This document shows positions 1 to 64,000 of a stretch of 64,000 nucleotides of DNA, in pieces (the first letter of the stretch is position 1; each line of letters begins with the position of its first letter). The notes beneath the pieces are model-generated. The model searched no databases, had not been told where the DNA came from, and saw only the letters and a program-made list of their open reading frames with translations. The translations under genes and the position numbers were made by a program. The stretch is from Aquitalea magnusonii (lineage in GTDB: Bacteria; Pseudomonadota; Gammaproteobacteria; Burkholderiales; Chromobacteriaceae). The stretch lies in contig NZ_AP018823.1 in NCBI RefSeq assembly GCF_002217795.2, positions 3,410,001 to 3,474,000 of the forward strand, given 5' to 3'.

Positions 1-654
1 TATCGCTTGCGTAATGATCATTACTTTATGAGAACACTGCGCGAGCAGGCCCGGCATGCTCTGCATGGTGATACTTACCGTTTCACCGATCAGGAACTGT
101 TTGACCTGATGAAGGTGGAAGAACATTTCAGGGAATGGCAGCGCAGGCAAGCCAGCTTGTTGTTCGATGGTGAAACCCTGTTTTGGCAAGAAGCCGGCTA
201 GGAAAGAAAATGGACCGCTTATTCTGGTCGTGAAGGCTATTGGTCGCCGAAGTTTCAAAACCTAAGGGATAAAGGACCGATTCCTGAAGGCAGCTATCTG
301 CTTAAACAGAGTGAGTTTTATACCTGGGAAGGAACAGACTCATTTAGTCTCCTGATCTGTTTTACTGGATGGCTCGACTGGAAACTGGGGAAATGGCCTA
401 GCTGTAGAACAGCATGGGGTACGCAACGAATAGCATTGATTCCTCAAAAACATACCAATGTCCATGGCCGTCATGGCTTTACCATTCATGGGGGTAAATC
501 TCCGGGATCAGCCGGGTGTGTTGATTTGACCAATAACATGGGCAGTTTTGCAGAGTCTTTCCAGCACTATGGGAAGGATATGCTGCTGGAGGTGCGTTAC
601 AAGCACCTACCCGATGGACAAGGCTACCACCGCAGCCGGTTAAAACGGGATTAG
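1..654 (+). pseudogene. DUF2778/Tlde1-type L,D-transpeptidase-like effector, interrupted by in-frame TAG
   Basis: One reading frame runs from the window edge to 654 but is broken by a TAG at 199-201. Before the stop the protein reads LLFDGETLFWQEAG; directly after it, in the same frame, comes WTAYSGREGYWS, then GPIPEGSYLL and, near the C-terminus, IHGGKSPGSAGCVDL. The order LxFDG...SGRxG...GPIPEGxY...HGG...GSAGC is that of DUF2778 proteins, which include peptidoglycan L,D-transpeptidase/carboxypeptidase effectors of type VI secretion (family knowledge). The HGG and GSAGC residues look intact. No start codon in good context lies just after the TAG, so the catalytic part is probably not made unless the stop is read through or is a sequencing error. 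The N-terminus lies outside the window. A small membrane-protein gene follows 3 bp later, as in effector-immunity pairs. Confidence 0.7.
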
Positions 655-657
655 ACC

Positions 658-1038
658 ATGCTAAAAAATGGATATGACATCAAAGCCAGCCTGCTGCATG
701 GGTTAAAACTGCTGTTCAGCCTTTATCTACTTTTCATTATAATGGTGGGCGGGTTAAACAATATATTAAAATCATTCGATCAAGCACCAAAATACCACAG
801 AGTCTTTCTACTCATCGAACAATTTTCTTATCCGATTCGCTATTATATTTCAAACAAATATCCGGAGATAGTTATTTATTATAGCTGGGCAGTATTTGAT
901 ATCATCGCAGCAGGACTAGCCCTATTAATGCTATGGAAACCAGTTCAAATCAAGAACAAGTGGCTATTATGGTTGCCATTCATTGCCAATACATCAATAT
1001 TTTTTTACTTTTGCCTGATCATGTATGGCGTGCTGTAG
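658..1038 (+). CDS. Small AT-rich membrane protein, putative immunity protein
   Basis: A 126-residue protein with about three hydrophobic segments (roughly residues 13-35, 75-95 and 103-124) and no family I recognise. It starts 3 bp after the stop of the DUF2778 gene, so the two were probably co-transcribed. Its base composition is clearly more AT-rich than the surrounding backbone, a sign of transfer. Immunity proteins to periplasmic peptidoglycan-targeting effectors are usually encoded immediately downstream and are often exported or membrane proteins. Position plus topology suggest immunity, but nothing in the sequence proves it. Confidence 0.55.
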   Translation: MLKNGYDIKASLLHGLKLLFSLYLLFIIMVGGLNNILKSFDQAPKYHRVFLLIEQFSYPIRYYISNKYPEIVIYYSWAVFDIIAAGLALLMLWKPVQIKNKWLLWLPFIANTSIFFYFCLIMYGVL

Positions 1039-1079
1039 TGGCAACAGATTAACTTACCGGACGACACCTAACATTTTAT

Positions 1080-1199
1080 AGAAGCCACCAAGAAAACAAT
1101 TCCTATCATCCGCTGGGCGTGCGTTATATCCAGACCGATAGCGCGGTTACGCCCGGCAGGGTGACAGGGCGTGCCACCTTTACCATGAGTTATCAATAA
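1080..1199 (+). pseudogene. 3' remnant of a fimbrial-subunit-like gene
   Basis: In frame with the TAA at 1197-1199 the sequence reads LGVRYIQTDSAVTPGRVTG followed by RATFTMSYQ and stop. A Y...TPGxVxxxATFTxxY C-terminus is typical of type 1 fimbrial/adhesin subunits, where it forms the last beta strand. Only about 40-48 residues are open (frame closed at 1050), with no start codon context, so it looks like a leftover of a gene replaced by the upstream effector/immunity pair. Family assignment rests on this short motif only. Confidence 0.45.
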
Positions 1200-1250
1200 G
1201 CGGTGTGGTTTGCTGCCCTTGCCATACCCGGCAATGCCGTACCCAATGTC

Positions 1251-1275
1251 AAAGAGGCCCTTACGGGCCTCTTTT
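1251..1275 (+). terminator. Rho-independent terminator
   Basis: AAAGAGGCCC-TTAC-GGGCCTCTTT is a perfect 10-bp stem with a 4-nt loop. Its A/T flanks let it work in both directions, so it can serve the fimbrial remnant (+) and the minus-strand gene ending at 1309. Confidence 0.85.
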
Positions 1276-1308
1276 GGAGGATTGCGAGCGAAGGTGCTGG
1301 AAACTGGC

Positions 1309-2202
1309 TCAGCGCCGCTTCCACCACCAACTGGTATCCGGCTTCACATTGCCGGGCGGCAATTCGGTATTGGCGATCTGCGTGGTTTGCCAGCCATTGG
1401 CAGCCAGCAACTGAATGGCTGCGGCATGGTGACGCAGGAATAAGGCCTTGAAGCTGCCATCGCGCTCCGCCAGTTTAAGGCCCTGCAGCACGCGCCTGGC
1501 CAATGGCGTGTTTTGCTTGTTGACCCAGAAATAGACGGGAAAGGGGTAATAGATGGCCTTGGTTTTCTCCAGCGTCAGTCCGGGATAGCGCGGCAGTTGT
1601 TCCTGCATTTCACTGCCCACCTCGTTCAAGCCGCGCGGGAAGGCATCAAAGCGCCCGGCCGCCAGCATCTCAAACAGGCTTTCATAGCCAATGGCCGCCA
1701 TTACGTCGTATCCGTTGTTCTTCATGATGGGATAGTCGGCCCACTGGCTGTTAAGGCCCAGCCGGACATCGGCACGGAACTGCTGTGCGTTCATGCGGGC
1801 AAAGCGTGCGCTATCTTCCTTGCGCACAAAAAACACCCGATAACCGATGATGCCCTTGAGGATGTCCATGCGCACCGGCTGCAGCAGTTTTTCCCGCTGA
1901 GCATTTGGCGCAAAGGCAAGGATGTCCACCTTTTCCGTGCTCAGCAGTTGCTCCGCACGCCACTGCGTAACCTTGTCATTGAGCGGCACCAGATCATAGT
2001 GGCGGTGGTCCAGCTTTTCCATATGATCCAGCGCCAGCTTGAGCAAGGCCCAGCGATAGGTGTAAATGCTGCCGCTGGGATAGTAGCGGATCACATTATC
2101 CGCTGCCTGGGCGGCTAGGCTGCCCAACAGGCAGATTAGTGCCAGCAGTGCAAAGCATGGGTGTTGGGCAAAGAGCAGCTTGAAAATACGCGATGATGGC
2201 AT
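1309..2202 (-). CDS. Periplasmic solute-binding-like protein (type 2 PBP fold, family 3-like)
   Basis: A 297-residue protein with a hydrophobic N-terminal signal peptide ending near AAQAAD (about residue 34). The mature part has features of amino-acid-type periplasmic binding proteins: VDILAFAPN near residue 95, MLAAGRFDAFPRG near 190, and a final region resembling the 'G.F..L..R' end of family 3 binding proteins. No transporter genes are adjacent, so it may be an orphan receptor or sensor-associated protein. Substrate unknown. The shared terminator at 1251-1275 lies just downstream. Confidence 0.6.
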   Translation of the reverse strand: MPSSRIFKLLFAQHPCFALLALICLLGSLAAQAADNVIRYYPSGSIYTYRWALLKLALDHMEKLDHRHYDLVPLNDKVTQWRAEQLLSTEKVDILAFAPNAQREKLLQPVRMDILKGIIGYRVFFVRKEDSARFARMNAQQFRADVRLGLNSQWADYPIMKNNGYDVMAAIGYESLFEMLAAGRFDAFPRGLNEVGSEMQEQLPRYPGLTLEKTKAIYYPFPVYFWVNKQNTPLARRVLQGLKLAERDGSFKALFLRHHAAAIQLLAANGWQTTQIANTELPPGNVKPDTSWWWKRR

Positions 2203-2407
2203 TGTGTCCCGTCCTGTGCTGCCTTAGCTTACGCAGACAATATGAAAGTTCATCGCTGTCTGCATGAGGAGCAGTCTGTCCCCCAGCATACTGCAGCACG
2301 CGGGAAGCACAAGTTTGCTAAAGCAGCGGGTCAATGCGGGGAAGCGGGAGAAGGCTAAGCAGCGGCCGGAACGGGATGCGCAGCCTGCTGCCACGCATCC
2401 CTTGCCA

Positions 2408-2638
2408 TCAGTGTTGTGCTGCCGGCAATGACAACTTGCGCACGGCCAGGCAGGCCGCCGGGCGCAAGTCTTGCGCTTCGCCCTGCTCCACCGCCTGGGC
2501 CAGCCGCTGGCGCATGGCCGGGGCCCAGAAGCGTTGCAGATGGCTGGCGATTTCTGTCGCGGCGTCTTCCTCGCTGCAATCAGCGCTGAAAAAGTCGCTG
2601 ATCTGATTGGCCATCTTCACCAGCTGTGACGGGTTCAT
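2408..2638 (-). CDS. fdsD: NAD-dependent formate dehydrogenase, delta subunit
   Basis: A 76-residue protein starting MNPSQLVKMANQISDFF, with the RFWxPxMR segment typical of FdsD, the small subunit or assembly factor of soluble molybdenum formate dehydrogenases. Its ATG (2636-2638) overlaps the fdsA stop by 4 bp (ATGA), so translation is coupled. It is the last gene of fdsG-B-A-D. No fdsC (FdhD-like chaperone) gene lies between fdsA and fdsD, unlike the common fdsGBACD order. Confidence 0.85.
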   Translation of the reverse strand: MNPSQLVKMANQISDFFSADCSEEDAATEIASHLQRFWAPAMRQRLAQAVEQGEAQDLRPAACLAVRKLSLPAAQH

Positions 2639-5505
2639 TGCACCTCCTCCCCACGGCCTTGCCGCAGCAGTTCCTGTTGCTGACGGCTGAAATGGCGGTA
2701 GCGTTGCTGCCATTCCGACGGCTGGTTGACCTTGATGATTTCCACCGCAGTCACCTTGTATTCCGGACAGTTGGTGGCCCAGTCGGAATTATCCGTGGTG
2801 ATGACATTGGCCCCGGATTCCGGGAAGTGGAAGGTGGTGTACACCACCCCGGCGGCCACCCGTTCGCTTACCCTGGCGCGCAGCACAGTTTCACCGGCAC
2901 GGCTGGCCACGCCCACCCAGTCGCCATCGACAATGCCACGGTTTTCAGCATCGGCCGGGTGGATTTCCAGCCGGTCTTCCTCGTGCCAGGCCACGTTGTC
3001 GGTGCGGCGGGTTTGCGCGCCGACATTGTACTGGCTAAGGATGCGCCCAGTGGTGAGCAACAGCGGGAAGCGGCCGTTGACGCGCTCTTCGGTCGGCACA
3101 TAGCGGGTGATCATGAAGCGGCCCTTGCCGCGCACGAATTCGCCGATATGCATGGTGACCGTGCCATCCGGTGCCGCCGCATTGCATGGCCATTGCAGGC
3201 TGCCGTGGCGCTCCAGCGCGGCATAGCTTACGCCGTTGAAAGTGGGCGTCAGGCGGGCGATTTCATCCATGATTTCCGACGGATGGCGGTAGTCCATCGC
3301 ATAACCCAAGGCCTGGGCCAGGGCCACGGTGACTTCCCAGTCGGCCTTGCCGCCCAGCGGGTCCATCACCTTGCGCACGCGCGAGATGCGGCGTTCGGCA
3401 TTGGTAAAGGTGCCGTCCTTTTCCAGGAAGGAACTGCCCGGCAAGAACACATGGGCAAACTTGGCGGTTTCGTTGAGGAAAATATCCTGCACCACCACGC
3501 ACTCCATGGCCGACAGCGCGGCGGTGACATGCTGGGTGTTGGGGTCGCTCTGCGCGATGTCCTCGCCCTGGCAGTACAGCGCCTTGAAGCTGCCATCCAG
3601 CGCAGCTTCGAACATATTGGGAATGCGCAGGCCGGGTTCGTTATGCAGCGACACGCCCCAGGCCTGTTCAAACTCTGCACGCACCACGTCGTCCGACACA
3701 TGGCGGTAGCCGGGGAATTCGTGCGGGAAGCTGCCCATGTCGCAGGAGCCTTGCACATTGTTCTGGCCGCGCAGCGGGTTCACCCCCACGCCTTCCCGGC
3801 CAATATTGCCGGTGGCCATGGCCAGGTTGGCAATCGCCATCACCGAGGTGCTGCCCTGGCTGTGTTCGGTCACCCCCAGGCCGTAATAGATGGCGGCATT
3901 GCCAGCGCTGGCATACAGGCGGGCGGCGGCGCGGATGTCGTCCGCCGCCACGCCGCATACTTCGGCCATCGCCTCCGGCGCGTGTTCCGGCTGGGCGACA
4001 AAGTGCCGCCAGTGGCCAAAGGCTGCGCTATCGCAGCGGGCGGCGACAAAGTCCTCGTCCAGCAGCCCTTCGGTGACGATGACATGGGCCAAGGCATTGA
4101 GCATGGCCACATTGGTGCCGGGGCGCAGTGCCAGATGATGGGCGGCGCGGGCGTGGATGGCGTCCACCAGGTCGATGCGGCGCGGGTCGATGACAATCAG
4201 CTGCGCGCCCTGGCGCAGGCGGCGCTTGAGCTGGGAGGCAAATACCGGGTGGGCATCGCTGGGGTTGGCGCCGATCACCAGCACCACATCGGCCTGCATC
4301 ACCGAGTCGAAGCTCTGGGTACCGGCAGATTCGCCCAGCGTCTGTTTCAGGCCATAGCCGGTGGGCGAATGGCAGACGCGGGCGCAGGTATCGACATTGT
4401 TGTTGCCAAAGGCGGCACGCACCAGCTTTTGCACCAGATAGGTTTCTTCATTGGTGCAGCGGCTGGAGGTGATGCCGCCCACCGCGTCGCGGCCATATTT
4501 TTGCTGGATACGGCGGAATTCGCTGGCAGCGTGATTGAGCGCCACTTCCCAGCTGACTTCCTGCCACGGCTCGTCGATGCTGCTGCGTATCATCGGCTTG
4601 GTGATGCGGTCCGGGTGGGTGGCATAGCCCCAGGCAAAACGGCCCTTGACGCAGGAGTGGCCATGATTGGCCTGGCCGTTCTTGTCCGGCACCATGCGTA
4701 CCAGCTGGTTACCCTTGAGTTCGGCACGGAAGGAGCAGCCCACGCCGCAATAGGCGCAGGTGGTGATGACGCTGCGCTCCGGCTGGCCCCACTGGATGAC
4801 GCTCTTTTCCATCAGCGTGGCAGTGGGGCAGGCCTGCACGCAGGCCCCGCAGGACACACATTCCGAACCGAGAAAATCCGCCCCGCCCGCCGGGCTGACG
4901 CGGGAATCGAACCCGCGTCCGGCAATGGTCAGCGCAAAGGTGCCCTGGGTTTCTTCACAGGCGCGCACGCAACGGTTGCACACGATGCACTTGGACGGGT
5001 CGTAATCAAAATAAGGATTGGAAACGTCTTTCTTGTCCTGCAGATGGTTGGCCCCGTCCATGCCGTAGCGCACTTCGCGCAGGCCCACCTGCCCGGCCAC
5101 GGTTTGCAGCTCGCAATTGCCATTGGCACTGCAGGTAAGGCAATCGAGCGGATGGTCGGAGATATACAGCTCCATCACGCCACGGCGCAGCCTCGCCAGC
5201 TTGTCGCTCTGGGTGCGCACCACCATGCCGGGCGATACCGGGGTGGTACAGGAAGCCGGATAGCCCCGATGACCATCGATTTCCACCATGCACATGCGGC
5301 AGGAGCCAAACGGCTCCAGGCTGTCGGTGGCGCACAGTTTGGGAATGGCGGTGTCCAGCAGCGCCGCCGCGTGCATGACAGAAGTACCCGGCGGCACGCT
5401 GATGTTCTGGCCGTCGATGGTAAGGGTGATGCTGGCCTCGCCGGGGCGGGCCGGCGTGCCCATGTCCTTGTTGCAGGATGCACCTGCTCCGCATTGGCAG
5501 CTCAT
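2635..5505 (-). CDS. fdsA: NAD-dependent formate dehydrogenase, alpha (Mo-bis-MGD) subunit
   Basis: This cytoplasmic catalytic subunit oxidises formate to CO2. The 956 residues show, in order: a [2Fe-2S] ferredoxin domain (Cys58, 69, 72, 86); a His-Cys3 cluster site (His118, Cys122, 125, 131); two ferredoxin-type [4Fe-4S] sites (Cys173/176/179/183 and 216/219/222/226); a further cluster site (Cys250, 253, 257, 285); then the molybdopterin oxidoreductase body. Cys378 in RVCHSPT is the expected Mo ligand (cysteine, not selenocysteine). The start at 5505 (MSCQCGAG) overlaps the fdsB stop by 4 bp; the frame is open further upstream but only inside fdsB. Formate here comes from FdhA and PurU during betaine demethylation. 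Confidence 0.95.
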   Translation of the reverse strand: MSCQCGAGASCNKDMGTPARPGEASITLTIDGQNISVPPGTSVMHAAALLDTAIPKLCATDSLEPFGSCRMCMVEIDGHRGYPASCTTPVSPGMVVRTQSDKLARLRRGVMELYISDHPLDCLTCSANGNCELQTVAGQVGLREVRYGMDGANHLQDKKDVSNPYFDYDPSKCIVCNRCVRACEETQGTFALTIAGRGFDSRVSPAGGADFLGSECVSCGACVQACPTATLMEKSVIQWGQPERSVITTCAYCGVGCSFRAELKGNQLVRMVPDKNGQANHGHSCVKGRFAWGYATHPDRITKPMIRSSIDEPWQEVSWEVALNHAASEFRRIQQKYGRDAVGGITSSRCTNEETYLVQKLVRAAFGNNNVDTCARVCHSPTGYGLKQTLGESAGTQSFDSVMQADVVLVIGANPSDAHPVFASQLKRRLRQGAQLIVIDPRRIDLVDAIHARAAHHLALRPGTNVAMLNALAHVIVTEGLLDEDFVAARCDSAAFGHWRHFVAQPEHAPEAMAEVCGVAADDIRAAARLYASAGNAAIYYGLGVTEHSQGSTSVMAIANLAMATGNIGREGVGVNPLRGQNNVQGSCDMGSFPHEFPGYRHVSDDVVRAEFEQAWGVSLHNEPGLRIPNMFEAALDGSFKALYCQGEDIAQSDPNTQHVTAALSAMECVVVQDIFLNETAKFAHVFLPGSSFLEKDGTFTNAERRISRVRKVMDPLGGKADWEVTVALAQALGYAMDYRHPSEIMDEIARLTPTFNGVSYAALERHGSLQWPCNAAAPDGTVTMHIGEFVRGKGRFMITRYVPTEERVNGRFPLLLTTGRILSQYNVGAQTRRTDNVAWHEEDRLEIHPADAENRGIVDGDWVGVASRAGETVLRARVSERVAAGVVYTTFHFPESGANVITTDNSDWATNCPEYKVTAVEIIKVNQPSEWQQRYRHFSRQQQELLRQGRGEEVQ

Positions 5506-7061
5506 CGTGCTTGCTCCTGAGTGTCCAGCCCGAAATCGGCCGGGAAATGACGCATGGCGCTTTGTACCGGGAAGGGGGTCATGCCGCCCAGCGCGCACAA
5601 GGAACCGTATTGCATGGTGTCGCACAGATCATCCAGCAGCGCGCGCTGGCGTTGCCGCTCGGCGCTATCCGGTGCAGCCAGCAGCCGCTCAATGACTTCC
5701 ACCCCGCGGGTGGAGCCGATACGACAGGGCGTGCACTTGCCACAGGACTCCTCGGCGCAGAACTGCATGGCAAAGCGCGCCATCCGCCCCAGGTTCAGGC
5801 TGTCATCGCACAGCACTGCGCCACCGTGGCCCAGCATGGCGCCAATGGCGGCCAGTGCTTCATAATCCAGCGGGGTATCAAACTGCGACGGTGGAATCCA
5901 CGCGCCCAGCGGGCCGCCCAGTTGCACCGCTTTTACCGGTTTGCCGCTGGCAGTGCCACCGCCGTAATCGAACACCAGTTCGCGCAAGGTCAGGCCAAAT
6001 GCGCGCTCCACCAGCCCGCCACGCCGTACATTGCCCGCCAGCTGGAAAGCCATGGTGCCCAGTGAACGGCCCATGCCGAAATTGCGATACCAGTTGGCCC
6101 CGCGTGACAGAATCAGCGGCACCGAGGCCAGCGACAGCACGTTATGTACCAGGGTGGGCTGGCCGAACAGGCCGTGCAAGGCGGGCAGTGGCGGCTTGGC
6201 GCGCACCGTGCCACGGCGGCCTTCGACAGACTCCAGCAGCGAGGTTTCCTCGCCGCAGATATAAGCCCCGGCCCCTTCGCGCACTTCGATATCAAATTCA
6301 TGGCCGCCGTGGGCCACATCCTCACCCAGATAGCCATGGGCGCGGGCAATGTCTATCGCCTGACGCAGCACGGCAATGGCCGGGGCGTATTCGGAGCGCA
6401 CATAGATATAGCCACGGCTGGCACCTACCGCCAGCCCGGCAATGGTCATGCCTTCAATCAGCAGGAAGGGGTCGCCCTCCATCAGCATGCGGTCGGCAAA
6501 GCTGCCGGAATCGCCCTCGTCGGCATTGCATACCACGTATTTCTGTTCGGCCTGCGCCTGACGCACGGTGCGCCATTTGATACCGGCCGGAAAGGCTGCA
6601 CCACCACGGCCACGCAGGCCGGATTCCAGCACCTCGGCCACGATTTCGTCGTGGCTCAGCCGCGCCGCGTGTTCTAGCCCCTGATAACCGCCGTGAGCCA
6701 GATAATGTTCCAGCGACAGCGGGCTGGTAATGCCAGCGCGGGCAAACAGCAGGCGCTGCTGGGTTTTCAGATAGGGCAGCTGTTCCACCAGCCCCACCGA
6801 CAACAAATGATCGCCATTGGCAGCCAGGTCCACATCCAGCAGGCTGGCCACGTCATCCGGGCTGACTTCACGGTAACCGGCGCGGCCTTGCGGGGTGTCC
6901 ACCTCCACCAGCGGCTCCAGCCAGAACAGGCCGCGCGAACTGGTGCGCACGATATCGATGTCCAGATTGCGGCGCGCTGCTTCGGCGGCGAAGGCTGCCG
7001 CCACGGCATCCGCACCCACGGCGCAGGCTACCGAATCCATCGGGATATACAGGGTCAGCAT
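5502..7061 (-). CDS. fdsB: NAD-dependent formate dehydrogenase, beta (NADH/FMN) subunit
   Basis: A 519-residue homologue of the NADH-dehydrogenase 51-kDa (NuoF) subunit that passes electrons from FdsA to NAD+. An N-terminal thioredoxin-like segment (about residues 1-110) is followed by the FMN/NAD-binding core with GLRGRGGAAFPAG, the NADEGDSGSFADR stretch, and the C-terminal cluster motif ESCGKCTPCRIG. Its start overlaps the fdsG stop by 7 bp and its stop overlaps fdsA by 4 bp, so G, B, A and D form one tightly coupled operon. Confidence 0.95.
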   Translation of the reverse strand: MLTLYIPMDSVACAVGADAVAAAFAAEAARRNLDIDIVRTSSRGLFWLEPLVEVDTPQGRAGYREVSPDDVASLLDVDLAANGDHLLSVGLVEQLPYLKTQQRLLFARAGITSPLSLEHYLAHGGYQGLEHAARLSHDEIVAEVLESGLRGRGGAAFPAGIKWRTVRQAQAEQKYVVCNADEGDSGSFADRMLMEGDPFLLIEGMTIAGLAVGASRGYIYVRSEYAPAIAVLRQAIDIARAHGYLGEDVAHGGHEFDIEVREGAGAYICGEETSLLESVEGRRGTVRAKPPLPALHGLFGQPTLVHNVLSLASVPLILSRGANWYRNFGMGRSLGTMAFQLAGNVRRGGLVERAFGLTLRELVFDYGGGTASGKPVKAVQLGGPLGAWIPPSQFDTPLDYEALAAIGAMLGHGGAVLCDDSLNLGRMARFAMQFCAEESCGKCTPCRIGSTRGVEVIERLLAAPDSAERQRQRALLDDLCDTMQYGSLCALGGMTPFPVQSAMRHFPADFGLDTQEQAR

Positions 7062-7531
7062 TTTGCCTCCTTGCTACAGGATGCCAGCAGGGCGCTGAGT
7101 TTTTCCGGCGTGACACGCGCATGCAACTGGCCATCCAGCTGCAAGGCCGGGGCACAGGCACAGGCCCCCAGGCAGTACACCGGGCGCAATTCCAGCTGGC
7201 CGTCCGCCGTGTGGCCGTGGTCGTCCACCCCCAGTTGTGCGCGCAACTGGGCGGCCAGCGCCTCGGAGCCCATGCTCTGGCAGGCTTCGGCGCGGCACAG
7301 GCGCAGGCTGTGCGCGGCAGGCGGGGAGGTACGGAAATCGTGATAGAAGCCGATGACGCCATGCACCTCGGCCTGGCTCTGGTTCATGGCACGGGCAATG
7401 GCCGGGATGGCATCGGCCGGAATATGGCCCAGTGCATCCTGTACGGCATGCAGCAGCGGCAGCAGGCCGCCGGGCAGGTCCCGGTATTGCTGCAGCAGTT
7501 GCTGGAGTGTCTCTTGTTGTTGTGTGTTCAT
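7055..7531 (-). CDS. fdsG: NAD-dependent formate dehydrogenase, gamma (2Fe-2S) subunit
   Basis: A 158-residue NuoE-like thioredoxin-fold [2Fe-2S] subunit. Cluster ligands are Cys79 and Cys84 (LCRAEACQS) and Cys120 and Cys124 (YCLGACACAP). The start at 7531 (MNTQQQETLQ) fits the family length; the frame stays open 40 codons upstream into a hairpin-containing leader that is unlikely to be coding. First gene of the fdsGBAD operon, 145 bp downstream of fdhA. Confidence 0.92.
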   Translation of the reverse strand: MNTQQQETLQQLLQQYRDLPGGLLPLLHAVQDALGHIPADAIPAIARAMNQSQAEVHGVIGFYHDFRTSPPAAHSLRLCRAEACQSMGSEALAAQLRAQLGVDDHGHTADGQLELRPVYCLGACACAPALQLDGQLHARVTPEKLSALLASCSKEAKC

Positions 7532-7577
7532 GCTTGCGGTCCTGCGCGTGAGCCCTGCTTGAAAACATGCTGTTTGA

Positions 7578-7609
7578 CTGCCAGACGGCAAGATTGCGCC
7601 GTCTGGCAG
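7578..7609 (-). promoter_or_regulatory. Strong stem-loop between fdhA and fdsG
   Basis: CTGCCAGACGGC - 8-nt loop - GCCGTCTGGCAG, a perfect 12-bp stem in the 145-bp gap between fdhA and fdsG. On the minus strand it is not followed by a T-run, so it does not look like a simple terminator. It could stabilise fdhA mRNA 3' ends, adjust readthrough into fdsGBAD, or be an operator. Confidence 0.55.
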
Positions 7610-7676
7610 CGCACTGCAATGCCCAATTGGCGTTAGCTGCCAGTCGGGCATGTACTACTTGATGGTGAGCTCAGTA

Positions 7677-8879
7677 TCAGGCGGCGCGCAGCAGTTGCAG
7701 ATGCGGGTCGATAACGAATTTCTTCGGTGCTCCGCCATCGAAGGCCGCATAGCCCTGCGGGGCCTGATCCAGCGTGATCAGCTCCACGCCCACCACTTCG
7801 GCAATATTGATGCGGTCCCACAAAATGGCCTGCATCAGCGCACGGTTGTACTTCATCACCGGGGTCTGGCCGGTAAAGAAGGCGTGGGACTTGGCCCAGC
7901 CCAGCCCCAGCCGTACCGACAGGCTGCCCTTGCGCGCCGCTTCGTCCTTGGCACCCGGATCGTCGGTCACATACAGGCCGGGAATGCCGATGCGCCCTGC
8001 TTCGCGGGTGACTTCCATCAAGGAATTGAGCACCGTGGCCGGGGCTTCCTGCTGCGAACCGGCATGGCCGTGGCCACGCGCCTCGAAGCCGACAGCGTCA
8101 ATGGCGCAATCCACTTCCGGCACGCCCAGAATGGCGGCAATCTGCTCGGCCAGCGTGGCATCCTGCGACAGGTCGGCAGTTTCAAAGCCCACCGCCCGCG
8201 CATGCACCAGCCGCGCCGGGTTCACATCCCCCACAATCACCACCGCCGCGCCCAACAAGCGGGCGGACGCCGCTGCCGCCAGACCCACCGGCCCGGCACC
8301 GGCCACATACACCGTACTGCCGGGGCCAACCCCGGCGGAAACGGCACCGTGATAACCGGTGGGCAGGATGTCGGACAGGCAGGTGAGATCGCGGATCTTG
8401 GCCATGGCCTGACCGCGGTCGGGGAATTTCAGCAGGTTGAAGTCGGCATAAGGCACCATCACGTATTCCGCCTGCCCGCCCACCCAGCCGCCCATGTCGA
8501 CATAGCCATAAGCGCCACCGGCGCGGGCCGGGTTCACCGACAGGCACACGCCGGTGTGCTGTTCCTTGCAACAGCGGCAACGGCCGCACGCCACATTGAA
8601 CGGCACCGACACGATGTCGCCCTTTTGCAGGGTTTCCACATCGCTGCCCAGCTCGATCACCTCGCCGGTGATTTCATGCCCCAGCACCAGGCCGGAAGGC
8701 GCGGTGGTGCGGCCTCGCACCATGTGCTGGTCCGAGCCACAGATATTGGTGCTGAGTACTTTCAGGATGACCCCATGGCCCAGCTTGCGGCCCTGGGGGG
8801 ATACCAGTTCGGGAAAGGGAATGGACTGTACTTCTACCTTGCCTGGCCCTACATAAACTACTCCGCGGTTACCCGTCAT
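7677..8879 (-). CDS. fdhA: Glutathione-independent formaldehyde dehydrogenase
   Basis: A 400-residue zinc alcohol dehydrogenase-family enzyme that oxidises formaldehyde to formate with NAD+. Catalytic zinc ligands are visible (Cys47 in NICGSDQH, His68 in LGHE), as are the structural zinc cysteines 98, 101, 104 and 112 and a Rossmann GAGPVGLAAA. Length and motifs match Pseudomonas FdhA, which detoxifies formaldehyde made by dimethylglycine and sarcosine demethylation. The start at 8879 is chosen because GAGGAGA lies 7 bp upstream; the frame is open for another 196 codons but that part is repeat DNA. It sits immediately before fdsGBAD, which removes its product. Confidence 0.93.
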   Translation of the reverse strand: MTGNRGVVYVGPGKVEVQSIPFPELVSPQGRKLGHGVILKVLSTNICGSDQHMVRGRTTAPSGLVLGHEITGEVIELGSDVETLQKGDIVSVPFNVACGRCRCCKEQHTGVCLSVNPARAGGAYGYVDMGGWVGGQAEYVMVPYADFNLLKFPDRGQAMAKIRDLTCLSDILPTGYHGAVSAGVGPGSTVYVAGAGPVGLAAAASARLLGAAVVIVGDVNPARLVHARAVGFETADLSQDATLAEQIAAILGVPEVDCAIDAVGFEARGHGHAGSQQEAPATVLNSLMEVTREAGRIGIPGLYVTDDPGAKDEAARKGSLSVRLGLGWAKSHAFFTGQTPVMKYNRALMQAILWDRINIAEVVGVELITLDQAPQGYAAFDGGAPKKFVIDPHLQLLRAA

Positions 8880-9098
8880 TGTTGTCTCCTCACTGCAACT
8901 GCATCGGAGCGCGCCCCGCTCCGGGGGGAGCCTGCGCCAGCCATGACTGGCGGCCCACCTCAAGATAAGGGAGTGGCGGGTGGGCAACTTGAACAAATGC
9001 GACAGCTTTGCGGTGGATAACGTCTGTGGGCTGTTCGTCCGGTGGATAAAAAAACCTGTGTAATCATGGGGTTTTATGTATAGAACCGGCAGCACTGA

Positions 9099-9280
9099 CA
9101 TCCGCTCACGCGGATGGTGGTTTACATGCCGCTTCCACGCGGGGGACGGGATGCGTGTTTGCTTGGCGACGTTATTGGCGCCAGCACGTAGGGCGGAAGC
9201 CCCAGCCTTACCGGGGCGTTCCGCCGTCATGCGGACCATCCCTGCACACAACACAAAATCAATTGTTCGGACTGTAGAAA
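9099..9280 (+). repeat. Truncated repeat A (9099-9151) plus repeat D (9185-9277)
   Basis: The first 53 bp match the left end of repeat A (CATCCGCTCACGCGGAT, then GCCGCTTCC). They run into a D element: a GC hairpin around CGTAGGGCGGAAGCCCCAGC, then a tail with CAATTGTTCGGACTG. The same D-A order, inverted, recurs at 44949-45327 and 46825-47118. The 8880-9098 stretch before it is the fdhA upstream region and shows no gene. Confidence 0.75.
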
Positions 9281-9520
9281 TCCGCTGCGCGGATAATGAT
9301 TTGCATGCCGCTTCCGCGCGGCGGACGGGAAAGAGGGCTTGCCTGGCCAATCCCTCCTTCACCTCCAAGGCCACCCCACAAGCATGGCCTGCGGCTGCCC
9401 GACAGGTCCCGACCGAGGCGAGGCGCGCCTGAACTCGCGATTTGCTAACGTCAAATCGCTCAAACATTGCAGGCGCTTAAGACCTCGCCCCGGCCACCCG
9501 TCGGCATGCTTGACGGGGCC
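9281..9520 (+). repeat. Repeat A, copy 1
   Basis: A full element: hairpin ATCCGC/GCGGAT, GCCGC hairpin, GAGGG hairpin (one mismatched region in this copy), then the three-helix core and a closing CCCGTC...GACGGG hairpin. In this copy the core stems are GGCGAGG/CCTCGCC, GCGCCTG/CAGGCGC and GCGATTTG/CAAATCGC around the loop CTAACGT. These differ pairwise from copies 2-4. Confidence 0.85.
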
Positions 9521-9547
9521 CAAGGGGCGCGTTGGTGCGGTGCTTAT

Positions 9548-9632
9548 CTGATCAGTAACACCTGTCGGAGCTGGCCCAGTCCCGTCAGCGCGAGCCGACG
9601 CAGACGTGCCGCTCAGGGTTTTAAGCGGTTTG
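9548..9632 (+). repeat. Repeat C, truncated copy 1
   Basis: Carries the C left flank (ACACCTGTCGGAG, CCCGTCAGCGCGAGCCGAC) and the start of its core (GCTCAGGGTTTTAAGCGG), then breaks off into unrelated sequence before the next A copy. Confidence 0.7.
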
Positions 9633-9660
9633 ATCTTGGCGGCGATAACCCAGTGTGGGA

Positions 9661-9903
9661 ATCCGCTCACACGGATGATGGTTTACATGCCGCTTCCGCG
9701 CGGCGGACGGGAAAGAGGGCTTGCCTGGCCAAGCCCTCCTTCACCTCCAAGGCCACCCCAGCAAGCATGGCCTGCGGCTGCCCGACAGCACCTGACACTG
9801 CTGCGGCACGGCTGAAACTCGCGATTGGCTAACGTCCAATCGCTCAGACAGCCAGCCGCTTAAAACCGCAGCAGCGTCACCCGTCGGCATGCTTGACGGG
9901 GGC
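9661..9903 (+). repeat. Repeat A, copy 2
   Basis: Full element. Core stems are CTGCTGCGG/CCGCAGCAG, CGGCTG/CAGCCG and GCGATTGG/CCAATCGC with loop CTAACGT, closed by CCCGTC...GACGGG. Confidence 0.85.
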
Positions 9904-9965
9904 CGGGGGTGGCATCGGTACGGTGGTTTTCCTGCTGAGAAGATGGATTTATTCGGGAGCGTTTC

Positions 9966-10049
9966 GCGGTGGATCGCCCCTGCGGGGCATCCACCCTACG
10001 GGGTAGGTACGTAGGGCGGAAGCCCCTGCCTTAGCGGGGCGTTCCGCCA
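9966..10049 (+). repeat. Repeat D, copy 2
   Basis: Two GC hairpins (GATCGCCCCTGCGGGGCATC and GCGGAAGCCCC...GGGGCGTTCCGC) typical of D. The flanks 9904-9965 and 10050-10099 hold no gene. Confidence 0.65.
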
Positions 10050-10099
10050 CGGTGCATCCATCGCCAGAGAAATCCCCCGAAAGCAGTACGATCATTTTC

Positions 10100-10365
10100 T
10101 TCTCAGAAACACCTGTCGGAGCCGCCCCAGTCCCGTCAGCGCGAGCCGACGCAGACGTGCCACACAGGGTCTTAAGCGGTCGGCTGTCCGCAGCGGCGCG
10201 ACGTTAGCGCGCCGCAAGTTCCGGCCGCGCCCTGAGTGGCATGGCTGGGGCGGGAATTCGACGCGCTGCGGGTCGCCTTTTCTTTGGGTACTTTCTTTTG
10301 GCGAAGCAAAAGTAAAGTACCTCGACGGCGGGGCGAGACCCGCGAAGTTGTTTTTGTCTTTGCTT
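10100..10365 (+). repeat. Repeat C, copy 2
   Basis: Core with GCGGCGCG-type inner stem, followed by hairpin GTACTTTC...GAAAGTAC-like around GGCGAAGC and CGGCGGGGCGAGACCCGCG. The linker to the next A (TTTGCTTTTCGATGGTTTTC, positions 10361-10385) is shared with C copy 5, not with C copies 3 or 4. Confidence 0.85.
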
Positions 10366-10398
10366 TTCGATGGTTTTCTTGATGCACAAAGGGCAAGC

Positions 10399-10640
10399 AT
10401 CCGCTACGCGGATGATGATTTACATGCCGCTTCCGCGCGGCGGACGGGAAAGGGATCTTTGCTTGGCCAAAGATCCCTTTCATCCCTAAAGGCCACCCAG
10501 CAAGCATGGCCTGCGGCTACCCTCCGGGACCTGACACTGCTGCGGCACGGCTGGAACTCGCGATTGGCTAACGTCCAATCGCTCAAACAGCCAGCCGCTT
10601 AAAACCGCAGCAGCGCCACCCGTCGGCATGCTTGACGGGG
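10399..10640 (+). repeat. Repeat A, copy 3 (variant third hairpin)
   Basis: Full element in which the hairpin that reads GAGGGCTTG/CAAGCCCTC in other copies is GGGATCTTTG/CAAAGATCCC. Both arms changed and the pairing is kept, direct evidence for selection on structure. Confidence 0.85.
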
Positions 10641-10672
10641 CCCTTGGGCACGTCGGTACGGTGCTTATCTGA

Positions 10673-11371
10673 TCAAGAACACCTTGGCGTTGGTGCGCAG
10701 CCTTCCGCCGCCTCCACCCGCCACGCCTGTTTGTTCATCCGTCTGGCCAATAGCTGATGGCAAGCCTCCGCCAGCCGCAGCAGCTCGGCATTGCTGCTGG
10801 GCAAACCATCCGGCGCGGCAATGTGCTGGGCCAAAGCCTGCAAAGGCGTGGCCTGACTGTTGAGCGCCACCAGTCGGCCATGTGCATGGCGGCTGGCGTG
10901 GTTGGGGGTGTAATGCAGCGTCAGCAGCCAATGGCCGTGCTGCCAGCCTTGTCCCTGTTCCAGTACCGCACGTAATACCGCATGGCTGATCTGCTGCCCG
11001 GCCTCGGCGGCCATGGCCAGTGCCTGGTCGTGGCGTGGTGCGTCGCTTGGGCGCTGATGCAGGGCGGGGAGGACTTGGCGGTTCAGCCAGTGGCGCAGCC
11101 GTTGTGCGGCTGGGCGTCTGCATTGGCGCAGTGCCTGTTGCAGGGTGTTTTCCGGCAAGTATTGTGGCGGGTTGTCGTGTGGTGGGTGTTTACAGCAGGG
11201 GTGTTGTTGCAGGATGTGTTGCAGCCGATGGCGCAGGCGTGGGCCGAATAGTTGCAGGATATCGTCGCCGTGCAGGCAGCAGGTGTGGGGGTGGAGGTGC
11301 AGGCGGATGGGTTTGCCGAGGTAGAACAGGGTAAGGGGTGGGGGAATGGCTGATGGTGAGTTTTGTGTCAT
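10673..11371 (-). CDS. BRO-N/phage antirepressor-like protein, paralogue 1
   Basis: A 232-residue protein with PPLTLFYLGKPIRLHLH, a DDILQLFG segment and AAQRLRHWLNRQVLPALHQ. That last stretch resembles the RKPEA..F..W...EVLP.I motif of BRO-N/antirepressor domains. A paralogue lies at 48472-49176 on the other strand (about 60% identical by eye). The start at 11371 is chosen by alignment to that paralogue and GGAG upstream; the frame extends 8 codons further. The two genes also share about 150 bp of upstream sequence. It sits directly after repeat A copy 3. DNA binding is plausible; function unknown. Confidence 0.6.
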   Translation of the reverse strand: MTQNSPSAIPPPLTLFYLGKPIRLHLHPHTCCLHGDDILQLFGPRLRHRLQHILQQHPCCKHPPHDNPPQYLPENTLQQALRQCRRPAAQRLRHWLNRQVLPALHQRPSDAPRHDQALAMAAEAGQQISHAVLRAVLEQGQGWQHGHWLLTLHYTPNHASRHAHGRLVALNSQATPLQALAQHIAAPDGLPSSNAELLRLAEACHQLLARRMNKQAWRVEAAEGCAPTPRCS

Positions 11372-11404
11372 GGGGCTGATCTCCAATTTCACCAACTAGA
11401 TATA

Positions 11405-11420
11405 CAGGTCGCCAAACCTG
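11405..11420 (-). promoter_or_regulatory. Inverted repeat shared by both BRO-N-like leaders
   Basis: CAGGT-CGCCAA-ACCTG, 34 bp before the start of the minus-strand gene. The identical sequence in inverse orientation lies at 48260-48275 before the paralogue. A candidate operator or RNA hairpin. Confidence 0.5.
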
Positions 11421-11524
11421 ATTGCGCCTGGTGGCGCAACTGGGTAAGGCTAATCAGCGTTGTTGGCAGCAGCAAGGGTGGAGGGACACGGAAACACTGG
11501 CATGTGGTGCAGGTAAGGGGTTTG

Positions 11525-11765
11525 AATCCGCTGCGCGGATAATGATTTGCATGCCGCTTCCGCGCGGCGAACGGGAAAGAGGGCTTGCCTGGCCAAGCCC
11601 TCCTTCACCTCCAAGGCCACCCCACAAGCATGGCCTGCGGCTGCCCTCCGGGGCCTGACACTGCTGCGGCACGGCTGGAACTCGCGATTGGCTAACGTCC
11701 AATCGCTCAAACAGCCAGCCGCTTAAAACCGCAGCAGCGCCACCCGTCGGCATGCTTGACGGGGC
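11525..11765 (+). repeat. Repeat A, copy 4 (left border of module 1)
   Basis: Full element with core stems as in copy 2. It is followed by element B, then the first cargo block. Confidence 0.85.
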
Positions 11766-11785
11766 TGGTGGGCGCGTTGGTGCGG

Positions 11786-11880
11786 TGGGGAATTCAGTAG
11801 ATAAGTAGATAAGTAGATAAGTAGATAAGTAGATAAGAAGATTTCGGATGCTACCGAATAGATTTCTGCTTACGACCCAA
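11786..11880 (+). repeat. Repeat B, copy 1, with octamer tandem repeat
   Basis: GGAATTCAG, a tandem array of five GTAGATAA units at 11797-11836, then CGGATGCTACCGAATAGATT and TCTGCTTACGACCCA. B copies 2 and 3 (14304-14390, 16008-16075) have one equivalent unit (GCAGATAAG). B always joins the end of repeat A to cargo. Confidence 0.8.
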
Positions 11881-11910
11881 ACCAGAAGGTAGGTTTCGGG
11901 GAAAGCGGAC

Positions 11911-11965
11911 GTTTAACGATTTGACTTGAAGCGACGGCACCGTCAGCTTCAACTGTTTGTTAGCC
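11911..11965 (-). repeat. Integron attC-like site 1
   Basis: Read on the minus strand it begins GGCTAAC and ends GTTAAAC (close to RYYYAAC...GTTRRRY). Between them TTGAAGC-GACGG pairs with CCGTC-GCTTCAA, leaving one extra unpaired A on one arm. Its 55-bp length, the simple sites at both ends and the extrahelical base are hallmarks of integron attC (59-base) sites. It lies downstream of the cargo genes on their strand, where an attC belongs. 11966-12115 between it and the next gene shows nothing I recognise. Confidence 0.6.
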
Positions 11966-12115
11966 AGCGGACAACCAAAGTTCAGCTTCATCGAGATACG
12001 TACGCAGGGACTCGGCGACCTTGAGTGTTGTGGAGTCATTATCAAACCGAAACCATTATCCGTCGGAACCCGGTCGAGGCGAGCCAAGCCGGTGTCGATG
12101 GTCCGGGGGCAGGTA

Positions 12116-12586
12116 TTATCGCTCCGCTCTCGTAAAGTGTTCATAGCGGCCAAAATCGGGGAAATGTTCCCAATTGCCACTCACGTCAGCGGAACTGCTT
12201 GAGGTTTCGAGGCTATGCACAGGAACGAAGCCTTCTCTACTAATCGTGAGCGTTCCGTCCGGCTGGAACAAATACGCTGTTCCTTTACTGACCTTGTCGC
12301 TGTTGCCTTCAAATTCTCTCCACGTTGCCATTGAGAGGAACAGCTTGCCAGGCTGTTTTTCTTGAAAAGCGTAAGTCAGATACTCTCTAAGTGCTTCATC
12401 TAGGAAGCCTACTCCGACAAAGCCGTGTTTTATTTCGAGGAAACATGTGGGGCTAGCGACTGGCCCGATGAGAGCGCAATACAGCTCGCCTTTTAGATGA
12501 AGGGCTTGGGCCTGTTCATAGGTATAAGCCTCCAAGGATAGCTTCTTGGCCCGGAACCACCCCTTGCAGAAAGAAACAGTGCTCAT
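12116..12586 (-). CDS. Hypothetical cargo protein
   Basis: A 156-residue soluble protein with no signal peptide or membrane segment and no family I recognise. Segments such as YEQAQALHLKGELYCALIG and GKLFLSMATWREF suggest a mixed alpha/beta domain. AGGT lies 6 bp before the ATG. It follows the next cargo gene (12606-13040) by 19 bp, so both are probably in one transcript. Its base composition is lower in GC than the backbone. Confidence 0.6.
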   Translation of the reverse strand: MSTVSFCKGWFRAKKLSLEAYTYEQAQALHLKGELYCALIGPVASPTCFLEIKHGFVGVGFLDEALREYLTYAFQEKQPGKLFLSMATWREFEGNSDKVSKGTAYLFQPDGTLTISREGFVPVHSLETSSSSADVSGNWEHFPDFGRYEHFTRAER

Positions 12587-12605
12587 TTGTACCTGCTAAC
12601 AGTGT

Positions 12606-13040
12606 TTAGTCGCGTAGTGGTTTAATGGCGAATAAAAGTTGAGAAACCTCTGCATTAAGAAACCCCTTGTCCTGTAGTCCGAGAGACTTGCGTATATCGA
12701 TAACGAAGCGCGTGAATGCAAGAATCTCCGATTCGGTTTCAAGTGTTGCGCCGGCGGCCCAGAAAGTAGCGAGTCGTTTGACAACTTGCTCTTCACCGAA
12801 CATGCAGATGCGCGTTTTTGCGTGAGTGAGCTTAGCAAGCTGTTCCAATTCCTGTTCTTTTTTTCCAAGGCGTTGAGCCGAAACCACAAGAGAAACGGCC
12901 TCAAAGAAATCGATATAGGCTTGGTTACGAGATTCGAGAAGTTGTTTCGCCTCGTTGTTCTGCCGTGCAAGGTAGTTCTGCAAGAACGCACCGACTACGA
13001 CACCAAGAATTGATAACAGCGAAGCAATTGCAACGGTCAT
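12606..13040 (-). CDS. Membrane-anchored hypothetical cargo protein
   Basis: 144 residues: an N-terminal hydrophobic helix (about residues 3-25, ASLLSILGVVVGAFLQNYL) followed by a charged, helical cytoplasmic part. GGAG sits 6 bp upstream of the ATG. The arrangement (single N-terminal anchor plus short coiled domain) is frequent among small proteins of integron cassettes and defence islands. No family recognised. Confidence 0.6.
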   Translation of the reverse strand: MTVAIASLLSILGVVVGAFLQNYLARQNNEAKQLLESRNQAYIDFFEAVSLVVSAQRLGKKEQELEQLAKLTHAKTRICMFGEEQVVKRLATFWAAGATLETESEILAFTRFVIDIRKSLGLQDKGFLNAEVSQLLFAIKPLRD

Positions 13041-13055
13041 AAATACTCCGTAAAC

Positions 13056-13142
13056 GGCTAACGTAGTGCTAACCGGTACTGCGCGGCTTTATTGCGCAGC
13101 GTCCTGCGTCCAAGGGCGCGGGGGTGAGTGTTATCGTTAGGT
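13056..13142 (-). repeat. Integron attC-like site 2
   Basis: Minus strand: starts ACCTAACG and ends CGTTAGCC, with partly complementary inner arms (TAACACTCACC against GGTTAGCACTA) and a GC-rich centre containing GCGCAATAAAGCCGCGC. About 87 bp long. It lies between two minus-strand cargo genes, as between consecutive cassettes. Confidence 0.5.
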
Positions 13143-13146
13143 ATGG

Positions 13147-13488
13147 TTATGGGGTAATGCGCGAATTGTCTGAAACCGCGAAGGCAACCCATCCGGATGG
13201 ACAGCAAACGCTTGTGAGTTGCTTTTGAAAATGGGCCTCGCCCTGCGGATCCCATGACGGCCCAAAACGAAGTGATAGATGTGCTGATTCAACAGGCTGG
13301 CCACTTAGCGAAAGCTCAACCGAATAGTCCCCCCCTTGAAGAAACGCTCCTTCCAAGCAGCCAGGAAATGTGGAATTGAAGAGTTGCGACACTACCTCGA
13401 AGCTACCAAGTGGGGATACCGTTTCGACCTCAGCGAGGTTTTCTACCGCCAGCCTCGACGGTTTAAGAACGATGATGTCAAAGCTCAT
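13147..13488 (-). CDS. Hypothetical cargo protein
   Basis: 113 residues beginning MSFDIIVLKPS, acidic and soluble, with a predicted beta-rich middle (YSVELSLSGQPVESAHLSL). I recognise no family; proteins with this kind of start are common in environmental cassettes, which is only an impression. A GTTAGGC core (13497-13503) lies 8 bp before the ATG, as expected at a cassette 5' boundary, and no clear Shine-Dalgarno is present. Confidence 0.55.
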   Translation of the reverse strand: MSFDIIVLKPSRLAVENLAEVETVSPLGSFEVVSQLFNSTFPGCLEGAFLQGGDYSVELSLSGQPVESAHLSLRFGPSWDPQGEAHFQKQLTSVCCPSGWVAFAVSDNSRITP

Positions 13489-13496
13489 TTCAGGCT

Positions 13497-13545
13497 GCCT
13501 AACGGTTATTCACGAGCAGAAACGTCCGGGTTATTGCCAAAAATA
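13497..13545 (-). repeat. Incomplete attC-like site with GTTAGGC core
   Basis: On the minus strand a perfect GTTAGGC (fits GTTRRRY) precedes the gene at 13488. A possible stem GGACG/CGTCC lies upstream, but no matching RYYYAAC box is visible. Probably the 3' half of a decayed site. Confidence 0.35.
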
Positions 13546-13670
13546 TGGACGCGCTTGAGACCCCTATAACATTTTTAACGACATAGAGATTATCCCTCGC
13601 AAGTCTCCTTATCAATCGTCAATCATACTGACAGGGCCAGTGTCTGCTCAGCGATTCATTCTTGGGAGTC

Positions 13671-14004
13671 CGCTCCTGGCCGACACCAGTCATGCTAGCA
13701 CGTTGGCATGGAGAAAATCTTGACCTGTATTGGTGACGGTCCAGACAGTGATCCGTTATCGCAAGACCGTACCAACGAAACCTGCTCCCGTCAGCGCGAG
13801 CCGACACAGGCGTGCCGCTCAGGGTTTTAAGCGGTCGGCGGTCCGAAGCGGCGCGACGCTAGCGCGCCGCAAGTTCCGGCCGCGCCCTGAGCGGTGCGGC
13901 TGGGGCGGGAATTCGACGCGCTGCGGGTCGCCTTTTCTTTGGGTACTTTCTTTTTGGCGAAGCAAAAGAAAGTACCTCGACGGCGGGGCGAGACCCGCGA
14001 AGTT
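13671..14004 (+). repeat. Repeat C, copy 3 (right border of module 1)
   Basis: An extended C with a 115-bp left part (TCCTGGCC, then GCTAGCACGTTGGCATGGAG) found only in copies 3, 4 and 5, that is, only next to cargo. Core stems: GCTCAGGG/CCCTGAGC, GCGGTCGG/CCGGCCGC and GCGGCGCG/CGCGCCGC. Then a hairpin TACTTTC...GAAAGTA around GGCGAAGC. 13505-13670 holds no gene. Confidence 0.85.
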
Positions 14005-14063
14005 AAACGCAGTGGCTCAGGATGAAAATCGGGTTGCCATTACCAAGTCAAAACAGGCTTTGT

Positions 14064-14303
14064 ATCCGCTCACGCGGATGATGGTTTACATGCCGCTTCC
14101 GCGCGGCGGACGGGAAAGAGGGCTTGCCTGGCCAAGCCCTCCTTCACCTCCAAGGCCACCCCACAAGCATGGCCTGCGGCTGCCCGACAGGCCCCGTCCG
14201 GAGCGAGGCGCGCCTGAACTCGCGATTTGCTAACGTCAAATCGCTCAAACAGGGCAGGCGCTTAACACCTCGCCCCGGCCACCCGTCGGCATGCTTGACG
14301 GGG
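14064..14303 (+). repeat. Repeat A, copy 5 (left border of module 2)
   Basis: Full element with core stems of the copy-1 type (GCGAGG..., GCGCCTG/CAGGCGC, GCGATTTG/CAAATCGC). The 14005-14063 linker from C copy 3 is unique in this window. Confidence 0.85.
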
Positions 14304-14390
14304 CCCATGGGCGCGTTGGTGCGGTGGGGAATTCAGCAGATAAGATGATTCCGGATGCCACCAAATAGATTTCTGCTTACGACCCAAAGC
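14304..14390 (+). repeat. Repeat B, copy 2
   Basis: GGGGAATTCAGCAGATAAGA, then CGGATGCCACCAAATAGATT and TCTGCTTACGACCCAAA. Joins repeat A copy 5 to cargo 2. Confidence 0.75.
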
Positions 14391-14429
14391 GGACGTTGCT
14401 GTCACGAAGTGAAGATTGCGCCAAGATGG

Positions 14430-14621
14430 TTAAATTCCATTCCTTATCCAATTTTTTACTACAACCTCTATCACCTTCGTAACCGTAACCCAGTCATCGA
14501 GGCTTACTCCATGTGCCTCCATTGCTGTTGCGGCATTCTGCGCAAGTTGGTCTGCGCGATGTTGAGAAACATGAAAACGCTTAGCGATATGTTCGGAAAT
14601 CTTGGCGAGTATGTCGGTCAT
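14430..14621 (-). CDS. Hypothetical small cargo protein
   Basis: 63 residues (MTDILAKISEHIAKRFHVSQ at the start), predicted helical and possibly a small DNA- or protein-binding module. No Shine-Dalgarno is visible. It is on the same strand as the other cargo genes and follows the 14713-15063 gene by 91 bp. No family recognised. Confidence 0.45.
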   Translation of the reverse strand: MTDILAKISEHIAKRFHVSQHRADQLAQNAATAMEAHGVSLDDWVTVTKVIEVVVKNWIRNGI

Positions 14622-14712
14622 CGAATTCGAAGCTACTTAGTCATTACAGGTTATCTTGCTGAAATAACCATGCCCACGCTGAGGTCCGGCTCTGGCCGAC
14701 TCCAGTCGGTGC

Positions 14713-15063
14713 TCAGTATCGGCCGACAATTTTGAGCTCTTCCGCCGCATCCTGCACGCGTTGATGCAGCTTGTCCGCAGCAGCGAACCACGAAGGCTCT
14801 CGATAGCTACCATCCGCCATCCGCTCAAGATCTGGCGTCCACTCTTTGTGAAGCCAAAATACCCGCGGAATGGCTCTCGACAAAACGCTTAGGTCATCTT
14901 GGCAGAATCCCTCAGAGAGAAGACGGTCTATCTCTACAAGGCACCTATGATATCCGACGACAGCCTCTTGAAACATTGCCACATCAGAGACCTCAGGGAT
15001 GAACGCTACGATAGCGCTTTGGAGCTCGCTCAATTGCAGCATGCGGTCGAGGTGATTAATCAA
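14713..15063 (-). CDS. Hypothetical cargo protein, coupled to barstar-like gene
   Basis: 116 residues, helical and acidic, with RVFWLHKEWTPDLERMADGS in the middle. The likely start is TTG at 15061-15063 with AAAGG upstream, overlapping the end of the barstar-like gene by 8 bp; an ATG at 15042 is the alternative. Tight coupling to an immunity-type gene suggests a related role (second immunity protein or partner). No family recognised. Confidence 0.5.
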   Translation of the reverse strand: MINHLDRMLQLSELQSAIVAFIPEVSDVAMFQEAVVGYHRCLVEIDRLLSEGFCQDDLSVLSRAIPRVFWLHKEWTPDLERMADGSYREPSWFAAADKLHQRVQDAAEELKIVGRY

Positions 15064-15331
15064 ACGAGACCTTTACATATGTTGACTGGCTTGCAATGTC
15101 ATGAAGCGCTTTGAGAAAACAGCCATTGCGAAACGCCTGCATGTGCTTTGTGTTGATAAATTGAAGTTCACAATTACCAGGCCATCCGGGACCACCATTC
15201 AGTCCATCCCGGAATGCATGGAGGTTACGTCCAAAGTAGTCCGCACCGTCAGGTTCGATAGATGCCACGTACATCTCCCAGAAGTCTGATTCGGACTCAA
15301 TAGAGAGACAATCAATAACGATGACCCGCAT
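15056..15331 (-). CDS. Barstar-like (ribonuclease inhibitor) protein
   Basis: 91 residues. The stretch DYFGRNLHAFRDGLNGGPG matches the conserved barstar 'fp..yGrNLDAl.DcL.g' segment, and the hydrophobic end (FLKALHDIASQSTYVKVSF) fits the family's last helix and strand. Barstar proteins inhibit barnase-type or other toxin domains. No ribonuclease or polymorphic-toxin gene is adjacent, so it would be an orphan immunity gene. AGGA lies upstream of the ATG. First gene of cargo 2. Confidence 0.65.
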   Translation of the reverse strand: MRVIVIDCLSIESESDFWEMYVASIEPDGADYFGRNLHAFRDGLNGGPGWPGNCELQFINTKHMQAFRNGCFLKALHDIASQSTYVKVSFD

Positions 15332-15370
15332 ATTTTCCTGTCCAGTTTAAGACCATCCTTCATCGACGAC

Positions 15371-15702
15371 CGCTCCTGGCCGATACCAGTCATGCTAGCA
15401 CGTTGGCATGGAGAAAATCTTGACCTGTATTGGTGACGGTCCAGACAGTGATCCGTTATCGCAAGACCGTACCAGCGAAACCTGCTCCCGTCAGCGCGAG
15501 CCGACACAGGCGTGCTGCCCAAGGTTTTAAGCGGCTGCATGTTTGAGCACCGTGACGGTAGCACGGTGCGAGTTCAGCCGCGCCTTGGGCAGGATGGCAG
15601 CAGCGGGAATCCGACGCGCTGCGGGTCGCCTTTTCTTTGGGTACTTTCTTTTGGCGAAGCAAAAGTAAAGTACCTCGACGGCGGGGCGAGACCCGCGAAG
15701 TT
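15371..15702 (+). repeat. Repeat C, copy 4 (compensatory variant)
   Basis: Extended C whose core stems are GCCCAAGG/CCTTGGGC, GCGGCTG/CAGCCGC and GCACCGTG/CACGGTGC. Relative to copy 3 about seven base pairs changed on both strands with pairing intact, while TTTTAAG and the ACGNTAG loop stayed. The 15703-15752 linker matches the inverted 47586-47636 stretch. Confidence 0.88.
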
Positions 15703-15752
15703 GATTTTGCTGTTGGTTTTGTTGGTTTTAAGGTGGTGAGCACCAAGCCAAG

Positions 15753-15994
15753 TATCCGCTCACGCGGATGATGATTTACATGCCGCTTCCGCGCGGCGGA
15801 CGGGAAAGAGGGCTTGCCTGGCCAAGCCCTCCTTCACCTCCAAGGCCACCCCACAAGCATGGCCTGCGGCTGCCCTCCGGGGCCTGACACTGCTGCGGCA
15901 CGGCTGGAACTCGCGATTGGCTTACGTCCAATCGCTCAGACAGCCAGCCGCTTAAAACCGCAGCAGCGCCACCCGTCGGCATGCTTGACGGGGC
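15753..15994 (+). repeat. Repeat A, copy 6 (left border of module 3)
   Basis: Full element, core stems of the copy-2 type, with loop CTTACGT. Together with the preceding linker and the end of C copy 4 it is nearly identical to the inverted block 47346-47700. Confidence 0.85.
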
Positions 15995-16007
15995 CAAGGG
16001 TGGCGTC

Positions 16008-16075
16008 GGTGCGGTGGGAATCCAGCAGATAAGACGATTCCGGATGCCACCAAATAGATTTCTGCTTACGACCCA
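16008..16075 (+). repeat. Repeat B, copy 3
   Basis: GTGGGAATCCAGCAGATAAG, CGGATGCCACCAAATAGATT, TCTGCTTACGACCCA. Joins A copy 6 to cargo 3. The 16076-16198 stretch after it shows no gene. Confidence 0.75.
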
Positions 16076-16198
16076 AACCGGCCGGTGCCGGCGCTCGAAA
16101 CCGGACGCTGACAACACTTGGTCCTTCCACCCTGTTTGGCCACATGCCCAGACTAATCTATTGCTTATCTTCCCGCTCGCTTAGCGGAAATGCATTGC

Positions 16199-17221
16199 TC
16201 ATGCAGCGGAATACTTCTGCGAAAGCTCCTTTAGAGCGAACCTCCCTTTCTCGGCCACTGACGGGTTGCCATCTGACTCAAGAATAGTCGCCAGTTCGGA
16301 CCCAACAGCCCCGAGTGCTCCCAACTCTCGAATTAGTACGTCACCTGCAATACGTCGAACAAATGCTGAGCGGTCTGAAGATGCAGCTCTCAAGGTCTCT
16401 TCGAGCAGGTCATTCTTAGTCAGAAGGCGTTCGCCAAATATTGGCATAAAGTGACCTTTGCAATACCGTATGTCGGTCCACTCCCATTTTCGGCCTGCCA
16501 CCCACGTTGCCTTCCCCTCAAGTAGTGACTTATAAGCCTTTGCCCTTACGGATGGTTGAATGGCGCTGCTTGCTATTTGGGACAGATGTGCGTCAAGCAC
16601 GGAAGATTGTCCTAGCTGAGTTAGAACAGAAGCTAATGGCCCTACTGCCTCGGATATCAGACGCGATTTGAGAACGCAGGCTACTGCTTCAATTGAAGCA
16701 ATCGTCAGCAGCGTTTGCCTTTCTTCGTCTTCGGAGCGACCCCATGAATTCCAATGTGGAAGGACAGCACATAGAACGTCGACAACATCTTCTGGATTCG
16801 ATGCAACCGCAATCGACGTTAGCTGCTCACGGGCAGCCGAACGAACTTGAGGAACCCAATCGTTGAGTCGACGGACAGCCATCGCAAAGAAGAACCGATT
16901 TGGGGCGCGCCCTGAAAGGACTCGAAGAGCGTGCTCACGTTTGAAGCCGTCGCCACTACATAGGTCAATCCAGGTAAGAAACGGGGATGGCTTGCGCCAG
17001 AACCTCCACTTGGCAGGCTTGGACTGTGCGGCGGCTTGATAAAGACCGGAACGAATAAGGCGTTCCCAATAATCCAGATTGGATAAGGGGATACGTGACG
17101 TTACTTCGACCAATCCAGACATATCAGCGACGATACTACTACCCGAGTTGAGTGAGGCGACGAACTCGCTAACCGCGGATAGAACGTGAGCGTCTATTTC
17201 TCGCTGTGTCGACACTTGCAT
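16199..17221 (-). CDS. HEAT-repeat-like cargo protein
   Basis: 340 residues, largely helical, with repeated units of the type VPQVRSAAREQLTSIAVA, SAFVRRIAGDVLIRELGAL and NPSVAEKGRFALKELSQ, which look like HEAT repeats; these usually form protein-binding solenoids. No catalytic motif is visible. AGGAGGTG directly precedes the ATG and overlaps a GTTAGGA core (17228-17234), as at a cassette 5' boundary. It is the only gene of cargo 3 and the largest cargo protein. Confidence 0.6.
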   Translation of the reverse strand: MQVSTQREIDAHVLSAVSEFVASLNSGSSIVADMSGLVEVTSRIPLSNLDYWERLIRSGLYQAAAQSKPAKWRFWRKPSPFLTWIDLCSGDGFKREHALRVLSGRAPNRFFFAMAVRRLNDWVPQVRSAAREQLTSIAVASNPEDVVDVLCAVLPHWNSWGRSEDEERQTLLTIASIEAVACVLKSRLISEAVGPLASVLTQLGQSSVLDAHLSQIASSAIQPSVRAKAYKSLLEGKATWVAGRKWEWTDIRYCKGHFMPIFGERLLTKNDLLEETLRAASSDRSAFVRRIAGDVLIRELGALGAVGSELATILESDGNPSVAEKGRFALKELSQKYSAA

Positions 17222-17227
17222 TGCACC

Positions 17228-17234
17228 TCCTAAC
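17228..17234 (-). repeat. GTTAGGA core box at cargo 3 boundary
   Basis: Fits the integron core GTTRRRY, 6 bp upstream of the ATG. The flanking inverted repeats (CCACCGCAGAATGTGG) do not form a full attC. Confidence 0.3.
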
Positions 17235-17300
17235 GACCTTGTGGATTCGTCGCCACATTCTGCGGTGGACCCATTGTAATCACAAGACAGCGAAGGTCAG

Positions 17301-17699
17301 CTCCTAGCCGATACCAGTCATGCTAGCACATTGGCATGGAGAAAATCTTGACCGGTATTGGTGACGGTCCAGACAGTAATCCGTTATCGCAAGACCGTAC
17401 CAACGAAACCTGCTCCCGTCAGCGCGAGCCGACGCAGACGTGCCGCTCAGGGTCTTAAGCGGTCGGCTGTCCGCAGCGGCGCGACGCTAGCGCGCCGCAA
17501 GTTCCGGCCGCGCCCTGAGTGGCATGGCTGGGGCGGGAATTCGACGCGCTGCGGGTCGCCTTTTCTTTGGGTACTTTCTTTTTGGCGAAGCAAAAGAAAG
17601 TACCTCGACAGCGGGGCGAGACCCGCGATTTGTTTTTGCCTTTGCTTTTCGATGGTTTTCTTGATGCACAAAGAACAAACATCCGCTGACGCGGATGAT
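17301..17699 (+). repeat. Repeat C, copy 5, with truncated A start
   Basis: Extended C (17301-17630) with the same core as copy 2, a linker like copy 2's, then only the first hairpin of repeat A (ATCCGCTGACGCGGAT, about 17680-17696). The A element ends there and the choX terminator region begins. Right end of the left repeat block. Confidence 0.8.
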
Positions 17700-17747
17700 A
17701 AGAACACAGGTCGGAACCGCCATAGGCTGCACACCAGCCCCCCAAGC

Positions 17748-17775
17748 GAAAGCCCCGACCAGAGCCGGGGCTTTC
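17748..17775 (-). terminator. Terminator-like hairpin downstream of choX
   Basis: GAAAGCCCCG...CGGGGCTTTC, a 10-bp stem 22 bp after the choX stop. The T tract is short on the minus strand. Confidence 0.65.
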
Positions 17776-17796
17776 AAAGGTGCGCTACCGATTAAA

Positions 17797-18735
17797 TCAG
17801 TGGCCCAGTGCCTTGTTCACTGCAGCCAGGCCCGGCTTGCCATCCAGCGTGGTGACACCGGCCAGCCAGGTTTTCAGGATGTCCGGGTTCTTCTTCAGGT
17901 AATCACGCGCGGCGGTTTCCGGCTTCACCTTGTCCATGATCGGGCCCATCACGCGGTTTTCGATGGTGGTGGTGAAGCGCAGGTTATGCAGCAGCTTGCC
18001 CACATTCGGACAGCGGGTTTCGTAATCCGGGCTGATGGCGGTGAATACCTTGGCTTCACCCAGGTTGGGGCCGAATACATCGTCGCCGCCGGTCAGGTAG
18101 GCCATCTTGTATTTCACGTTCATCGGGTGCGGTTCCCAGCCCAGGAACACGATCCACTTTTTCTGGCGGATGGAGCGTTCCACTTCGGCCAGCATGCCGG
18201 CCTCACTGGATTCCACCATCTTGAAACCGGCCAGGTTGAACTGGTTTTTCTTGATCATGCCGTCAATCAGCAGATTGCCGTCATTACCCGGCTCGATACC
18301 GTAGATCTTGCCGTCCAGCTTGTCCTTGAACTTGGCAATGTCCTTGAAATCCTTCAGGCCACCGGCAGCCACGTAGTCCGGCACTGCCAGCGTGTACTTG
18401 GCGCCCACCAGGTTGGGGGTGTCCAGTACCTTGATCTGGCCAGCCTTGACGAAGGGCTCGATCACCGGGGTCATGGACGGGTTCCAGTAACCCAGGAACA
18501 CGTCGATCTGCTTGCTCTTGATGCCGGAAAAGGTGATGGGCACCGAGGCGATGGTGGTGGTCGGCTTGTAGCCCAGGCCTTCCAGTACCACGCTGGCCAT
18601 GCCGGTGGTGGCGGCGATATCGGTCCAGCCTACATCGGCGAAACGGACATTGCGGCATTGCGCCGGGTCATTGGCCAGCGCGCTGCCACAGGCAGCCAGC
18701 AATACCGAACCCAGCATCAGCTTGCGAATTTTCAT
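17797..18735 (-). CDS. choX: Choline/betaine ABC transporter, periplasmic binding protein
   Basis: 312 residues with a signal peptide (MKIRKLMLGSVLLAACGSALA). It belongs to the ProX/OpuAC type 2 periplasmic-binding family; features such as VRFADVGWTDIAATTGMAS, FLGYWNPSMTP and FLGWEPHPMN (aromatic cage-type tryptophans) resemble ChoX/CbcX. It delivers choline or betaine to the ChoW-ChoV permease. It is separated from gbdR by a terminator (18913-18950), so it probably has its own promoter in the 241-bp gap. Choline versus betaine preference cannot be read from the sequence. Confidence 0.88.
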   Translation of the reverse strand: MKIRKLMLGSVLLAACGSALANDPAQCRNVRFADVGWTDIAATTGMASVVLEGLGYKPTTTIASVPITFSGIKSKQIDVFLGYWNPSMTPVIEPFVKAGQIKVLDTPNLVGAKYTLAVPDYVAAGGLKDFKDIAKFKDKLDGKIYGIEPGNDGNLLIDGMIKKNQFNLAGFKMVESSEAGMLAEVERSIRQKKWIVFLGWEPHPMNVKYKMAYLTGGDDVFGPNLGEAKVFTAISPDYETRCPNVGKLLHNLRFTTTIENRVMGPIMDKVKPETAARDYLKKNPDILKTWLAGVTTLDGKPGLAAVNKALGH

Positions 18736-18912
18736 TACACCACTCCCGTATAAATGTTTTGATCAACCCGGTGACAGGATTGCCGTGCCAGCACGATGGG
18801 CTGGCTGCGGAGAACAGGTGGAAAACCAAGGTCTTGCACAGGGTCAAGATTGCCATGGCGGGCAAGGGCTACTTGCGCCAGCACGACCCTGACTTGCGCG
18901 AATGCGCCGTAG

Positions 18913-18950
18913 AAAAAAGGCCAGTGCTGCAAGGAGTAACAGCACTGGCC
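18913..18950 (-). terminator. Rho-independent terminator downstream of gbdR
   Basis: GGCCAGTGCTG - 10-nt loop - CAGCACTGGCC followed on the minus strand by TTTTTTC. Ends the choV-choW-gbdR unit before choX. Confidence 0.85.
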
Positions 18951-18976
18951 GGCTGCCGGTTTTGCCGCCCGGCAGC

Positions 18977-19963
18977 TCAGGCAATGACTGCAGAATCAAC
19001 CAGATACTGCTGCCGCTCGCGGCTGGGCGGATAGCCAAACAGGCCGCGGTAGGACTTGGAAAAATGCGATGAGGACAGGAAACCACAGGCCACGGTGACT
19101 TCCATCACGCTCATATTGGTTTGCAGCAGCAATTCGCGCGCGCGGCGCAGGCGCAGGTCCAGGTAGTACTGGGCCGGGGTGGTGTTGAGATAACGCTTGA
19201 ACAGGCGTTCCAGATGGCGCAGCGACACGCCCAGTTCGTCCGCCAGGTTTTCCAGCGAGCGCGGGTTTTCGATATTGCTTTCCATCGACAGCGCGGCGTC
19301 CACCAGCGTTTCGTGGCCGGTGCCGATACGGGCCAGCAGCGGGATGTGCTGCCGGTCGCCATTGTCGCGCAGGCGGTCGACGATGAACTGCTCGGATACA
19401 TCCGCCGCCAGGCTCTTGCCGCCCTTGTGGCGGATCAGGTGGCACATGAAGTCCAGCGGCGCCGTGCCGCCACTACAGGTGAAGCGGTCGCGGTCCAGCA
19501 CGAACAGGTCGGAGGTGAACTTGGTCTTGGGGAATTCCTCGCTGATGGACAGCAGGTTTTCCCAGTGGATGGCACAGCGGTAGCCATTGAGTACCCCGGC
19601 CTTGGCCAGCGCGAAAGTGCCGGTACAGATGGCACCCAGCGGCACGCCCTGGGCAGCAAAGCGGCGGATGACGGACAACACCTTGTCGTCCACCGCATCA
19701 CGCACCTGCCAGCCGCCACAGACAATCAGCATGTCGTATTGCTGCGGGGCTTCGGGGGAGGTGATGGGAGAGAGTTCCAGCCCGTTACTGGCGGCCACCG
19801 GCTGGCCATCAGCCGACAGCAGGCTCCAGCGGTAGAGTTTTTTGCGCGACAGGTAATTGGCCATGCGCAGCGGTTCCACGGCGTTGGAAAACGCGATCAT
19901 GGAAAACTTGTCCAGCAGCAGGAAACCAATATGCGACAACGAAGCGATTTGTTGCGGACCCAT
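18977..19963 (-). CDS. gbdR: GlxA-type AraC-family regulator of betaine catabolism (GbdR-like)
   Basis: About 328 residues: an N-terminal DJ-1/PfpI-like domain (IGFLLLDKFSMIAFSNAVEP onward, CTGTFALAKAG near the middle) and a C-terminal AraC double helix-turn-helix (SLENLADELGVSLRHLERLF, then GFLSSSHFSKSYRGLFG). This is the architecture of Pseudomonas GbdR, which activates betaine, dimethylglycine and transporter genes. The start at 19963 has GAGGT upstream; an ATG at 20035 would add 24 residues. It lies downstream of choW in the same direction, probably co-transcribed. It could instead be a SouR- or CdhR-like paralogue, but the surrounding genes favour GbdR. Confidence 0.85.
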   Translation of the reverse strand: MGPQQIASLSHIGFLLLDKFSMIAFSNAVEPLRMANYLSRKKLYRWSLLSADGQPVAASNGLELSPITSPEAPQQYDMLIVCGGWQVRDAVDDKVLSVIRRFAAQGVPLGAICTGTFALAKAGVLNGYRCAIHWENLLSISEEFPKTKFTSDLFVLDRDRFTCSGGTAPLDFMCHLIRHKGGKSLAADVSEQFIVDRLRDNGDRQHIPLLARIGTGHETLVDAALSMESNIENPRSLENLADELGVSLRHLERLFKRYLNTTPAQYYLDLRLRRARELLLQTNMSVMEVTVACGFLSSSHFSKSYRGLFGYPPSRERQQYLVDSAVIA

Positions 19964-20059
19964 GGTGACCTCGGTAGGTGATGTGTGATGGATGGTTTTT
20001 GTGTTGTCTTGCATCGGCCGGATGATGGTTGTCATCCGGCCTGCTGATACCGGCAGGGT

Positions 20060-20926
20060 CTAGCTGCCCTGCTCTGCCGCACGCGTGGTGGGCGTGTGGC
20101 CAAAACTCTCGGTAATGCGGTCCAGAATGATGGCGAGCAACACCACCGCCAGGCCGCTTTCAAAGCCCAGGCCCACATCCAGCCGCTGGATACTGGCCAG
20201 TACATCGTTACCCAGACCACCCGCCCCCACCATGGAAGCAATGATCACCATGGACAGCGCCATCATGATGGTCTGGTTGACCCCGGCCATGATGGAAGGC
20301 AGCGCGATGGGCAACTGCACCTTGAACAACAGCTGCCAGGAAGTACAGCCAAACGCATGGCCGGCTTCCACTTGCTCCTTGTTCACCATGCGGATGCCCA
20401 GGCTGGTAAGGCGCACTGCGGGCGGCACGGCAAACACCACGGTGGCCAGAATCCCCGGCACCCGGCCCAGGCCGAAGAACATGGCAGCCGGAATCAGGTA
20501 AACAAAGGCCGGCATGGTTTGCATGAAGTCCAGCACCGGGCGCACCAGCATGCCCACCAGCTTGTTGCGGGCACACCAGATACCCACCGGCACCCCCAGC
20601 AGCAGGCTGACACAGGTGGCGGACAGGGTAAGTGCCAGCGTGGCGATGGTTTGTCCCCAGAAGCCGGTCGCCCAGATCAAACCCAGTGCGGCACAGACGA
20701 ACAGGGCAAATTTCCAGCCCAGCCGCCAGAAACCTACACAAGCAAAGATCGCGCCCATCACCAGCGGCGGAATGCCCAGCAACAGGAATTCCACCATGGT
20801 GGCAAACCAGTCGATGGTGTTGCCGATGGCGTCAAACGCCCCGGCATTGTGGTCCAGCATGAAATGAATGACCTTGTTGACCCAGTCGCCAATCGGCAAC
20901 ATGTCTTGCGTGCTGATATCAGCCAT
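20060..20926 (-). CDS. choW: Choline/betaine ABC transporter permease
   Basis: 288 residues with about six membrane segments and the binding-protein-dependent permease signature around EAGHAFGCTSWQLLFKVQLP (EAA loop). It belongs to the ProW/OpuAB family that imports quaternary amines across the inner membrane. Encoded between choV (80 bp upstream) and gbdR. Confidence 0.92.
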   Translation of the reverse strand: MADISTQDMLPIGDWVNKVIHFMLDHNAGAFDAIGNTIDWFATMVEFLLLGIPPLVMGAIFACVGFWRLGWKFALFVCAALGLIWATGFWGQTIATLALTLSATCVSLLLGVPVGIWCARNKLVGMLVRPVLDFMQTMPAFVYLIPAAMFFGLGRVPGILATVVFAVPPAVRLTSLGIRMVNKEQVEAGHAFGCTSWQLLFKVQLPIALPSIMAGVNQTIMMALSMVIIASMVGAGGLGNDVLASIQRLDVGLGFESGLAVVLLAIILDRITESFGHTPTTRAAEQGS

Positions 20927-21006
20927 GACGGCGTACTCCTTCGCTGCGGCTCACGCACCATCCCGGCGCAGTGGCCAGTGGATGGAACGGTGCGCCTTTG
21001 TCCGGT

Positions 21007-22056
21007 TCAGTGGGTGGCGGTGCTTTGCAGGCGGTGCTGGGAAATCTTGCTCAGCACGCTGCTGGGCGTGATCAGGCCCAGGCACTGGCCCTGATCGTCA
21101 CGTACCTGCAGGGGTTCGGTCTGGCCCAGGAGCTGCTGCAATACATCAGGCAGGCTGCAGGACGGCGGCACATGCAGGCCGGGGCGGCCGGCATGCGGGG
21201 CATGGTTCACCTCGATCAGGTCCTTGGCTTGCAGGTAGCGCGAGGTGTCCACGCTCTTGAAGAAGTTGCGCACGTAGTCGTCGGCCGGGTTTTCGATGAT
21301 TTCCTGCGGCGTGCCCACCTGTACCAGGCGGCCGCCTTCCATGATGGCGATGCGGGTGCCGATGCGCAGGGCCTCTTCCAGATCGTGCGACACGAAGAAG
21401 ATGGTGCGGCGCTGTTCGCGCTGCAGTTTGAGCAGGATGTCCTGCATTTCGGAACGCTTGAGCGGGTCCAGTGCCGAGAAGGCTTCGTCCATCAGCATCA
21501 GCGAAGGGTTGACCGCCAGCGCACGCACCAGGCCGACACGCTGCTGCATGCCGCCGGACAATTCGTGCGGGTATTTGTGGGCAAACGGTGCCAAGCCGAC
21601 TTGCTCCAGCACTTCCATGCCACGGGCTTCGCGGGATTTACGATCCACCCCGGCAATTTCCAGGCCGAATGCCGCATTGTCCAGCACCGAGCGGTGCGGC
21701 ATCAGGGCAAAGCTCTGGAACACCATGCTCATGTCGCGGCGGCGCAATTCCACCAACTGCTTGTAATTGAACTTGGTGATGTCCTGGCCATCCAGGATGA
21801 TCTGGCCGTCGGTGGGGTCCATCAGGCGGTTGATCAGGCGGATAAGGGTGGACTTGCCGGAACCGGACAGGCCCATCAGCACGAAGATTTCCCCTTCCTG
21901 CACCGAAAACGACACATCGTTCACGCCGACCACACTGCCGGTCTGCTTGAAGATTTCATCCTTGTGCGCGCCGGATTTCAGCATGCGCATGACGTCTGAG
22001 GACTTACCCCCAAACACCTTGTAGAGGTTCTTCACCACTATCTTGGCCGACTGCAT
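21007..22056 (-). CDS. choV: Choline/betaine ABC transporter ATP-binding protein
   Basis: 349 residues. Walker A GLSGSGKST at 62-70, signature LSGGMQQRV, Walker B LMDEAFSALDP, and a H-loop in FVSHDLEEAL. The C-terminal part (about 270-345) resembles the regulatory CBS-type extension of ProV/ChoV proteins that sense ionic strength or c-di-AMP in some relatives. First gene of choV-choW-gbdR. Confidence 0.92.
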   Translation of the reverse strand: MQSAKIVVKNLYKVFGGKSSDVMRMLKSGAHKDEIFKQTGSVVGVNDVSFSVQEGEIFVLMGLSGSGKSTLIRLINRLMDPTDGQIILDGQDITKFNYKQLVELRRRDMSMVFQSFALMPHRSVLDNAAFGLEIAGVDRKSREARGMEVLEQVGLAPFAHKYPHELSGGMQQRVGLVRALAVNPSLMLMDEAFSALDPLKRSEMQDILLKLQREQRRTIFFVSHDLEEALRIGTRIAIMEGGRLVQVGTPQEIIENPADDYVRNFFKSVDTSRYLQAKDLIEVNHAPHAGRPGLHVPPSCSLPDVLQQLLGQTEPLQVRDDQGQCLGLITPSSVLSKISQHRLQSTATH

Positions 22057-22711
22057 TGTCTCTTCTCCTTCGTAGCGATCACACGCTGGGCCTGACTTGC
22101 GCCTGCTTCATTCACCGCTGTCCGGCAGTGCTGAAATCTTGTACGCCAGTCGGTTTGCCATCGTGTCCGGCACGGCAGTCCTGCTGCCGGCCGGGATATG
22201 GTCTACCCGGATACTTCGTGCCTGTTCCGGGCCTTTTAACATTGCTGCCTGCCATTGCTGGCTGGCGTGTACCGGTGACCAAAACCCTTTGCCCGTCGGG
22301 CCACCGCAGTGTGGTATTCCCCATGGCCGTTGCCCGCCTGCGGTGCCGGCATATCGCCGGATCTGCTGACTGATCCGGCAAGCACCGCCACCTCTTCCAC
22401 CGCCAACGATTTCGAAGAATGTTTAATGTAAATCAAGGATTACGATAGGGAGTTAGTGGTATTAAAAATAACCGCATTCCGACGCCGATCTGTCCGCAAA
22501 CGACATCAGGTCGAGAAATGACAATTCTTCACCCCTAGACAGCAAAATCAGCTGCTTAGCGCCATCCGGCCGCTACAAGCTGCCCTTCTGCCGCTGTCGT
22601 AAAAAAACCGCAATAGTTGGTCCGGAAAAATCACCACACATAGTGGATTTTCCTGATGCAGCGCACCAATGGCATATCAACAGGCGTATTCACTAGCTAA
22701 AAGGTATAAAG
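22057..22711 (-). promoter_or_regulatory. Long upstream region of choV, no gene seen
   Basis: Some 650 bp without convincing coding sequence; the last 250 bp are distinctly AT-richer. It holds TGTCCG-GCAGT-GCT about 60 bp before choV, TGTCCG-CAAAC-GAC at 22491-22504, and an inverted repeat GGAAAAATCACCAC...GTGGATTTTCC at 22624-22653. Probably the regulated promoter of choVW-gbdR. Confidence 0.5.
22491..22504 (+). promoter_or_regulatory. Candidate GbdR-type operator (choV)
   Basis: TGTCCG-CAAAC-GAC matches the TGTCSG-N5-GAC motif found upstream of soxB/purU, dgcA and betB, though without the CA prefix and about 435 bp from choV. Weakest of the four. Confidence 0.35.
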
Positions 22712-22714
22712 CAA

Positions 22715-22749
22715 GAAAAATGCCTGTGCCCAAACGGACAAGCAGGCAT
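22715..22749 (-). terminator. Rho-independent terminator downstream of gbcB
   Basis: On the minus strand ATGCCTG...CAGGCATTTTTC, preceded by a second hairpin GCCTGCC-TCTCCC-GGCAGGC (22769-22788). Both are just past the gbcB stop and end the dgc-etf-gbc unit. Confidence 0.8.
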
Positions 22750-22811
22750 CAAGGGAGCCACAAAAGAAGCCTGCCGGGAGAGGCAGGCCCAGGGGAAATC
22801 AGCGATTACAA

Positions 22812-23921
22812 TCAGCGGTCCACCACCAGATCGCTCAGCGGCTTGCTGCAGCAAGGCAGGAAGAAACCCTGGTCCACCTCGCGCTGGCGGATGCCGCCTT
22901 CGTGCTGCATGTCCACCTTGCCTTCCAGCAATTTGGTCTTGCAGGTGCCACACACACCACGGGTGCAGGACGCTGGCAGGCGCATGCCCTTGGCCAGCGC
23001 AGCGGCCAGCACGGTCTGGCCCGGTGCCACCGACAGGTCATCCCCCATCTTGGCAAAATGCACATTGAAGCCGCCGCCTTCACTGCTGGCGGATATTTCG
23101 TCCACTGCGGCGTCCGGCGCTGCAGTCGCCAGCTCGGCAAAATTGAAGCTCTCTTCGTGGTAGTGCTGCATGTCAAAGCCGCAGTCCTGCAGCATCTGCC
23201 GCACCGAGGCCATATAGGGTGCCGGGCCGCAGCAGAACACCTGACGCGCCATCAGGTCGGGCACCATGTGCAGCAGGCGCGCCGCGTCCAGCCGGCCGGT
23301 AAAGCCCGGCCATTCCGGTTCGCCCTGCCGGTTTTCACAGACAATCGCCTGGCTGAAAGTGGCATGGCTGCTGGCAAGCTGGGCCAGTTCCTTGCGGAAA
23401 ATGATGTCGCGCGGCGAGCGCGCGCTGTGGACAAACACGATGTCCGCGCCACTGGCCAGGTCGGTCAATGCCCGGCTCATCGACATCAGCGGCGTGATGC
23501 CGCTACCGGCGGACAAGAACAGGTACGGCGTGCTGGCATGGCGCACATAGGTGAATTCGCCGGACGGCCCCAGCACATTCAGCTGCATGCCGGGACGCAG
23601 GGTGTCATGCAACCAGCCGGACACCACGCCACCAGGAATGCGCTTGACGGTGATGCTGACGCGGTCTGGCCGGGTGGGGCTGGAGGACAGGGTGTAGCAG
23701 CGGTTGACGCTTTCACCGTTGATGTCCAGCTCCAGCGTGATGAACTGGCCGGGCTGGTAATGAAAGCGGCGCGGCGGTTCGGCACGGAACACAAAGGTTT
23801 TGACGTCGTGGGTTTCCTCACGCACCTGCACGCATTGCAGCGTGCTGTCTTCGCCCGGCTGCCACCAGGGCAGGTCGGCGGCTTGCGGGTGGGTATCCGG
23901 ATGGGTGTTGACGCTGCTCAT
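22812..23921 (-). CDS. gbcB: Glycine betaine monooxygenase, reductase component
   Basis: 369 residues. A ferredoxin-NADP reductase-type FAD domain (RCYTLSSSP; GSGITPLMSM for NAD) is followed by a C-terminal plant-type [2Fe-2S] ferredoxin (CTRGVCGTCKTKLLEG plus a later CC). It feeds electrons from NAD(P)H to the Rieske oxygenase GbcA. On the same strand 173 bp downstream of gbcA; in Pseudomonas the two genes are divergent. Confidence 0.92.
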   Translation of the reverse strand: MSSVNTHPDTHPQAADLPWWQPGEDSTLQCVQVREETHDVKTFVFRAEPPRRFHYQPGQFITLELDINGESVNRCYTLSSSPTRPDRVSITVKRIPGGVVSGWLHDTLRPGMQLNVLGPSGEFTYVRHASTPYLFLSAGSGITPLMSMSRALTDLASGADIVFVHSARSPRDIIFRKELAQLASSHATFSQAIVCENRQGEPEWPGFTGRLDAARLLHMVPDLMARQVFCCGPAPYMASVRQMLQDCGFDMQHYHEESFNFAELATAAPDAAVDEISASSEGGGFNVHFAKMGDDLSVAPGQTVLAAALAKGMRLPASCTRGVCGTCKTKLLEGKVDMQHEGGIRQREVDQGFFLPCCSKPLSDLVVDR

Positions 23922-23980
23922 GGCGATTCCTTTGCTGACTGGCTGATCGCCCGTTGGCGGGCTGTTGCTGTAATTCCCGA

Positions 23981-24023
23981 TAACAAAACCCCCGCGCGCC
24001 GGGTTCTCTACGCGGTTTTGTTA
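23981..24023 (-). promoter_or_regulatory. Stem-loop in gbcA-gbcB gap
   Basis: TAACAAAACC ... GGTTTTGTTA, perfect 10-bp arms enclosing a GC-rich centre with CCCGCGCGCCGGG. It may act as an attenuator or partial terminator that sets the GbcA:GbcB ratio. Confidence 0.5.
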
Positions 24024-24094
24024 GCGCTTCCAAGAGTGGCAGGCCGCGCCAGGCAGCCTGCCGTTTACGACGTTTTACGGCGCGAAAAACCGGA

Positions 24095-25396
24095 TCAACC
24101 CTGTTCCAGCCCTGCCCCCAGGCGGCCGATATACCAGTTGGTGAATTTCTCCACCAGCTCTTCGGTATAGGGCGAATACGGGCCGGGACGGTAGGCGGTG
24201 CTGTTGACGCCCACTTGCGACTCTTCCACCAGATGGCGGTCCTGGCCGTTGGTGGCATTCCACACGCGGGTGAGGTTGGCCACGTCGTAATCCACGCCTT
24301 CCACCGCGTCCTTGTGTACCAGCCACTTGGTGCGCACCAGGGTGGTGTCCGGGGTCAGCGGTAGTACAGTGAAGGTGACGATGTGGTCGGCCATGAAATG
24401 GTGCCAGGAGTTGGGCTGTGTCCAGAACGACAGGCCACCCGAATCGGCGTCCTTGATGTCGCCCAGCAGCTTTTTACAGGCCGAGCCGGTGTCCATGGTT
24501 TGCGACTGGCCCTTGCGGTCCAGCGGCATGCGCATGGTGCGGAAGCCGGACACGTCGGACAGCTTTTCGATTTCGGCCGACGGCAGGCCACAGGCCTCCC
24601 AGCGCGCATGGCTGTCCTTGACGATGTTTTCGTAATTGGCAAGGCCCGCCGCCAGCTCGGCCTTGGGGGCAAAGCCGTAGCTGTAGGCATACAGCGAGAT
24701 GGTGAGCTCGGGATGGTTGCCGGTGCAGTGGTAGCACTCGCGGTTGTTTTCCATCGTCAGCTTCCAGTTGCCCGCCTCGATGATGTCGATCTGGGCGGCC
24801 ACCTTGGTGTTTTCAATCTGGTGCGGGGCGATATAAGGGCCCATCTGCTCCAGCATCACGTCGATGTCGGCCGGCGGCTCGTCGGCCAGACAAACAAACA
24901 GCAGGCCTTGCAGATTCTTCAGATGCACCGGCTTCAGGCTGTGATGCGACAGGTCGAAGCCTTCGGGCATGTGGTCGGCAAAAATCAGCTTGCCGGCCAG
25001 GTTGTAGGTCCATTGGTGATAAGGACAGACCAGATTGCCCACCGAACCTTTTTCATCGGCGCACAGGCGCGAGCCACGGTGGCGGCAGACATTGTGGAAA
25101 GCCTTGATCTGCATGTCGTCGTCACGCAGGATCAGGATGGGTTCCTTGCCGATTTCCACGGTGACATAGTCGCCCGGCTCCGGAATTTCCGACGACACGG
25201 CCACGTAAATCCAGTGACGCTGGAAGATGTACTTGATGTCGGCATCAAACACTTCCTGCGAATTGTAGAACGGGGCCTCCAGGCTATACCCCGGCTGACG
25301 GCGGGCAACCAGCTCACGCAGTTTTTGTACCGGCTGGAAGCGAATGGCGCTTTCTTGCATTTCACGCATCTCCAAAACAAGTTTTTGCTCAGGCAT
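24095..25396 (-). CDS. gbcA: Glycine betaine monooxygenase, Rieske oxygenase component
   Basis: 433 residues. Rieske [2Fe-2S] ligands Cys104, His106, Cys124 and His127, and the mononuclear-iron region NNRECYHCTGNHPEL with His223 and His228. It demethylates glycine betaine to dimethylglycine, releasing formaldehyde. Length and context (gbcB downstream, dgcAB upstream) match Pseudomonas GbcA rather than carnitine or stachydrine oxygenases. 48 bp after etfB. Confidence 0.94.
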   Translation of the reverse strand: MPEQKLVLEMREMQESAIRFQPVQKLRELVARRQPGYSLEAPFYNSQEVFDADIKYIFQRHWIYVAVSSEIPEPGDYVTVEIGKEPILILRDDDMQIKAFHNVCRHRGSRLCADEKGSVGNLVCPYHQWTYNLAGKLIFADHMPEGFDLSHHSLKPVHLKNLQGLLFVCLADEPPADIDVMLEQMGPYIAPHQIENTKVAAQIDIIEAGNWKLTMENNRECYHCTGNHPELTISLYAYSYGFAPKAELAAGLANYENIVKDSHARWEACGLPSAEIEKLSDVSGFRTMRMPLDRKGQSQTMDTGSACKKLLGDIKDADSGGLSFWTQPNSWHHFMADHIVTFTVLPLTPDTTLVRTKWLVHKDAVEGVDYDVANLTRVWNATNGQDRHLVEESQVGVNSTAYRPGPYSPYTEELVEKFTNWYIGRLGAGLEQG

Positions 25397-25444
25397 CCTG
25401 CTAGCCGGTGGGTGGGGTGCTGGTCGGATGCTGCGGGGTTGTTG

Positions 25445-26191
25445 TCAGAAATCGACGAGCTGATGTTGCCTGAGGTAATCCAGCACAACTTGCGCTTTTT
25501 CGACAGAATCGCCCTGTTTTACGACCACCCCGGCCTGCTTGGCATCACCCCCGGCAATGGCCCCCTGCATGCGGGCATGACCACTGACCTTGCTGGCCGC
25601 CACCAACGCCCGCGCGCGGCGGGCAGGCTCCAGCACCACCGGGGCCAAAGCCGCGCCAGTGGCGGCTTTGCGCTTGATCTTGCCCTGCTGCAGACGGGCA
25701 TAGCTCCAGCCAGGCGCGGTGGCCGCACGCGGGTTGACGCTGGCCACCAGCGGCAGGCCGGCCTTGAGCGTGCGCCGCACGCCCTTGGGCAGCGCCTGCA
25801 CCGCCTGCCACTGCCGGTCGGATTTGGACAAGTCCAGCACATCCGGCAGCAAGGCCGCGCCCAGTTGCTCGGCCAGCTGATAAGGCAGCAGGCCGGAACC
25901 GTCACCGCCACCGGAACGGGCACCACACAGCACCATGTCGACACCCTGCAAGGCCGAGCCCAGCGCGGCGAGCACATCGCTGTCCGGGCTCAGGCTCAGG
26001 CTGTGGATGTTGTCTGCACCACGGGCCAGATAATCGGCCAGCGCGGCATCGTCGGCGGCACCGGCATACCAGACTTGCAGCTCACCGGGCAGGCGCTGCG
26101 CCAGTGCCAGTGCGGCCAGATCGGCCTCGCCGGCACAGGGACGGCCGCTGACCGGATGCACGGCCGGGGAAACCAGGACGGCTATTTTCAT
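25445..26191 (-). CDS. etfB: Electron transfer flavoprotein beta subunit, betaine-pathway type
   Basis: 248 residues of the ETF beta fold (MKIAVLVSPAVHPVSG start; MVLCGARSGGGDGSGLLP in the AMP/FAD contact region). Diverged from housekeeping ETF. Its start overlaps the etfA stop by 4 bp. With EtfA it presumably takes electrons from DgcA and passes them to DgcB or the quinone pool; this partner role is inferred from the operon. Confidence 0.88.
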   Translation of the reverse strand: MKIAVLVSPAVHPVSGRPCAGEADLAALALAQRLPGELQVWYAGAADDAALADYLARGADNIHSLSLSPDSDVLAALGSALQGVDMVLCGARSGGGDGSGLLPYQLAEQLGAALLPDVLDLSKSDRQWQAVQALPKGVRRTLKAGLPLVASVNPRAATAPGWSYARLQQGKIKRKAATGAALAPVVLEPARRARALVAASKVSGHARMQGAIAGGDAKQAGVVVKQGDSVEKAQVVLDYLRQHQLVDF

Positions 26192-27297
26192 ACTTGCTTC
26201 TCCTTGCGCTCACGTCGCACCAGTTGTTCAAACGCACTGATGAAGGACTGGCAGTCGTCGATGATGCTGAGGTCGGCACGCTTGATCATGGGGGCGGCGG
26301 CATCCAGGTTCACCGCAATCACATGGCGGCAGGACTTGATGCCTTGCAGATGCTGTACCGCACCGGATATGCCCAGCGCGATATAGGCGCTGGCCTGCAC
26401 CGTCTTGCCGGTGGCACCCACCTGCTTGTCGCGGGTGAAGCGGCCATCGTCCACCGCCACGCGGGACGCACCCACGGCGGCACCCAGTGCTTCGGCCAGC
26501 GCCAGAAAGCCCGGCACATTGCTGACGCCATTGCCGGCGGACACGATCAGGTCGGCCTCTTCCAGCGCCAGCTCGGAAGCCGGACTGGCGGCACTGCCCA
26601 GGTCCTGCACTTGCTCGCTGACGGCTGGCAGGGCAGCGGTTTCCAGCCGCTCGCCCTTGCCGACAAAGGGCAGTTTGGCTTCGGCCACGCCACGCGCCAG
26701 CAACAGTAGCTGTGCGCGTTCACGCAGGCTGAAACCGGCACCGGGCTGGCGGCGGCGCACGCCATCAGCGGCGATTTCCACCACATCGGTCACCACCGAC
26801 AGCCGCGCGCGACAGGCCAGACGGCGGCCCAGGTCGGCATCCTCGCCACGGTCGGCAAACAGCACGGTATGCGGGCTTTCCTGCTGCAACAGTTGTTGCA
26901 GCAAGGCCAGTTTCTGTTCCGGTGCGTAGCCGGGGTCGGCCACGGTCAGGGCGCGGTCCACGGCCAGTTCGGCCAGCGCTTCCGGCGCGGCGTCTTCCAT
27001 GCCGTACAGCAAGGCCAGTACTTCGCCGTCCTTGCCCGCCAGAATGGCGGCGGCGGCAATGGCTTCGCGCGCGGCATCATCCAGTTGGCCGCGTTCGGCA
27101 TGGGCCACCACCAGCAGGCGCTGGCTGAACGGCCCGTTGCTGCGCAGCGGCTTGTGGGCCGGGCCGTGGGCCAGCATGGCGGCATCGCGGCTGCCGCTGT
27201 CATCGCCCAGCACAATGCGCTTGAGGCCGCTGGGCCCCAGCACCCACGGGCGACGCGGGTCGATGCGCGGAATGGCCTGGGTAGAAAAATCCATCAC
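26188..27297 (-). CDS. etfA: Electron transfer flavoprotein alpha subunit, betaine-pathway type
   Basis: 369 residues: an N-terminal extension (about 1-70), the alpha/beta half, then the C-terminal FAD-binding domain with KQVGATGKTVQASAYIALG, ISGAVQHLQGIKS and VIAVNLDAAAPM, all ETF-alpha hallmarks. Encoded between dgcB and etfB, as in Pseudomonas betaine clusters. Confidence 0.9.
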   Translation of the reverse strand: MMDFSTQAIPRIDPRRPWVLGPSGLKRIVLGDDSGSRDAAMLAHGPAHKPLRSNGPFSQRLLVVAHAERGQLDDAAREAIAAAAILAGKDGEVLALLYGMEDAAPEALAELAVDRALTVADPGYAPEQKLALLQQLLQQESPHTVLFADRGEDADLGRRLACRARLSVVTDVVEIAADGVRRRQPGAGFSLRERAQLLLLARGVAEAKLPFVGKGERLETAALPAVSEQVQDLGSAASPASELALEEADLIVSAGNGVSNVPGFLALAEALGAAVGASRVAVDDGRFTRDKQVGATGKTVQASAYIALGISGAVQHLQGIKSCRHVIAVNLDAAAPMIKRADLSIIDDCQSFISAFEQLVRRERKEKQV

Positions 27298-27355
27298 TTT
27301 CTCCTTGTAAGCAGCAGCGGACGGGGCGAAGTCTGTGCTTCTGCCCCGGCTCGCC

Positions 27356-29245
<1,890 letters not shown>

Positions 29246-29246
29246 G

Positions 29247-31307
29247 TCAGAAATCCTTCACCAGACGCAGGGCGTCGTAGATGGCACCGTGGATGTTGTG
29301 CATGGAAATGCAGTCACCCACGCGGAACAGCAAAAACTCGCCCGCCGCCAGCGGCTGCGACAGGGAAGGTTGCGGCTGCGAGGCAAACAGGGTGTGGACG
29401 TCGGTCTGGCCCTGGTTCTTCGATAGCTCCTTCATCTCCCAGTACAGGCTGTCATTGGGCAGGATGCCGTTTTCGATCACCACCTGATCCACCGCCCGCT
29501 CTTCCAGCGCCTCGGTGTATTCATTGCGCAGCACGGCAATTTTCTTGTCGCCCTCGGCATACACCTTGTCCAGCCAGAAATTGGGGGTAGGGATGATGCC
29601 CTGTGCGTACAGGCGGCGGTAGAAAATGGGGAAAGTCGTCCCGCCGGTGTCGTCGCCCACTTTTACGTCGGGGGTGACGATTTCCACCGTGCTGCCACGG
29701 CTGGACAGGAAGTCGGCCACGCCGAAACCGGCCTGGGTGCTGACGGCGTCATACACCAGCACGTTCTTGCCCGGTTCCACCTTGCCGGACAGGATGTCCC
29801 AGCTGCTGACGGCAATGCCTTCATCCACGCCCCAGTCCGGCACCTGGCTGGTATATGGCACACCACCGGTGGCCAGCACCACGATGTCCGGTTTTTCCGC
29901 CAGGATCATCGCCTTGTCGGCGGCCACGCCCAGACGGCGATCCACCCCCAGACGCTGGGTTTCCATGTCCAGCCAGCGCACGATGCCCGCCATCTGTTCG
30001 CGCTGCGGGGCCTTGGCGGCCAGTACGATCTGCCCGCCTACCTGCGGCTGTTTCTCGAACAGCACCACTTCATGGCCACGCTCGCGCGCCACGCGGGCGG
30101 CTTCCAGCCCGGCCGGGCCGGCACCTACCACCACCACCTTGCGCAGCTTGTCGGCCTTGGCAATGTCGTGCGGCATGGTGGCTTCACGGCTGGTGGCGGC
30201 ATTCTGGATGCACAACACGTCCTGACCGTGATACTGGCGGTCGATGCAGTAGTTGGCGCCCACGCACTGACGGATCTGGTCCTCCTTGCCATCGCGGATC
30301 TTGATCACCAGATGCGGGTCGGCAATATGGGCGCGGGTCATGCCCACCATGTCCACCATGCCGCTGGCCAGAATGCGTTCGGCCTGTACCGGGTCGCGAA
30401 TGCTTTGCGCGTGCATCACCGGCACCTTGGACACCGACTTGATGCCGGCAGCCAGATGCACAAACGGCTCTGGCGGCAAGGCCATCGGCGGCATGCAGTT
30501 GGCCAGGGTGTTGTGGGTGTCGGCACCGGAACCCACCACCGACAGGTAGTCGATCAGGCCGGTTTCCGACATGGCGGCGGCAATGTCCTTCAGCATGTCG
30601 TGGCTGAGGCCGTCTTCATGGAATTCGTCACCGCACATGCGCAGGCCGACGCAGAAATCCGGGCCTACTTCGGCCCGTACCGCATTGAGCACTTCCACGC
30701 CAAAGCGCAGGCGGTTTTCAAAGCTGCCGCCCCATTCGTCGCTGCGGAAGTTGGTGCGCGGACTCCAGAACTGGTCGATCAGATGCTGGTGGGCGGCGGA
30801 AATCTCGATGCCGTCCATGCCGGCAGCCTTCACCCGGCGCGCCGCCTGGGCAAAGTCGGCAATGATGCGGCGGATTTCATGCTGCTCGATCACCTTGGCA
30901 TTGCCACGGTGTACCGGTTCGCGAATGCCGGACGGGCTGACCAGATGCGGCCAGTGCTCGCCGTAATAGCTGGAGCGGCGGCCCATGTGGGTGGCCTGGA
31001 TCATGATCTTGGCGCCGTGGCGGTGCATGGCCTCGGCCAGCCGCGCCAGCGGGTCGATGATGGCGTCGGTGGCCAGGTTCACCGACTTCCACCAGCTTTG
31101 CGGGCTGTCGATGGACACCGGGCTGGAGCCGCCACAAATGGCCAGGCCCAGGCCGCCCTTGGCCTTTTCTTCGTAATAGCGGATGTAACGGTCGCCGGGC
31201 AGGCCGCCCGGCTCGGCATAAACCTCGGCATGCGCGGTGCTCACCACGCGGTTGCGCAGCGTCAGCTTGTTCAGGGTAATGGGCGCAAACAGGTGCGGAT
31301 AGCGCAT
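29247..31307 (-). CDS. dgcA: Dimethylglycine demethylase, NADH:flavin oxidoreductase family
   Basis: 686 residues. N-terminal FMN TIM barrel of the Old Yellow Enzyme/trimethylamine dehydrogenase type (to about 360), a cysteine cluster in CVGANYC...VLCIQNAA for [4Fe-4S], then a pyridine nucleotide-disulfide domain (VVGAGPAGLEAARVARERG). Converts dimethylglycine to sarcosine with release of formaldehyde. It follows the DUF5943/V4R gene by 15 bp and precedes dgcB directly. Confidence 0.93.
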   Translation of the reverse strand: MRYPHLFAPITLNKLTLRNRVVSTAHAEVYAEPGGLPGDRYIRYYEEKAKGGLGLAICGGSSPVSIDSPQSWWKSVNLATDAIIDPLARLAEAMHRHGAKIMIQATHMGRRSSYYGEHWPHLVSPSGIREPVHRGNAKVIEQHEIRRIIADFAQAARRVKAAGMDGIEISAAHQHLIDQFWSPRTNFRSDEWGGSFENRLRFGVEVLNAVRAEVGPDFCVGLRMCGDEFHEDGLSHDMLKDIAAAMSETGLIDYLSVVGSGADTHNTLANCMPPMALPPEPFVHLAAGIKSVSKVPVMHAQSIRDPVQAERILASGMVDMVGMTRAHIADPHLVIKIRDGKEDQIRQCVGANYCIDRQYHGQDVLCIQNAATSREATMPHDIAKADKLRKVVVVGAGPAGLEAARVARERGHEVVLFEKQPQVGGQIVLAAKAPQREQMAGIVRWLDMETQRLGVDRRLGVAADKAMILAEKPDIVVLATGGVPYTSQVPDWGVDEGIAVSSWDILSGKVEPGKNVLVYDAVSTQAGFGVADFLSSRGSTVEIVTPDVKVGDDTGGTTFPIFYRRLYAQGIIPTPNFWLDKVYAEGDKKIAVLRNEYTEALEERAVDQVVIENGILPNDSLYWEMKELSKNQGQTDVHTLFASQPQPSLSQPLAAGEFLLFRVGDCISMHNIHGAIYDALRLVKDF

Positions 31308-31322
31308 GGGACGACTCCCGGC

Positions 31323-31856
31323 TTACAAGGGATGAACGGTGAAAATGCAGTAGTCGGCACCCAGGCCGGCACACTGGCTTTCGCGGCTGACGGTGCGGTA
31401 GTCATGGCCCAGGTTTTCGCCCACCCAGTCCATGGCACCGGCAAACCAGCCGGCAAACAGATAGCAGGCCATGTGTTCGCTCTGCGGCGCACCGGCCACG
31501 CCCTGGGCCAGCACGAAACAGGAATTGTCCAGGCGGATGCTGGCATTGCCGGTCACTTCGTCGGCCTCGATGAAGCTGAACTGGCCCCAGCCGCGCTGCG
31601 ACAGGCGGGACAGATAGTGTTCGAACACCGCCATGCCCTTCAGGCCATGGGTTTGCGCTTCGCTGCCGCACCAGAAGTGGGCGGAACGGTAACCGGCTTC
31701 GTACAGCGAATCGGCATACACGCGACGGCCCAGTGCCGCCTCGATGGCCAGATGGTTGTTGATGAAGAAATGCCGCGGCACATACAGCATGGGCAGGCCG
31801 TTGGTACTCCAGACGCCGGTGTCGGCATCCACGTCGATGGGAAGTTGAGGTTGCAT
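31323..31856 (-). CDS. DUF5943/V4R-like protein of the dgc operon
   Basis: 177 residues starting MQPQLPIDVDADTGVW, with a V4R-like fold (LYEAGYRSAHFWC in the middle; CAGLGADYCIFTVHP at the end, like the terminal cysteine region of 4-vinyl-reductase domains). The equivalent gene sits beside dgcA in Pseudomonas (PA5397-type, from memory). Possible small-molecule binding or assembly role; no experiment known to me. Start chosen at 31856 because CAGGAGAG precedes it; the frame extends 13 codons further. Confidence 0.75.
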   Translation of the reverse strand: MQPQLPIDVDADTGVWSTNGLPMLYVPRHFFINNHLAIEAALGRRVYADSLYEAGYRSAHFWCGSEAQTHGLKGMAVFEHYLSRLSQRGWGQFSFIEADEVTGNASIRLDNSCFVLAQGVAGAPQSEHMACYLFAGWFAGAMDWVGENLGHDYRTVSRESQCAGLGADYCIFTVHPL

Positions 31857-32317
31857 GCCACTCTCCTGAGCAAGATGGGCGAGTCTGTCCGCCATTGCCT
31901 TGCATGGTGCCGGAGGGCATGCTGCTGCTGTTCAGCGCTTGCGACAGGTATTTGCCCCATACCGACCAGCAGGTCGCTGCCGGACATGCGTTGACCAGCG
32001 CAGTCGCCAGCACGCATAGCGCAGCCCTCCCAAATGGCAGGCAAGCGGCGCACATCGCCAGATCGGTCCTGCCTGCCAAGAGGCGGCACCAGGCAGCGAG
32101 CAAGGGCGAACACCGGCAGATGTGCTGCTGCGGTCAGGCCGGCAGGGCATTGCGCCTGTAGCTGCGCAGCGCGATACAGTGCGCATTTGGCCTTTAAACT
32201 GTTGCAGTCCAACTTTCGGTCAGTCCAAAGCCCCTGCAGTTGCGGGCATATTCATCGGTCATCAAAAGCGGGGCGCGATTGCAGCGCCCTTCCCTGCCAC
32301 CGAACCGGTCCTTCACC
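31857..32317. promoter_or_regulatory. Divergent intergenic region of dgc operon and alpha/beta hydrolase
   Basis: 460 bp without a convincing gene. Holds the candidate operator at 31973-31988. Several open frames here are long only because of high GC. Confidence 0.45.
31973..31988 (-). promoter_or_regulatory. Candidate GbdR-type operator (dgc operon)
   Basis: CATGTCCG-GCAGC-GAC on the minus strand, about 117 bp before the DUF5943-dgcA start. Same pattern and similar distance as at soxB. Confidence 0.5.
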
Positions 32318-33253
32318 ATGCATACCCTTACCGACGACGGCACCCGCCTGTTTCTCAGCCGTGTGGGCGATCGGGGCTGTCCTCCCCTGATCCTGGCCCA
32401 TGGCACTTTTACCAATCAGCGCAGTTGCGCGCCGCTGGCCAGCCATCTGGCGGCGCGCGGCTGGCAATGCTGGCTGTTTGACTGGCGCGGGCATGGCCAT
32501 AGCGACAAGCCGGCGCGGCCCTACGACTTTGAAACACTGGCCACGCAGGACGTAGCGGCCATGCTGCGGGTGGTGGAAGAAAACTGCGGGCCGCTGCGGC
32601 CCTTCTGGCTGGGCCATTCGGCCGGGGCAATCATCGCGGCGCTGTGGCTGGCCAGACAAGCCCCGGCCTGCACCCGCCTGGCAGGCTTGCTGATGCTGGC
32701 GGCTCAGGCAGGCAGCCAGCAGCGCCACTGGCAGTTGCAGTGGAAGATCCGGCTGATCAGTTGGCTGCTGCCGCTGCGCCAGCAGATAGACAGCCGCTGG
32801 ATGCCGCTGGCCACCGAGCCGGAAAGCAGCCGCCTGCTACGGCAATGGTGTCAGTGGAATCTGCACGACCACATGCAGACCAAGGATGGCTTTGACTACC
32901 TGTCGGCGCTGGGCCGGCAGCAACTGCCGGTGCTGGCGCTGGCCGGCGGCGGGGATGACTTCATTTCCCCGCCGGATGGCTGCCGCCGTTTGCTGGAAAG
33001 CTTTGGCAGCGCCAGCAAGCGCTATGTGCTGTGCAGTCAGGCACAAGGCTTTCTGGAGGACTACAGCCACGAGCGGCTGTTATTGTCGAAAAATGCCAAG
33101 AACGAAATCTGGCCCTTGCTGGAAAACTGGCTGCACCAGCATATTGACCAGTCCTCCCCCGACAGCCCGCCAGCCCAAACCAACCTGCTGCTGAGCCAGC
33201 CCAGCAGAATCTCGGTGCGGGCAGGCAGCGGCGACAGCACGCTGCAGCACTAG
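32318..33253 (+). CDS. Alpha/beta hydrolase
   Basis: 311 residues of the alpha/beta-hydrolase fold: oxyanion-region LAHGTFTN (27-34), nucleophile Ser101 in GHSAGA, an acid in GGGDDFISPP, and a candidate His in EDYSHERLL. Soluble, with no signal peptide from the start MHTLTDDGTR at 32318 (the frame extends 26 codons upstream without need). It is the only plus-strand gene inside the catabolic island and is divergent from the dgc operon. It might hydrolyse an ester precursor of choline or betaine; the substrate is unknown. Confidence 0.8.
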   Translation: MHTLTDDGTRLFLSRVGDRGCPPLILAHGTFTNQRSCAPLASHLAARGWQCWLFDWRGHGHSDKPARPYDFETLATQDVAAMLRVVEENCGPLRPFWLGHSAGAIIAALWLARQAPACTRLAGLLMLAAQAGSQQRHWQLQWKIRLISWLLPLRQQIDSRWMPLATEPESSRLLRQWCQWNLHDHMQTKDGFDYLSALGRQQLPVLALAGGGDDFISPPDGCRRLLESFGSASKRYVLCSQAQGFLEDYSHERLLLSKNAKNEIWPLLENWLHQHIDQSSPDSPPAQTNLLLSQPSRISVRAGSGDSTLQH

Positions 33254-33304
33254 GCAGTGCAAGCGCACACGGCAAGGACTATGTGCCGGCCAGCAGCCCG
33301 GCAG

Positions 33305-33332
33305 CGCCCGCCGCCAGCAAAAGGTGGCGGGC
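33305..33332. terminator. Bidirectional terminator-like hairpin
   Basis: GCCCGCCGCCA-GCAAAAGG-TGGCGGGC between the convergent hydrolase and betX genes. No long T-run. Confidence 0.45.
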
Positions 33333-33352
33333 TGCAGCCACTCAGGCCGCGC

Positions 33353-34198
33353 TCAGTGCGTCCACTCGTTGACCTTGGCGGCGTTGGCCTTCACCCAGCT
33401 ATCCGCCGCGGCTGCCGGTTTGGCACCGTTTTCCACATCCAGCATCACCTTGCCGATTTCCTCCGGCTTCCAGCGGAATTTCTTGAAGAAGGCCACCACT
33501 TCCGGCGCCTTGGCGGTGAGGCCGGGGTTGATCACGCTATCCACATGCTCGGCATCGCCATACACCTTCTGCGGGTCTTCCAGGAAGCGCAGTTTCCACT
33601 TGGCAAACATCCAGTGCGGAATCCAGCCGGTGACGGCAATGGCTTTCTTGCTGTTGATGGAGCGGGCCAGTTCAGCCGCCATGCCGGTACCGGAGCTGGG
33701 CAGCAGGGTGTAGTCCAACTGGTATTTCTTGATGGCTTCTTCGGTTTTCTTCATCACGCCGGCACCGGCATCGATACCGACAATGCGGCCCTGGAAGGCG
33801 GCCTTGTTGGCGTTGAGGTCGGCAATGGAATGCGCGGCCACGTAATCAGGCACGATCAGGCCGATCTTGGCACCGGGATAGTTCACCGCCACATCCACCA
33901 CCTTGTCCTTGAACTGGCTGTAATACGCTTCGTGGGTGGTGGGCAGCCAGGCCGACAGCGTGGCATCCAGATCACCCCGCGCCACCCCCTGCCACATGAT
34001 GCCGGCGGCCACCGGCACCATTTCCACCGGATAACCCAGCTTGTTGCGGATGATGTTGGCCGCCACATTGGTGGTGGCCACACTGTCCGACCAGCCTTCT
34101 ACATAGCCGATCTTGATGGTGGGCTTGTCAGCCGCCTGGCTACAGAATGGCAGGGCCACACCGGCCAGCAGCAGGGCAAGAAATTGGCGTTTCAGCAT
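33353..34198 (-). CDS. betX: Orphan glycine betaine/choline-binding protein
   Basis: 281 residues with signal peptide (MLKRQFLALLLAGVALPFCS, cleavage near SQAADK) and OpuAC-type fold: IGYVEGWSDSVATTNVAAN, LDATLSAWLPTTHEAYY, AVTGWIPHWMFAKW. No permease is adjacent. In Pseudomonas the orphan proteins BetX and CaiX share the CbcWV permease, so this one probably uses ChoW-ChoV. Start at 34198 chosen for GGAG 6 bp upstream; a 15-codon extension is possible but lacks sense. Confidence 0.82.
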   Translation of the reverse strand: MLKRQFLALLLAGVALPFCSQAADKPTIKIGYVEGWSDSVATTNVAANIIRNKLGYPVEMVPVAAGIMWQGVARGDLDATLSAWLPTTHEAYYSQFKDKVVDVAVNYPGAKIGLIVPDYVAAHSIADLNANKAAFQGRIVGIDAGAGVMKKTEEAIKKYQLDYTLLPSSGTGMAAELARSINSKKAIAVTGWIPHWMFAKWKLRFLEDPQKVYGDAEHVDSVINPGLTAKAPEVVAFFKKFRWKPEEIGKVMLDVENGAKPAAAADSWVKANAAKVNEWTH

Positions 34199-34404
34199 TG
34201 CGTTCTCCAAAGATAGACAGGTTGAATCAAGGATGAACATCACAGCGCGGCTGCGGCATCATGCAAGTGCCGTGTGGTCAGCCCGCTTCCGTTACAGCAC
34301 CGTAGCTGTTACTGCACGGAAACCGGGTCTGCCTAAGGCAGCCCGGCGTTCTTGTTGTAAACGGCAGCCCGCTGGTGACGGGCACAGTGGCAAGCGAATA
34401 AAAA

Positions 34405-34426
34405 AGCGGGGTCTTGCGACCCCGCT
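34405..34426 (-). terminator. Rho-independent terminator downstream of dipeptidase gene
   Basis: AGCGGGGTC-GCAA-GACCCCGCT followed by TTTTTATT on the minus strand. Ends the soxBDAG-MFS-dipeptidase unit; betX then needs its own promoter in 34199-34404. Confidence 0.88.
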
Positions 34427-34432
34427 CAAGGC

Positions 34433-35404
34433 TCAACACCCCCAGACGTCTGCAAATACACGGAGCCAGTTTTCACCCAGCACCTTGCGGATCTTGCTCT
34501 CGGACCAGCCAGCCTTTTCCATGGCGGCGGTCAGATTCGGCGTTTCGCCGATGGTGCGGATGCCTTCCGGATTCAGGATGGTGCCAAAGTTGGTCAGGCG
34601 GCGATGACGGCCCTTGTCGTGGGTGATCCAGTCAAAGAAGCCCTTGTCATAGCCCTGGGTGAAATCGGTGCCGTAGCCCACGCAGTCCTCACCCACCAGG
34701 TTGATGATGTAGTCCATGGCTTCGACATAGTCGTCCACCGTGGCCTCTATGCCGCGCTTGAGGAAGGGCGGGAACATGGTGACGCCGATGAAGCCGCCAT
34801 GGTCGGCAATGAAGCGCAGTTCTTCATCGCTCTTGTTACGCGGGTGTTCTTTCAGGCCGGACGGCAGGCAGTGCGAGTAGCACACCGGTTTTTTGGATTC
34901 CAGAATGGCCTCGCGCGAGGTGTTGCCGCCCACATGGGACAAATCCACCATGATGCCCACGCGGTTCATCTCGTTGATCACTTCGCGGCCAAAGCCGGAC
35001 AGGCCGCCGTCGCGCTCGTAGCAGCCGGTGCCCACCAGGTTTTGCGTGTTGTAGCACAGTTGCACCACGCGCACGCCCATGTCGGCAAAGGCTTCGATAT
35101 AACCCAGATTGTCTTCAAAGGCGTGGGCGTTCTGGAAACCCAGGATGATGCCGGTCTTGCCCTCGGCCTTGGCACGGCGCACGTCTTCCGTGGTGCGCAC
35201 CAGGGTGAGGATGTCGCTGTAATCGCGAATCTGCTTTTTCATCTCCGCGATATTGGCCACGGTGTCCTGAAAACCTTCCCACACCGACACGGTACAGTTG
35301 GCCGCCGACAGGCCGCCACGGCGCATGTCGTCGAATACCTCGCGGCTCCATTTGGCAATGATCAGCCCGTCAATCACCAGTGCGTCCTGATGCAGCGTCG
35401 TCAT
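34433..35404 (-). CDS. Membrane-dipeptidase family (peptidase M19) protein of betaine clusters
   Basis: 323 residues of the renal dipeptidase/M19 TIM-barrel family (GFQNAHAFEDNLGYIEAFAD; GIMVDLSHVGGNTS; KPVCYSHCLPSGLKEHPRN; CVGYGTDFTQGYDKGFFDW). The N-terminal metal-binding HxD of classical members is absent: the sequence is IDGLIIAK where DGHxD is expected, while the later His and Asp residues remain. Similar genes lie beside dgcAB in Pseudomonas (PA5396-type). True substrate unknown; metal site may be mononuclear. GGGGAG lies 8 bp before the chosen start (35404). Confidence 0.82.
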   Translation of the reverse strand: MTTLHQDALVIDGLIIAKWSREVFDDMRRGGLSAANCTVSVWEGFQDTVANIAEMKKQIRDYSDILTLVRTTEDVRRAKAEGKTGIILGFQNAHAFEDNLGYIEAFADMGVRVVQLCYNTQNLVGTGCYERDGGLSGFGREVINEMNRVGIMVDLSHVGGNTSREAILESKKPVCYSHCLPSGLKEHPRNKSDEELRFIADHGGFIGVTMFPPFLKRGIEATVDDYVEAMDYIINLVGEDCVGYGTDFTQGYDKGFFDWITHDKGRHRRLTNFGTILNPEGIRTIGETPNLTAAMEKAGWSESKIRKVLGENWLRVFADVWGC

Positions 35405-35445
35405 ACACGTACTCCCCAACAGAAAAAAGTGGAACAACAAGCGGC

Positions 35446-36735
35446 TCAGGACACCTCGGCCAGCCGCACATGAACGGTTTCCGGCAGGCGCAAGCCGCCT
35501 GCCAGGGCAAACAGCGCCACCAGCATCAGATAAACAGCCGGGGCCAGATGACTGCCGGACACATCAATCAGCCAGGTCGCCATCAAGGGGGCGGTGCCGC
35601 CAAAGATGGTGTAGGCCAGGTTGTAGCTGATGGCCCCCGCGGTATAGCGGATGCGGGTGGGAAAGCTTTCCGACAGCAAGGGCGCAGTCACCACGCCGGA
35701 CAGCACCGCGGGCAAGGCCTGCAACATGCCGCCCAGCACCGCCAGCCACAGCTGACCGCTTTGCGCCAGCCAGAAGGAAGGAAAGATGGTGAGCACAATC
35801 AGCCCGCACACCGTGGCCATGCTGCGCCGCCGCCCTACCCGGTCGGAATAACGCCCGGCCAGCGGACACAGCAGCGCAGCAAACAGCAGCGACAGCACCG
35901 ACACCAGCAGGGCATTGCCGCGGCTCATGCCCGCCACCTGCTGCAAGTAAGTGCTCAGATAGGTGGTGAAGGTATAAAACGACAGCGCCGTCACCGAGAT
36001 GAAGGCCGACAGCCAGGCAATGGGCCGGCCATGGCTGGTAAAAGCCTGGCGCAGCGGCGCGTGCTCGGTTTGCTGGCGCTGCTCCAGCGCGCGAAAGGCC
36101 GGGGTTTCCGCCAGCCGGTTACGCAGATACCAGCCCACCAGCCCCAGCGGTGCGGCAATCAGGAAAGGCAGGCGCCAGCCCCAGTCGGCCAGCGCTTGCG
36201 GGCTGAGCCACTGGTTGAGGGCAAACACCAGCACCGCCGCACAGGCAAAGGCGGAAAAAGTGGACACCGGCAGAAAACTGCCATAGCGCGCCCGGTGATG
36301 GCTGGGCGCATGTTCCATCACATAGGCGCAGGCCCCGGCATACTCGCCACCGGCGGAAAAACCCTGCACACAGCGCGCCAGCGTCAGCAGCACGGGAGCG
36401 GCCAGACCGATGCTGGCGTAGTCCGGCAACAGGCCGATCAGCGTGGTGGCCCCGGCCATCAGCAAGATGGTGATGGCCAGCGTGCGCTTGCGGCCGATGC
36501 GGTCCCCCAGCATGCCGAACACCACGCCACCGAGCGGGCGGAAGGCAAACGCCACCGCGAATACGGCAAAGGTCTTCAGCAAGCTGATGTCGGCGCTGCT
36601 GCCCGGAAAGAAATGCTGGGCAATCACCGTGGCCAGGAAACCATAGACGGCAAAGTCGAACCATTCGACGAAATTGCCGACCGAGGCGGCCAGAATCACC
36701 TTGAACAACACTTGCTGCTCGGCGCGATCAGCCAT
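35446..36735 (-). CDS. MFS transporter, metabolite:H+ symporter (ProP-like) family
   Basis: 429 residues, 12 predicted membrane helices. Signature after helix 2-3 GMLGDRIGRKRTL, and the central EHAPSHHRARYGSF typical of the MHS family (ProP, citrate and shikimate transporters). Located between soxG and the dipeptidase gene, so a betaine, sarcosine or related solute is a likely substrate, but this is inference. 55 bp after soxG. Confidence 0.88.
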   Translation of the reverse strand: MADRAEQQVLFKVILAASVGNFVEWFDFAVYGFLATVIAQHFFPGSSADISLLKTFAVFAVAFAFRPLGGVVFGMLGDRIGRKRTLAITILLMAGATTLIGLLPDYASIGLAAPVLLTLARCVQGFSAGGEYAGACAYVMEHAPSHHRARYGSFLPVSTFSAFACAAVLVFALNQWLSPQALADWGWRLPFLIAAPLGLVGWYLRNRLAETPAFRALEQRQQTEHAPLRQAFTSHGRPIAWLSAFISVTALSFYTFTTYLSTYLQQVAGMSRGNALLVSVLSLLFAALLCPLAGRYSDRVGRRRSMATVCGLIVLTIFPSFWLAQSGQLWLAVLGGMLQALPAVLSGVVTAPLLSESFPTRIRYTAGAISYNLAYTIFGGTAPLMATWLIDVSGSHLAPAVYLMLVALFALAGGLRLPETVHVRLAEVS

Positions 36736-36790
36736 GTTCTCTCCACACCAGACAAGCCGGCCCTGCCCGCGGGCAGAGACCGGCAGGGTT

Positions 36791-37474
36791 TCAAGCCAGA
36801 ATCAGGCTGGGCCTGGGCGCAGCCAACTGGGCAAACAGCGGGTGATCGCTGCGCGCTTCCAGTTGGCACACGGCAAAGCCGTAGGGCTGCGCGGCGCGGC
36901 GCAGCAAACGCCACACATAGTCGGCAAAGCTGCGGCGGAACAGCACGAACACGCCATCGGTTTCCAGGCGGATGACTTGCACCGTGGCCTTGCCCAGCAC
37001 GGTGCTGACCATATGGCCCAGCGGGATGGATTCGAAGTCATACACCCCCAGATGACGCAGCACGGTGATGTGCTCGGCCCCGCCCAGCCAGGCCAGGGTG
37101 AGGCCGCCACTGGAGTCCACCGTCTGGGCAAACAGCTTTTGCTCAGCAAAGCCGGCATCCAGCTGCGCAGTCCAGTCAGCCAGGCGCTGGCGATGGCTCA
37201 CCAGCAGCCATTCATCCGGCGAAGTCCACATCAGCACGCCTTGCGGGCCCTGGCTGACCGCCCCGGCCTTCAACGGCAGGGCGAGGCCGGTGACTTGCTG
37301 CACCAACTGGGCAAAACCGGCTTCGGCGGTATCCCCACGCAGCACGGCATAGCCCAGATGCGGCAGTTCATTACACCAGATGCGGCCATCGGCACGGCGC
37401 GGTTGCGCCTCGGCATCCAGCTTGAAGTGATGGAGCGGCGACTCCATGAATGGTTGGAAACCTTGCTTAGGCAT
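36791..37474 (-). CDS. soxG: Sarcosine oxidase gamma subunit
   Basis: 227 residues (start MPKQGFQPFMESPLHH) with the gamma-subunit features VLMWTSPDEWLLV and GGAEHITVLRHLGVYDFES. Structural subunit of tetrameric sarcosine oxidase. Start at 37474 overlaps the soxA stop by 8 bp. Confidence 0.9.
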   Translation of the reverse strand: MPKQGFQPFMESPLHHFKLDAEAQPRRADGRIWCNELPHLGYAVLRGDTAEAGFAQLVQQVTGLALPLKAGAVSQGPQGVLMWTSPDEWLLVSHRQRLADWTAQLDAGFAEQKLFAQTVDSSGGLTLAWLGGAEHITVLRHLGVYDFESIPLGHMVSTVLGKATVQVIRLETDGVFVLFRRSFADYVWRLLRRAAQPYGFAVCQLEARSDHPLFAQLAAPRPSLILA

Positions 37475-40400
37475 GTTGACGCACCCCTTCCTTGTCCACG
37501 AACACTGACGACACCACCTGCGCCGGCACACTCTTGCCATGCGCCCAGACGAACACCGTGTCGCCCTCACGCTTGCTGCCATCCTTCAGCACGGCCATGG
37601 CAATGGAGCGGCCAAGGAAGGCACTGTGATAACTGGAGGTGACATGGCCCTGCATGGCAGCCGGCACCGTGTCATCGGTATTGCTGAGAATCTGCGCGCC
37701 TTCGGCCAGCACCACTTTCGGGTCCAGCGGCAGCAGGCCCACCAACTGCTTGCGGCCTTCGCCTGCGGTGTGCGAGCGCAGCAGCGAACGCTTGCCGAGG
37801 AAGCTGAACGGCTTTTTCATGCCCACTGCCCAGCTCATGGCCAGATCGTTCGGGCTCATCGAGCCGTCAGTGTCCTGACCGACGATGATGAAGCCCTTCT
37901 CGGCCCGCAGCACGTGCATGGTTTCGGTGCCGTAGGGGGTGATGTCGAACTCGGCACCCGCCTTCATCACTTCTTCCCACATGTAGCGGCCGTAGTTGGC
38001 ATCCACATTGATTTCGTAGGCCAGCTCACCGGAGAAGCTGATGCGGAACACCCGCGCCGGCAGCCCGGCCACGGTGCCGCTGCGGCCATCCATGAACTTG
38101 AAGGCATCCTTGTCGAAGTCGATGTCCGTACACAGCTTTTGCAGCACCTTGCGGCTGTTCGGCCCCACCACGGCCACGGTGGCCCAGTGGTCGGTGGTGG
38201 TGGTGAAGCGGACTTTCAGCTCCGGCCATTCGGTCTGGTGCCAGCGCTCCAGCCAGCTGTAAACCCGCGCCGCACCGCCGGTGGTGGTGGTCATGTGGAA
38301 GTGGTCGTCTGCCAGGCAGGCAGTCACACCGTCGTCCATCACCATGCCGTTTTCGTCCAGCATCAGGCCGTAGCGGCACTTGCCGGGGTCCAGCTTGCTC
38401 CAGGCATTGCTGTAGATGCGGTTGAGGAATTCACGCGCATCCGGGCCCTTGACGTCGATCTTGCCCAGGGTGGAGGCATCCATCACACCCACGCTGTTAC
38501 GGGTGGCCAGGCATTCGCGGTTTACCGCGGCGTGCAGGTCCTCGCCCGGCTTGGGGAAGTACCAGGGGCGCAGCCACTGGCCCACCACTTCGTACTCGGC
38601 CTTGCGTGCATCATGGCTGGCATGCATGGCGGTGTAGCGGCGTGGGTCGAAGGTTTCGCCCACGTGCGGGCCGGCCAGCGCACCAAAAGTCACCGGGGTG
38701 TAGGACGGCCGGTAAGTAGTGGTGCCCACTTCGGCAATGGGTTTGCCCAGCGCTTCGGCGGCAATGGCAAAGCCGTTGATATTGGACAGCTTGCCCTGAT
38801 CGGTACCGAAACCCAGCGCGGTATAGCGCTTGACGTGTTCGATGGAGCGGTAGTTTTCGCGCACTGCCGTGTGGATGTCGGCGGCGGCCACATCGTTCTG
38901 GTAGTCGACAAAGGCCTTGGCACCGTGGCCTTCCGGCTTGCCGTCCGGCAGGCGGAAGATGGCACGCGGCGCGGCCACTTCTTCGCTGGCGACTGCCGGG
39001 GCCTTGCCGGTGCTGCCACGACCATGGCCCAGCAACAGCGCGGCCACAGCGGCGTGGGTCTGGCTCAGCGCGTCGGACAACTCCCAGCGGCCGGTGATGG
39101 CACCGACGCAGGCAATGTTTTCGCGGCCTTCATCCGGGCAGACAAAGGACAGCTGCTGCTGATTCCACACCGGGCGGCCACCGTTGTGGCAGAACAGGTG
39201 CACGGTGGAAGTCAGGCCGCCGGAGGACAGCACGGTGTCCACGCTCAGGCGCGGGCCGGAGCCAACCACCTGATTGCTGCGGGCATCCAGCTTCACCAGT
39301 TGTGCGCCGCTGACGCTCTTGTCGCCCAGCACCTTGGCAATGCCATGGCCCAGCAGCAATTCGGCACCGGCATTCTTCAGCGCTTGCTGACGCCATGCGG
39401 CAGCCCCGCCCAGACGGGCATCGGCCAGCGTCACCTTGACGCCGGACAGCGCCAGGTCCAGCGCGGCTTCGTAAGCGGCATCGTTCTGGGTTTGCACCAG
39501 CACTTCGCGGCCCACGGCCACGCCGTAGCGGTTGAGGTAGCTGTGACCGGCGGCGGCAGTCATCACGCCGGGCACGTCGTTGTAACCGAACACCAGCGGG
39601 CGTTCGATGGCACCGCTGGCCAGAATCACCTGATGAGCGCGAATCTTGTGCAGACGCTGGCGCGGCAGCGCGGCATTGCGCTCGGTCAGCGGCAGGTGGT
39701 CTTGCAGCAGCTCCACCGCCTGTACCAGGTTGAGGTCGTGCAGGGCAAAGGCAGTCGTGCGTGGCAGCACGGTGACATTGGGCAGGCTGGCCAGTTCGGC
39801 CAGACGCTGGCCCACCCAGTCCATGCCGGACAGGCCGTCGATGCGGCTGCGACGTTCGGTCAGCAGCCAGCCGCCCATTTCAGCCTGCTCGTCCACCAGC
39901 AGGGTTTTCAGCCCGGCACGGCCCGCCAGCGTGGCGGCCCACAGGCCGGCAGCGCCACCACCTACCACCAGCACATCGATATGGTGATGCAGGTGGTCGT
40001 AGCTTTCCGGGTCGGCTTCAACCGGGGCGCGGCCATAACCGGCGGCCTTGCGGATGTATTTTTCGTAAATGGGCCAGGCCTTCACCGGCTCCATGAAGGT
40101 CTTGTAGTAAAAGCCCGGCGGCATGAAGCGGCCAAACTTGCCCAGCAAGCCCTTGAGGTCGAAATCCAGCGAGGGGTAGCCGGTGGTGCTGCCGGCCAGC
40201 AGGCCCTGGTACAGCTCCACTTGCGTGGCCTTGAGGTCGGGCACGGTATGCGCGCCGGTTTCCAGCTGGATCAGCGCATTCGGCTCTTCGGCACCAAAGC
40301 CGACGATGCCGCGCGGACGGCCATACTTGAAGCTGCGGCCGATCAGGCGCACGCCGTTGGCCAGCAAGGCCGAGGCCAGGGTGTCGCCGGAGAAGGCCTT

Positions 40401-40484
40401 GTACTGCACATTGTCGAAGATGAAGCTCAGCGGCTTCTGGCGATTGATTCGCTCGCCGGGGCGATGGATGCGATAGCCGCTCAT
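37467..40484 (-). CDS. soxA: Sarcosine oxidase alpha subunit
   Basis: 1005 residues: an N-terminal ferredoxin-like segment, a pyridine-nucleotide/FAD domain with VLVVGGGAAGLWAATLAG near residue 171, and a C-terminal GcvT-like folate-binding domain (from about residue 600) that transfers the methyl group of sarcosine to tetrahydrofolate. Together with SoxB, D and G it makes glycine, H2O2 and 5,10-methylene-THF or formaldehyde. Start overlaps soxD by 4 bp. Confidence 0.96.
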   Translation of the reverse strand: MSGYRIHRPGERINRQKPLSFIFDNVQYKAFSGDTLASALLANGVRLIGRSFKYGRPRGIVGFGAEEPNALIQLETGAHTVPDLKATQVELYQGLLAGSTTGYPSLDFDLKGLLGKFGRFMPPGFYYKTFMEPVKAWPIYEKYIRKAAGYGRAPVEADPESYDHLHHHIDVLVVGGGAAGLWAATLAGRAGLKTLLVDEQAEMGGWLLTERRSRIDGLSGMDWVGQRLAELASLPNVTVLPRTTAFALHDLNLVQAVELLQDHLPLTERNAALPRQRLHKIRAHQVILASGAIERPLVFGYNDVPGVMTAAAGHSYLNRYGVAVGREVLVQTQNDAAYEAALDLALSGVKVTLADARLGGAAAWRQQALKNAGAELLLGHGIAKVLGDKSVSGAQLVKLDARSNQVVGSGPRLSVDTVLSSGGLTSTVHLFCHNGGRPVWNQQQLSFVCPDEGRENIACVGAITGRWELSDALSQTHAAVAALLLGHGRGSTGKAPAVASEEVAAPRAIFRLPDGKPEGHGAKAFVDYQNDVAAADIHTAVRENYRSIEHVKRYTALGFGTDQGKLSNINGFAIAAEALGKPIAEVGTTTYRPSYTPVTFGALAGPHVGETFDPRRYTAMHASHDARKAEYEVVGQWLRPWYFPKPGEDLHAAVNRECLATRNSVGVMDASTLGKIDVKGPDAREFLNRIYSNAWSKLDPGKCRYGLMLDENGMVMDDGVTACLADDHFHMTTTTGGAARVYSWLERWHQTEWPELKVRFTTTTDHWATVAVVGPNSRKVLQKLCTDIDFDKDAFKFMDGRSGTVAGLPARVFRISFSGELAYEINVDANYGRYMWEEVMKAGAEFDITPYGTETMHVLRAEKGFIIVGQDTDGSMSPNDLAMSWAVGMKKPFSFLGKRSLLRSHTAGEGRKQLVGLLPLDPKVVLAEGAQILSNTDDTVPAAMQGHVTSSYHSAFLGRSIAMAVLKDGSKREGDTVFVWAHGKSVPAQVVSSVFVDKEGVRQHA

Positions 40485-40774
40485 GCTTGTTCCTCCAGAT
40501 ACAGTGCCTTGCCGTCGGCCAGCGTCCAGGAGCCGGCAATTTCATAGCTGACGGTGTGGCGCTTTACCGCAAACACCTTGCGACAGCCGGCCACGTGCTG
40601 CCATTGCTCCCAGTGCCAGCCACGCGGGTTCTTGCGGTGGAACACGTAGTCGCCCCAGGTGGCGTCGTCCACTTCTTCCGGCACCGCCGGGCGGGCGATA
40701 TAGGCTTCACCGGCGTAGCTGAACTCTTCTTCTTCCCTTGCCTCTTGGCAGTACGGGCAGGTAATCACCAACAT
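40481..40774 (-). CDS. soxD: Sarcosine oxidase delta subunit
   Basis: 97 residues, small zinc-binding subunit with CPYCQEAREEEEFSYAGEA, RKNPRGWHWEQWQHVAGC and FAVKRHTVSYEI, all characteristic of SoxD. 10 bp after soxB, overlaps soxA by 4 bp. Confidence 0.94.
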   Translation of the reverse strand: MLVITCPYCQEAREEEEFSYAGEAYIARPAVPEEVDDATWGDYVFHRKNPRGWHWEQWQHVAGCRKVFAVKRHTVSYEIAGSWTLADGKALYLEEQA

Positions 40775-40784
40775 AAGCCTCTCC

Positions 40785-42038
40785 CTAGTGAGCCACGGCG
40801 GCTGCGCCGTGCTCGTCGATCAGATGTCCGGTGGCAAAACGGTCCAGCGAGAACGCGCGGTTCAGCGGGTGCGGATCGTCATGGGCGATGGTGTGGGCAA
40901 ACACATTGCCCGAGCCCGGCGTGGCCTTGAAGCCGCCGGTGCCCCAGCCGCAGTTGAAATACAGGCCCTTGATGCGGGTTTTGCTGATGATGGGGCAGGC
41001 ATCCGGCGAGACATCCACAATGCCGCCCCACTGGCGGTTCATCCGCACGCGGGAGAAGGACGGGAACATCTCGATGATGGCGGCGGCGGTGTGTTCGATC
41101 ACATGCGGGCTGCCGCGCTGGCCATAGCCCAGATAGCTGTCGATACCGGCACCGATCACCAGCTCGCCCTTGTCGGACTGGCTGACATAGCCGTGAACGG
41201 CGTTGGACATCACCACGGTGTCGATACAGGGCTTCATGGATTCGGACACAAAAGCCTGCAAGGGGTGGCTTTCCAGCGGCAGGCGCAGCCCGGCCATCTT
41301 GGCCAGTACCGAAGAATTACCCGCCGCCACACAGCCCACGCGGTCGGCCATGATGTCGCCACGGCTGGTATTCACGCCCTTGATGCGCCCGCCTTCGATG
41401 ATCAGGCCGGTGACTTCGCACTGCTCGATGATGTCCACGCCCAGTTCGGACGCGCCACGGGCAAAGCCCCAGGCCACCGCATCGTGCCGCGCCACGCCGC
41501 CACGCGGCTGGAAGCTGGCACCCATGATGGGGTAGCGGGTGCGGTTGCTGATGTCGATCAGCGGCACCATGTCCTTGATTTCCTGCGGGGTCATCACCAC
41601 CGCGTCCACGCCGTTGAGCAGGTTGGCATTGGCGCGGCGTTCGATGTCGCGCATGTCCTGCAGGGTGTGGCCCACGTTCATCACGCCGCGCTGGCTGAAC
41701 ATCACGTTGAAGTTGAGGTCCTGCGACAGGCCTTCCCACAATTTCAGGCCGTGTTCGTACAAGTGCGCCGCTTCATCCCACAGATAATTGGAACGGATGA
41801 TGGTGGTGTTGCGTGCGGTATTGCCGCCGCCCAGATAGCCCTTCTCCAGCACGGCCACATTCTTGATGCCATGCTCCTTGGCCAGGTAGTAAGCCGTGGC
41901 CAGGCCGTGGCCGCCACCGCCGACGATGATGACGTCGTAGTTTTTCTTCGGCTGCGGGCTCTTCCAGGCCGGCTGCCAGCTTTCATGATGCTTGAGCCCG
42001 TTCTTGATCAGGCTCCACAGGGAGTATCGGTTTGCCAT
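40785..42038 (-). CDS. soxB: Sarcosine oxidase beta subunit
   Basis: 417 residues, DAO-type FAD oxidoreductase ([19 protein letters not shown] near residue 38; [15 protein letters not shown] near 380) that carries the sarcosine dehydrogenation site. Start at 42038 ([14 protein letters not shown]) with GGAG upstream; the frame stays open 33 codons further without conservation. First gene of soxBDAG, divergent from purU. No glyA gene precedes it, unlike in Pseudomonas. Confidence 0.94.
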
Positions 42039-42149
42039 CTGCGGCTCCAGCGGGGTGGATGTATTCGGACAAGGCCCATTCTCCAGACCTGAGCCCCAAG
42101 CCGTTTGGCTGAAAAGGACAAGCACTTGCCCAGACACGACACTGCGTCA

Positions 42150-42165
42150 CATGTCCGAAATGGAC
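42150..42165 (+). promoter_or_regulatory. Candidate GbdR-type operator (soxB/purU)
   Basis: CATGTCCG-AAATG-GAC, followed by a second GCGGACGC 8 bp on. About 112 bp before soxB and 105 bp before purU, in the 231-bp divergent promoter region. Confidence 0.55.
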
Positions 42166-42269
42166 GCAAAGCGGACGCATTGAAGCCAGCCCGCACGGCA
42201 GCCAGGCCTTAGGGTTAGCGCACACAGGACAGGCAGCACGCCTGCCACACGACAAGGAAAGACCCGCTC

Positions 42270-43136
42270 ATGAAAGCCACTGCACCGTCCTACATCCTCA
42301 GCTTCACCTGCCACAGTGCCTCCGGTCAGGTGGCCCGTTTCTCCGCCCTGCTGGAATCCCAGGGCTGTTATATCGACGAACTGGCCGTGTTTGACGATGC
42401 CGTCAGCCAGCGCTTTTTCGTGCGTTGCGTATTCCACCCGCAAACCGAGGTGTTCGACCCGGCGCGGCTGAACCAGGGCATGCGCGACATGGGCAGCCAC
42501 TACCAGGACCTGCGCTGGCAATTGCAGGACCGGCGCGAACAGGCGCGGGTGATGATCATGGTGTCCAAGCTGGACCACTGTCTGAATGACTTGCTGTACC
42601 GGCAGAAAATGGGCGATCTGGACATGACCGTCACCGCCGTGGTGTCCAACCACCGCGACCTGGCCCCGATTGCCGAAGCCTATGGCCTGCCCTTCCACCA
42701 CCTGCCGCTGGACCCGGCCAACAAGGCCGAGCAGGAATCCGCCCTGCTGGCGCTGATCGAGGAAACCGGCTCGGAACTGGTGATTCTGGCGCGCTACATG
42801 CAGGTGCTCACCAGCGCCACCTGTGCCCGCCTGTCCGGCCGCGCCATCAACATCCACCACTCCTTCCTGCCCGGCTTCAAGGGTGCCCGCCCCTATCTGC
42901 AAGCGCATGAGCGCGGGGTAAAGCTGATTGGCGCCACTGCCCACTACATTACCGACGATCTGGACGAAGGCCCCATCATCGAACAGGTGGTGGACCGGGT
43001 AGACCACGCCTACACCCCGGAAGACCTGCAAGCCACCGGCCGCGACATGGAATGCCAGGCGCTGGCCCGCGCGGTGCGCTACCACCTGGAGCGCCGGGTG
43101 TTCCTCAATGACAACCGCACGGTGGTGCTGCGCTAG
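42270..43136 (+). CDS. purU: Formyltetrahydrofolate deformylase
   Basis: 288 residues. N-terminal ACT domain (about 9-85) and C-terminal formyltransferase-fold domain with INIHHSFLPGFKGARPY and HYITDDLDEGPIIEQ (catalytic Asn/His/Asp region). Hydrolyses 10-formyl-THF to formate and THF, recycling the folate charged by SoxA; the formate then goes to FdsGBAD. Divergent from soxB; good AAGGAAAG upstream. Confidence 0.93.
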   Translation: MKATAPSYILSFTCHSASGQVARFSALLESQGCYIDELAVFDDAVSQRFFVRCVFHPQTEVFDPARLNQGMRDMGSHYQDLRWQLQDRREQARVMIMVSKLDHCLNDLLYRQKMGDLDMTVTAVVSNHRDLAPIAEAYGLPFHHLPLDPANKAEQESALLALIEETGSELVILARYMQVLTSATCARLSGRAINIHHSFLPGFKGARPYLQAHERGVKLIGATAHYITDDLDEGPIIEQVVDRVDHAYTPEDLQATGRDMECQALARAVRYHLERRVFLNDNRTVVLR

Positions 43137-43364
43137 TCATATCTTCCACGGGTATAGGCAGGCAAGGTCCTCCACCCTGCTTGCCAATATCTGGCAGCCA
43201 GGCCACACAGCAGCCCTGGTGCATAGTCCGCTACTCTGGCGTCCACGCGACATTCACTTTGAGTAAGATGGGAAGCTCCGTGCCTGATGGCTGACAAGCA
43301 ATCAAAGCTGTTTGCCGCATGGGCAAGGAAACATGACCAGACGCCATGCATGCAGGAGCACACC

Positions 43365-43796
43365 ATGCACAAAGTGAGCGGAGCCTGCCATTGCGGCAAC
43401 ATCCACCTCCAGCTTGAATTAAGCCAGCCACTGGCCGACTACAGTCCCCAGGCTTGTGATTGCGACTTCTGCCGCAAGCACGGGGCGTCCTACCTGTCCG
43501 ACCCGCATGGCAGTTTGCAAATAACGGTGAGCGATGCGGGCGGCTTGGGCAAATACCGGCACGGCAGCCAGACGGCCGACTTCCTGTTCTGCACCCGTTG
43601 CGGCGTGCTGATTGGCGTGTTGTATCAGGATGGCAGCCGCCTGTATGGCACGGTGAATTGCGCGGCCCTGCATGAGGCCGCAGCGCTTGGCACGCCGGTA
43701 TCGGTGTCGCCCAGGTTATTGGCGAGCGGCGAGAAAACAGCCCGCTGGAGCGCGCTGTGGTTTCCGGATGTGCATATCACCACCCAGTCATTCTGA
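43365..43796 (+). CDS. GFA/CENP-V-fold zinc protein
   Basis: 143 residues of the GFA (DUF636) family: GACHCGNIHLQL, ACDCDFCRKHGA and FCTRCGVLIG give the usual zinc cysteines. Related to the formaldehyde-glutathione enzyme Gfa, but most members are not formaldehyde enzymes. Location next to purU and formaldehyde-producing pathway is suggestive only. Start at 43365 has GGAG 7 bp upstream; an ATG at 43287 would add 26 residues. Confidence 0.8.
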   Translation: MHKVSGACHCGNIHLQLELSQPLADYSPQACDCDFCRKHGASYLSDPHGSLQITVSDAGGLGKYRHGSQTADFLFCTRCGVLIGVLYQDGSRLYGTVNCAALHEAAALGTPVSVSPRLLASGEKTARWSALWFPDVHITTQSF

Positions 43797-43831
43797 AACC
43801 TGACACCGGCTTGCCAGGCAATAGCCGGGGC

Positions 43832-44000
43832 GAGGTAAGCAAGCGCCGGTTCTGCTTGAGCGATTTGACCTTGGCAAATCGCGTGTTCAGGCGCGCCTCG
43901 CACCGGGCAGGACCTGTTGGGCAGCCGCAGGCCATACTTGCCTCAGGACCTAAGGGGGGCGGAAGCGGGAACACAAAACATCATCCGCGCTGGGCATGCA
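43832..44000 (-). repeat. Degenerate repeat A (inverted)
   Basis: Weak but clear relic: GCGATTTG...CAAATCGC core stem, GGCGCGCCT, GGCAGCCGCAGGCCAT. The right parts are decayed. First copy of the right-hand block, in inverted orientation relative to the left block. Confidence 0.6.
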
Positions 44001-44049
44001 AACCGGCTTTCCTGCCCTGCTAGCCAAGAGATGACGGCTAGCACAACAC

Positions 44050-44370
44050 TCACATGGCAAACACTTCCTGCAAGGTTTCCAGTGTTGCCTCCAGCGTTTC
44101 GTCCTCCACCTCACCCAGTTTCTTGACCAGCCGTGTCTTGTCCAGCACCCGGATCTGATCCAGCAGAATCAAACCTTGTTTACCCTGAAAGGTAAGCGGT
44201 ATCCGGTATGGTGCTGGTTTGCTGCCGGTAGCCATGGGGGTAACGATGACAGTGCGCAGATAGTCATGCATCTCCGCAGGTGACACCACTACGCAGGGGC
44301 GGGTTTTTCGTATTTCGCTACCCACGGTCGGGTCAAGATTGATCAGCCAGACTTCACCGCGCCTCACCAT
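44050..44370 (-). CDS. mazF: MazF/PemK-family toxin
   Basis: 106 residues: RRGEVWLINLDPTVGSEI and KTRPCVVVSP are the conserved beta-strand region with the catalytic Arg/Thr-Pro turn; LLDQIRVLDKTRL follows. Sequence-specific endoribonuclease. Overlaps the antitoxin gene by 7 bp. Confidence 0.9.
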   Translation of the reverse strand: MVRRGEVWLINLDPTVGSEIRKTRPCVVVSPAEMHDYLRTVIVTPMATGSKPAPYRIPLTFQGKQGLILLDQIRVLDKTRLVKKLGEVEDETLEATLETLQEVFAM

Positions 44371-44612
44371 GTCAGCGCCTCATCACCCTCATTGCCAAAT
44401 TCCGGGCAAACCAGCCCATCGTCTCCGGCCTCTGCCAATGCCTGACTGGCTGCAGCCCAGCCTGCCCGGACTTGTTCTTTGGGTTTGGCAAGCATGATCC
44501 CTTCTGGCGTTACCGTCATTTCGACTTCGCCGTCAAAGCCGAACTGGGTAATCAGCGCCTTGGGGATGATGATTCCCTGGGAGTTGCCCATTTTCCTTAG
44601 CATGGCTTTCAT
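44364..44612 (-). CDS. mazE: MazE-family (AbrB-fold) antitoxin
   Basis: 82 residues: MRKMGNSQGIIIPK-like AbrB swapped-hairpin N-terminus (LRKMGNSQGIIIPKAL), then an acidic C-terminal tail expected to bind MazF. Start ATG at 44612 with GGAG 6 bp upstream, preferred over the adjacent GTG at 44615. The TA pair sits between degraded A and fresh D/A repeats. Confidence 0.9.
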   Translation of the reverse strand: MKAMLRKMGNSQGIIIPKALITQFGFDGEVEMTVTPEGIMLAKPKEQVRAGWAAASQALAEAGDDGLVCPEFGNEGDEALTW

Positions 44613-44801
44613 CACTTACTCCGTGTGTGTGCAGGCAGATCATCCGCCAATGTTATAACTTTGTTATTACAGCAGCAAATACTGCGTGGCAATGTGATAT
44701 GACACCCCACCGACATGCGTCATCAGCACAGATGCAAGTGCTTCAGAGAAGAAAAAGGCCGTGCTGTTTTCGGGAAATTTCTTTGGCAATAGTCGGAACT
44801 G

Positions 44802-44921
44802 CGGCGGAACGCCCCGGTAAGGCTGGGGCTTCCGCCCTACGCGACGACCCGGTAGGGTGGATGCCCCGCAGGGGCGATCCACCGTGAAACGCTCCCGAAT
44901 AAATCCATTTTCTCAGCAGGA
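44802..44921 (-). repeat. Repeat D, copy 3 (inverted)
   Basis: GGCGGAACGCCCCGG...CCGCCCTACG and GATGCCCCGCAGGGGCGATC hairpins, then the GCTCCCGAATAAATCCATTT tail. The inverted tail matches 9950-9966. Confidence 0.7.
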
Positions 44922-44948
44922 AAACCACCGCACCAACTCGCCCACGGG

Positions 44949-45327
44949 CCCCGTCAAGCATGCCGACGGGTGGCGCTGCTGCGGTTTTAAGCGGCTGGCT
45001 GTTTGAGCGATTGGACCTTAGCCAATCGCGAGTTTCAGCCGTGCCGCAGCAGTGTCAGGCCCCGGAGGGACGCCGCAGGCCATGCTTGCCGGGGTGGCCT
45101 TGGAGGTGAAGGAGGGCTTGGCCAGACAAGCCCTCTTTCCCGTCTGCCGCGCGGAAGCGGCAATGCAAAACATCATCCGCGCAGCGGATTTCTGCAGTCC
45201 GAACAATTGGTTTTTTGTTGTGTGCTGGGATGGTCCGCATGACGGCGGAACGCCCCGGTAAGACCGGGGCTTCTGCCCTACGCGCCGACCCCGTAGGGTG
45301 GATGCCCCGCAGGGGCGATCCGCCGAA
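44949..45327 (-). repeat. Repeat A copy 7 (inverted) joined to repeat D copy 4
   Basis: A (44949-45190) with copy-2 type core stems and a full set of hairpins, then D (45195-45327) including CAATTGGTTTTTTG. The A-D junction is the inverted counterpart of 9185-9520. 45328-45433 shows no gene. Confidence 0.82.
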
Positions 45328-45433
45328 ATGAGGAGAAACGAAATACATTGCTTATGCGCAAATACACTGATTTTATTTAATTGGAAAATCATGCAAAAAA
45401 TATGGCAGTGGCTATTGGTAGACAAAAAGCGCA

Positions 45434-45601
45434 GTGCGAGGCCGGATATTTGAAAGTAAAAAATTCCCAGATTTCAATCTTTACATAAAGTACCCGGAAA
45501 GCTTTAATTATGTGAAATTGTCGAACAAGCCAGGCCCTTGGGGGCTTGAATATGCTGGGTATGTGAAAGATGGTCAGGTTGCTTTGAATTGCAGTAACTG
45601 A
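45434..45601 (+). pseudogene. Short gene fragment of unknown origin
   Basis: An AT-rich frame, GTG 45434 to TGA 45601, about 55 residues (KFPDFNLYIKYPESFNYVKL ... DGQVALNCSN). It is cut off on its 5' side by a TAG at 45419-45421, next to repeat D. It looks like the 3' end of a gene of the same foreign-looking segment as the two genes that follow. No family recognised. Confidence 0.35.
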
Positions 45602-45625
45602 AAATGTCTTTTGGGGAAGTGTGTA

Positions 45626-46237
45626 ATGATGTTATGTGGTATCAAGATATTTCTCGCAGGTCTGGCTTTCTATCTGCTTGTTAATGATGTGCCGGCATTT
45701 GCTGCTGCACCTGACTCTGCGACCATCATTGCCGCGGTAGCTGATGGCAATCCATCTACATTGCCTGAAGGCAAGGCACGGATACGATTTTTGGGTCAAA
45801 ACGGCATAGACCTGAGTTTTTATCGAAACCGTACCTGCTATCAGGATGGCTTGTTTGGTCTGAAGGGGGGTGATTCTGTTTCTGGTGGCTTCGGATCCGG
45901 GCTTGCCTCTTTGCTTGGCACCGTCGGAAGTATCGGCATCGGCATGCCTGAAACCAATAGTTCGATGCATCTGCATGACAAAGATCTTATCGGGAGCAAG
46001 GCGTTTTACCGCGAATATGAATTTACAGCCGATGAACCTTTGACCGTGGCAGCAAGGTGGGGAGGGTGTAGCACCCAGGCTCTCACCTTCAAACCAGAAG
46101 CAAACAAGGACTACGAATTCGAAATGACTGAGCAGAACGGTTTGTGTGAGCTGATCGCATCCAGACTCATGGGGACAAGTTCTCCTGCAACCCTGCAACC
46201 GCTGCGAGACTACACAAAGGCTTCGAGATGCCCGTGA
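45626..46237 (+). CDS. Exported hypothetical protein
   Basis: About 203 residues starting MMLCGIKIFLAGLAFYLLVN, an N-terminal signal peptide ending near AFAAA. The mature part has cysteines in RNRTCYQDG, GGCSTQ and NGLCEL and a glycine-rich stretch (GGFGSGLASLLGTVGSIGIG). No family recognised. A TTG at 45611 is an alternative start. Lower GC than the backbone. Overlaps the downstream lipoprotein gene by 10 bp. Confidence 0.65.
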   Translation: MMLCGIKIFLAGLAFYLLVNDVPAFAAAPDSATIIAAVADGNPSTLPEGKARIRFLGQNGIDLSFYRNRTCYQDGLFGLKGGDSVSGGFGSGLASLLGTVGSIGIGMPETNSSMHLHDKDLIGSKAFYREYEFTADEPLTVAARWGGCSTQALTFKPEANKDYEFEMTEQNGLCELIASRLMGTSSPATLQPLRDYTKASRCP

Positions 46238-46815
46238 ACATACGTTACCTTTTCAAAATACCTCTTTGCATGATAGCGGCAGCTCTGCTGCTGACGGCTT
46301 GCTCCACCCAGTCGCAACCCTATCCACGTTACTGGTCGCCGATGGTCTTGAATCAAAAGGAGTGCCCTGACCTATCTGGCCGCTACCAGGTCGACAATTC
46401 TGATTGTCAGGCCCATCAGTGTGAGTCCCTCTATAGCAAATTTCCATCATCTTCAATACCGGACCGGTCATTGCTTCCCGATTTGCGCGAAATTGAGTTA
46501 CAGGGCGTACGTGAAGGACGATTGCAGATTTCATATCCTGCGAAAGATGGCGGACCTGGGGCCACCATCTCGTTGCAGCGTGGTACGGATTTTCAGTGTG
46601 AAAAAGGCCTGTTGGTTTTTGAAACCCCGGGTCGATTCATGGCTGGCGATGGGGCATTCGGACGACAGAATGCACTACGTCGCTATTTTTCTCGCACGAC
46701 AGACGATTCGCTGGTGATGCGGGAGACAGGCTCCTCCGGTGGAGTTGTTTTTCTGATTGTGCCGGTCTATCTCAGTAACGAGACTTGGATGCGCTGGTTG
46801 CCGAGCAGCAAATAG
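46228..46815 (+). CDS. Hypothetical lipoprotein
   Basis: 195 residues; lipobox LLLTAC (Cys at about residue 25) after a hydrophobic signal, so probably outer-membrane anchored. Contains CPDLSGRYQVDNSDCQAH, a 'C-x-DLSG-x-Y' motif common in small bacterial lipoproteins of unknown role. Co-transcribed with the exported protein upstream. The pair sits as a low-GC island between inverted repeats. Confidence 0.7.
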   Translation: MPVNIRYLFKIPLCMIAAALLLTACSTQSQPYPRYWSPMVLNQKECPDLSGRYQVDNSDCQAHQCESLYSKFPSSSIPDRSLLPDLREIELQGVREGRLQISYPAKDGGPGATISLQRGTDFQCEKGLLVFETPGRFMAGDGAFGRQNALRRYFSRTTDDSLVMRETGSSGGVVFLIVPVYLSNETWMRWLPSSK

Positions 46816-46824
46816 AATTGGCCG

Positions 46825-47118
46825 GGATAGCCGTAGGCCATGCTTGCTGGGGTGGCCTGGGAGGTGAAGGAGGGCTTGGCCAGGCAAGCCCTCCTTCCCG
46901 TCCGCCGCGCGGAAGCGGCATGCAAATCATTATCCGCGCAGCGGATTTCTTCAGTCCGAACAATTGGTTTTTTGTTGTGTGCTGGGAAGGTTCGCATGAC
47001 GGCGGAACGCCCCGGTAAGGCTGGGGCTTCCGCCCTACGCATCGACCCCGTAGGGTGGATGCCCCGCAGGGGCGATCCACCGCGAAACCCTCCCGAATAA
47101 ACGCATTTTCCCAGCGAG
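46825..47118 (-). repeat. Partial repeat A (copy 8, inverted) joined to repeat D copy 5
   Basis: Only the hairpin half of A (46825-46950, no three-helix core) followed by D with the CAATTGGTTTTTTG tail and both GC hairpins. It begins 10 bp after the lipoprotein stop. Confidence 0.78.
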
Positions 47119-47146
47119 AAAACCACCGTACCGACACCACCCTAGG

Positions 47147-47323
47147 CCCCGTCAAGCATGCCGACGGGTGGCGCTGCAGCGGTTTTAAGCGGCTGGCTGT
47201 TTGAGCGATTGGACCTTAGCCAATCGCGGGTTCCAGCATGGCGGCGGAACGCCCCGGTAAGGCTGGGGCTTCCGCCCTACGCATCTACCCCGTAGGGTGG
47301 ATGCCCCAAAGGGGCGATCCACC
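47147..47323 (-). repeat. Truncated repeat A (copy 9, inverted) fused to repeat D copy 6
   Basis: The core half of A (CCCCGTCAAGCATGCCGACGG to the GGTTCCAGC, 47147-47236) breaks straight into a D hairpin (47240-47323), a recombination-type junction. Confidence 0.75.
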
Positions 47324-47345
47324 GCACCAACGCGCCCCTTGGGCC

Positions 47346-47585
47346 CCGTCAAGCATGCCGACGGGTGACACTGCTGCGGTTTTAAGCGGCTGGCTGTTTG
47401 AGCGATTGGACGTAAGCCAATCGCGAGTTCCAGCCGTGCCGCAGTAGTGTCAGGTCCCGGAGGGCAGCCGCAGGCCATGCTTGCTGGGGTGGCCTTGGAG
47501 GTGAAGGAGGGCTTGGCCAGGCAAGCCCTCTTTCCCGTCCGCCGCGCGGAAGCGGCAAGACAAAACATCATCCGCGTAGCGGAGA
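47346..47585 (-). repeat. Repeat A, copy 10 (inverted)
   Basis: Full element. With the adjoining linker it is nearly identical, inverted, to 15703-15994. Confidence 0.85.
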
Positions 47586-47636
47586 CTTGGTTCGGTACTC
47601 ACCACCTTAAAACCAACAAAACCAACAGCAAAATCA

Positions 47637-47886
47637 ACTTCGCGGGTCTCGCCCCGCCGTCGAGGTACTTTACTTTTGCTTCGCCAAAAGAAAGTACCCA
47701 AAGAAAAGGCGACCCGCAGCGCGTCGAATTCCCGCCCCAGCCATGCCACTCAGGGCGCGGCCGGAACTTGCGGCGCGCTAGCGTCGCGCCGCTGCGGACA
47801 GCCGACCGCTTAAGACCCTGAGCGGCACGTCTGTGTCGGCTCGCGCTGACGGGACTGGGGCAGCTCCGACAAGTGTTCCTGATCAG
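47637..47886 (-). repeat. Repeat C, copy 6 (inverted)
   Basis: Core stems of the copy 2/3/5 type, plus the GTACTTTC hairpin and the CCTGATCAGAG end typical of C copies 1 and 2. The only full C in the right block. Confidence 0.85.
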
Positions 47887-47914
47887 AGAACCACCGCACC
47901 AACTCGCCCACGGG

Positions 47915-48155
47915 CCCCGTCAAGCATGCCGACGGGTGACACTGCTGCGGTTTTAAGCGGCTGGCTGTTTGAGCGATTGGACGTAAGCCAATCGCGAGTT
48001 CCAGCCGTGCCGCAGCAGTGTCAGGTCCCGGAGGGCAGCCGCAGGCCATGCTTGTGGGGTGGCCTTGGAGGTGAAGGAGGGCTTGGCCAGGCAAGCCCTC
48101 TTTCCCGTCCGCCGCGCGGAAGCGGCATGCAAATCATCATCCGCGTGAGCGGATG
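47915..48155 (-). repeat. Repeat A, copy 11 (inverted)
   Basis: Full element with copy-2 type core. It borders the leader of the second BRO-N-like gene, just as A copies 3 and 4 flank the first. Confidence 0.85.
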
Positions 48156-48259
48156 CCAGACACTTACCTGCACCTCTTGCCAGTGTTTCCACTCCCCTCT
48201 AGTCTTGCTGTCCCCGATGGTGCTGATTAGCCTTGTCCCGTTGCGTTTTCAAACGCAGC

Positions 48260-48314
48260 CAGGTTTGGCGACCTGTAAGTTCTACCGGGAAAGCCGTGTC
48301 AAAGCGGCTTTTTC
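48260..48314 (+). promoter_or_regulatory. Leader of BRO-N-like paralogue 2: shared inverted repeat and hairpin
   Basis: CAGGTTTGGCGACCTG (48260-48275) is identical to the inverse of 11405-11420. It is followed by AAAGCCG-TGTCAAAG-CGGCTTTTT (48291-48314), terminator-like and found only here. Homology to the other leader starts around 48160. Possibly attenuation or autoregulation. Confidence 0.5.
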
Positions 48315-48471
48315 TGCTTGCGCCTGCCCCCTCCAATGGCAGGCCAGGCGGGGAGACCTATACGGTCTGCCGGTCATGGTAGTGCTTCCGGTTCGCCAAC
48401 CCCGCTTTGGCCTGCCACCCGCGTTTTCTTGCGTGCGTGGCAGCCTTCATCCTTCAACGGAGGGCAGAACC

Positions 48472-49176
48472 ATGACGCATCCCGACCCCAACATCCCCCA
48501 GGCCCCGCCCCTGACGCTGTACTACCAAGGCAAACCCGTCCGGGTGCTGCTCCACCACGGCCACTGCTGCCTGCTGGCGGACGACATCCTCGCCCTCTCC
48601 CCACCCCGCCTGCGCCACCAGCTGCAACGGCAACTGGCCGAATACCCCGGCTGCGCCCTTACCCTGCCGCAACACGACAGCCCGCAATGCGGCTGGCCAG
48701 AAACTGCCTTGCAACGCGCACTGCAACAAAGCAAACGCCCTGCCGCCCGCCAACTGCAGCACTGGCTGCAACAACAGGTACTACCCGCCCTGCAGCAACT
48801 GCCACCCGATGCCCCGCGCTGGGAACAGGCGCTGGCCATGGCCGCCGAGGCCGGGCAGCAAATCAGCCATGCCGTACTCAAAGCAGTGCTGGAACACGGC
48901 AGCGACTGGCAGCACAGCCACTGGCTGCTGACACTCAACTACACCGCCAGCCACCCGCGCCGCCATGCCCATGGCCGTCTGGTGGCACTCAACAGCAGCG
49001 CAACGTCCTTGCAGGCACTGGCGCAACACATTGCCGGGCCGGACGGCAGTGCCAGCCGCAATGGCGAGCTGCTACGCCTGGCGATGGCCTGCCACCAGCA
49101 ACTGGCAAAGCGCACGGAGAAACAGGCGTGGCGCGCAGAGGCGGCGGAACAGCCACGCGCAAACCCGGCGGCCTGA
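48472..49176 (+). CDS. BRO-N/phage antirepressor-like protein, paralogue 2
   Basis: 234 residues: PPLTLYYQGKPVRVLLHHG, LLADDILALSPPRLRHQL, and KRPAARQLQHWLQQQVLP with the BRO-N 'W...VLP' signature, then a conserved QALAMAAEAGQQISHAVL block and NYTASHPRRHAHGRLVALN. Both paralogues share all blocks. ATG at 48472 has GGAGGG upstream. It may be a DNA-binding remnant of a phage or mobile element, or a regulator of the repeats; neither is shown. Confidence 0.6.
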   Translation: MTHPDPNIPQAPPLTLYYQGKPVRVLLHHGHCCLLADDILALSPPRLRHQLQRQLAEYPGCALTLPQHDSPQCGWPETALQRALQQSKRPAARQLQHWLQQQVLPALQQLPPDAPRWEQALAMAAEAGQQISHAVLKAVLEHGSDWQHSHWLLTLNYTASHPRRHAHGRLVALNSSATSLQALAQHIAGPDGSASRNGELLRLAMACHQQLAKRTEKQAWRAEAAEQPRANPAA

Positions 49177-49295
49177 TGTTCCCGACAACCAGCGCTCATC
49201 ACGGGGCAGGCAGCGTGCATTGACCGCGCTCGCCCTATCCATCCATCATCAAAGCACCCGAGTACCGGCGATGGCATGTCGCCACAATTGGCCCC

Positions 49296-49311
49296 CATGT
49301 CGGCTTTTGAC
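49296..49311 (+). promoter_or_regulatory. Candidate GbdR-type operator (betBA)
   Basis: CATGTCGG-CTTTT-GAC, about 77 bp before the betB start. Same pattern as upstream of soxB and the dgc operon. No betI repressor gene is present nearby. Confidence 0.5.
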
Positions 49312-49387
49312 ACGCAAGGCGTCTGCCGTCGTGGCTCAATGAGCGGCATCACGGGCAATGCCCCACCCAGAATACAAGGAAGACAAC

Positions 49388-50851
49388 GTGCAAGATGGCA
49401 TCCTGAAAAGCTATATCGGCGGTCGTTATATCGATAATCCGGCCCTGCCGCTGGCCGACAACTTCAACCCGGCCAATGGCGAACTGCTGTGCAAGGTGCA
49501 GCAGGCTGGCGCGGCCGAGGCCGAACTGGCGGTCAAGAGCGCCGAGGCCGGTTTTGCGGTGTGGAGCGAGATGACCGGTGCCGAGCGCGGCCGCATCATG
49601 AACAAGGCGGTGAGCATTCTGCGTGCCCGCAACCGCGAACTGGCCGAACTGGAAGTGCGCGACAACGGCAAGCCGATTCAGGAAGCCGAGGTGGTGGATG
49701 TGCTGTCCGGCGCGGACTGCATCGAATACTTTGCCGGCATGGCCGCCGGGATTCACGGCGAACATTTCCCGCTGAAAGGGGCGTTTGCCTATACCCGGCG
49801 CGAGCCGCTGGGCGTGTGCCTGGGCATTGGCGCGTGGAACTACCCCATCCAGATTGCTTGCTGGAAATCCGCCCCGGCACTGGCCTGTGGCAATGCCATG
49901 ATCTACAAACCCTCGGGCATGACGCCGATGAGCGCGGCGCTGCTGGCAGAAATCTACAGCGAAGCCGGGGTGCCGGACGGCGTGTTCAACGTGATTCAGG
50001 GCAGCTCGTCCGTGGCGCGCCAGCTGATTGCCGACGAACGCGTGGCCAAGGTGTCGATTACCGGCTCGGTGGATACCGGCAAGGCCATCATGAAAGACGC
50101 CGCTGGCACGCTCAAGCGCGTCACCATGGAGCTGGGCGGCAAGTCGCCGCTGATCATCTTTGACGATGCCGACATCGAACAGGCGGTGTCCGCCGCCATG
50201 CTGGCCAACTTCTACACCCAGGGTGAAATCTGCACCAACGGCACGCGCGTGTTCGTGGCGCGCAGCATTCACGCCGCCTTCATGCAGCGGCTGAAAGAAC
50301 GCACCACGCTGTTGAAGATTGGCGACCCGATGCACCCGGACACCCAGGTGGGCGCACAGGTTTCGCCCAGCCATGCGCAAAGCGTGCTCAAGTACATCGA
50401 TATCGGCCAGAGCGAAGGCGCGGTACTGGCCGCTGGTGGCCAGCGCGTGATCGTGCCTGGTTGCGAAGCAGGCTGGTTCATTGCCCCCACCATTTTCGAC
50501 CAGTGCCGCGACGACATGCGCATTGTCAGCGAGGAAATCTTTGGCCCGGTGATGTCGGTACTGGTGTTCGACGACGAGGCGGAAGTGATTCAGCGGGCCA
50601 ATGCCACCCGGCTGGGGCTGGCGGCGGGGGTGTTCACCCGCGACCTGGCGCGCGCCCACCGCGTGGTGGCCAAGCTGCAAGCCGGGGTGTGCTGGATCAA
50701 CAACTACAACATCACGCCGATTGAAATGCCGTTTGGTGGCTACAAGGAATCCGGCCTGGGCTATGAAAACAGCCTTAGCGCCATCGACTGCTACACCCAG
50801 CGCAAGAGCGTGTATGTGGAGTTGACCGGGGTGGCCAGTCCTTACGCCTGA
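49388..50851 (+). CDS. betB: Betaine aldehyde dehydrogenase
   Basis: 487 residues, NAD(P)+-dependent aldehyde dehydrogenase: Glu248 in MELGGKSPLI and catalytic Cys282 in GEICTNGTRVF; the numbering is close to E. coli BetB (252 and 286). Converts betaine aldehyde to glycine betaine. Start taken as GTG at 49388 because AAGGAAG lies 6 bp upstream and it gives the family length; ATG at 49358 would add 10 residues with no ribosome site. Followed by betA after 201 bp. Confidence 0.93.
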   Translation: MQDGILKSYIGGRYIDNPALPLADNFNPANGELLCKVQQAGAAEAELAVKSAEAGFAVWSEMTGAERGRIMNKAVSILRARNRELAELEVRDNGKPIQEAEVVDVLSGADCIEYFAGMAAGIHGEHFPLKGAFAYTRREPLGVCLGIGAWNYPIQIACWKSAPALACGNAMIYKPSGMTPMSAALLAEIYSEAGVPDGVFNVIQGSSSVARQLIADERVAKVSITGSVDTGKAIMKDAAGTLKRVTMELGGKSPLIIFDDADIEQAVSAAMLANFYTQGEICTNGTRVFVARSIHAAFMQRLKERTTLLKIGDPMHPDTQVGAQVSPSHAQSVLKYIDIGQSEGAVLAAGGQRVIVPGCEAGWFIAPTIFDQCRDDMRIVSEEIFGPVMSVLVFDDEAEVIQRANATRLGLAAGVFTRDLARAHRVVAKLQAGVCWINNYNITPIEMPFGGYKESGLGYENSLSAIDCYTQRKSVYVELTGVASPYA

Positions 50852-51052
50852 GTGCTGCCAGCAGAAGCCCTGTTGCAGCGTTGCGCCGTCTTGCCGTACT
50901 GCTTGTACTGTCTGCGTCGGCGCGCCTTGCACCGGGGGCTCTGCCTTATTTTGTCAGCCGCGCCAGGCGGCTCGCCCTGTCATCCACACGATAACGGCAG
51001 ACCTCACGGCCTGCCCTTGTCTTGTCTGAACCATCCGTAGCAAGGAGCACCC

Positions 51053-52768
51053 ATGTCGCAACAGTTCGATTACATCATCGTCGGGGCCGGTTCTGCCGGT
51101 TGTGTGCTGGCTGCCCGCCTCACCGAAGATGCCGATGTCAGCGTGCTGCTGCTGGAAGCCGGCGGGCCGGACTGGCGGCTGGACTGGCGCACCCAGATGC
51201 CGGCGGCGCTGGCCTACCCGCTGCAAGGCACCACCTATAACTGGGCCTACACCACGCTGCCGGAGCCGCACATGGGCAATCGCATCATGACCCAGGGCCG
51301 GGGCATGGGGCTGGGTGGCTCGTCGCTGATCAACGGCATGGTGTACATCCGTGGCAATGCGCTGGATTTTGACGGCTGGGCGGAAAACAAGGGGCTGGAA
51401 AACTGGAGCTATCTGGACTGTCTGCCCTATTTCCGCAAGGCGGAAAGCTACGACAAGGGTGCCAATGACTTCCACGGTGCAACTGGCCCGCTGCATGTCA
51501 CCACGCCACGGCCAGACAACAACCCGCTGTATCAGGCCTTTATTGCAGCAGGCGAGCAGGCCGGTTACCCGCGCACCGACGACCTCAACGGCTACCGCCA
51601 GGAAGGCTTCGGGCCGATGGACCGCACCACCACGCCATCCGGCCGCCGCTGCAGTACCTCGCTGGCCTATCTGGACCAGGCCCGCACCCGCGCCAACCTG
51701 ACGGTAAAAACCCGCGCACTGGCCGACCAGATCCGCTTTGCCGGCAACCGTGCGGTGGGCGTGAGCTATCTGCAAGGCGGCAGCCTGCATCAGGCCGAAG
51801 CGCGGCGCGAAGTCATTGTCTGCAACGGCGCGATTGCCAGCCCACAGCTATTGCAGCGCTCCGGCGTGGGCAATGCCGACCAGCTCAAGCAGCACGGCAT
51901 CAGCAGCGTGGTACACCTGCCCGGTGTGGGCGAGAACCTGCAAGACCATCTGGAAATGTATCTGCAATACCACTGCACCAAGCCGGTTTCCATCTACCCG
52001 GCGCTGCAGTGGTGGAACAAGCCGCCCATCGGCGTGGAGTGGTATCTGAACGGCACCGGCCTGGGAGCCACCAATCATTTTGAAGCCGGTGGTTTCATCC
52101 GCAGCAGCACCGACTTTGCCTGGCCCAACCTGCAATACCACTTCATTCCGCTGGCAATGAATTACGACGGCAGCAATCCGGTAAAGGCGCACGGCTTCCA
52201 GTGCCATGTCGGCTCCATGCGCTCGCCCAGTACCGGCTTTGTGCGGCTGGCCAGCCGCGACCCGCGCGTCAAACCCTTGCTGCAGTTCAATTACATGGCA
52301 CATGCAGTGGACTGGCAGGAGTTCCGCGCAGGGGTGCGGCTGACGCGGGAAATCATCGCCCAGCAGGCGTTTGATGAATTCCGGGGTGAGGAAATCAAGC
52401 CGGGCATGAAGATTCAGAGCGATGCCGAAATCGATGCCTTCGTGCGCGAACATGCCGAAACCGCGCTGCACCCCTCCTGTACCTGCAAGATGGGTTACGA
52501 CGACATGGCGGTGGTGGACAAGGACGGCCTGGTACACGGCGTGGAGGGCTTGCGCGTGGTGGATGCCTCCATCATGCCGCGCGTCACCACCGGCAACCTC
52601 AATGCGCCGGTCATCATGATGGCGGAAAAGCTGGCCGATGCGATTCGCGGCCGCAAGCAACTGCCGCGCTCACAGGCTGCTTACTTTACCGCTGGCAAAC
52701 AGCCGGTACGGCTGATGGGTACGGCAGACTTTCCCTGGCCGACGGCCAGCGTACCTGCCGCACACTGA
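51053..52768 (+). CDS. betA: Choline dehydrogenase
   Basis: 571 residues, GMC flavoenzyme: [19 protein letters not shown] (FAD), [15 protein letters not shown], and active-site His473 in HPSCTCKMG. Membrane-associated oxidation of choline to betaine aldehyde. AAGGAG 8 bp before the ATG. Order betB-betA without betI or betT. Confidence 0.95.
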
Positions 52769-52786
52769 TGTGTGTGGACGGGAGAT

Positions 52787-52806
52787 GCGGCGCTTGACTG
52801 CGCCGC
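52787..52806 (+). terminator. Hairpin downstream of betA
   Basis: GCGGCGC-TTGACT-GCGCCGC, 18 bp after the stop; weak T tract. A second hairpin CCCGGC-AAA-GCCGGG lies at 52889-52903. The 52807-53067 gap holds no other feature. Confidence 0.5.
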
Positions 52807-53067
52807 CGCAGTTTCTACAATGCCATGCAACGGCTGCACTGCAGTCGTTCGGGCTGCTGACCAAGTAATTTGGTACGATTTCACCGGACCCGGCAAAGCC
52901 GGGCCTTTCGATGAAGTGACTGATTCCGCAGCCTTTCCATCTATTCCCTATCCCCCGCCCTTACCCGGACAATTGAAGAAGGGGGGCCTCGCTTTCTTTG
53001 CAGAAACCGAGAGGGGTTTGTCAATAATCTGGTGGCAGCAACGCCGCCATCTTGATGGAGATTGAAA

Positions 53068-53361
53068 ATGCATACCCTGAAACCGCGTAATCCCTACGCC
53101 TGCTCGCCCTTGCTGAAAAAGGGCGGCGCCCACCGCAACAGCCGCTCCGGCCAGCGCCAGAATGCCCGTCAGGCCATGCTGGCCGAACTGGATGAGCTGG
53201 ATGATCTGGATGAGCTGGACTGGATCGATCCCTCCCCGGCAGCCCAGGCTGTCGAGTCCCGCAGCGAGGACGACACACCAGGCAGTTTTTCCTGCCAGCC
53301 CACCATGACAAAGGCCGCTTCCCAGCGGCCTTTGCCTTGCTATGCCCGTCTGGCTGCCTGA
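53068..53361 (+). CDS. Small acidic hypothetical protein
   Basis: 97 residues starting MHTLKPRNPYACSPLLKKGG, basic N-terminal third, then a run of D/E-L pairs (LAELDELDDLDELDW). GGAG lies 7 bp before the ATG. The last 17 codons overlap a terminator hairpin (53310-53333), so the C-terminus may be non-essential or the gene may not be real. No family recognised. Confidence 0.42.
   Translation: MHTLKPRNPYACSPLLKKGGAHRNSRSGQRQNARQAMLAELDELDDLDELDWIDPSPAAQAVESRSEDDTPGSFSCQPTMTKAASQRPLPCYARLAA
53310..53333. terminator. Bidirectional terminator between small gene and chemoreceptor
   Basis: AAAGGCCGCT-TCCC-AGCGGCCTTT, a perfect 10-bp stem, 28 bp past the chemoreceptor stop on the minus strand. Confidence 0.8.
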
Positions 53362-55320
53362 CTACACGGTAAAGCGCGCCGCCAGCGCACTAAGCTGCTC
53401 GGACAAGCCCTTCAACTGCCCCACCGTTTCTGCCGTTCCCTTCATCGCCCTGCTGTTTTCTTCCGACATTTGCGCCACCTGCTCCACATTCTTCGCCAAT
53501 TGCAAACTGGTATGGCTCTGCTCGGTCAGTGCCGACTGAATTTCGGCCACCGCCCGCTGCACCTGATCAATCTGCTGCTGGATGGACAAAATGGCAGTCC
53601 CCGCCTGCTGGGCATGCTGCTGTCCGGCCTCCACGGTTTGCATGCCGGTGTGCATGGTGCCCACAGCCTGCCGCGCGGTGTGCTGGATTTGCTGCACGAT
53701 GCCGCCGATTTCAGTGGTGGACTGCGCGGTGCGCTCCGCCAGCTTGCGCACCTCATCGGCCACCACGGCAAAGCCGCGTCCCTGCTCTCCGGCGCGGGCC
53801 GCCTCAATCGCCGCGTTGAGCGCCAGCAGATTGGTCTGGTCGGCCACATCACGGATCACATCCACAATGCTGACAATGGACTCCGACTGCCGGCTCAAGG
53901 CATGAATGGTGTCAGACACCGTGGAAATCTCGCGCACAATGCTTTGCATGCTGCTGCCGGCACTTTGTATCACCACCGTACCGGTACTGGACTCATCCAC
54001 CGCGGTACATGACAGTTGATGCGCCTCTACCGAGCGCTCGGCACTCACCGACAGGCTGGTGCTGAGTTGCTCCACGGCTGCGGCCATGCTGGAAGCCGCT
54101 TCGGACTGGCGGTCGCTGCTATGGGCCACCTGGCTGGCCCCTTCCGCCACATCATGCGCAGCGCCATCCAGTTGCTGCGAAGTCTGCACCAACTGGCTTA
54201 CCGTCTCGCGCAGCTGATTGCGCATCTGGCGAATAGCGGCCAGCAGACTGGAGTCATCCTCCTCCTGCAGGGCAATACGGGTATCCAGCCGCCCGGCCGC
54301 AATCTGCGCCACCACTTCCTGTACATAGAACGGTTCTCCACCCAGTTGGGCGGTAATCGACAGATACAGCGCAATAAACAGATACGTAGACAGCAAGAAA
54401 GCAAATGCGGCGCAAGCCAGATAAACATTGCGCTGCCACTGAATCCGGTGGATACGGGCATCCAGCAGGTCGCCCAGTTGCTGTAAGGCAGCCTGCTGAA
54501 AGTGGGTGGCTACATCCAGCGTAGCCGCCGGCAAACCACTGCCTGCCACGGCCTGACCAGCGATGGCTTTGCCCAGAGCGCTGGCATTCAGAGCAGACTG
54601 CGCCGCCAACTTTTCTTCCGCACCGGCAAAGCCGGCCTTGAGCGTGGCGTTATAAGCCACGGCCTTGGATAGATCGTGTTGCAGGTTTTGCAGGCTGTCA
54701 CTGATCAGCGGTGACAGGCCGACTGCCTGATCACGCGCCGTAGCGGTCAGTGGCTGCCCGCTGGCCACCAGCAGCAAAGCATTGGCTTGGGTGCTGCGGT
54801 TCAGCCAGTTGGGCCACTGTACGGTCACGGCATCCATCAGATAGAAAGTATCGATATCCGGGTCCAGCGTCAGGTTTGACTGATCGCTGGCCATGCTGAT
54901 CAGATCAAGCAAGCTGTCCGCCACCGCCTGGTAATTGGCCAGCGTAGGTGTACCTTTCAGTTTTTGCCAGCCCCCCTTCAACGCAGTCCAGCCCTGCTCC
55001 AGCCCCAGTTGGCCATTAAGCGCATGATGCGTCTGCTGCAGCCTGCTCCATTGCGCCTCAAGATCTGAGGACAAAGCGCCCTTGTCGGGTGCAGCAGTCC
55101 GCTGCACCTGTTCCTGTTGTAACGCCAGCAAAAAGTTCATCACCGGCTTGAGGTACTGCACACCGATTACTTCCTTGCTGGAGAAATCGACATTGTCCTG
55201 ATTGCTGCGATACAGACCATAAGTGAGATAAAACAGTGCGATGGCAAAAACAGCTCCGATTACGGCAAAGCGGGTCGGATAGGACAAACGCTGCATCCAG
55301 CGAGAACAGTAGCGAAACAT
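53362..55320 (-). CDS. Methyl-accepting chemotaxis protein
   Basis: 652 residues: membrane segment 1 about 15-35, a large helical periplasmic domain (about 40-300), segment 2 about 310-330, a HAMP-like region, then the cytoplasmic signalling domain with the invariant tip [20 protein letters not shown]. No C-terminal CheR-binding pentapeptide. Ligand unknown. Start at ATG 55320 with AAGGAG 7 bp upstream. Divergent from hmp across 249 bp that contains NsrR-type boxes, which hints at nitric-oxide-linked expression. Confidence 0.9.
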
Positions 55321-55469
55321 GCACAACTCCTTGGCAGCAAATCAAACGGGCTTCATGCGGCACGCCACACTGTTTGTTTATAGAGTCCCCCTGTCGCACC
55401 ACAAAAGAAAAATCCTTTCCCCTGGAAGGGGTACTGACCTTTCCCATCCGATATGACACATAGCCCTTT

Positions 55470-55491
55470 AAGATGTATTATAAATACACTT
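55470..55491 (+). promoter_or_regulatory. NsrR-type box 1
   Basis: AAGATGTATT-AT-AAATACACTT, near-perfect inverted repeat close to the NsrR consensus (AAGATGYATTT...), 79 bp before hmp. Confidence 0.7.
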
Positions 55492-55535
55492 TAATTGCCT
55501 TACCCCTGCTGACCAGCCTCCAGTCAGGTCCGATA

Positions 55536-55557
55536 AAATGTATTTCATACACACATT
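55536..55557 (+). promoter_or_regulatory. NsrR-type box 2
   Basis: AAATGTATTTCATACACACATT, a second, less perfect palindrome with the same half-site, 13 bp before the hmp start; it could block transcription initiation or elongation. Confidence 0.6.
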
Positions 55558-55569
55558 AAAGGAAGCAAT

Positions 55570-56793
55570 ATGCTCAGTGCCGATATCCGCCAGCAAGTCA
55601 AAGCCACCGCGTCCATCCTCAAACAGCATGGTGTTGTGCTGACCAGCCATTTTTACCAGCGCATGTTCCAGCACAACCCGGAGCTGAAAAACATCTTCAA
55701 TCAGGGCCACCAGCATGCCGGCCAGCAACAACAAGCCCTGGCCATGGCGGTAGCCGCCTATGCCGAGCACATCGATGCGCCCGAAGTTCTGCTGCCCGTG
55801 CTGGAGCGCGTGGCACACAAACACACCAGCCTGGGCATACGTGCCGAACACTACCCGATTGTGGGCAAGCATTTGCTGGCATCCATTCGCGAGGTGCTGG
55901 GCGAAGAAGCAGCCCCGGACAGCCTGCTGGATGCCTGGGCTGCCGCCTATCAACAACTGGCGGATCTACTGATCAATCTGGAAAACAGCCTGTACCAACG
56001 TGCAGCAACCCAGCCAGGTGGCTGGAGCGGCTGGCGACCCTTCCGTGTGCTGAAGAAGCAGGTGGAAAGCAGCGAAATCACCTCCTTCTATCTGCAGGCA
56101 GCCGATGGTGGCAGCCTGCCGCACTTCCAGCCCGGCCAATACATTTCGGTGCAACGCTTCATTCCGGAATGGGGCCTGAGCCAGCCGCGTCAATACAGCC
56201 TGTCCGATGCACCCGGCAAGGACTGGCTGCGCATTTCGGTGAAGCGGGAAGACGCGCGCGATGAGGCTCCCGCCGGCAAGGTGTCCGTCATCTTGCATGC
56301 CGAACTGGCCGAAGGTGACATCCTGCAGGTATCGCCGCCGTTTGGTGATTTCGTGCTGCATCAGGAGCGGGACACCCCGGTGGTGCTGATCAGCGCGGGC
56401 GTGGGCCAGACCCCGCTGCTGTCCATGCTCAAGCACCTGGTGGAAAGCGGCAGCCCGCGCGCCATCCGCTACCTGCATGCCGCACGGGACGGCCAGGTGC
56501 ATGCGATGAAGCAGGAAGTCCAACAACTGGCACAAGGTCATACGCAGCTACATCAGGCCGTGTTCTACGAAACCCCCTCAGCCACAGAGCGCGCCGGCAG
56601 GGATTTTGACCATGCAGGCCGTATCGACGCAGCCGCGATTCATGCTCACGCCCTGCAGCAGGATGCCGACTACTACCTGTGCGGACCGCTTGCCTTCATG
56701 CTGCAGCAGCGTCGGCAACTGCGCGATGCCGGCGTACAGCCAGACCGCATCCATATGGAAGTGTTCGGCTCCCACGCCATCGCCGCAGACTAG
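55570..56793 (+). CDS. hmp: Flavohemoglobin nitric oxide dioxygenase
   Basis: 407 residues. Globin domain (about 1-138; LTSHFYQRMF in the N-terminus, VGKHLLASIREVLG with proximal-helix features), then FAD domain (RQYSLSD) and NAD domain (SAGVGQTPLLSMLKHL; YYLCGPLAFM). Converts NO to nitrate. AGGAAG before the ATG. Controlled by NsrR boxes just upstream; nsrR is the next gene. Confidence 0.94.
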   Translation: MLSADIRQQVKATASILKQHGVVLTSHFYQRMFQHNPELKNIFNQGHQHAGQQQQALAMAVAAYAEHIDAPEVLLPVLERVAHKHTSLGIRAEHYPIVGKHLLASIREVLGEEAAPDSLLDAWAAAYQQLADLLINLENSLYQRAATQPGGWSGWRPFRVLKKQVESSEITSFYLQAADGGSLPHFQPGQYISVQRFIPEWGLSQPRQYSLSDAPGKDWLRISVKREDARDEAPAGKVSVILHAELAEGDILQVSPPFGDFVLHQERDTPVVLISAGVGQTPLLSMLKHLVESGSPRAIRYLHAARDGQVHAMKQEVQQLAQGHTQLHQAVFYETPSATERAGRDFDHAGRIDAAAIHAHALQQDADYYLCGPLAFMLQQRRQLRDAGVQPDRIHMEVFGSHAIAAD

Positions 56794-56949
56794 CCGCCCA
56801 GCCGCGGCGAGGCTGCATGCCAGGCCATCCACCCGGATGGCCACCGCTTAGCATGCTGAGCGCACTGCAGTTTGTTTGTCTTCGCGCATTGTGAGGCAGC
56901 GCGGTGCAGAGTATCCTGCGCGGCACTGTTCACCCCCCGCTTTCCGCCC

Positions 56950-57420
56950 ATGCAACTGAACCGCTTCACCGATCTTGGCCTGCGCGTGCTGATGTATCTG
57001 ACACACCGCGACCGCGCCCAGCCGGTCACCATCAGCGAAATTGCCGAACGCTTTGCCGTATCGCGCAATCACCTGGTGAAAGTGGTGCATTTCATGGGGC
57101 TGCAAGGTTGGCTGAACAATAGCCGTGGCAAGGGTGGCGGTCTGGCGCTGGCCCAAGCCGCGGAACACTACCGCCTGGGTCAGATTATCCGCGTACTGGA
57201 AGGCAATGCCCCGCTGATAGACTGTGCCGAGCCACCTTGTGCTCTGCGGCAGGATTGCCAGTTAAAGGCGGTATTGGACCTTGCAACGCAGGCTTTTTTC
57301 AGCACCCTGGATGGCTATACCCTGCGCGACATCATTGCCAGCCCAACCGGCGAGGCCATTATTCGTCTGCATCGGCAGTCCACTTCCCTGCCACCGGATG
57401 ACACCAGCAGCGACGGATAG
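56950..57420 (+). CDS. nsrR: NO-sensing Rrf2-family repressor
   Basis: 156 residues: winged helix (MQLNRFTDLGLRVLMYL, ISEIAERFAVSRNHLVKVV) and the three cluster cysteines Cys92, Cys97 and Cys103 (DCAEPPCALRQDC) that hold the NO-sensitive Fe-S cluster. Start at 56950; the frame is open 26 codons upstream, but Rrf2 proteins start at this MQL. 156 bp downstream of hmp. Confidence 0.93.
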   Translation: MQLNRFTDLGLRVLMYLTHRDRAQPVTISEIAERFAVSRNHLVKVVHFMGLQGWLNNSRGKGGGLALAQAAEHYRLGQIIRVLEGNAPLIDCAEPPCALRQDCQLKAVLDLATQAFFSTLDGYTLRDIIASPTGEAIIRLHRQSTSLPPDDTSSDG

Positions 57421-57467
57421 CGTCACAAACCGTAATGTGTTGTAAAAAACCATCACTTTTCAAACAG

Positions 57468-57493
57468 AAAGCCCGCTAAAAGCGGGCTTTTTT
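57468..57493. terminator. Bidirectional terminator between nsrR and hemN
   Basis: AAAGCCCGC-TAAAA-GCGGGCTTTTTTT; a strong T-run on the plus strand and an A-run that serves hemN on the minus strand. Confidence 0.9.
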
Positions 57494-57540
57494 TCCCTGT
57501 TTTTCCGAGGGCTTTCCCTTGGAAAACAGTCATCATTTCA

Positions 57541-58947
57541 TCAAATTGTCTTCGAATAACGTGCCTTGGTTTCACGCTCACGCAAGTGGCGGTCAAACAA
57601 CATGGCGATATTGCGAATCAGGAAACGCCCCTTGGGCTCCACCATCAGGAAGTCGCCGTCAAAAGTCAGCAGGCCCAGCTTGTGATACTCGCGGATGGCG
57701 GGCAGCTCGGCAGCAAAATACTCGGCGAAATTGATGCCGTGTACCTGTTCGATGGCCTCCACCGACAGCGAGAAGCGGCACATCAAAGCCTGGATGATGC
57801 CACGACGCAGGATGTCGTCCTGATCCAGCACCATGCCGCGCATCACTGGCAGGCGGCCTTCGTCCAGTGCGGCGTAATAGCTGTCCAGGTCTTTCTCGTT
57901 CTGGCTGTAACAGGGGCCAACCTTTCCGATGGAGGACACGCCAAGGCCGATCATGTCGCAGTCGGCATGAGTGGAATAACCCTGGAAATTGCGCTGCAAG
58001 CGGGCCTGGCGCAAGGCAATGGCCAGGTCGTCCTCCGGCTTGGCAAAGTGGTCCATGCCAATGAATACATAACCGGCATCCGCCAGGCTCTTTACTGCAT
58101 CCTGCAGGATGTCCAGCTTGGTGCTGGCAGCAGGCAGGTCAGCCTCGTTGATGCGCCGTTGCGGCATGAACACCGTGGGCAAATGGGCATAGTTGTACAG
58201 CGCCAGACGGTCCGGAGCGATGGCAATCACCTTGTCCAGCGTGCGTTTGAGCGACTCGCGCGTTTGCAGAGGCAGGCCGTAGATCAGATCCACGCTGACC
58301 GACTTGAAGCCGGCTTCGCGTGCAGCCTCAATCACCTCCAGCGTTTCCGCCTCGCTTTGCACGCGGTTGACTGCCTGCTGCACCTGCGGATCGAAGTCCT
58401 GAATACCCACGCTCATGCGGTTGAAGCCCAAACGCGCCAGATGATGCACGGTTTCACGACCCACCTTGCGCGGGTCGATCTCGATGGAATATTCTCCCTC
58501 CGGCAAAAAATCGAAGTGCGTTCGCAGCATGCTCATCAGCCGGTCAAGCTGCGCATCGGACAGGAAGGTCGGCGTGCCGCCGCCAAAGTGCAGCTGGATG
58601 ATTTTTTCCCGGCAACCAAGTGCAGCGGCAACCAGCTTGATCTCTTTTTCCAGATAGTCGAGATAACGGTCGGCGCGGCTTTTGTCCTTGGTGATGATTT
58701 TGTTACAGCCGCAGTAGTAACATACCGTGTTGCAGAACGGTATGTGAACGTACAATGATATTGCGTTCTGATGCATGCCCAGATGGCGCTGCATCAGCCA
58801 GCTTTTATAGTCCTTCTCGCCAAACACCGGGGTAAACCGGTCTGCGGTCGGGTAAGAAGTGTATCTTGGGCCAGAGCCATCAAGACGTTCGATCAATGCT
58901 CGGTCGAACTCACAGTGGGTAGGCGAAAACGGATGGGTGGTGTGCAT
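57541..58947 (-). CDS. hemN: Oxygen-independent coproporphyrinogen III oxidase
   Basis: 468-residue radical SAM enzyme: Cys72, Cys76 and Cys79 (with Cys81) in HIPFCNTVCYYCGCNK, then QLHFGGGTPTFL. Makes protoporphyrinogen IX without oxygen. Divergent from fnr, 112 bp apart. Confidence 0.96.
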   Translation of the reverse strand: MHTTHPFSPTHCEFDRALIERLDGSGPRYTSYPTADRFTPVFGEKDYKSWLMQRHLGMHQNAISLYVHIPFCNTVCYYCGCNKIITKDKSRADRYLDYLEKEIKLVAAALGCREKIIQLHFGGGTPTFLSDAQLDRLMSMLRTHFDFLPEGEYSIEIDPRKVGRETVHHLARLGFNRMSVGIQDFDPQVQQAVNRVQSEAETLEVIEAAREAGFKSVSVDLIYGLPLQTRESLKRTLDKVIAIAPDRLALYNYAHLPTVFMPQRRINEADLPAASTKLDILQDAVKSLADAGYVFIGMDHFAKPEDDLAIALRQARLQRNFQGYSTHADCDMIGLGVSSIGKVGPCYSQNEKDLDSYYAALDEGRLPVMRGMVLDQDDILRRGIIQALMCRFSLSVEAIEQVHGINFAEYFAAELPAIREYHKLGLLTFDGDFLMVEPKGRFLIRNIAMLFDRHLRERETKARYSKTI

Positions 58948-59015
58948 GTCGTCGGGTATTGATAGTCAAACGTCAGGTGGACTGGTAAATTTGCGGAAAA
59001 CGTGCGAATTCCGCT

Positions 59016-59029
59016 TTGACAAGGGTCAA
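59016..59029 (+). promoter_or_regulatory. FNR/CRP-type box upstream of fnr
   Basis: TTGAC-AAGG-GTCAA, a symmetrical variant of TTGAT-N4-ATCAA, 30 bp before fnr. It fits autorepression of fnr and perhaps control of divergent hemN. Confidence 0.55.
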
Positions 59030-59059
59030 GCTTCTTTACAGGGTTGTACAAAACACTCG

Positions 59060-59806
59060 ATGTCAGACCAAAACCAACACACTCTGCATGCACTGAAGGT
59101 GTCCTGCTCCAACTGCAGCTTGCGCGAACTCTGCCTGCCCATCGGGCTGAACCGCGACGAGATGACCCAACTGGACGCAGTGATCCGTCAGAGCCGCCGC
59201 CTCAAGCGCGGTGAGTACCTGTTCCGCAGCGGCGAGACCTTCAAGTCCCTGTTTGCCGTGCGTACCGGTTTCTTCAAGACCAGCGTCGCCAGCCAGGATG
59301 GTCGCGAGCAGGTCACGGGCTTCCTGATGTCCGGCGAACTGATGGGCCTGGACGGCATTTCTTCCAATGTCCACGGTTGCGATGCCATCGCACTGGAAGA
59401 CAGCGAAGTGTGCGAACTGCCCTTCAACCGCATGGAAAGCCTGGGGCGCGACATTCCCAGCCTGCAGCATCACTTTTTCCGGCTGATGAGCCGCGAGATC
59501 GTGCGTGACCAAAACGTCATGCTGCTGTTGGGCAATATGAAAGCGGAAGAACGTCTGGCCGCCTTCCTGCTGAATCTGTCGCAGCGCCTGTCCACCCGCG
59601 GCTTTGCCGCCAACGATTTCATCCTGCGCATGAGCCGTGAGGAAATCGGCAGCTTCCTCGGCCTGAAACTGGAAACCGTCAGCCGCACGCTGTCCAAGTT
59701 CCAGCAGCAAGGCTGGCTGAGCGTGGACCACAAGCACATCCAGCTGATCAAGGCCGATGCACTGAAAGACCTGATCTCCGGTTGCACCCACGCCAACGGC
59801 GTATAA
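59060..59806 (+). CDS. fnr: FNR/Anr-family oxygen-responsive regulator
   Basis: 248 residues: cluster cysteines Cys16, Cys19, Cys25 and probably Cys107, cyclic-nucleotide-type beta barrel, and a helix-turn-helix with ETVSRTLSKF (Glu and Arg contacts for the TTGAT site). Activates anaerobic genes when the [4Fe-4S] cluster is intact. Start at 59060; the frame runs 67 codons further back over hemN leader DNA. Confidence 0.94.
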   Translation: MSDQNQHTLHALKVSCSNCSLRELCLPIGLNRDEMTQLDAVIRQSRRLKRGEYLFRSGETFKSLFAVRTGFFKTSVASQDGREQVTGFLMSGELMGLDGISSNVHGCDAIALEDSEVCELPFNRMESLGRDIPSLQHHFFRLMSREIVRDQNVMLLLGNMKAEERLAAFLLNLSQRLSTRGFAANDFILRMSREEIGSFLGLKLETVSRTLSKFQQQGWLSVDHKHIQLIKADALKDLISGCTHANGV

Positions 59807-59933
59807 GCCGGCAGCACGCTAGCAAACCATCCGGGCGGTGGGCGCCAAGGCGCCTTACCGCCCTTCTTGCATCTTCTGCCCATCCGGGCAGGCGCGCCAT
59901 TCTCCGCAAGCACTAACTCTTCCGGGCAGGGTA

Positions 59934-60392
59934 TTACCAGCGCCCGATCAGCATGCCGGCCACCAGTTGCTCGGCCCGTTCGGCCACTTCGGCCAGCTGC
60001 GCGGCCGCGGGCTCGCCGCGTACCACCACGGCGGGCAGCACTTCGTGCCAGCCATAGCCAGCGATGATGCGCCGCATGGATTGCAATGCGCCCAGACCAT
60101 CGTTTCCCGCCGACACCAGCAGCAGGCAGGCCAGCCCCTCGGTGCGGCCCTGCGCCGGGTAGAAGGTGCGGTCAAAGAAATCTTTCAGCTTGCCCGCCAT
60201 ATAGCCAAAATTCTCCGGCGTTGCCAGCACGATGCCGTCTGTTGCCAGCAAATCATCCAGCGTGGCCTGCTCGGCGGGCAGGCAGTTGAACTGCAGGTCA
60301 TCGGCCAGCCCCGCTACGCTGGCACGCACCGCCGCCACCAGTTGCAAGGTGCGACCGGTCTGGCTGGCATACAACAGAAGCAAGCGCTTCAT
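59934..60392 (-). CDS. Flavodoxin-fold protein
   Basis: 152 residues. Begins MKRLLLLYASQTGRTLQL, the FMN phosphate-binding T/S-x-T-G-x-T loop in form SQTGRT; then ATPENFGYMAGKLKDFFDRT, as in NAD(P)H-dependent FMN reductases and WrbA-like proteins. Start overlaps the DUF1853 stop by 4 bp. Confidence 0.85.
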   Translation of the reverse strand: MKRLLLLYASQTGRTLQLVAAVRASVAGLADDLQFNCLPAEQATLDDLLATDGIVLATPENFGYMAGKLKDFFDRTFYPAQGRTEGLACLLLVSAGNDGLGALQSMRRIIAGYGWHEVLPAVVVRGEPAAAQLAEVAERAEQLVAGMLIGRW

Positions 60393-61321
60393 GTGGCCGG
60401 ACTCCCTTGCAAGCTGGCCATCAATGCTTGCAGGCGCGTTGCTTCGGGCCAGCCGGGCGGCACCACGAAGCCGCGCGCCACTTCCTCCCAGTAGCCATCG
60501 CCCAGCGGCAGCAGTTCGGCCACCAGTTGCGGCACTACGGCCTGATGCAATTCCTGGCGCAGGCTGTGCTGTTCGCGCACTTCGGCTTCGGCCACACGGG
60601 CCGGTGCCAGCCAGCTCAAGCGTGACAGCCACAACCAGCGCGATGCCGGGCTGGTTGCGGGCCAAGGCTGCAAAAGCGGGCTGATCCAGCCTTGCAGCTG
60701 ATCCGCTGCCAATGGCGGGACGAGGCGTGTCGGTCGGGAATAGAAAAACCAGCCGGCCAGCCGGGCCTGGCTGGCACAGCCAATAAAGTCGGGCGGCAGG
60801 ACGCGCCGGGCCAGGGGGTGGCGGGACAGCTGCAACTGCGCCTGCAATTTACCCGCCTTCAGCAGCCAGGCATCGCGCAGACTGGGGCCTACCAGACTGT
60901 CCGGCCCCTCGCCCAGTTGCAGATAGAATTTGCTGGCGGTTTCCACGTGCAGCGGTTCGCCATCCAGCCGGATCAGGAAATCAAACTCGCCGATGGTGCG
61001 GCCGCTGGCGTCTTGCAGCGGCAGATTGGCGGCCACCAGTTCGATATGGGGCGCAAGGTGAAACCAGAAAGCCAGCAGCCGTTCGGCATAGCGCCCAAGC
61101 CGCAGGCAAGGCTGCTTCGCCAGCCAGTGGACCAGCGGGCCTGGGTCTTGCTCCAGCGCGGCCAGCAAGGCCGGGCCGTCGGGGCCCAGCAGGCGTTGTG
61201 GTGAAAGATTGCAGCCACTATCCCAGGGAGCGGGGGCGGTCAGCAAAAAAGCCAGATCACGCAGCGCAGGCTGCGTGTAGGGCAGATAAAAACCGCAATC
61301 AGGATTCGCCGCCATGCTCAT
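60389..61321 (-). CDS. DUF1853-family protein
   Basis: 310 residues with DUF1853 features: LRDLAFLLTAP near the start, LGRYAERLLAFWF, and TIGEFDFLIRLDGEPLHVE, a nuclease-like E-x-D...E-x pattern (PD-D/ExK-like by eye). Function unknown. Its start overlaps the trmJ stop region, and it is followed by the flavodoxin gene. Start could also be 61315. Confidence 0.8.
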   Translation of the reverse strand: MSMAANPDCGFYLPYTQPALRDLAFLLTAPAPWDSGCNLSPQRLLGPDGPALLAALEQDPGPLVHWLAKQPCLRLGRYAERLLAFWFHLAPHIELVAANLPLQDASGRTIGEFDFLIRLDGEPLHVETASKFYLQLGEGPDSLVGPSLRDAWLLKAGKLQAQLQLSRHPLARRVLPPDFIGCASQARLAGWFFYSRPTRLVPPLAADQLQGWISPLLQPWPATSPASRWLWLSRLSWLAPARVAEAEVREQHSLRQELHQAVVPQLVAELLPLGDGYWEEVARGFVVPPGWPEATRLQALMASLQGSPAT

Positions 61322-62063
61322 GGCCGTCTGCCACGCGCTGGATCTGCTTCATCAGGCCGCGCAGGATGTCCACCTCGTCGCGCAGCATGCCGGAACGGTT
61401 GAACAGCGCGCGCATACGGCGCATCAGTCGCTCGCTGTTACGGCGGCGGTAGTAGCCGATGGCATCCATGGTCTGGTCCAGATGCTGGCAGAAGCCTTCC
61501 ACCTCGCCCAGGCTGGCGGTTTCACTTTCTGGGCGCAGGTATTCCACATCAACGCCGGTATGGCTGAACAGCTCGTAAGTCATCACCTGTACCGCCATCG
61601 CCAGGTTGAGCGAAAAGTAGTCCGGGTTGCCCGGAATGGTCACCAGCCGGTTGCACTGCTCCACTTCTTCAATCGACAGACCGAAGGTTTCATTGCCGAA
61701 CACCAGCGCCACCTGCTCGCCATCGCGGGCGCGGGCCACCAGTTCCGGCGTGGTTTCGCGCGGGGTGGACAGCGGGGTGGTCAGCTCGCGGCGGCGGCTG
61801 GTGAGCGCGCAGGCCACGGTGACGTCGCTGAGCGCTTCGCTGAGGCTGGCCACCACGGTGGCACTCTCCAGCACATCCACCGCGCCGGAGGCCAGCGCAT
61901 TGGCTTCATCGCTGGGAAACACTTTGGGTTCAACCAGATACAGGCGGGTCAGCCCCATGGTTTTCATCGCCCGTGCGGCCGAACCGATATTGCCCGGATG
62001 GTTGGGCCGAGCCAACACGATGCGAATGTTTTTCAGAAAATCAGGTACTTGGGGTTTATTCAT
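61299..62063 (-). CDS. trmJ: tRNA (cytidine/uridine-32-2'-O)-methyltransferase
   Basis: 254 residues, SPOUT methyltransferase: IRIVLARPNHPGNIGSAARA (motif 1), VFGNETFGLS and IPGNPDYFSLNLAMAVQVM (knot). C-terminal helical tail of TrmJ. GTG at 62075 is an alternative start. Divergent from suhB by 141 bp. Confidence 0.92.
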   Translation of the reverse strand: MNKPQVPDFLKNIRIVLARPNHPGNIGSAARAMKTMGLTRLYLVEPKVFPSDEANALASGAVDVLESATVVASLSEALSDVTVACALTSRRRELTTPLSTPRETTPELVARARDGEQVALVFGNETFGLSIEEVEQCNRLVTIPGNPDYFSLNLAMAVQVMTYELFSHTGVDVEYLRPESETASLGEVEGFCQHLDQTMDAIGYYRRRNSERLMRRMRALFNRSGMLRDEVDILRGLMKQIQRVADGHEHGGES

Positions 62064-62204
62064 CAGCAGTTTCACATTAAAATGGCGGGCATATCAAAAA
62101 GCCCGCGCGCTCGCGCCGGCTTTTTTTGTTCCTTAACCCAGATTGTTACTGTCAGATGTCGAGCCATGTTGGCTGACATCTGCTATCCGTTCTAGAGGCC
62201 GTCA

Positions 62205-62996
62205 ATGCATCCGATGCTCAATATCGCGGTTAAAGCCGCCCGCCGTGCTGGCAGTGTAATCCAGCGTGCGTCGCTTAACCTCGATACCATTCGTGTAGAG
62301 AAGAAAAAGCACAATGACTTTGTGACCGACGTGGACCGCGCTGCCGAACAGGCCATCGTGGACATGATTCTGGAGGCGTATCCCAAGCACGCCATTCTAG
62401 CAGAAGAGTCCGGCGCCAAAGGCGTGGGCTCCTCCGAATACGAATGGATCATCGACCCCATCGACGGCACCACCAACTTCCTGCATGGCCACCAGCAATA
62501 CGCCATTTCCATCGCGCTGGCGCACAAGGGCCAGGTACAGCAGGCCGTGGTGTACGACCCTAGCCGTAACGATCTGTTTACCGCCTCGCGCGGTGTTGGT
62601 GCCTTCCTCAACGACCGCCGCATCCGTGTTTCCAAGCGCTTCATGATGAATGAATGCGTGATCGCCACCGGTTTCCCGGTGACCGACCAAAGCTATATCG
62701 ACCAATACCTGGGCATGCTCAAAGACGTGCTGGGCAAGACTGCCGGCGTACGTCGCGAAGGCGCTGCCTCGCTCGACTTGTGCAATGTGGCTTGCGGCCG
62801 CGTGGACGGCTTCTGGGAACTGAACCTGAAACCGTGGGACATCGCTGCGGGCAGCCTGATCGTGCAGGAAGCCGGTGGCATCGTCACCGACCTGACCGGC
62901 GAACAGGAGTGGATGGAATCCGGCGACATCGTGGCCGCCAACCCCAAGGTGCTGGCCCAACTGCTGGCCACCATCGCGCCGCACCTGAACAAGTAA
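62205..62996 (+). CDS. suhB: Inositol-1-monophosphatase family protein (SuhB)
   Basis: 263 residues: LAEESG, metal site DPIDGTTNFLHG, and WDIAAGSLIVQEAGG. In bacteria SuhB also acts as an rRNA-antitermination factor. trmJ-suhB divergence is conserved in many gammaproteobacteria and betaproteobacteria. Confidence 0.94.
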   Translation: MHPMLNIAVKAARRAGSVIQRASLNLDTIRVEKKKHNDFVTDVDRAAEQAIVDMILEAYPKHAILAEESGAKGVGSSEYEWIIDPIDGTTNFLHGHQQYAISIALAHKGQVQQAVVYDPSRNDLFTASRGVGAFLNDRRIRVSKRFMMNECVIATGFPVTDQSYIDQYLGMLKDVLGKTAGVRREGAASLDLCNVACGRVDGFWELNLKPWDIAAGSLIVQEAGGIVTDLTGEQEWMESGDIVAANPKVLAQLLATIAPHLNK

Positions 62997-63018
62997 TCAT
63001 TGCCTCGGTGCAGGCAGC

Positions 63019-63050
63019 AAAAACGGCAACCCCAGGGTTGCCGTTTTTTT
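63019..63050. terminator. Terminator between suhB and MBL-fold gene
   Basis: AAAACGGCAACCC-AG-GGTTGCCGTTTTTTT; a strong T-run on the plus strand and A-run on the other. Confidence 0.9.
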
Positions 63051-63062
63051 ACGTGTTAAAGC

Positions 63063-64000
63063 TTATCCGTTCTGTACTGCCAATTTGCCCTGCATGTGCA
63101 GGAACTGGCCATCGGTCTGCGCAATATTGGTGTAGACAATGCCGTTCTCGAAATCTTGCACATGGACCACATTGGAACCGGTCTTGGGTTCATGCCAGTA
63201 CACCATGAAAACCTGCGGACGAATCGGCACCGCGGTGTATTGCACATCATCCCCCATGCCCTTGAACATGCCGGCAGTGCCGATATAGCTCATCGACTTG
63301 TCATCATGGAAATTCAGTTCGAAGGTGGTTTCGCCAAAACTGACTGCCACCTTTTTACCGGCTGCCGGATAAGCAGGCTTTGCTTCTGCCGCCGGCCATT
63401 GCATTTCACCTTTGATTACTTTTGCACTCATATCCAGCAGATTGTCACCAGCCAAACCCGGATATAGTTTTTTCATGGCTGCAATCAATTCTGCAGAATT
63501 CTTGCTTTCTTTCGCTTCCTTATCAAAGGCTTTGAGATAATCACGGGTAAACTGCACGGACTTGATGGTAAACGGCTGGCTGCCATCTTTATTCAGCATG
63601 TAATGCCCCGGCACTACCATGGTCGGCTTGAGCGCCTCGATATCCGCCAGGGTTTGCAACCAGTTCTGCCGCGATTTTTCAGTCTGGGTATCCGCAATCC
63701 AGACATGCTGATTGGCCATCACCACCACACCACCTACTACTGCCTTGATAGACGGAATCCACACATAACTGCGATCCGGAGTTGGGCCTTTCAAGCCCAT
63801 CACTTCCAGTTTATTACCATCCACAGTCAAGGTATTGCCTTGCAGTACGTCTGGTGTAAACACTTGCTTGGGTGCATTTTCTTTCAGAATAGGCCCCCAG
63901 AAAGCCAGTTTGCCATCTTTGCTGGCATGGATAGCGGCCACCGTTTCAGGCGTGGCAAGCACACGCACATCCGGGAAGGCTTTTTTAATAGCCTCCAGAC
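63063..64000 (-). CDS. MBL-fold hydrolase with C-terminal MoaF-like domain (partial)
   Basis: The 5' end lies beyond the window; 312 codons are present. The visible metallo-beta-lactamase half has VVMANQHVWIADTQ and PTMVVPGHYMLNK (the GH of the second metal motif); the active-site HxHxDH would be outside. From about codon 220 a MoaF-type domain follows (AGKKVAVSFGETTFELNFHD, FMVYWHEPKTGSNVVHVQD). Such Vmh-like proteins are usually periplasmic; signal not visible here. Confidence 0.75.
   Translation of the reverse strand, partial: LEAIKKAFPDVRVLATPETVAAIHASKDGKLAFWGPILKENAPKQVFTPDVLQGNTLTVDGNKLEVMGLKGPTPDRSYVWIPSIKAVVGGVVVMANQHVWIADTQTEKSRQNWLQTLADIEALKPTMVVPGHYMLNKDGSQPFTIKSVQFTRDYLKAFDKEAKESKNSAELIAAMKKLYPGLAGDNLLDMSAKVIKGEMQWPAAEAKPAYPAAGKKVAVSFGETTFELNFHDDKSMSYIGTAGMFKGMGDDVQYTAVPIRPQVFMVYWHEPKTGSNVVHVQDFENGIVYTNIAQTDGQFLHMQGKLAVQNG

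Follow-up and report, generated by a model that had tools for sequence, protein, structure and literature searches.

The chromosome of Aquitalea magnusonii carries dozens of copies, full or partial, of a non-coding DNA element of ~250-350 nt, and these units are probably copies of a nonautonomous mobile element whose single-strand fold is recognized in trans, as RNA or as DNA, by a putative protein. Counting partial matches, the genome holds 31 matches to repeat A and 16 to repeat C. Both repeats were found where the initial annotation had placed them in the window (the whole 64,000-nt stretch of DNA analyzed here), and its count of 16 copies agrees with the 16 cores located at an E value of ≤0.1 by covariance model R1, which spans 121 positions and three stems (Table 1). 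Fourteen of these cores scored between 87 and 108 bits, while the other two, at 43811 (54 bits) and 47156 (41 bits), are degenerate. The stems quoted as examples of paired change also exist, namely, GGCGAGG/CCTCGCC near 9.47 kb and CTGCTGCGG/CCGCAGCAG in the next A copy and, for the C copies at 13.8 versus 15.5 kb, GCTCAGGG versus GCCCAAGG and GCGGCGCG versus GCACCGTG.

Table 1. Cores and hairpins of the element in the window; the strand given is the folding strand of each core.
Feature	Positions	Strand	R1 score (bits) or basis	Repeat or remark
Core (P1-P2-P3), type A	9387..9507	-	97.9	A repeat 9288-9543
Core, type A	9770..9890	-	93.9	A repeat 9671-9926
Core, type C	10143..10265	+	95.6	C repeat 10013-10312
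Core, type A	10509..10629	-	91.5	A repeat 10410-10665
Core, type A	11633..11753	-	91.1	A repeat 11534-11789
Core, type C	13798..13920	+	96.3	C repeat 13668-13967
Hairpin H2 of C copy (GGTACTTTCTTTTTGGCGAAGCAAAAGAAAGTACC)	13942..13976	+	Pair I17 and H2 covariation	
Core, type A	14172..14292	-	94.9	A repeat 14073-14328
Core, type C	15498..15618	+	108.4	C repeat 15368-15667
Outer end of A copy: H3 (GCCGCGCGGAAGCGGC) and end hairpin (ATCCGCGTGAGCGGAT)	15754..15799	-	Family D3	Adjoins preceding C copy
Hairpin H2 of A copy (GAAGGAGGGCTTG-GCCAGG-CAAGCCCTCTTTC)	15804..15835	-	Pair I8 and H2 covariation	
Core, type A	15862..15982	-	87.2	A repeat 15763-16018
Core, type C	17426..17548	+	96.3	C repeat 17296-17595
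End hairpin of last C copy (ATCCGCTGACGCGGATGAT)	17681..17699	+		Without A copy beyond
Degenerate core, type A	43811..43932	+	54.3	
Core, type A	44960..45080	+	86.8	Repeat 44941-45188
Broken core, type A	47156..47271	+	41.0	Repeat 47000-47237
Core, type A	47355..47475	+	90.2	Repeat 47336-47583
Core, type C	47720..47842	-	97.9	
Core, type A	47926..48046	+	92.2	Repeat 47907-48154

The unit is laid out as nested stems P1 to P3 (~24 bp, 7 bp, and 8 bp, respectively), more hairpins, and an end hairpin, with an apparent outer stem, P0, around P1 to P3 that was read by eye from alignment A1. The core had been taken as the whole element and is instead part of this larger unit with its outer stem, hairpins, and end repeats. 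Fixed unpaired motifs on the folding strand (TTTTAAG ... TGTTTGA ... ACGNTAG ... GAGTT) were invariant in 44 sequences from several genera. Two smaller hairpins follow hairpin H2 in most copies read, and end hairpins are present at many copies. Next to P3, GA lies opposite GA in an arrangement that, as read from the sequence, resembles tandem sheared pairs.

Covariation was scored on alignment A2, comprising 44 of 51 representatives; four of the seven left out have arms that are foreign or do not match (L025 second copy, L082, L098, and L133). Across these 44 diverse cores, the 40 pairs were 90.6% paired, a figure made higher by dropping the mismatched-arm representatives and obtained with a structure drawn from the same alignment. 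Cells in which both sides had changed numbered 477, versus 162 in shuffles. The covariation score was 0.664, versus 0.186 in shuffles, with none of the 500 shuffles as high, and it was at most 0.178 when partners were slid by one to three columns; the compensatory changes described in the initial annotation are thus far beyond chance, and the maintained fold that it proposed is supported by covariation across the 44 cores. The count of doubly changed pairs discriminated least, at 32 versus 28.0 in shuffles (1 of 500 as high). The sequence of P1 varies completely with its pairing kept, and P2 and P3 are mostly Watson-Crick. Downstream, H2 also covaries, with 90.8% Watson-Crick pairing at eight fixed-register pairs versus 39.8% when shuffled (68 distinct copies), and its loop recurs across copies.

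Wobble cells on the TTTTAAG strand comprised 97 G·T versus 23 A·C, and the G·T share of mismatches was 0.81 versus 0.59 in shuffles, the highest of 500 shuffles reaching 0.66. As this share lies above every shuffle, folding is assigned to the strand complementary to CTTAARACC, the latter having previously been read as the one that folds. P1 accounts for nearly all of the asymmetry (90 versus 21); P3 has none (3 versus 2), and H2 gave 23 versus 13. The folding strand was on the negative-GC-skew strand in 51 to 53 of 74 single copies, and this placement, if it is the lagging strand, opposes what IS608-type single-stranded DNA transposition predicts.

The element is held by Chromobacteriaceae, Chitinibacter, and Rheinheimera and, distantly, by others in the class. 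Pattern matches, among the 80 of 120 stretches listed, fell in Chromobacterium, Aquitalea, Pseudogulbenkiania, Craterilacuibacter, Chitinibacter, Deefgea, and Rheinheimera. With the own genome counted in both cases, 5 of 200 genomes of the order were positive in the pattern search and 18 of 369 genomes of the class in the R1 search at an E value of ≤1e-6; the reversed pattern, used as a control, had no match in the 200 genomes of the order. Occurrence in Neisseriales-type genomes, where it had been suggested that relatives be sought, was confirmed by these pattern and model matches. A blastn search of plasmid and phage records with a C copy gave no match, and the search of viral contigs gave two.

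Units are mostly intergenic and frequently form divergent pairs; neighboring copies were divergent in 32 of 48 cases, with 117 to 269 nt between them in 25 of the 32. A single core was present at 58 of 99 loci, which shows that units need not be paired, and single copies occur at many places in the chromosome. At orthologous sites, a comparison of divergent pair with single copy was discarded, since the seeming single copy at L075 is a truncated pair. Small accessory genes sit between units in the window (11.7-17.4 kb), and no functional theme was found among neighbor genes, with 131 of 185 proteins matching 122 Pfam families, each in at most three proteins. Sites resembling DnaA boxes (at most one mismatch) were found in some Chromobacterium and Pseudogulbenkiania spacers; the box was rejected as a general spacer part because such sites occur in only 7 of 25 short spacers, with five exact sites in four spacers.

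Mobility is suggested by comparison with congeners, in which empty sites were identified for loci 1 and 2 (G117) and for locus 3 (G117, G565, and G570). Eight genomes with an occupied locus 1 were examined on sequence (own, G570, G566, G565, G192, G567, G568, and G571), and in three of these (G567, G568, and G571) the interior of the unit is inverted, with the terminal repeats and flanks in place. The inverted interiors share 95 to 97% identity with the locus-2 copy of G567 and 85 to 87% with the other locus-1 alleles; they are therefore a different copy, which rules out simple in-place flipping and indicates replacement in the opposite orientation. Locus 1 (at 4.2068 Mb in the own genome) is the best-resolved site and the only one at which terminal inverted repeats were resolved; there the unit is bounded by ~30-bp imperfect inverted repeats, and the junctions with the inverted allele lie within them. 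Locus 2 also differs in orientation, but with rearranged flanks, and it was set aside as a second clean case of replacement. No target-site duplication could be made out, the intergenic sequence of the empty sites being too diverged to read. Such exchange of copies could also be ordinary gene conversion, which needs no enzyme of the element. At one congener site copies have decayed by deletions in hairpins, and the fold is therefore not essential there. An insertion of ~110 nt was found at the bulge TTTAA in G566 and G569, and in G192 it runs to the end of the contig. Some insertions follow a TTAA/YTAR target rule; judged by that rule, this one looks like an unrelated TTAA/YTAR-targeting insertion, and the bulge was dropped as an enzyme cleavage site.

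The initial annotation had offered RNA or the single-stranded substrate of a transposition or recombination enzyme as the two options, and this is still the right pair. A structured non-coding RNA, in which the folding strand is transcribed, the core and hairpins bind a protein or regulate, and copies spread as a mobile RNA gene, seems unlikely. The RNA-like architecture, the fixed internal-loop motifs, the strand-specific wobbles, and the GA facing GA by P3 all accord with it. However, sigma-70-like promoters were not in excess upstream of the folding strand, as 12 of 155 regions scored ≥9 versus a mean of 23 in shuffles, in a scan that is a consensus test only with crude block shuffles as its control; T5 runs lie downstream in 40 of the 155; and copies stand in both orientations and are decayed at one site. 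Also against an RNA, Rfam at the gathering score gave no match to the units in the window and 16 relative loci, as had been anticipated, and only C4 RNA was found beside units. Searched to an E value of 10, the 9.0- to 17.8-kb region gave Ms_IGR-8 on one core (E = 1.8) and mir-515 on two H2 hairpins (E = 4.1 and 6.8), all far below threshold.

Long inverted repeats that occur singly, as dimers, or in clusters, also without a neighboring transposase, are described as TIRtrons in the relevant sections of Di Nocera et al. 2013 (PMC3733652). The units could be such terminal inverted repeats of a Y1 (HUH) element that lacks its transposase genes in these genomes, which appears improbable. Inverted unit pairs around a spacer, single and dimeric copies (32 of 48 divergent and 58 of 99 single, as above), and families without an adjacent gene all fit what those sections describe, and some transposases of the group bear a DnaA-like C-terminal domain, according to the part of PMC6006769 that treats them, which recalls the DnaA-box-like sites of some spacers. 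On the other hand, those sites are confined to 7 of 25 short spacers, and no Y1 transposase (PF01797) was present in any of the 10 genomes searched for the genus (one is 61% complete) or in G004 and G054, where the unit pattern matched seven and three times. A unit, and a weak one, lay near only one (L266) of the 30 Y1 loci fetched, which came from 12 of 28 unit-holding genomes (35 matches were listed); a Y1/RAYT mover was accordingly rejected for the window's genus. The printed TIRtron motif GGGGWSAS is also missing from the unit consensus of A1 and A4. In the same motif check, GGGGACAC was seen beside some Chromobacterium copies. A word search of the main text of PMC3733652 gave no Chromobacterium, Rheinheimera, Chitinibacter, or "compensatory." No recurrent transposase stood beside units among the 25 most frequent Pfam and the 25 most frequent PHROG families.

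Comparison with other dispersed repeats gave partial likenesses. The initial annotation had named identity to a known REP or MITE among the outcomes that would refute it; the units do behave as a mobile repeat, and identity to any named family was not found. Like the GTAG REP, REPIN, and BIME sequences with RAYT, as outlined in PMC3733652 (see also PMC2817692 and PMC3116915), the units are intergenic palindromes in many copies and in inverted pairs. GTAG REPs are 20 to 40 bp, with a GTAG tag and a Y1 transposase, whereas the units are ~250-350 nt with at least three stems; GTAG-REP identity was rejected given the 121-position core, its three stems, no fixed GTAG tag, and no Y1 in the genus. 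MRSC-65-2 (Narunsky et al. 2024, PMC11109978) is described in the section devoted to it as a multicopy element with a long stem that covaries strongly, interpreted there as selfish and maybe acting as DNA. By that description the present element is probably distinct, as MRSC-65-2 has a single long stem, a UYCCGG repeat, and >20,000 representatives in diverse phyla, in contrast to the nested stems and other fixed motifs seen here, UYCCGG not being a fixed motif of A2. The units resemble MITEs in being non-coding and dispersed, with terminal inverted repeats (resolved at locus 1) and a presumed spread in trans, but differ in their conserved, covarying interior; a parent transposase was not found among Y1 and flanking genes, and no target duplication was resolved. 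No printed description of the element was found in searches of open-licence papers.

The claim that a neutral repeat would not show such changes was overstated, as template-switch correction of palindromes can copy one arm onto the other. The fold might then not be selected, with covariation a mutational by-product in a decaying repeat; we consider this quite improbable. It would suit a P1 that is fully variable yet paired, P2 and P3 that are mostly Watson-Crick, the lack of wobble asymmetry in P3, congener copies that lose hairpin parts by deletion, and the chimeric copies with mismatched arms (L098 and G570 locus 2). But template switching does not explain why G·T is in excess on one strand only, nor does it account for unpaired motifs invariant in 44 sequences from several genera or for the separate, covarying H2 with its recurrent loop.

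The attC sites of integrons are single-strand hairpins conserved in structure more than in sequence, with end boxes RYYYAAC/GTTRRRY. That an integron-like or another site-specific recombinase recombines at the units, with the genes between them as cassettes, is highly improbable: single-strand folding and the small accessory genes between units are shared, but single units lie at many chromosome places, the end boxes are absent from the element consensus as read by eye, and all six matches of integron integrase TIGR02249 in the own genome fell below the cut-off, for which reasons attC identity was rejected.

For a nonautonomous mobile element, the favored reading, a folded single strand (DNA exposed at replication, or RNA) would be bound at its fixed motifs by a protein supplied in trans, and exchange or movement of copies would take place at the terminal repeats. 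Only foldable copies would be kept, whether by selection or by the way in which they are copied, so that stems would change in pairs over time and the unpaired motifs would not. The divergent unit pairs around unrelated accessory genes (11.6-17.5 kb) may be arrays produced by repeated insertion or exchange. We suggest only tentatively that this could be a previously undescribed kind of mobile element, working without Y1, in which the structured strand (nested core and hexaloop hairpins) is the substrate or guide of a trans-acting enzyme and exchange in either orientation via the terminal repeats builds cargo arrays.

The units form a strongly covarying nucleic acid family in several genera of Proteobacteria, beyond the Rfam models searched at their thresholds. 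A fold that serves as substrate would point to a new enzyme of transposition or recombination that is specific to single strands, and an RNA would constitute a new class. The replacement and reorientation of copies within the genus offer a natural system in which to ask whether selection or template-directed copying lies behind covariation in repeats, and the answer would affect the general interpretation of covariation evidence.

Repeats A and C, the two types of the noncoding unit, were confirmed at the positions claimed in the initial annotation, 9.1-17.7 kb and 43.8-48.2 kb of the window. The first region holds six A copies (256 nt each) and four C copies (300 nt each), while further copies occupy the second, with A in the orientation opposite to that at 9.1-17.7 kb. 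Units in the chain mostly alternate as A(-)...C(+), with genes between them at 11.8-13.8, 14.3-15.5, and 16.0-17.4 kb; five ORFs in or beside inter-unit stretches of the window gave no Pfam match at E <= 0.01. In the single 4.85-Mb contig of Aquitalea magnusonii, BLAST identified 16 matches to C and at least 31 to A, the latter from scoring the best 40 of 60 candidates; partial matches were counted for both types.

Features found among or beside the units in the window
Feature	Position	Strand	Remark
C4 antisense RNA	48332-48422	+	Rfam, 64.5 bits; adjoins a unit
c4-a1b1 target	11401-11453	-	Sub-threshold Rfam match; adjoins a unit
GTAG-type palindromes	9186-9225, 9990-10048, 44800-44885, 45237-45326, 46994-47083, 47236-47325		
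Short tandem array of AGTAGATA	11788-11842		Adjoins an A copy
Two small genes	44060-44616	-	Resemble MazF/PemK-type toxin and AbrB-type antitoxin (by eye)
Weak similarity to sRNA sX6	17727-17800	-	Rfam, E 0.0046, below gathering score; terminator-like hairpin outside the unit

Cores (nested stems P1, P2, and P3) were parsed from at least 120 genome stretches with the core motif, from the A. magnusonii loci, and from the order-level loci. From these, 51 representatives were chosen and 44 aligned; the remainder were two near-duplicates of other rows, one core out of register, and four with foreign or mismatched arms. The structure was drawn from the same alignment as was tested, with column pairs kept if more than half were paired, and comprises P1 (25 pairs), a TTTAA bulge, P2 (7 pairs), an internal loop nnTGTTTGA/GAGTT, P3 (8 pairs), and the loop ACGNTAG. 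Pairing was found in 90.6% of 1752 cells, against 64.3% after shuffling, figures that omission of the four foreign- or mismatched-arm copies biases towards pairing. Double changes occurred in 32 of the 40 pairs (28.0 when shuffled), 19 of which displayed all four Watson-Crick types. Compensatory base changes in the stems, as originally proposed, are borne out by 477 cells changed on both sides versus 162 in shuffled alignments and by a covariation score of 0.664, compared with 0.186 after shuffling; sliding the partner gave 0.178 at most.

An outer stem, P0, beyond P1, such as AAGCCTG/CAGGCTT or CAGCGC/GCGCTG, was seen by eye in a separate core alignment and was excluded from the pair counts. 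The downstream hairpin H2, recognized from a TG/CA closing pair together with a loosely defined hexaloop motif, was 90.8% Watson-Crick over eight pairs outside the search motif in 68 distinct copies (39.8% shuffled), a count that omits the 56 of 182 elements without that motif. Most copies read had a third hairpin downstream, its loop often GCGGAA, GCGAGA, or CAGC, followed by an end hairpin, TCCGCGNAGCGGA. P3 carries an insertion directly after the ACGTTAGC loop in L034, L057, L066, L117, L122, and L128, consisting of another short palindrome such as CGCTGAGCGAATC.... As the initial annotation had anticipated, no Rfam family matched the unit at its threshold.

Wobble cells, with the near-invariant T·G pair left out, comprised 97 G·T and 23 A·C (90 versus 21 in P1, 4 versus 0 in P2, and 3 versus 2 in P3). 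The G·T share of 0.81 was above that of 500/500 shuffles (mean, 0.59; maximum, 0.66); thus, TTTTAAG...GAGTT is the strand kept foldable, mainly on the evidence of P1. This asymmetry holds equally for RNA and single-stranded DNA. A fold maintained as a single strand would be natural for an RNA, or for a substrate on which a single-strand enzyme acts; of the earlier suggestion that the fold is selected in one of these two forms, the maintained single-strand fold stands, and either form may apply.

Among 200 genomes searched from the order, five, A. magnusonii included, carried the core pattern (reversed-pattern control, 0); it was also present in two viral contigs. With a covariance model, 369 genomes from the class yielded at least 18 with a core at E <= 1e-6, again including A. 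magnusonii; this is a lower bound, as filters were strict and at most nine candidates were scored per genome. Distant members with readable sequence keep TGTYTGAG-hairpin-CGAGTT within long stems; downstream of the core, a T-rich hairpin is present in several. Aquitalea is a close named relative, as both flanks of L198 have matches in L068 (Aquitalea magnusonii), with identities of 91% and 79%.

Matches were obtained in 99 of 100 loci searched, and 58 of the 99 held a single core only. The 48 adjacent core pairs were 32 divergent, 10 tandem, and 6 convergent, with 117 to 269 nt separating the cores of 25 divergent pairs. DnaA-box-like sites (TTATCCACA, at most one mismatch) were seen in the spacers between divergent units of L028, L064, and L089 (Chromobacterium alkanivorans), L065 (Pseudogulbenkiania subflava), L114, L122, and L127. 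Using our own simple gene caller, on which the gap classes rest, 55 single copies were placed as 26 tandem, 22 convergent, 5 divergent, and 2 within a called ORF, against background gaps of 147 tandem, 74 convergent, and 49 divergent. Among 131 of the 185 flanking proteins found, each Pfam family occurred in at most three; neither the 25 most frequent Pfam families nor the 25 most frequent PHROG families beside units included a transposase or integrase. Bro-N/anti-repressor families were matched by 2 of the 131.

Three A. magnusonii sites were compared with nine congeners. Locus 1 (4.2068 Mb) is empty in G117 and carries the A. magnusonii orientation in G570, G565, G566, and G192. In G567, G568, and G571 the interior is reversed, with flanks and terminal repeats in place; in G569, where the site is split over two contigs, it is apparently reversed too, as judged by BLAST. 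The reversed interiors are 97 to 98% alike mutually and share 95 to 97% identity with the locus 2 copy of G567, compared with 85 to 87% with other locus 1 alleles. This greater nearness to the locus 2 copy identifies the event as a replacement, another copy having been substituted in the opposite orientation with junctions within the terminal repeats. One compensatory change in P1, C-G to T-A, separates G565 and G192 from other same-type alleles at this locus. Locus 2 (3.7145 Mb) also varies in orientation among congeners, but its flanks are rearranged; G117 is empty. Locus 3 (2.7041 Mb) is empty in G565, G570, and G117, the unit is almost wholly lost in G568, and the H2 part is lost in G567 and G569; thus, copies there are dispensable and decaying. 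At this locus, the cores of congeners L291, L292, and L297 are interrupted at their TTAA bulge by an inserted element of approximately 110 nt, its ends inverted (GCTAACAAAAC...GTTTTGTTAGC); L297 stops within it.

A nonautonomous mobile element best fits the evidence. Gene conversion via terminal repeats could explain the copy exchanges without a dedicated mover. A self-standing RNA would share the maintained fold, but no promoter excess was found, units occur in both orientations, and copies decay. The folding strand lay on the negative-GC-skew strand in 51 to 53 of 74 single copies (P ~0.0003 to 0.0015), not fully independent since several loci belong to related species or contain a second copy; skew in A. 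magnusonii is positive at 0-1.75 Mb, negative at 2.0-3.5 Mb, and mixed at 3.75-4.5 Mb. IS608-type single-stranded DNA transposition is opposed by this bias, which is of the wrong sign if skew marks the lagging strand, and by the absence of the Y1 (PF01797) transposase gene from the genus genomes searched.

The unit acts like the structured mobile repeats termed mobile/repeat sequence candidates in PMC11109978, but the motif described there for MRSC-65-2 appears to differ from that of the unit. It also acts like the TIR families of PMC3733652, which are defined by their transposase, whereas no such gene was found beside the unit. Assignments as a GTAG-REP or as attC were rejected. Scattered among the units of the window are palindromes of the GTAG type, GTAGGGCGGAA...TTCCGCC and GTAGGGTGGAT...ATCCACC; despite these, a search of the A. 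magnusonii genome for a Y1 transposase found none.

The loci contain 15 exact matches to the 12-mer GGTTTGGCGACC, a segment of the P4-type C4 antisense RNA target, and 12 of them lie 198 to 225 nt past the 3' side of a core and on its strand; these are not 12 independent events, as loci were selected for holding the unit and some are related. The intervening sequence, largely homologous from locus to locus, starts directly past the end hairpin. In L097:3191 and L193:2750 the same C4-like target is 390 nt from the core instead of ~220, with ~170 nt of other sequence between. Short related genes (PLTLYYLGKPIRLHLH..., by eye) lie directly downstream of C4-like targets in L188, L191, L100, L092, and the window (10673-11395). 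In A. magnusonii, a unit lies 198 to 225 nt from four of the five AGGTTTGGCGACCTG copies, whereas BLAST gave no match to A or C near the remaining one at 4.364 Mb. C4 RNA itself adjoins units in the window, L047, and L078, according to Rfam. The C4 RNA and c4-a1b1 target of the window are P4-like immunity remnants, and the unit may either target C4-type immunity loci or travel along with them.
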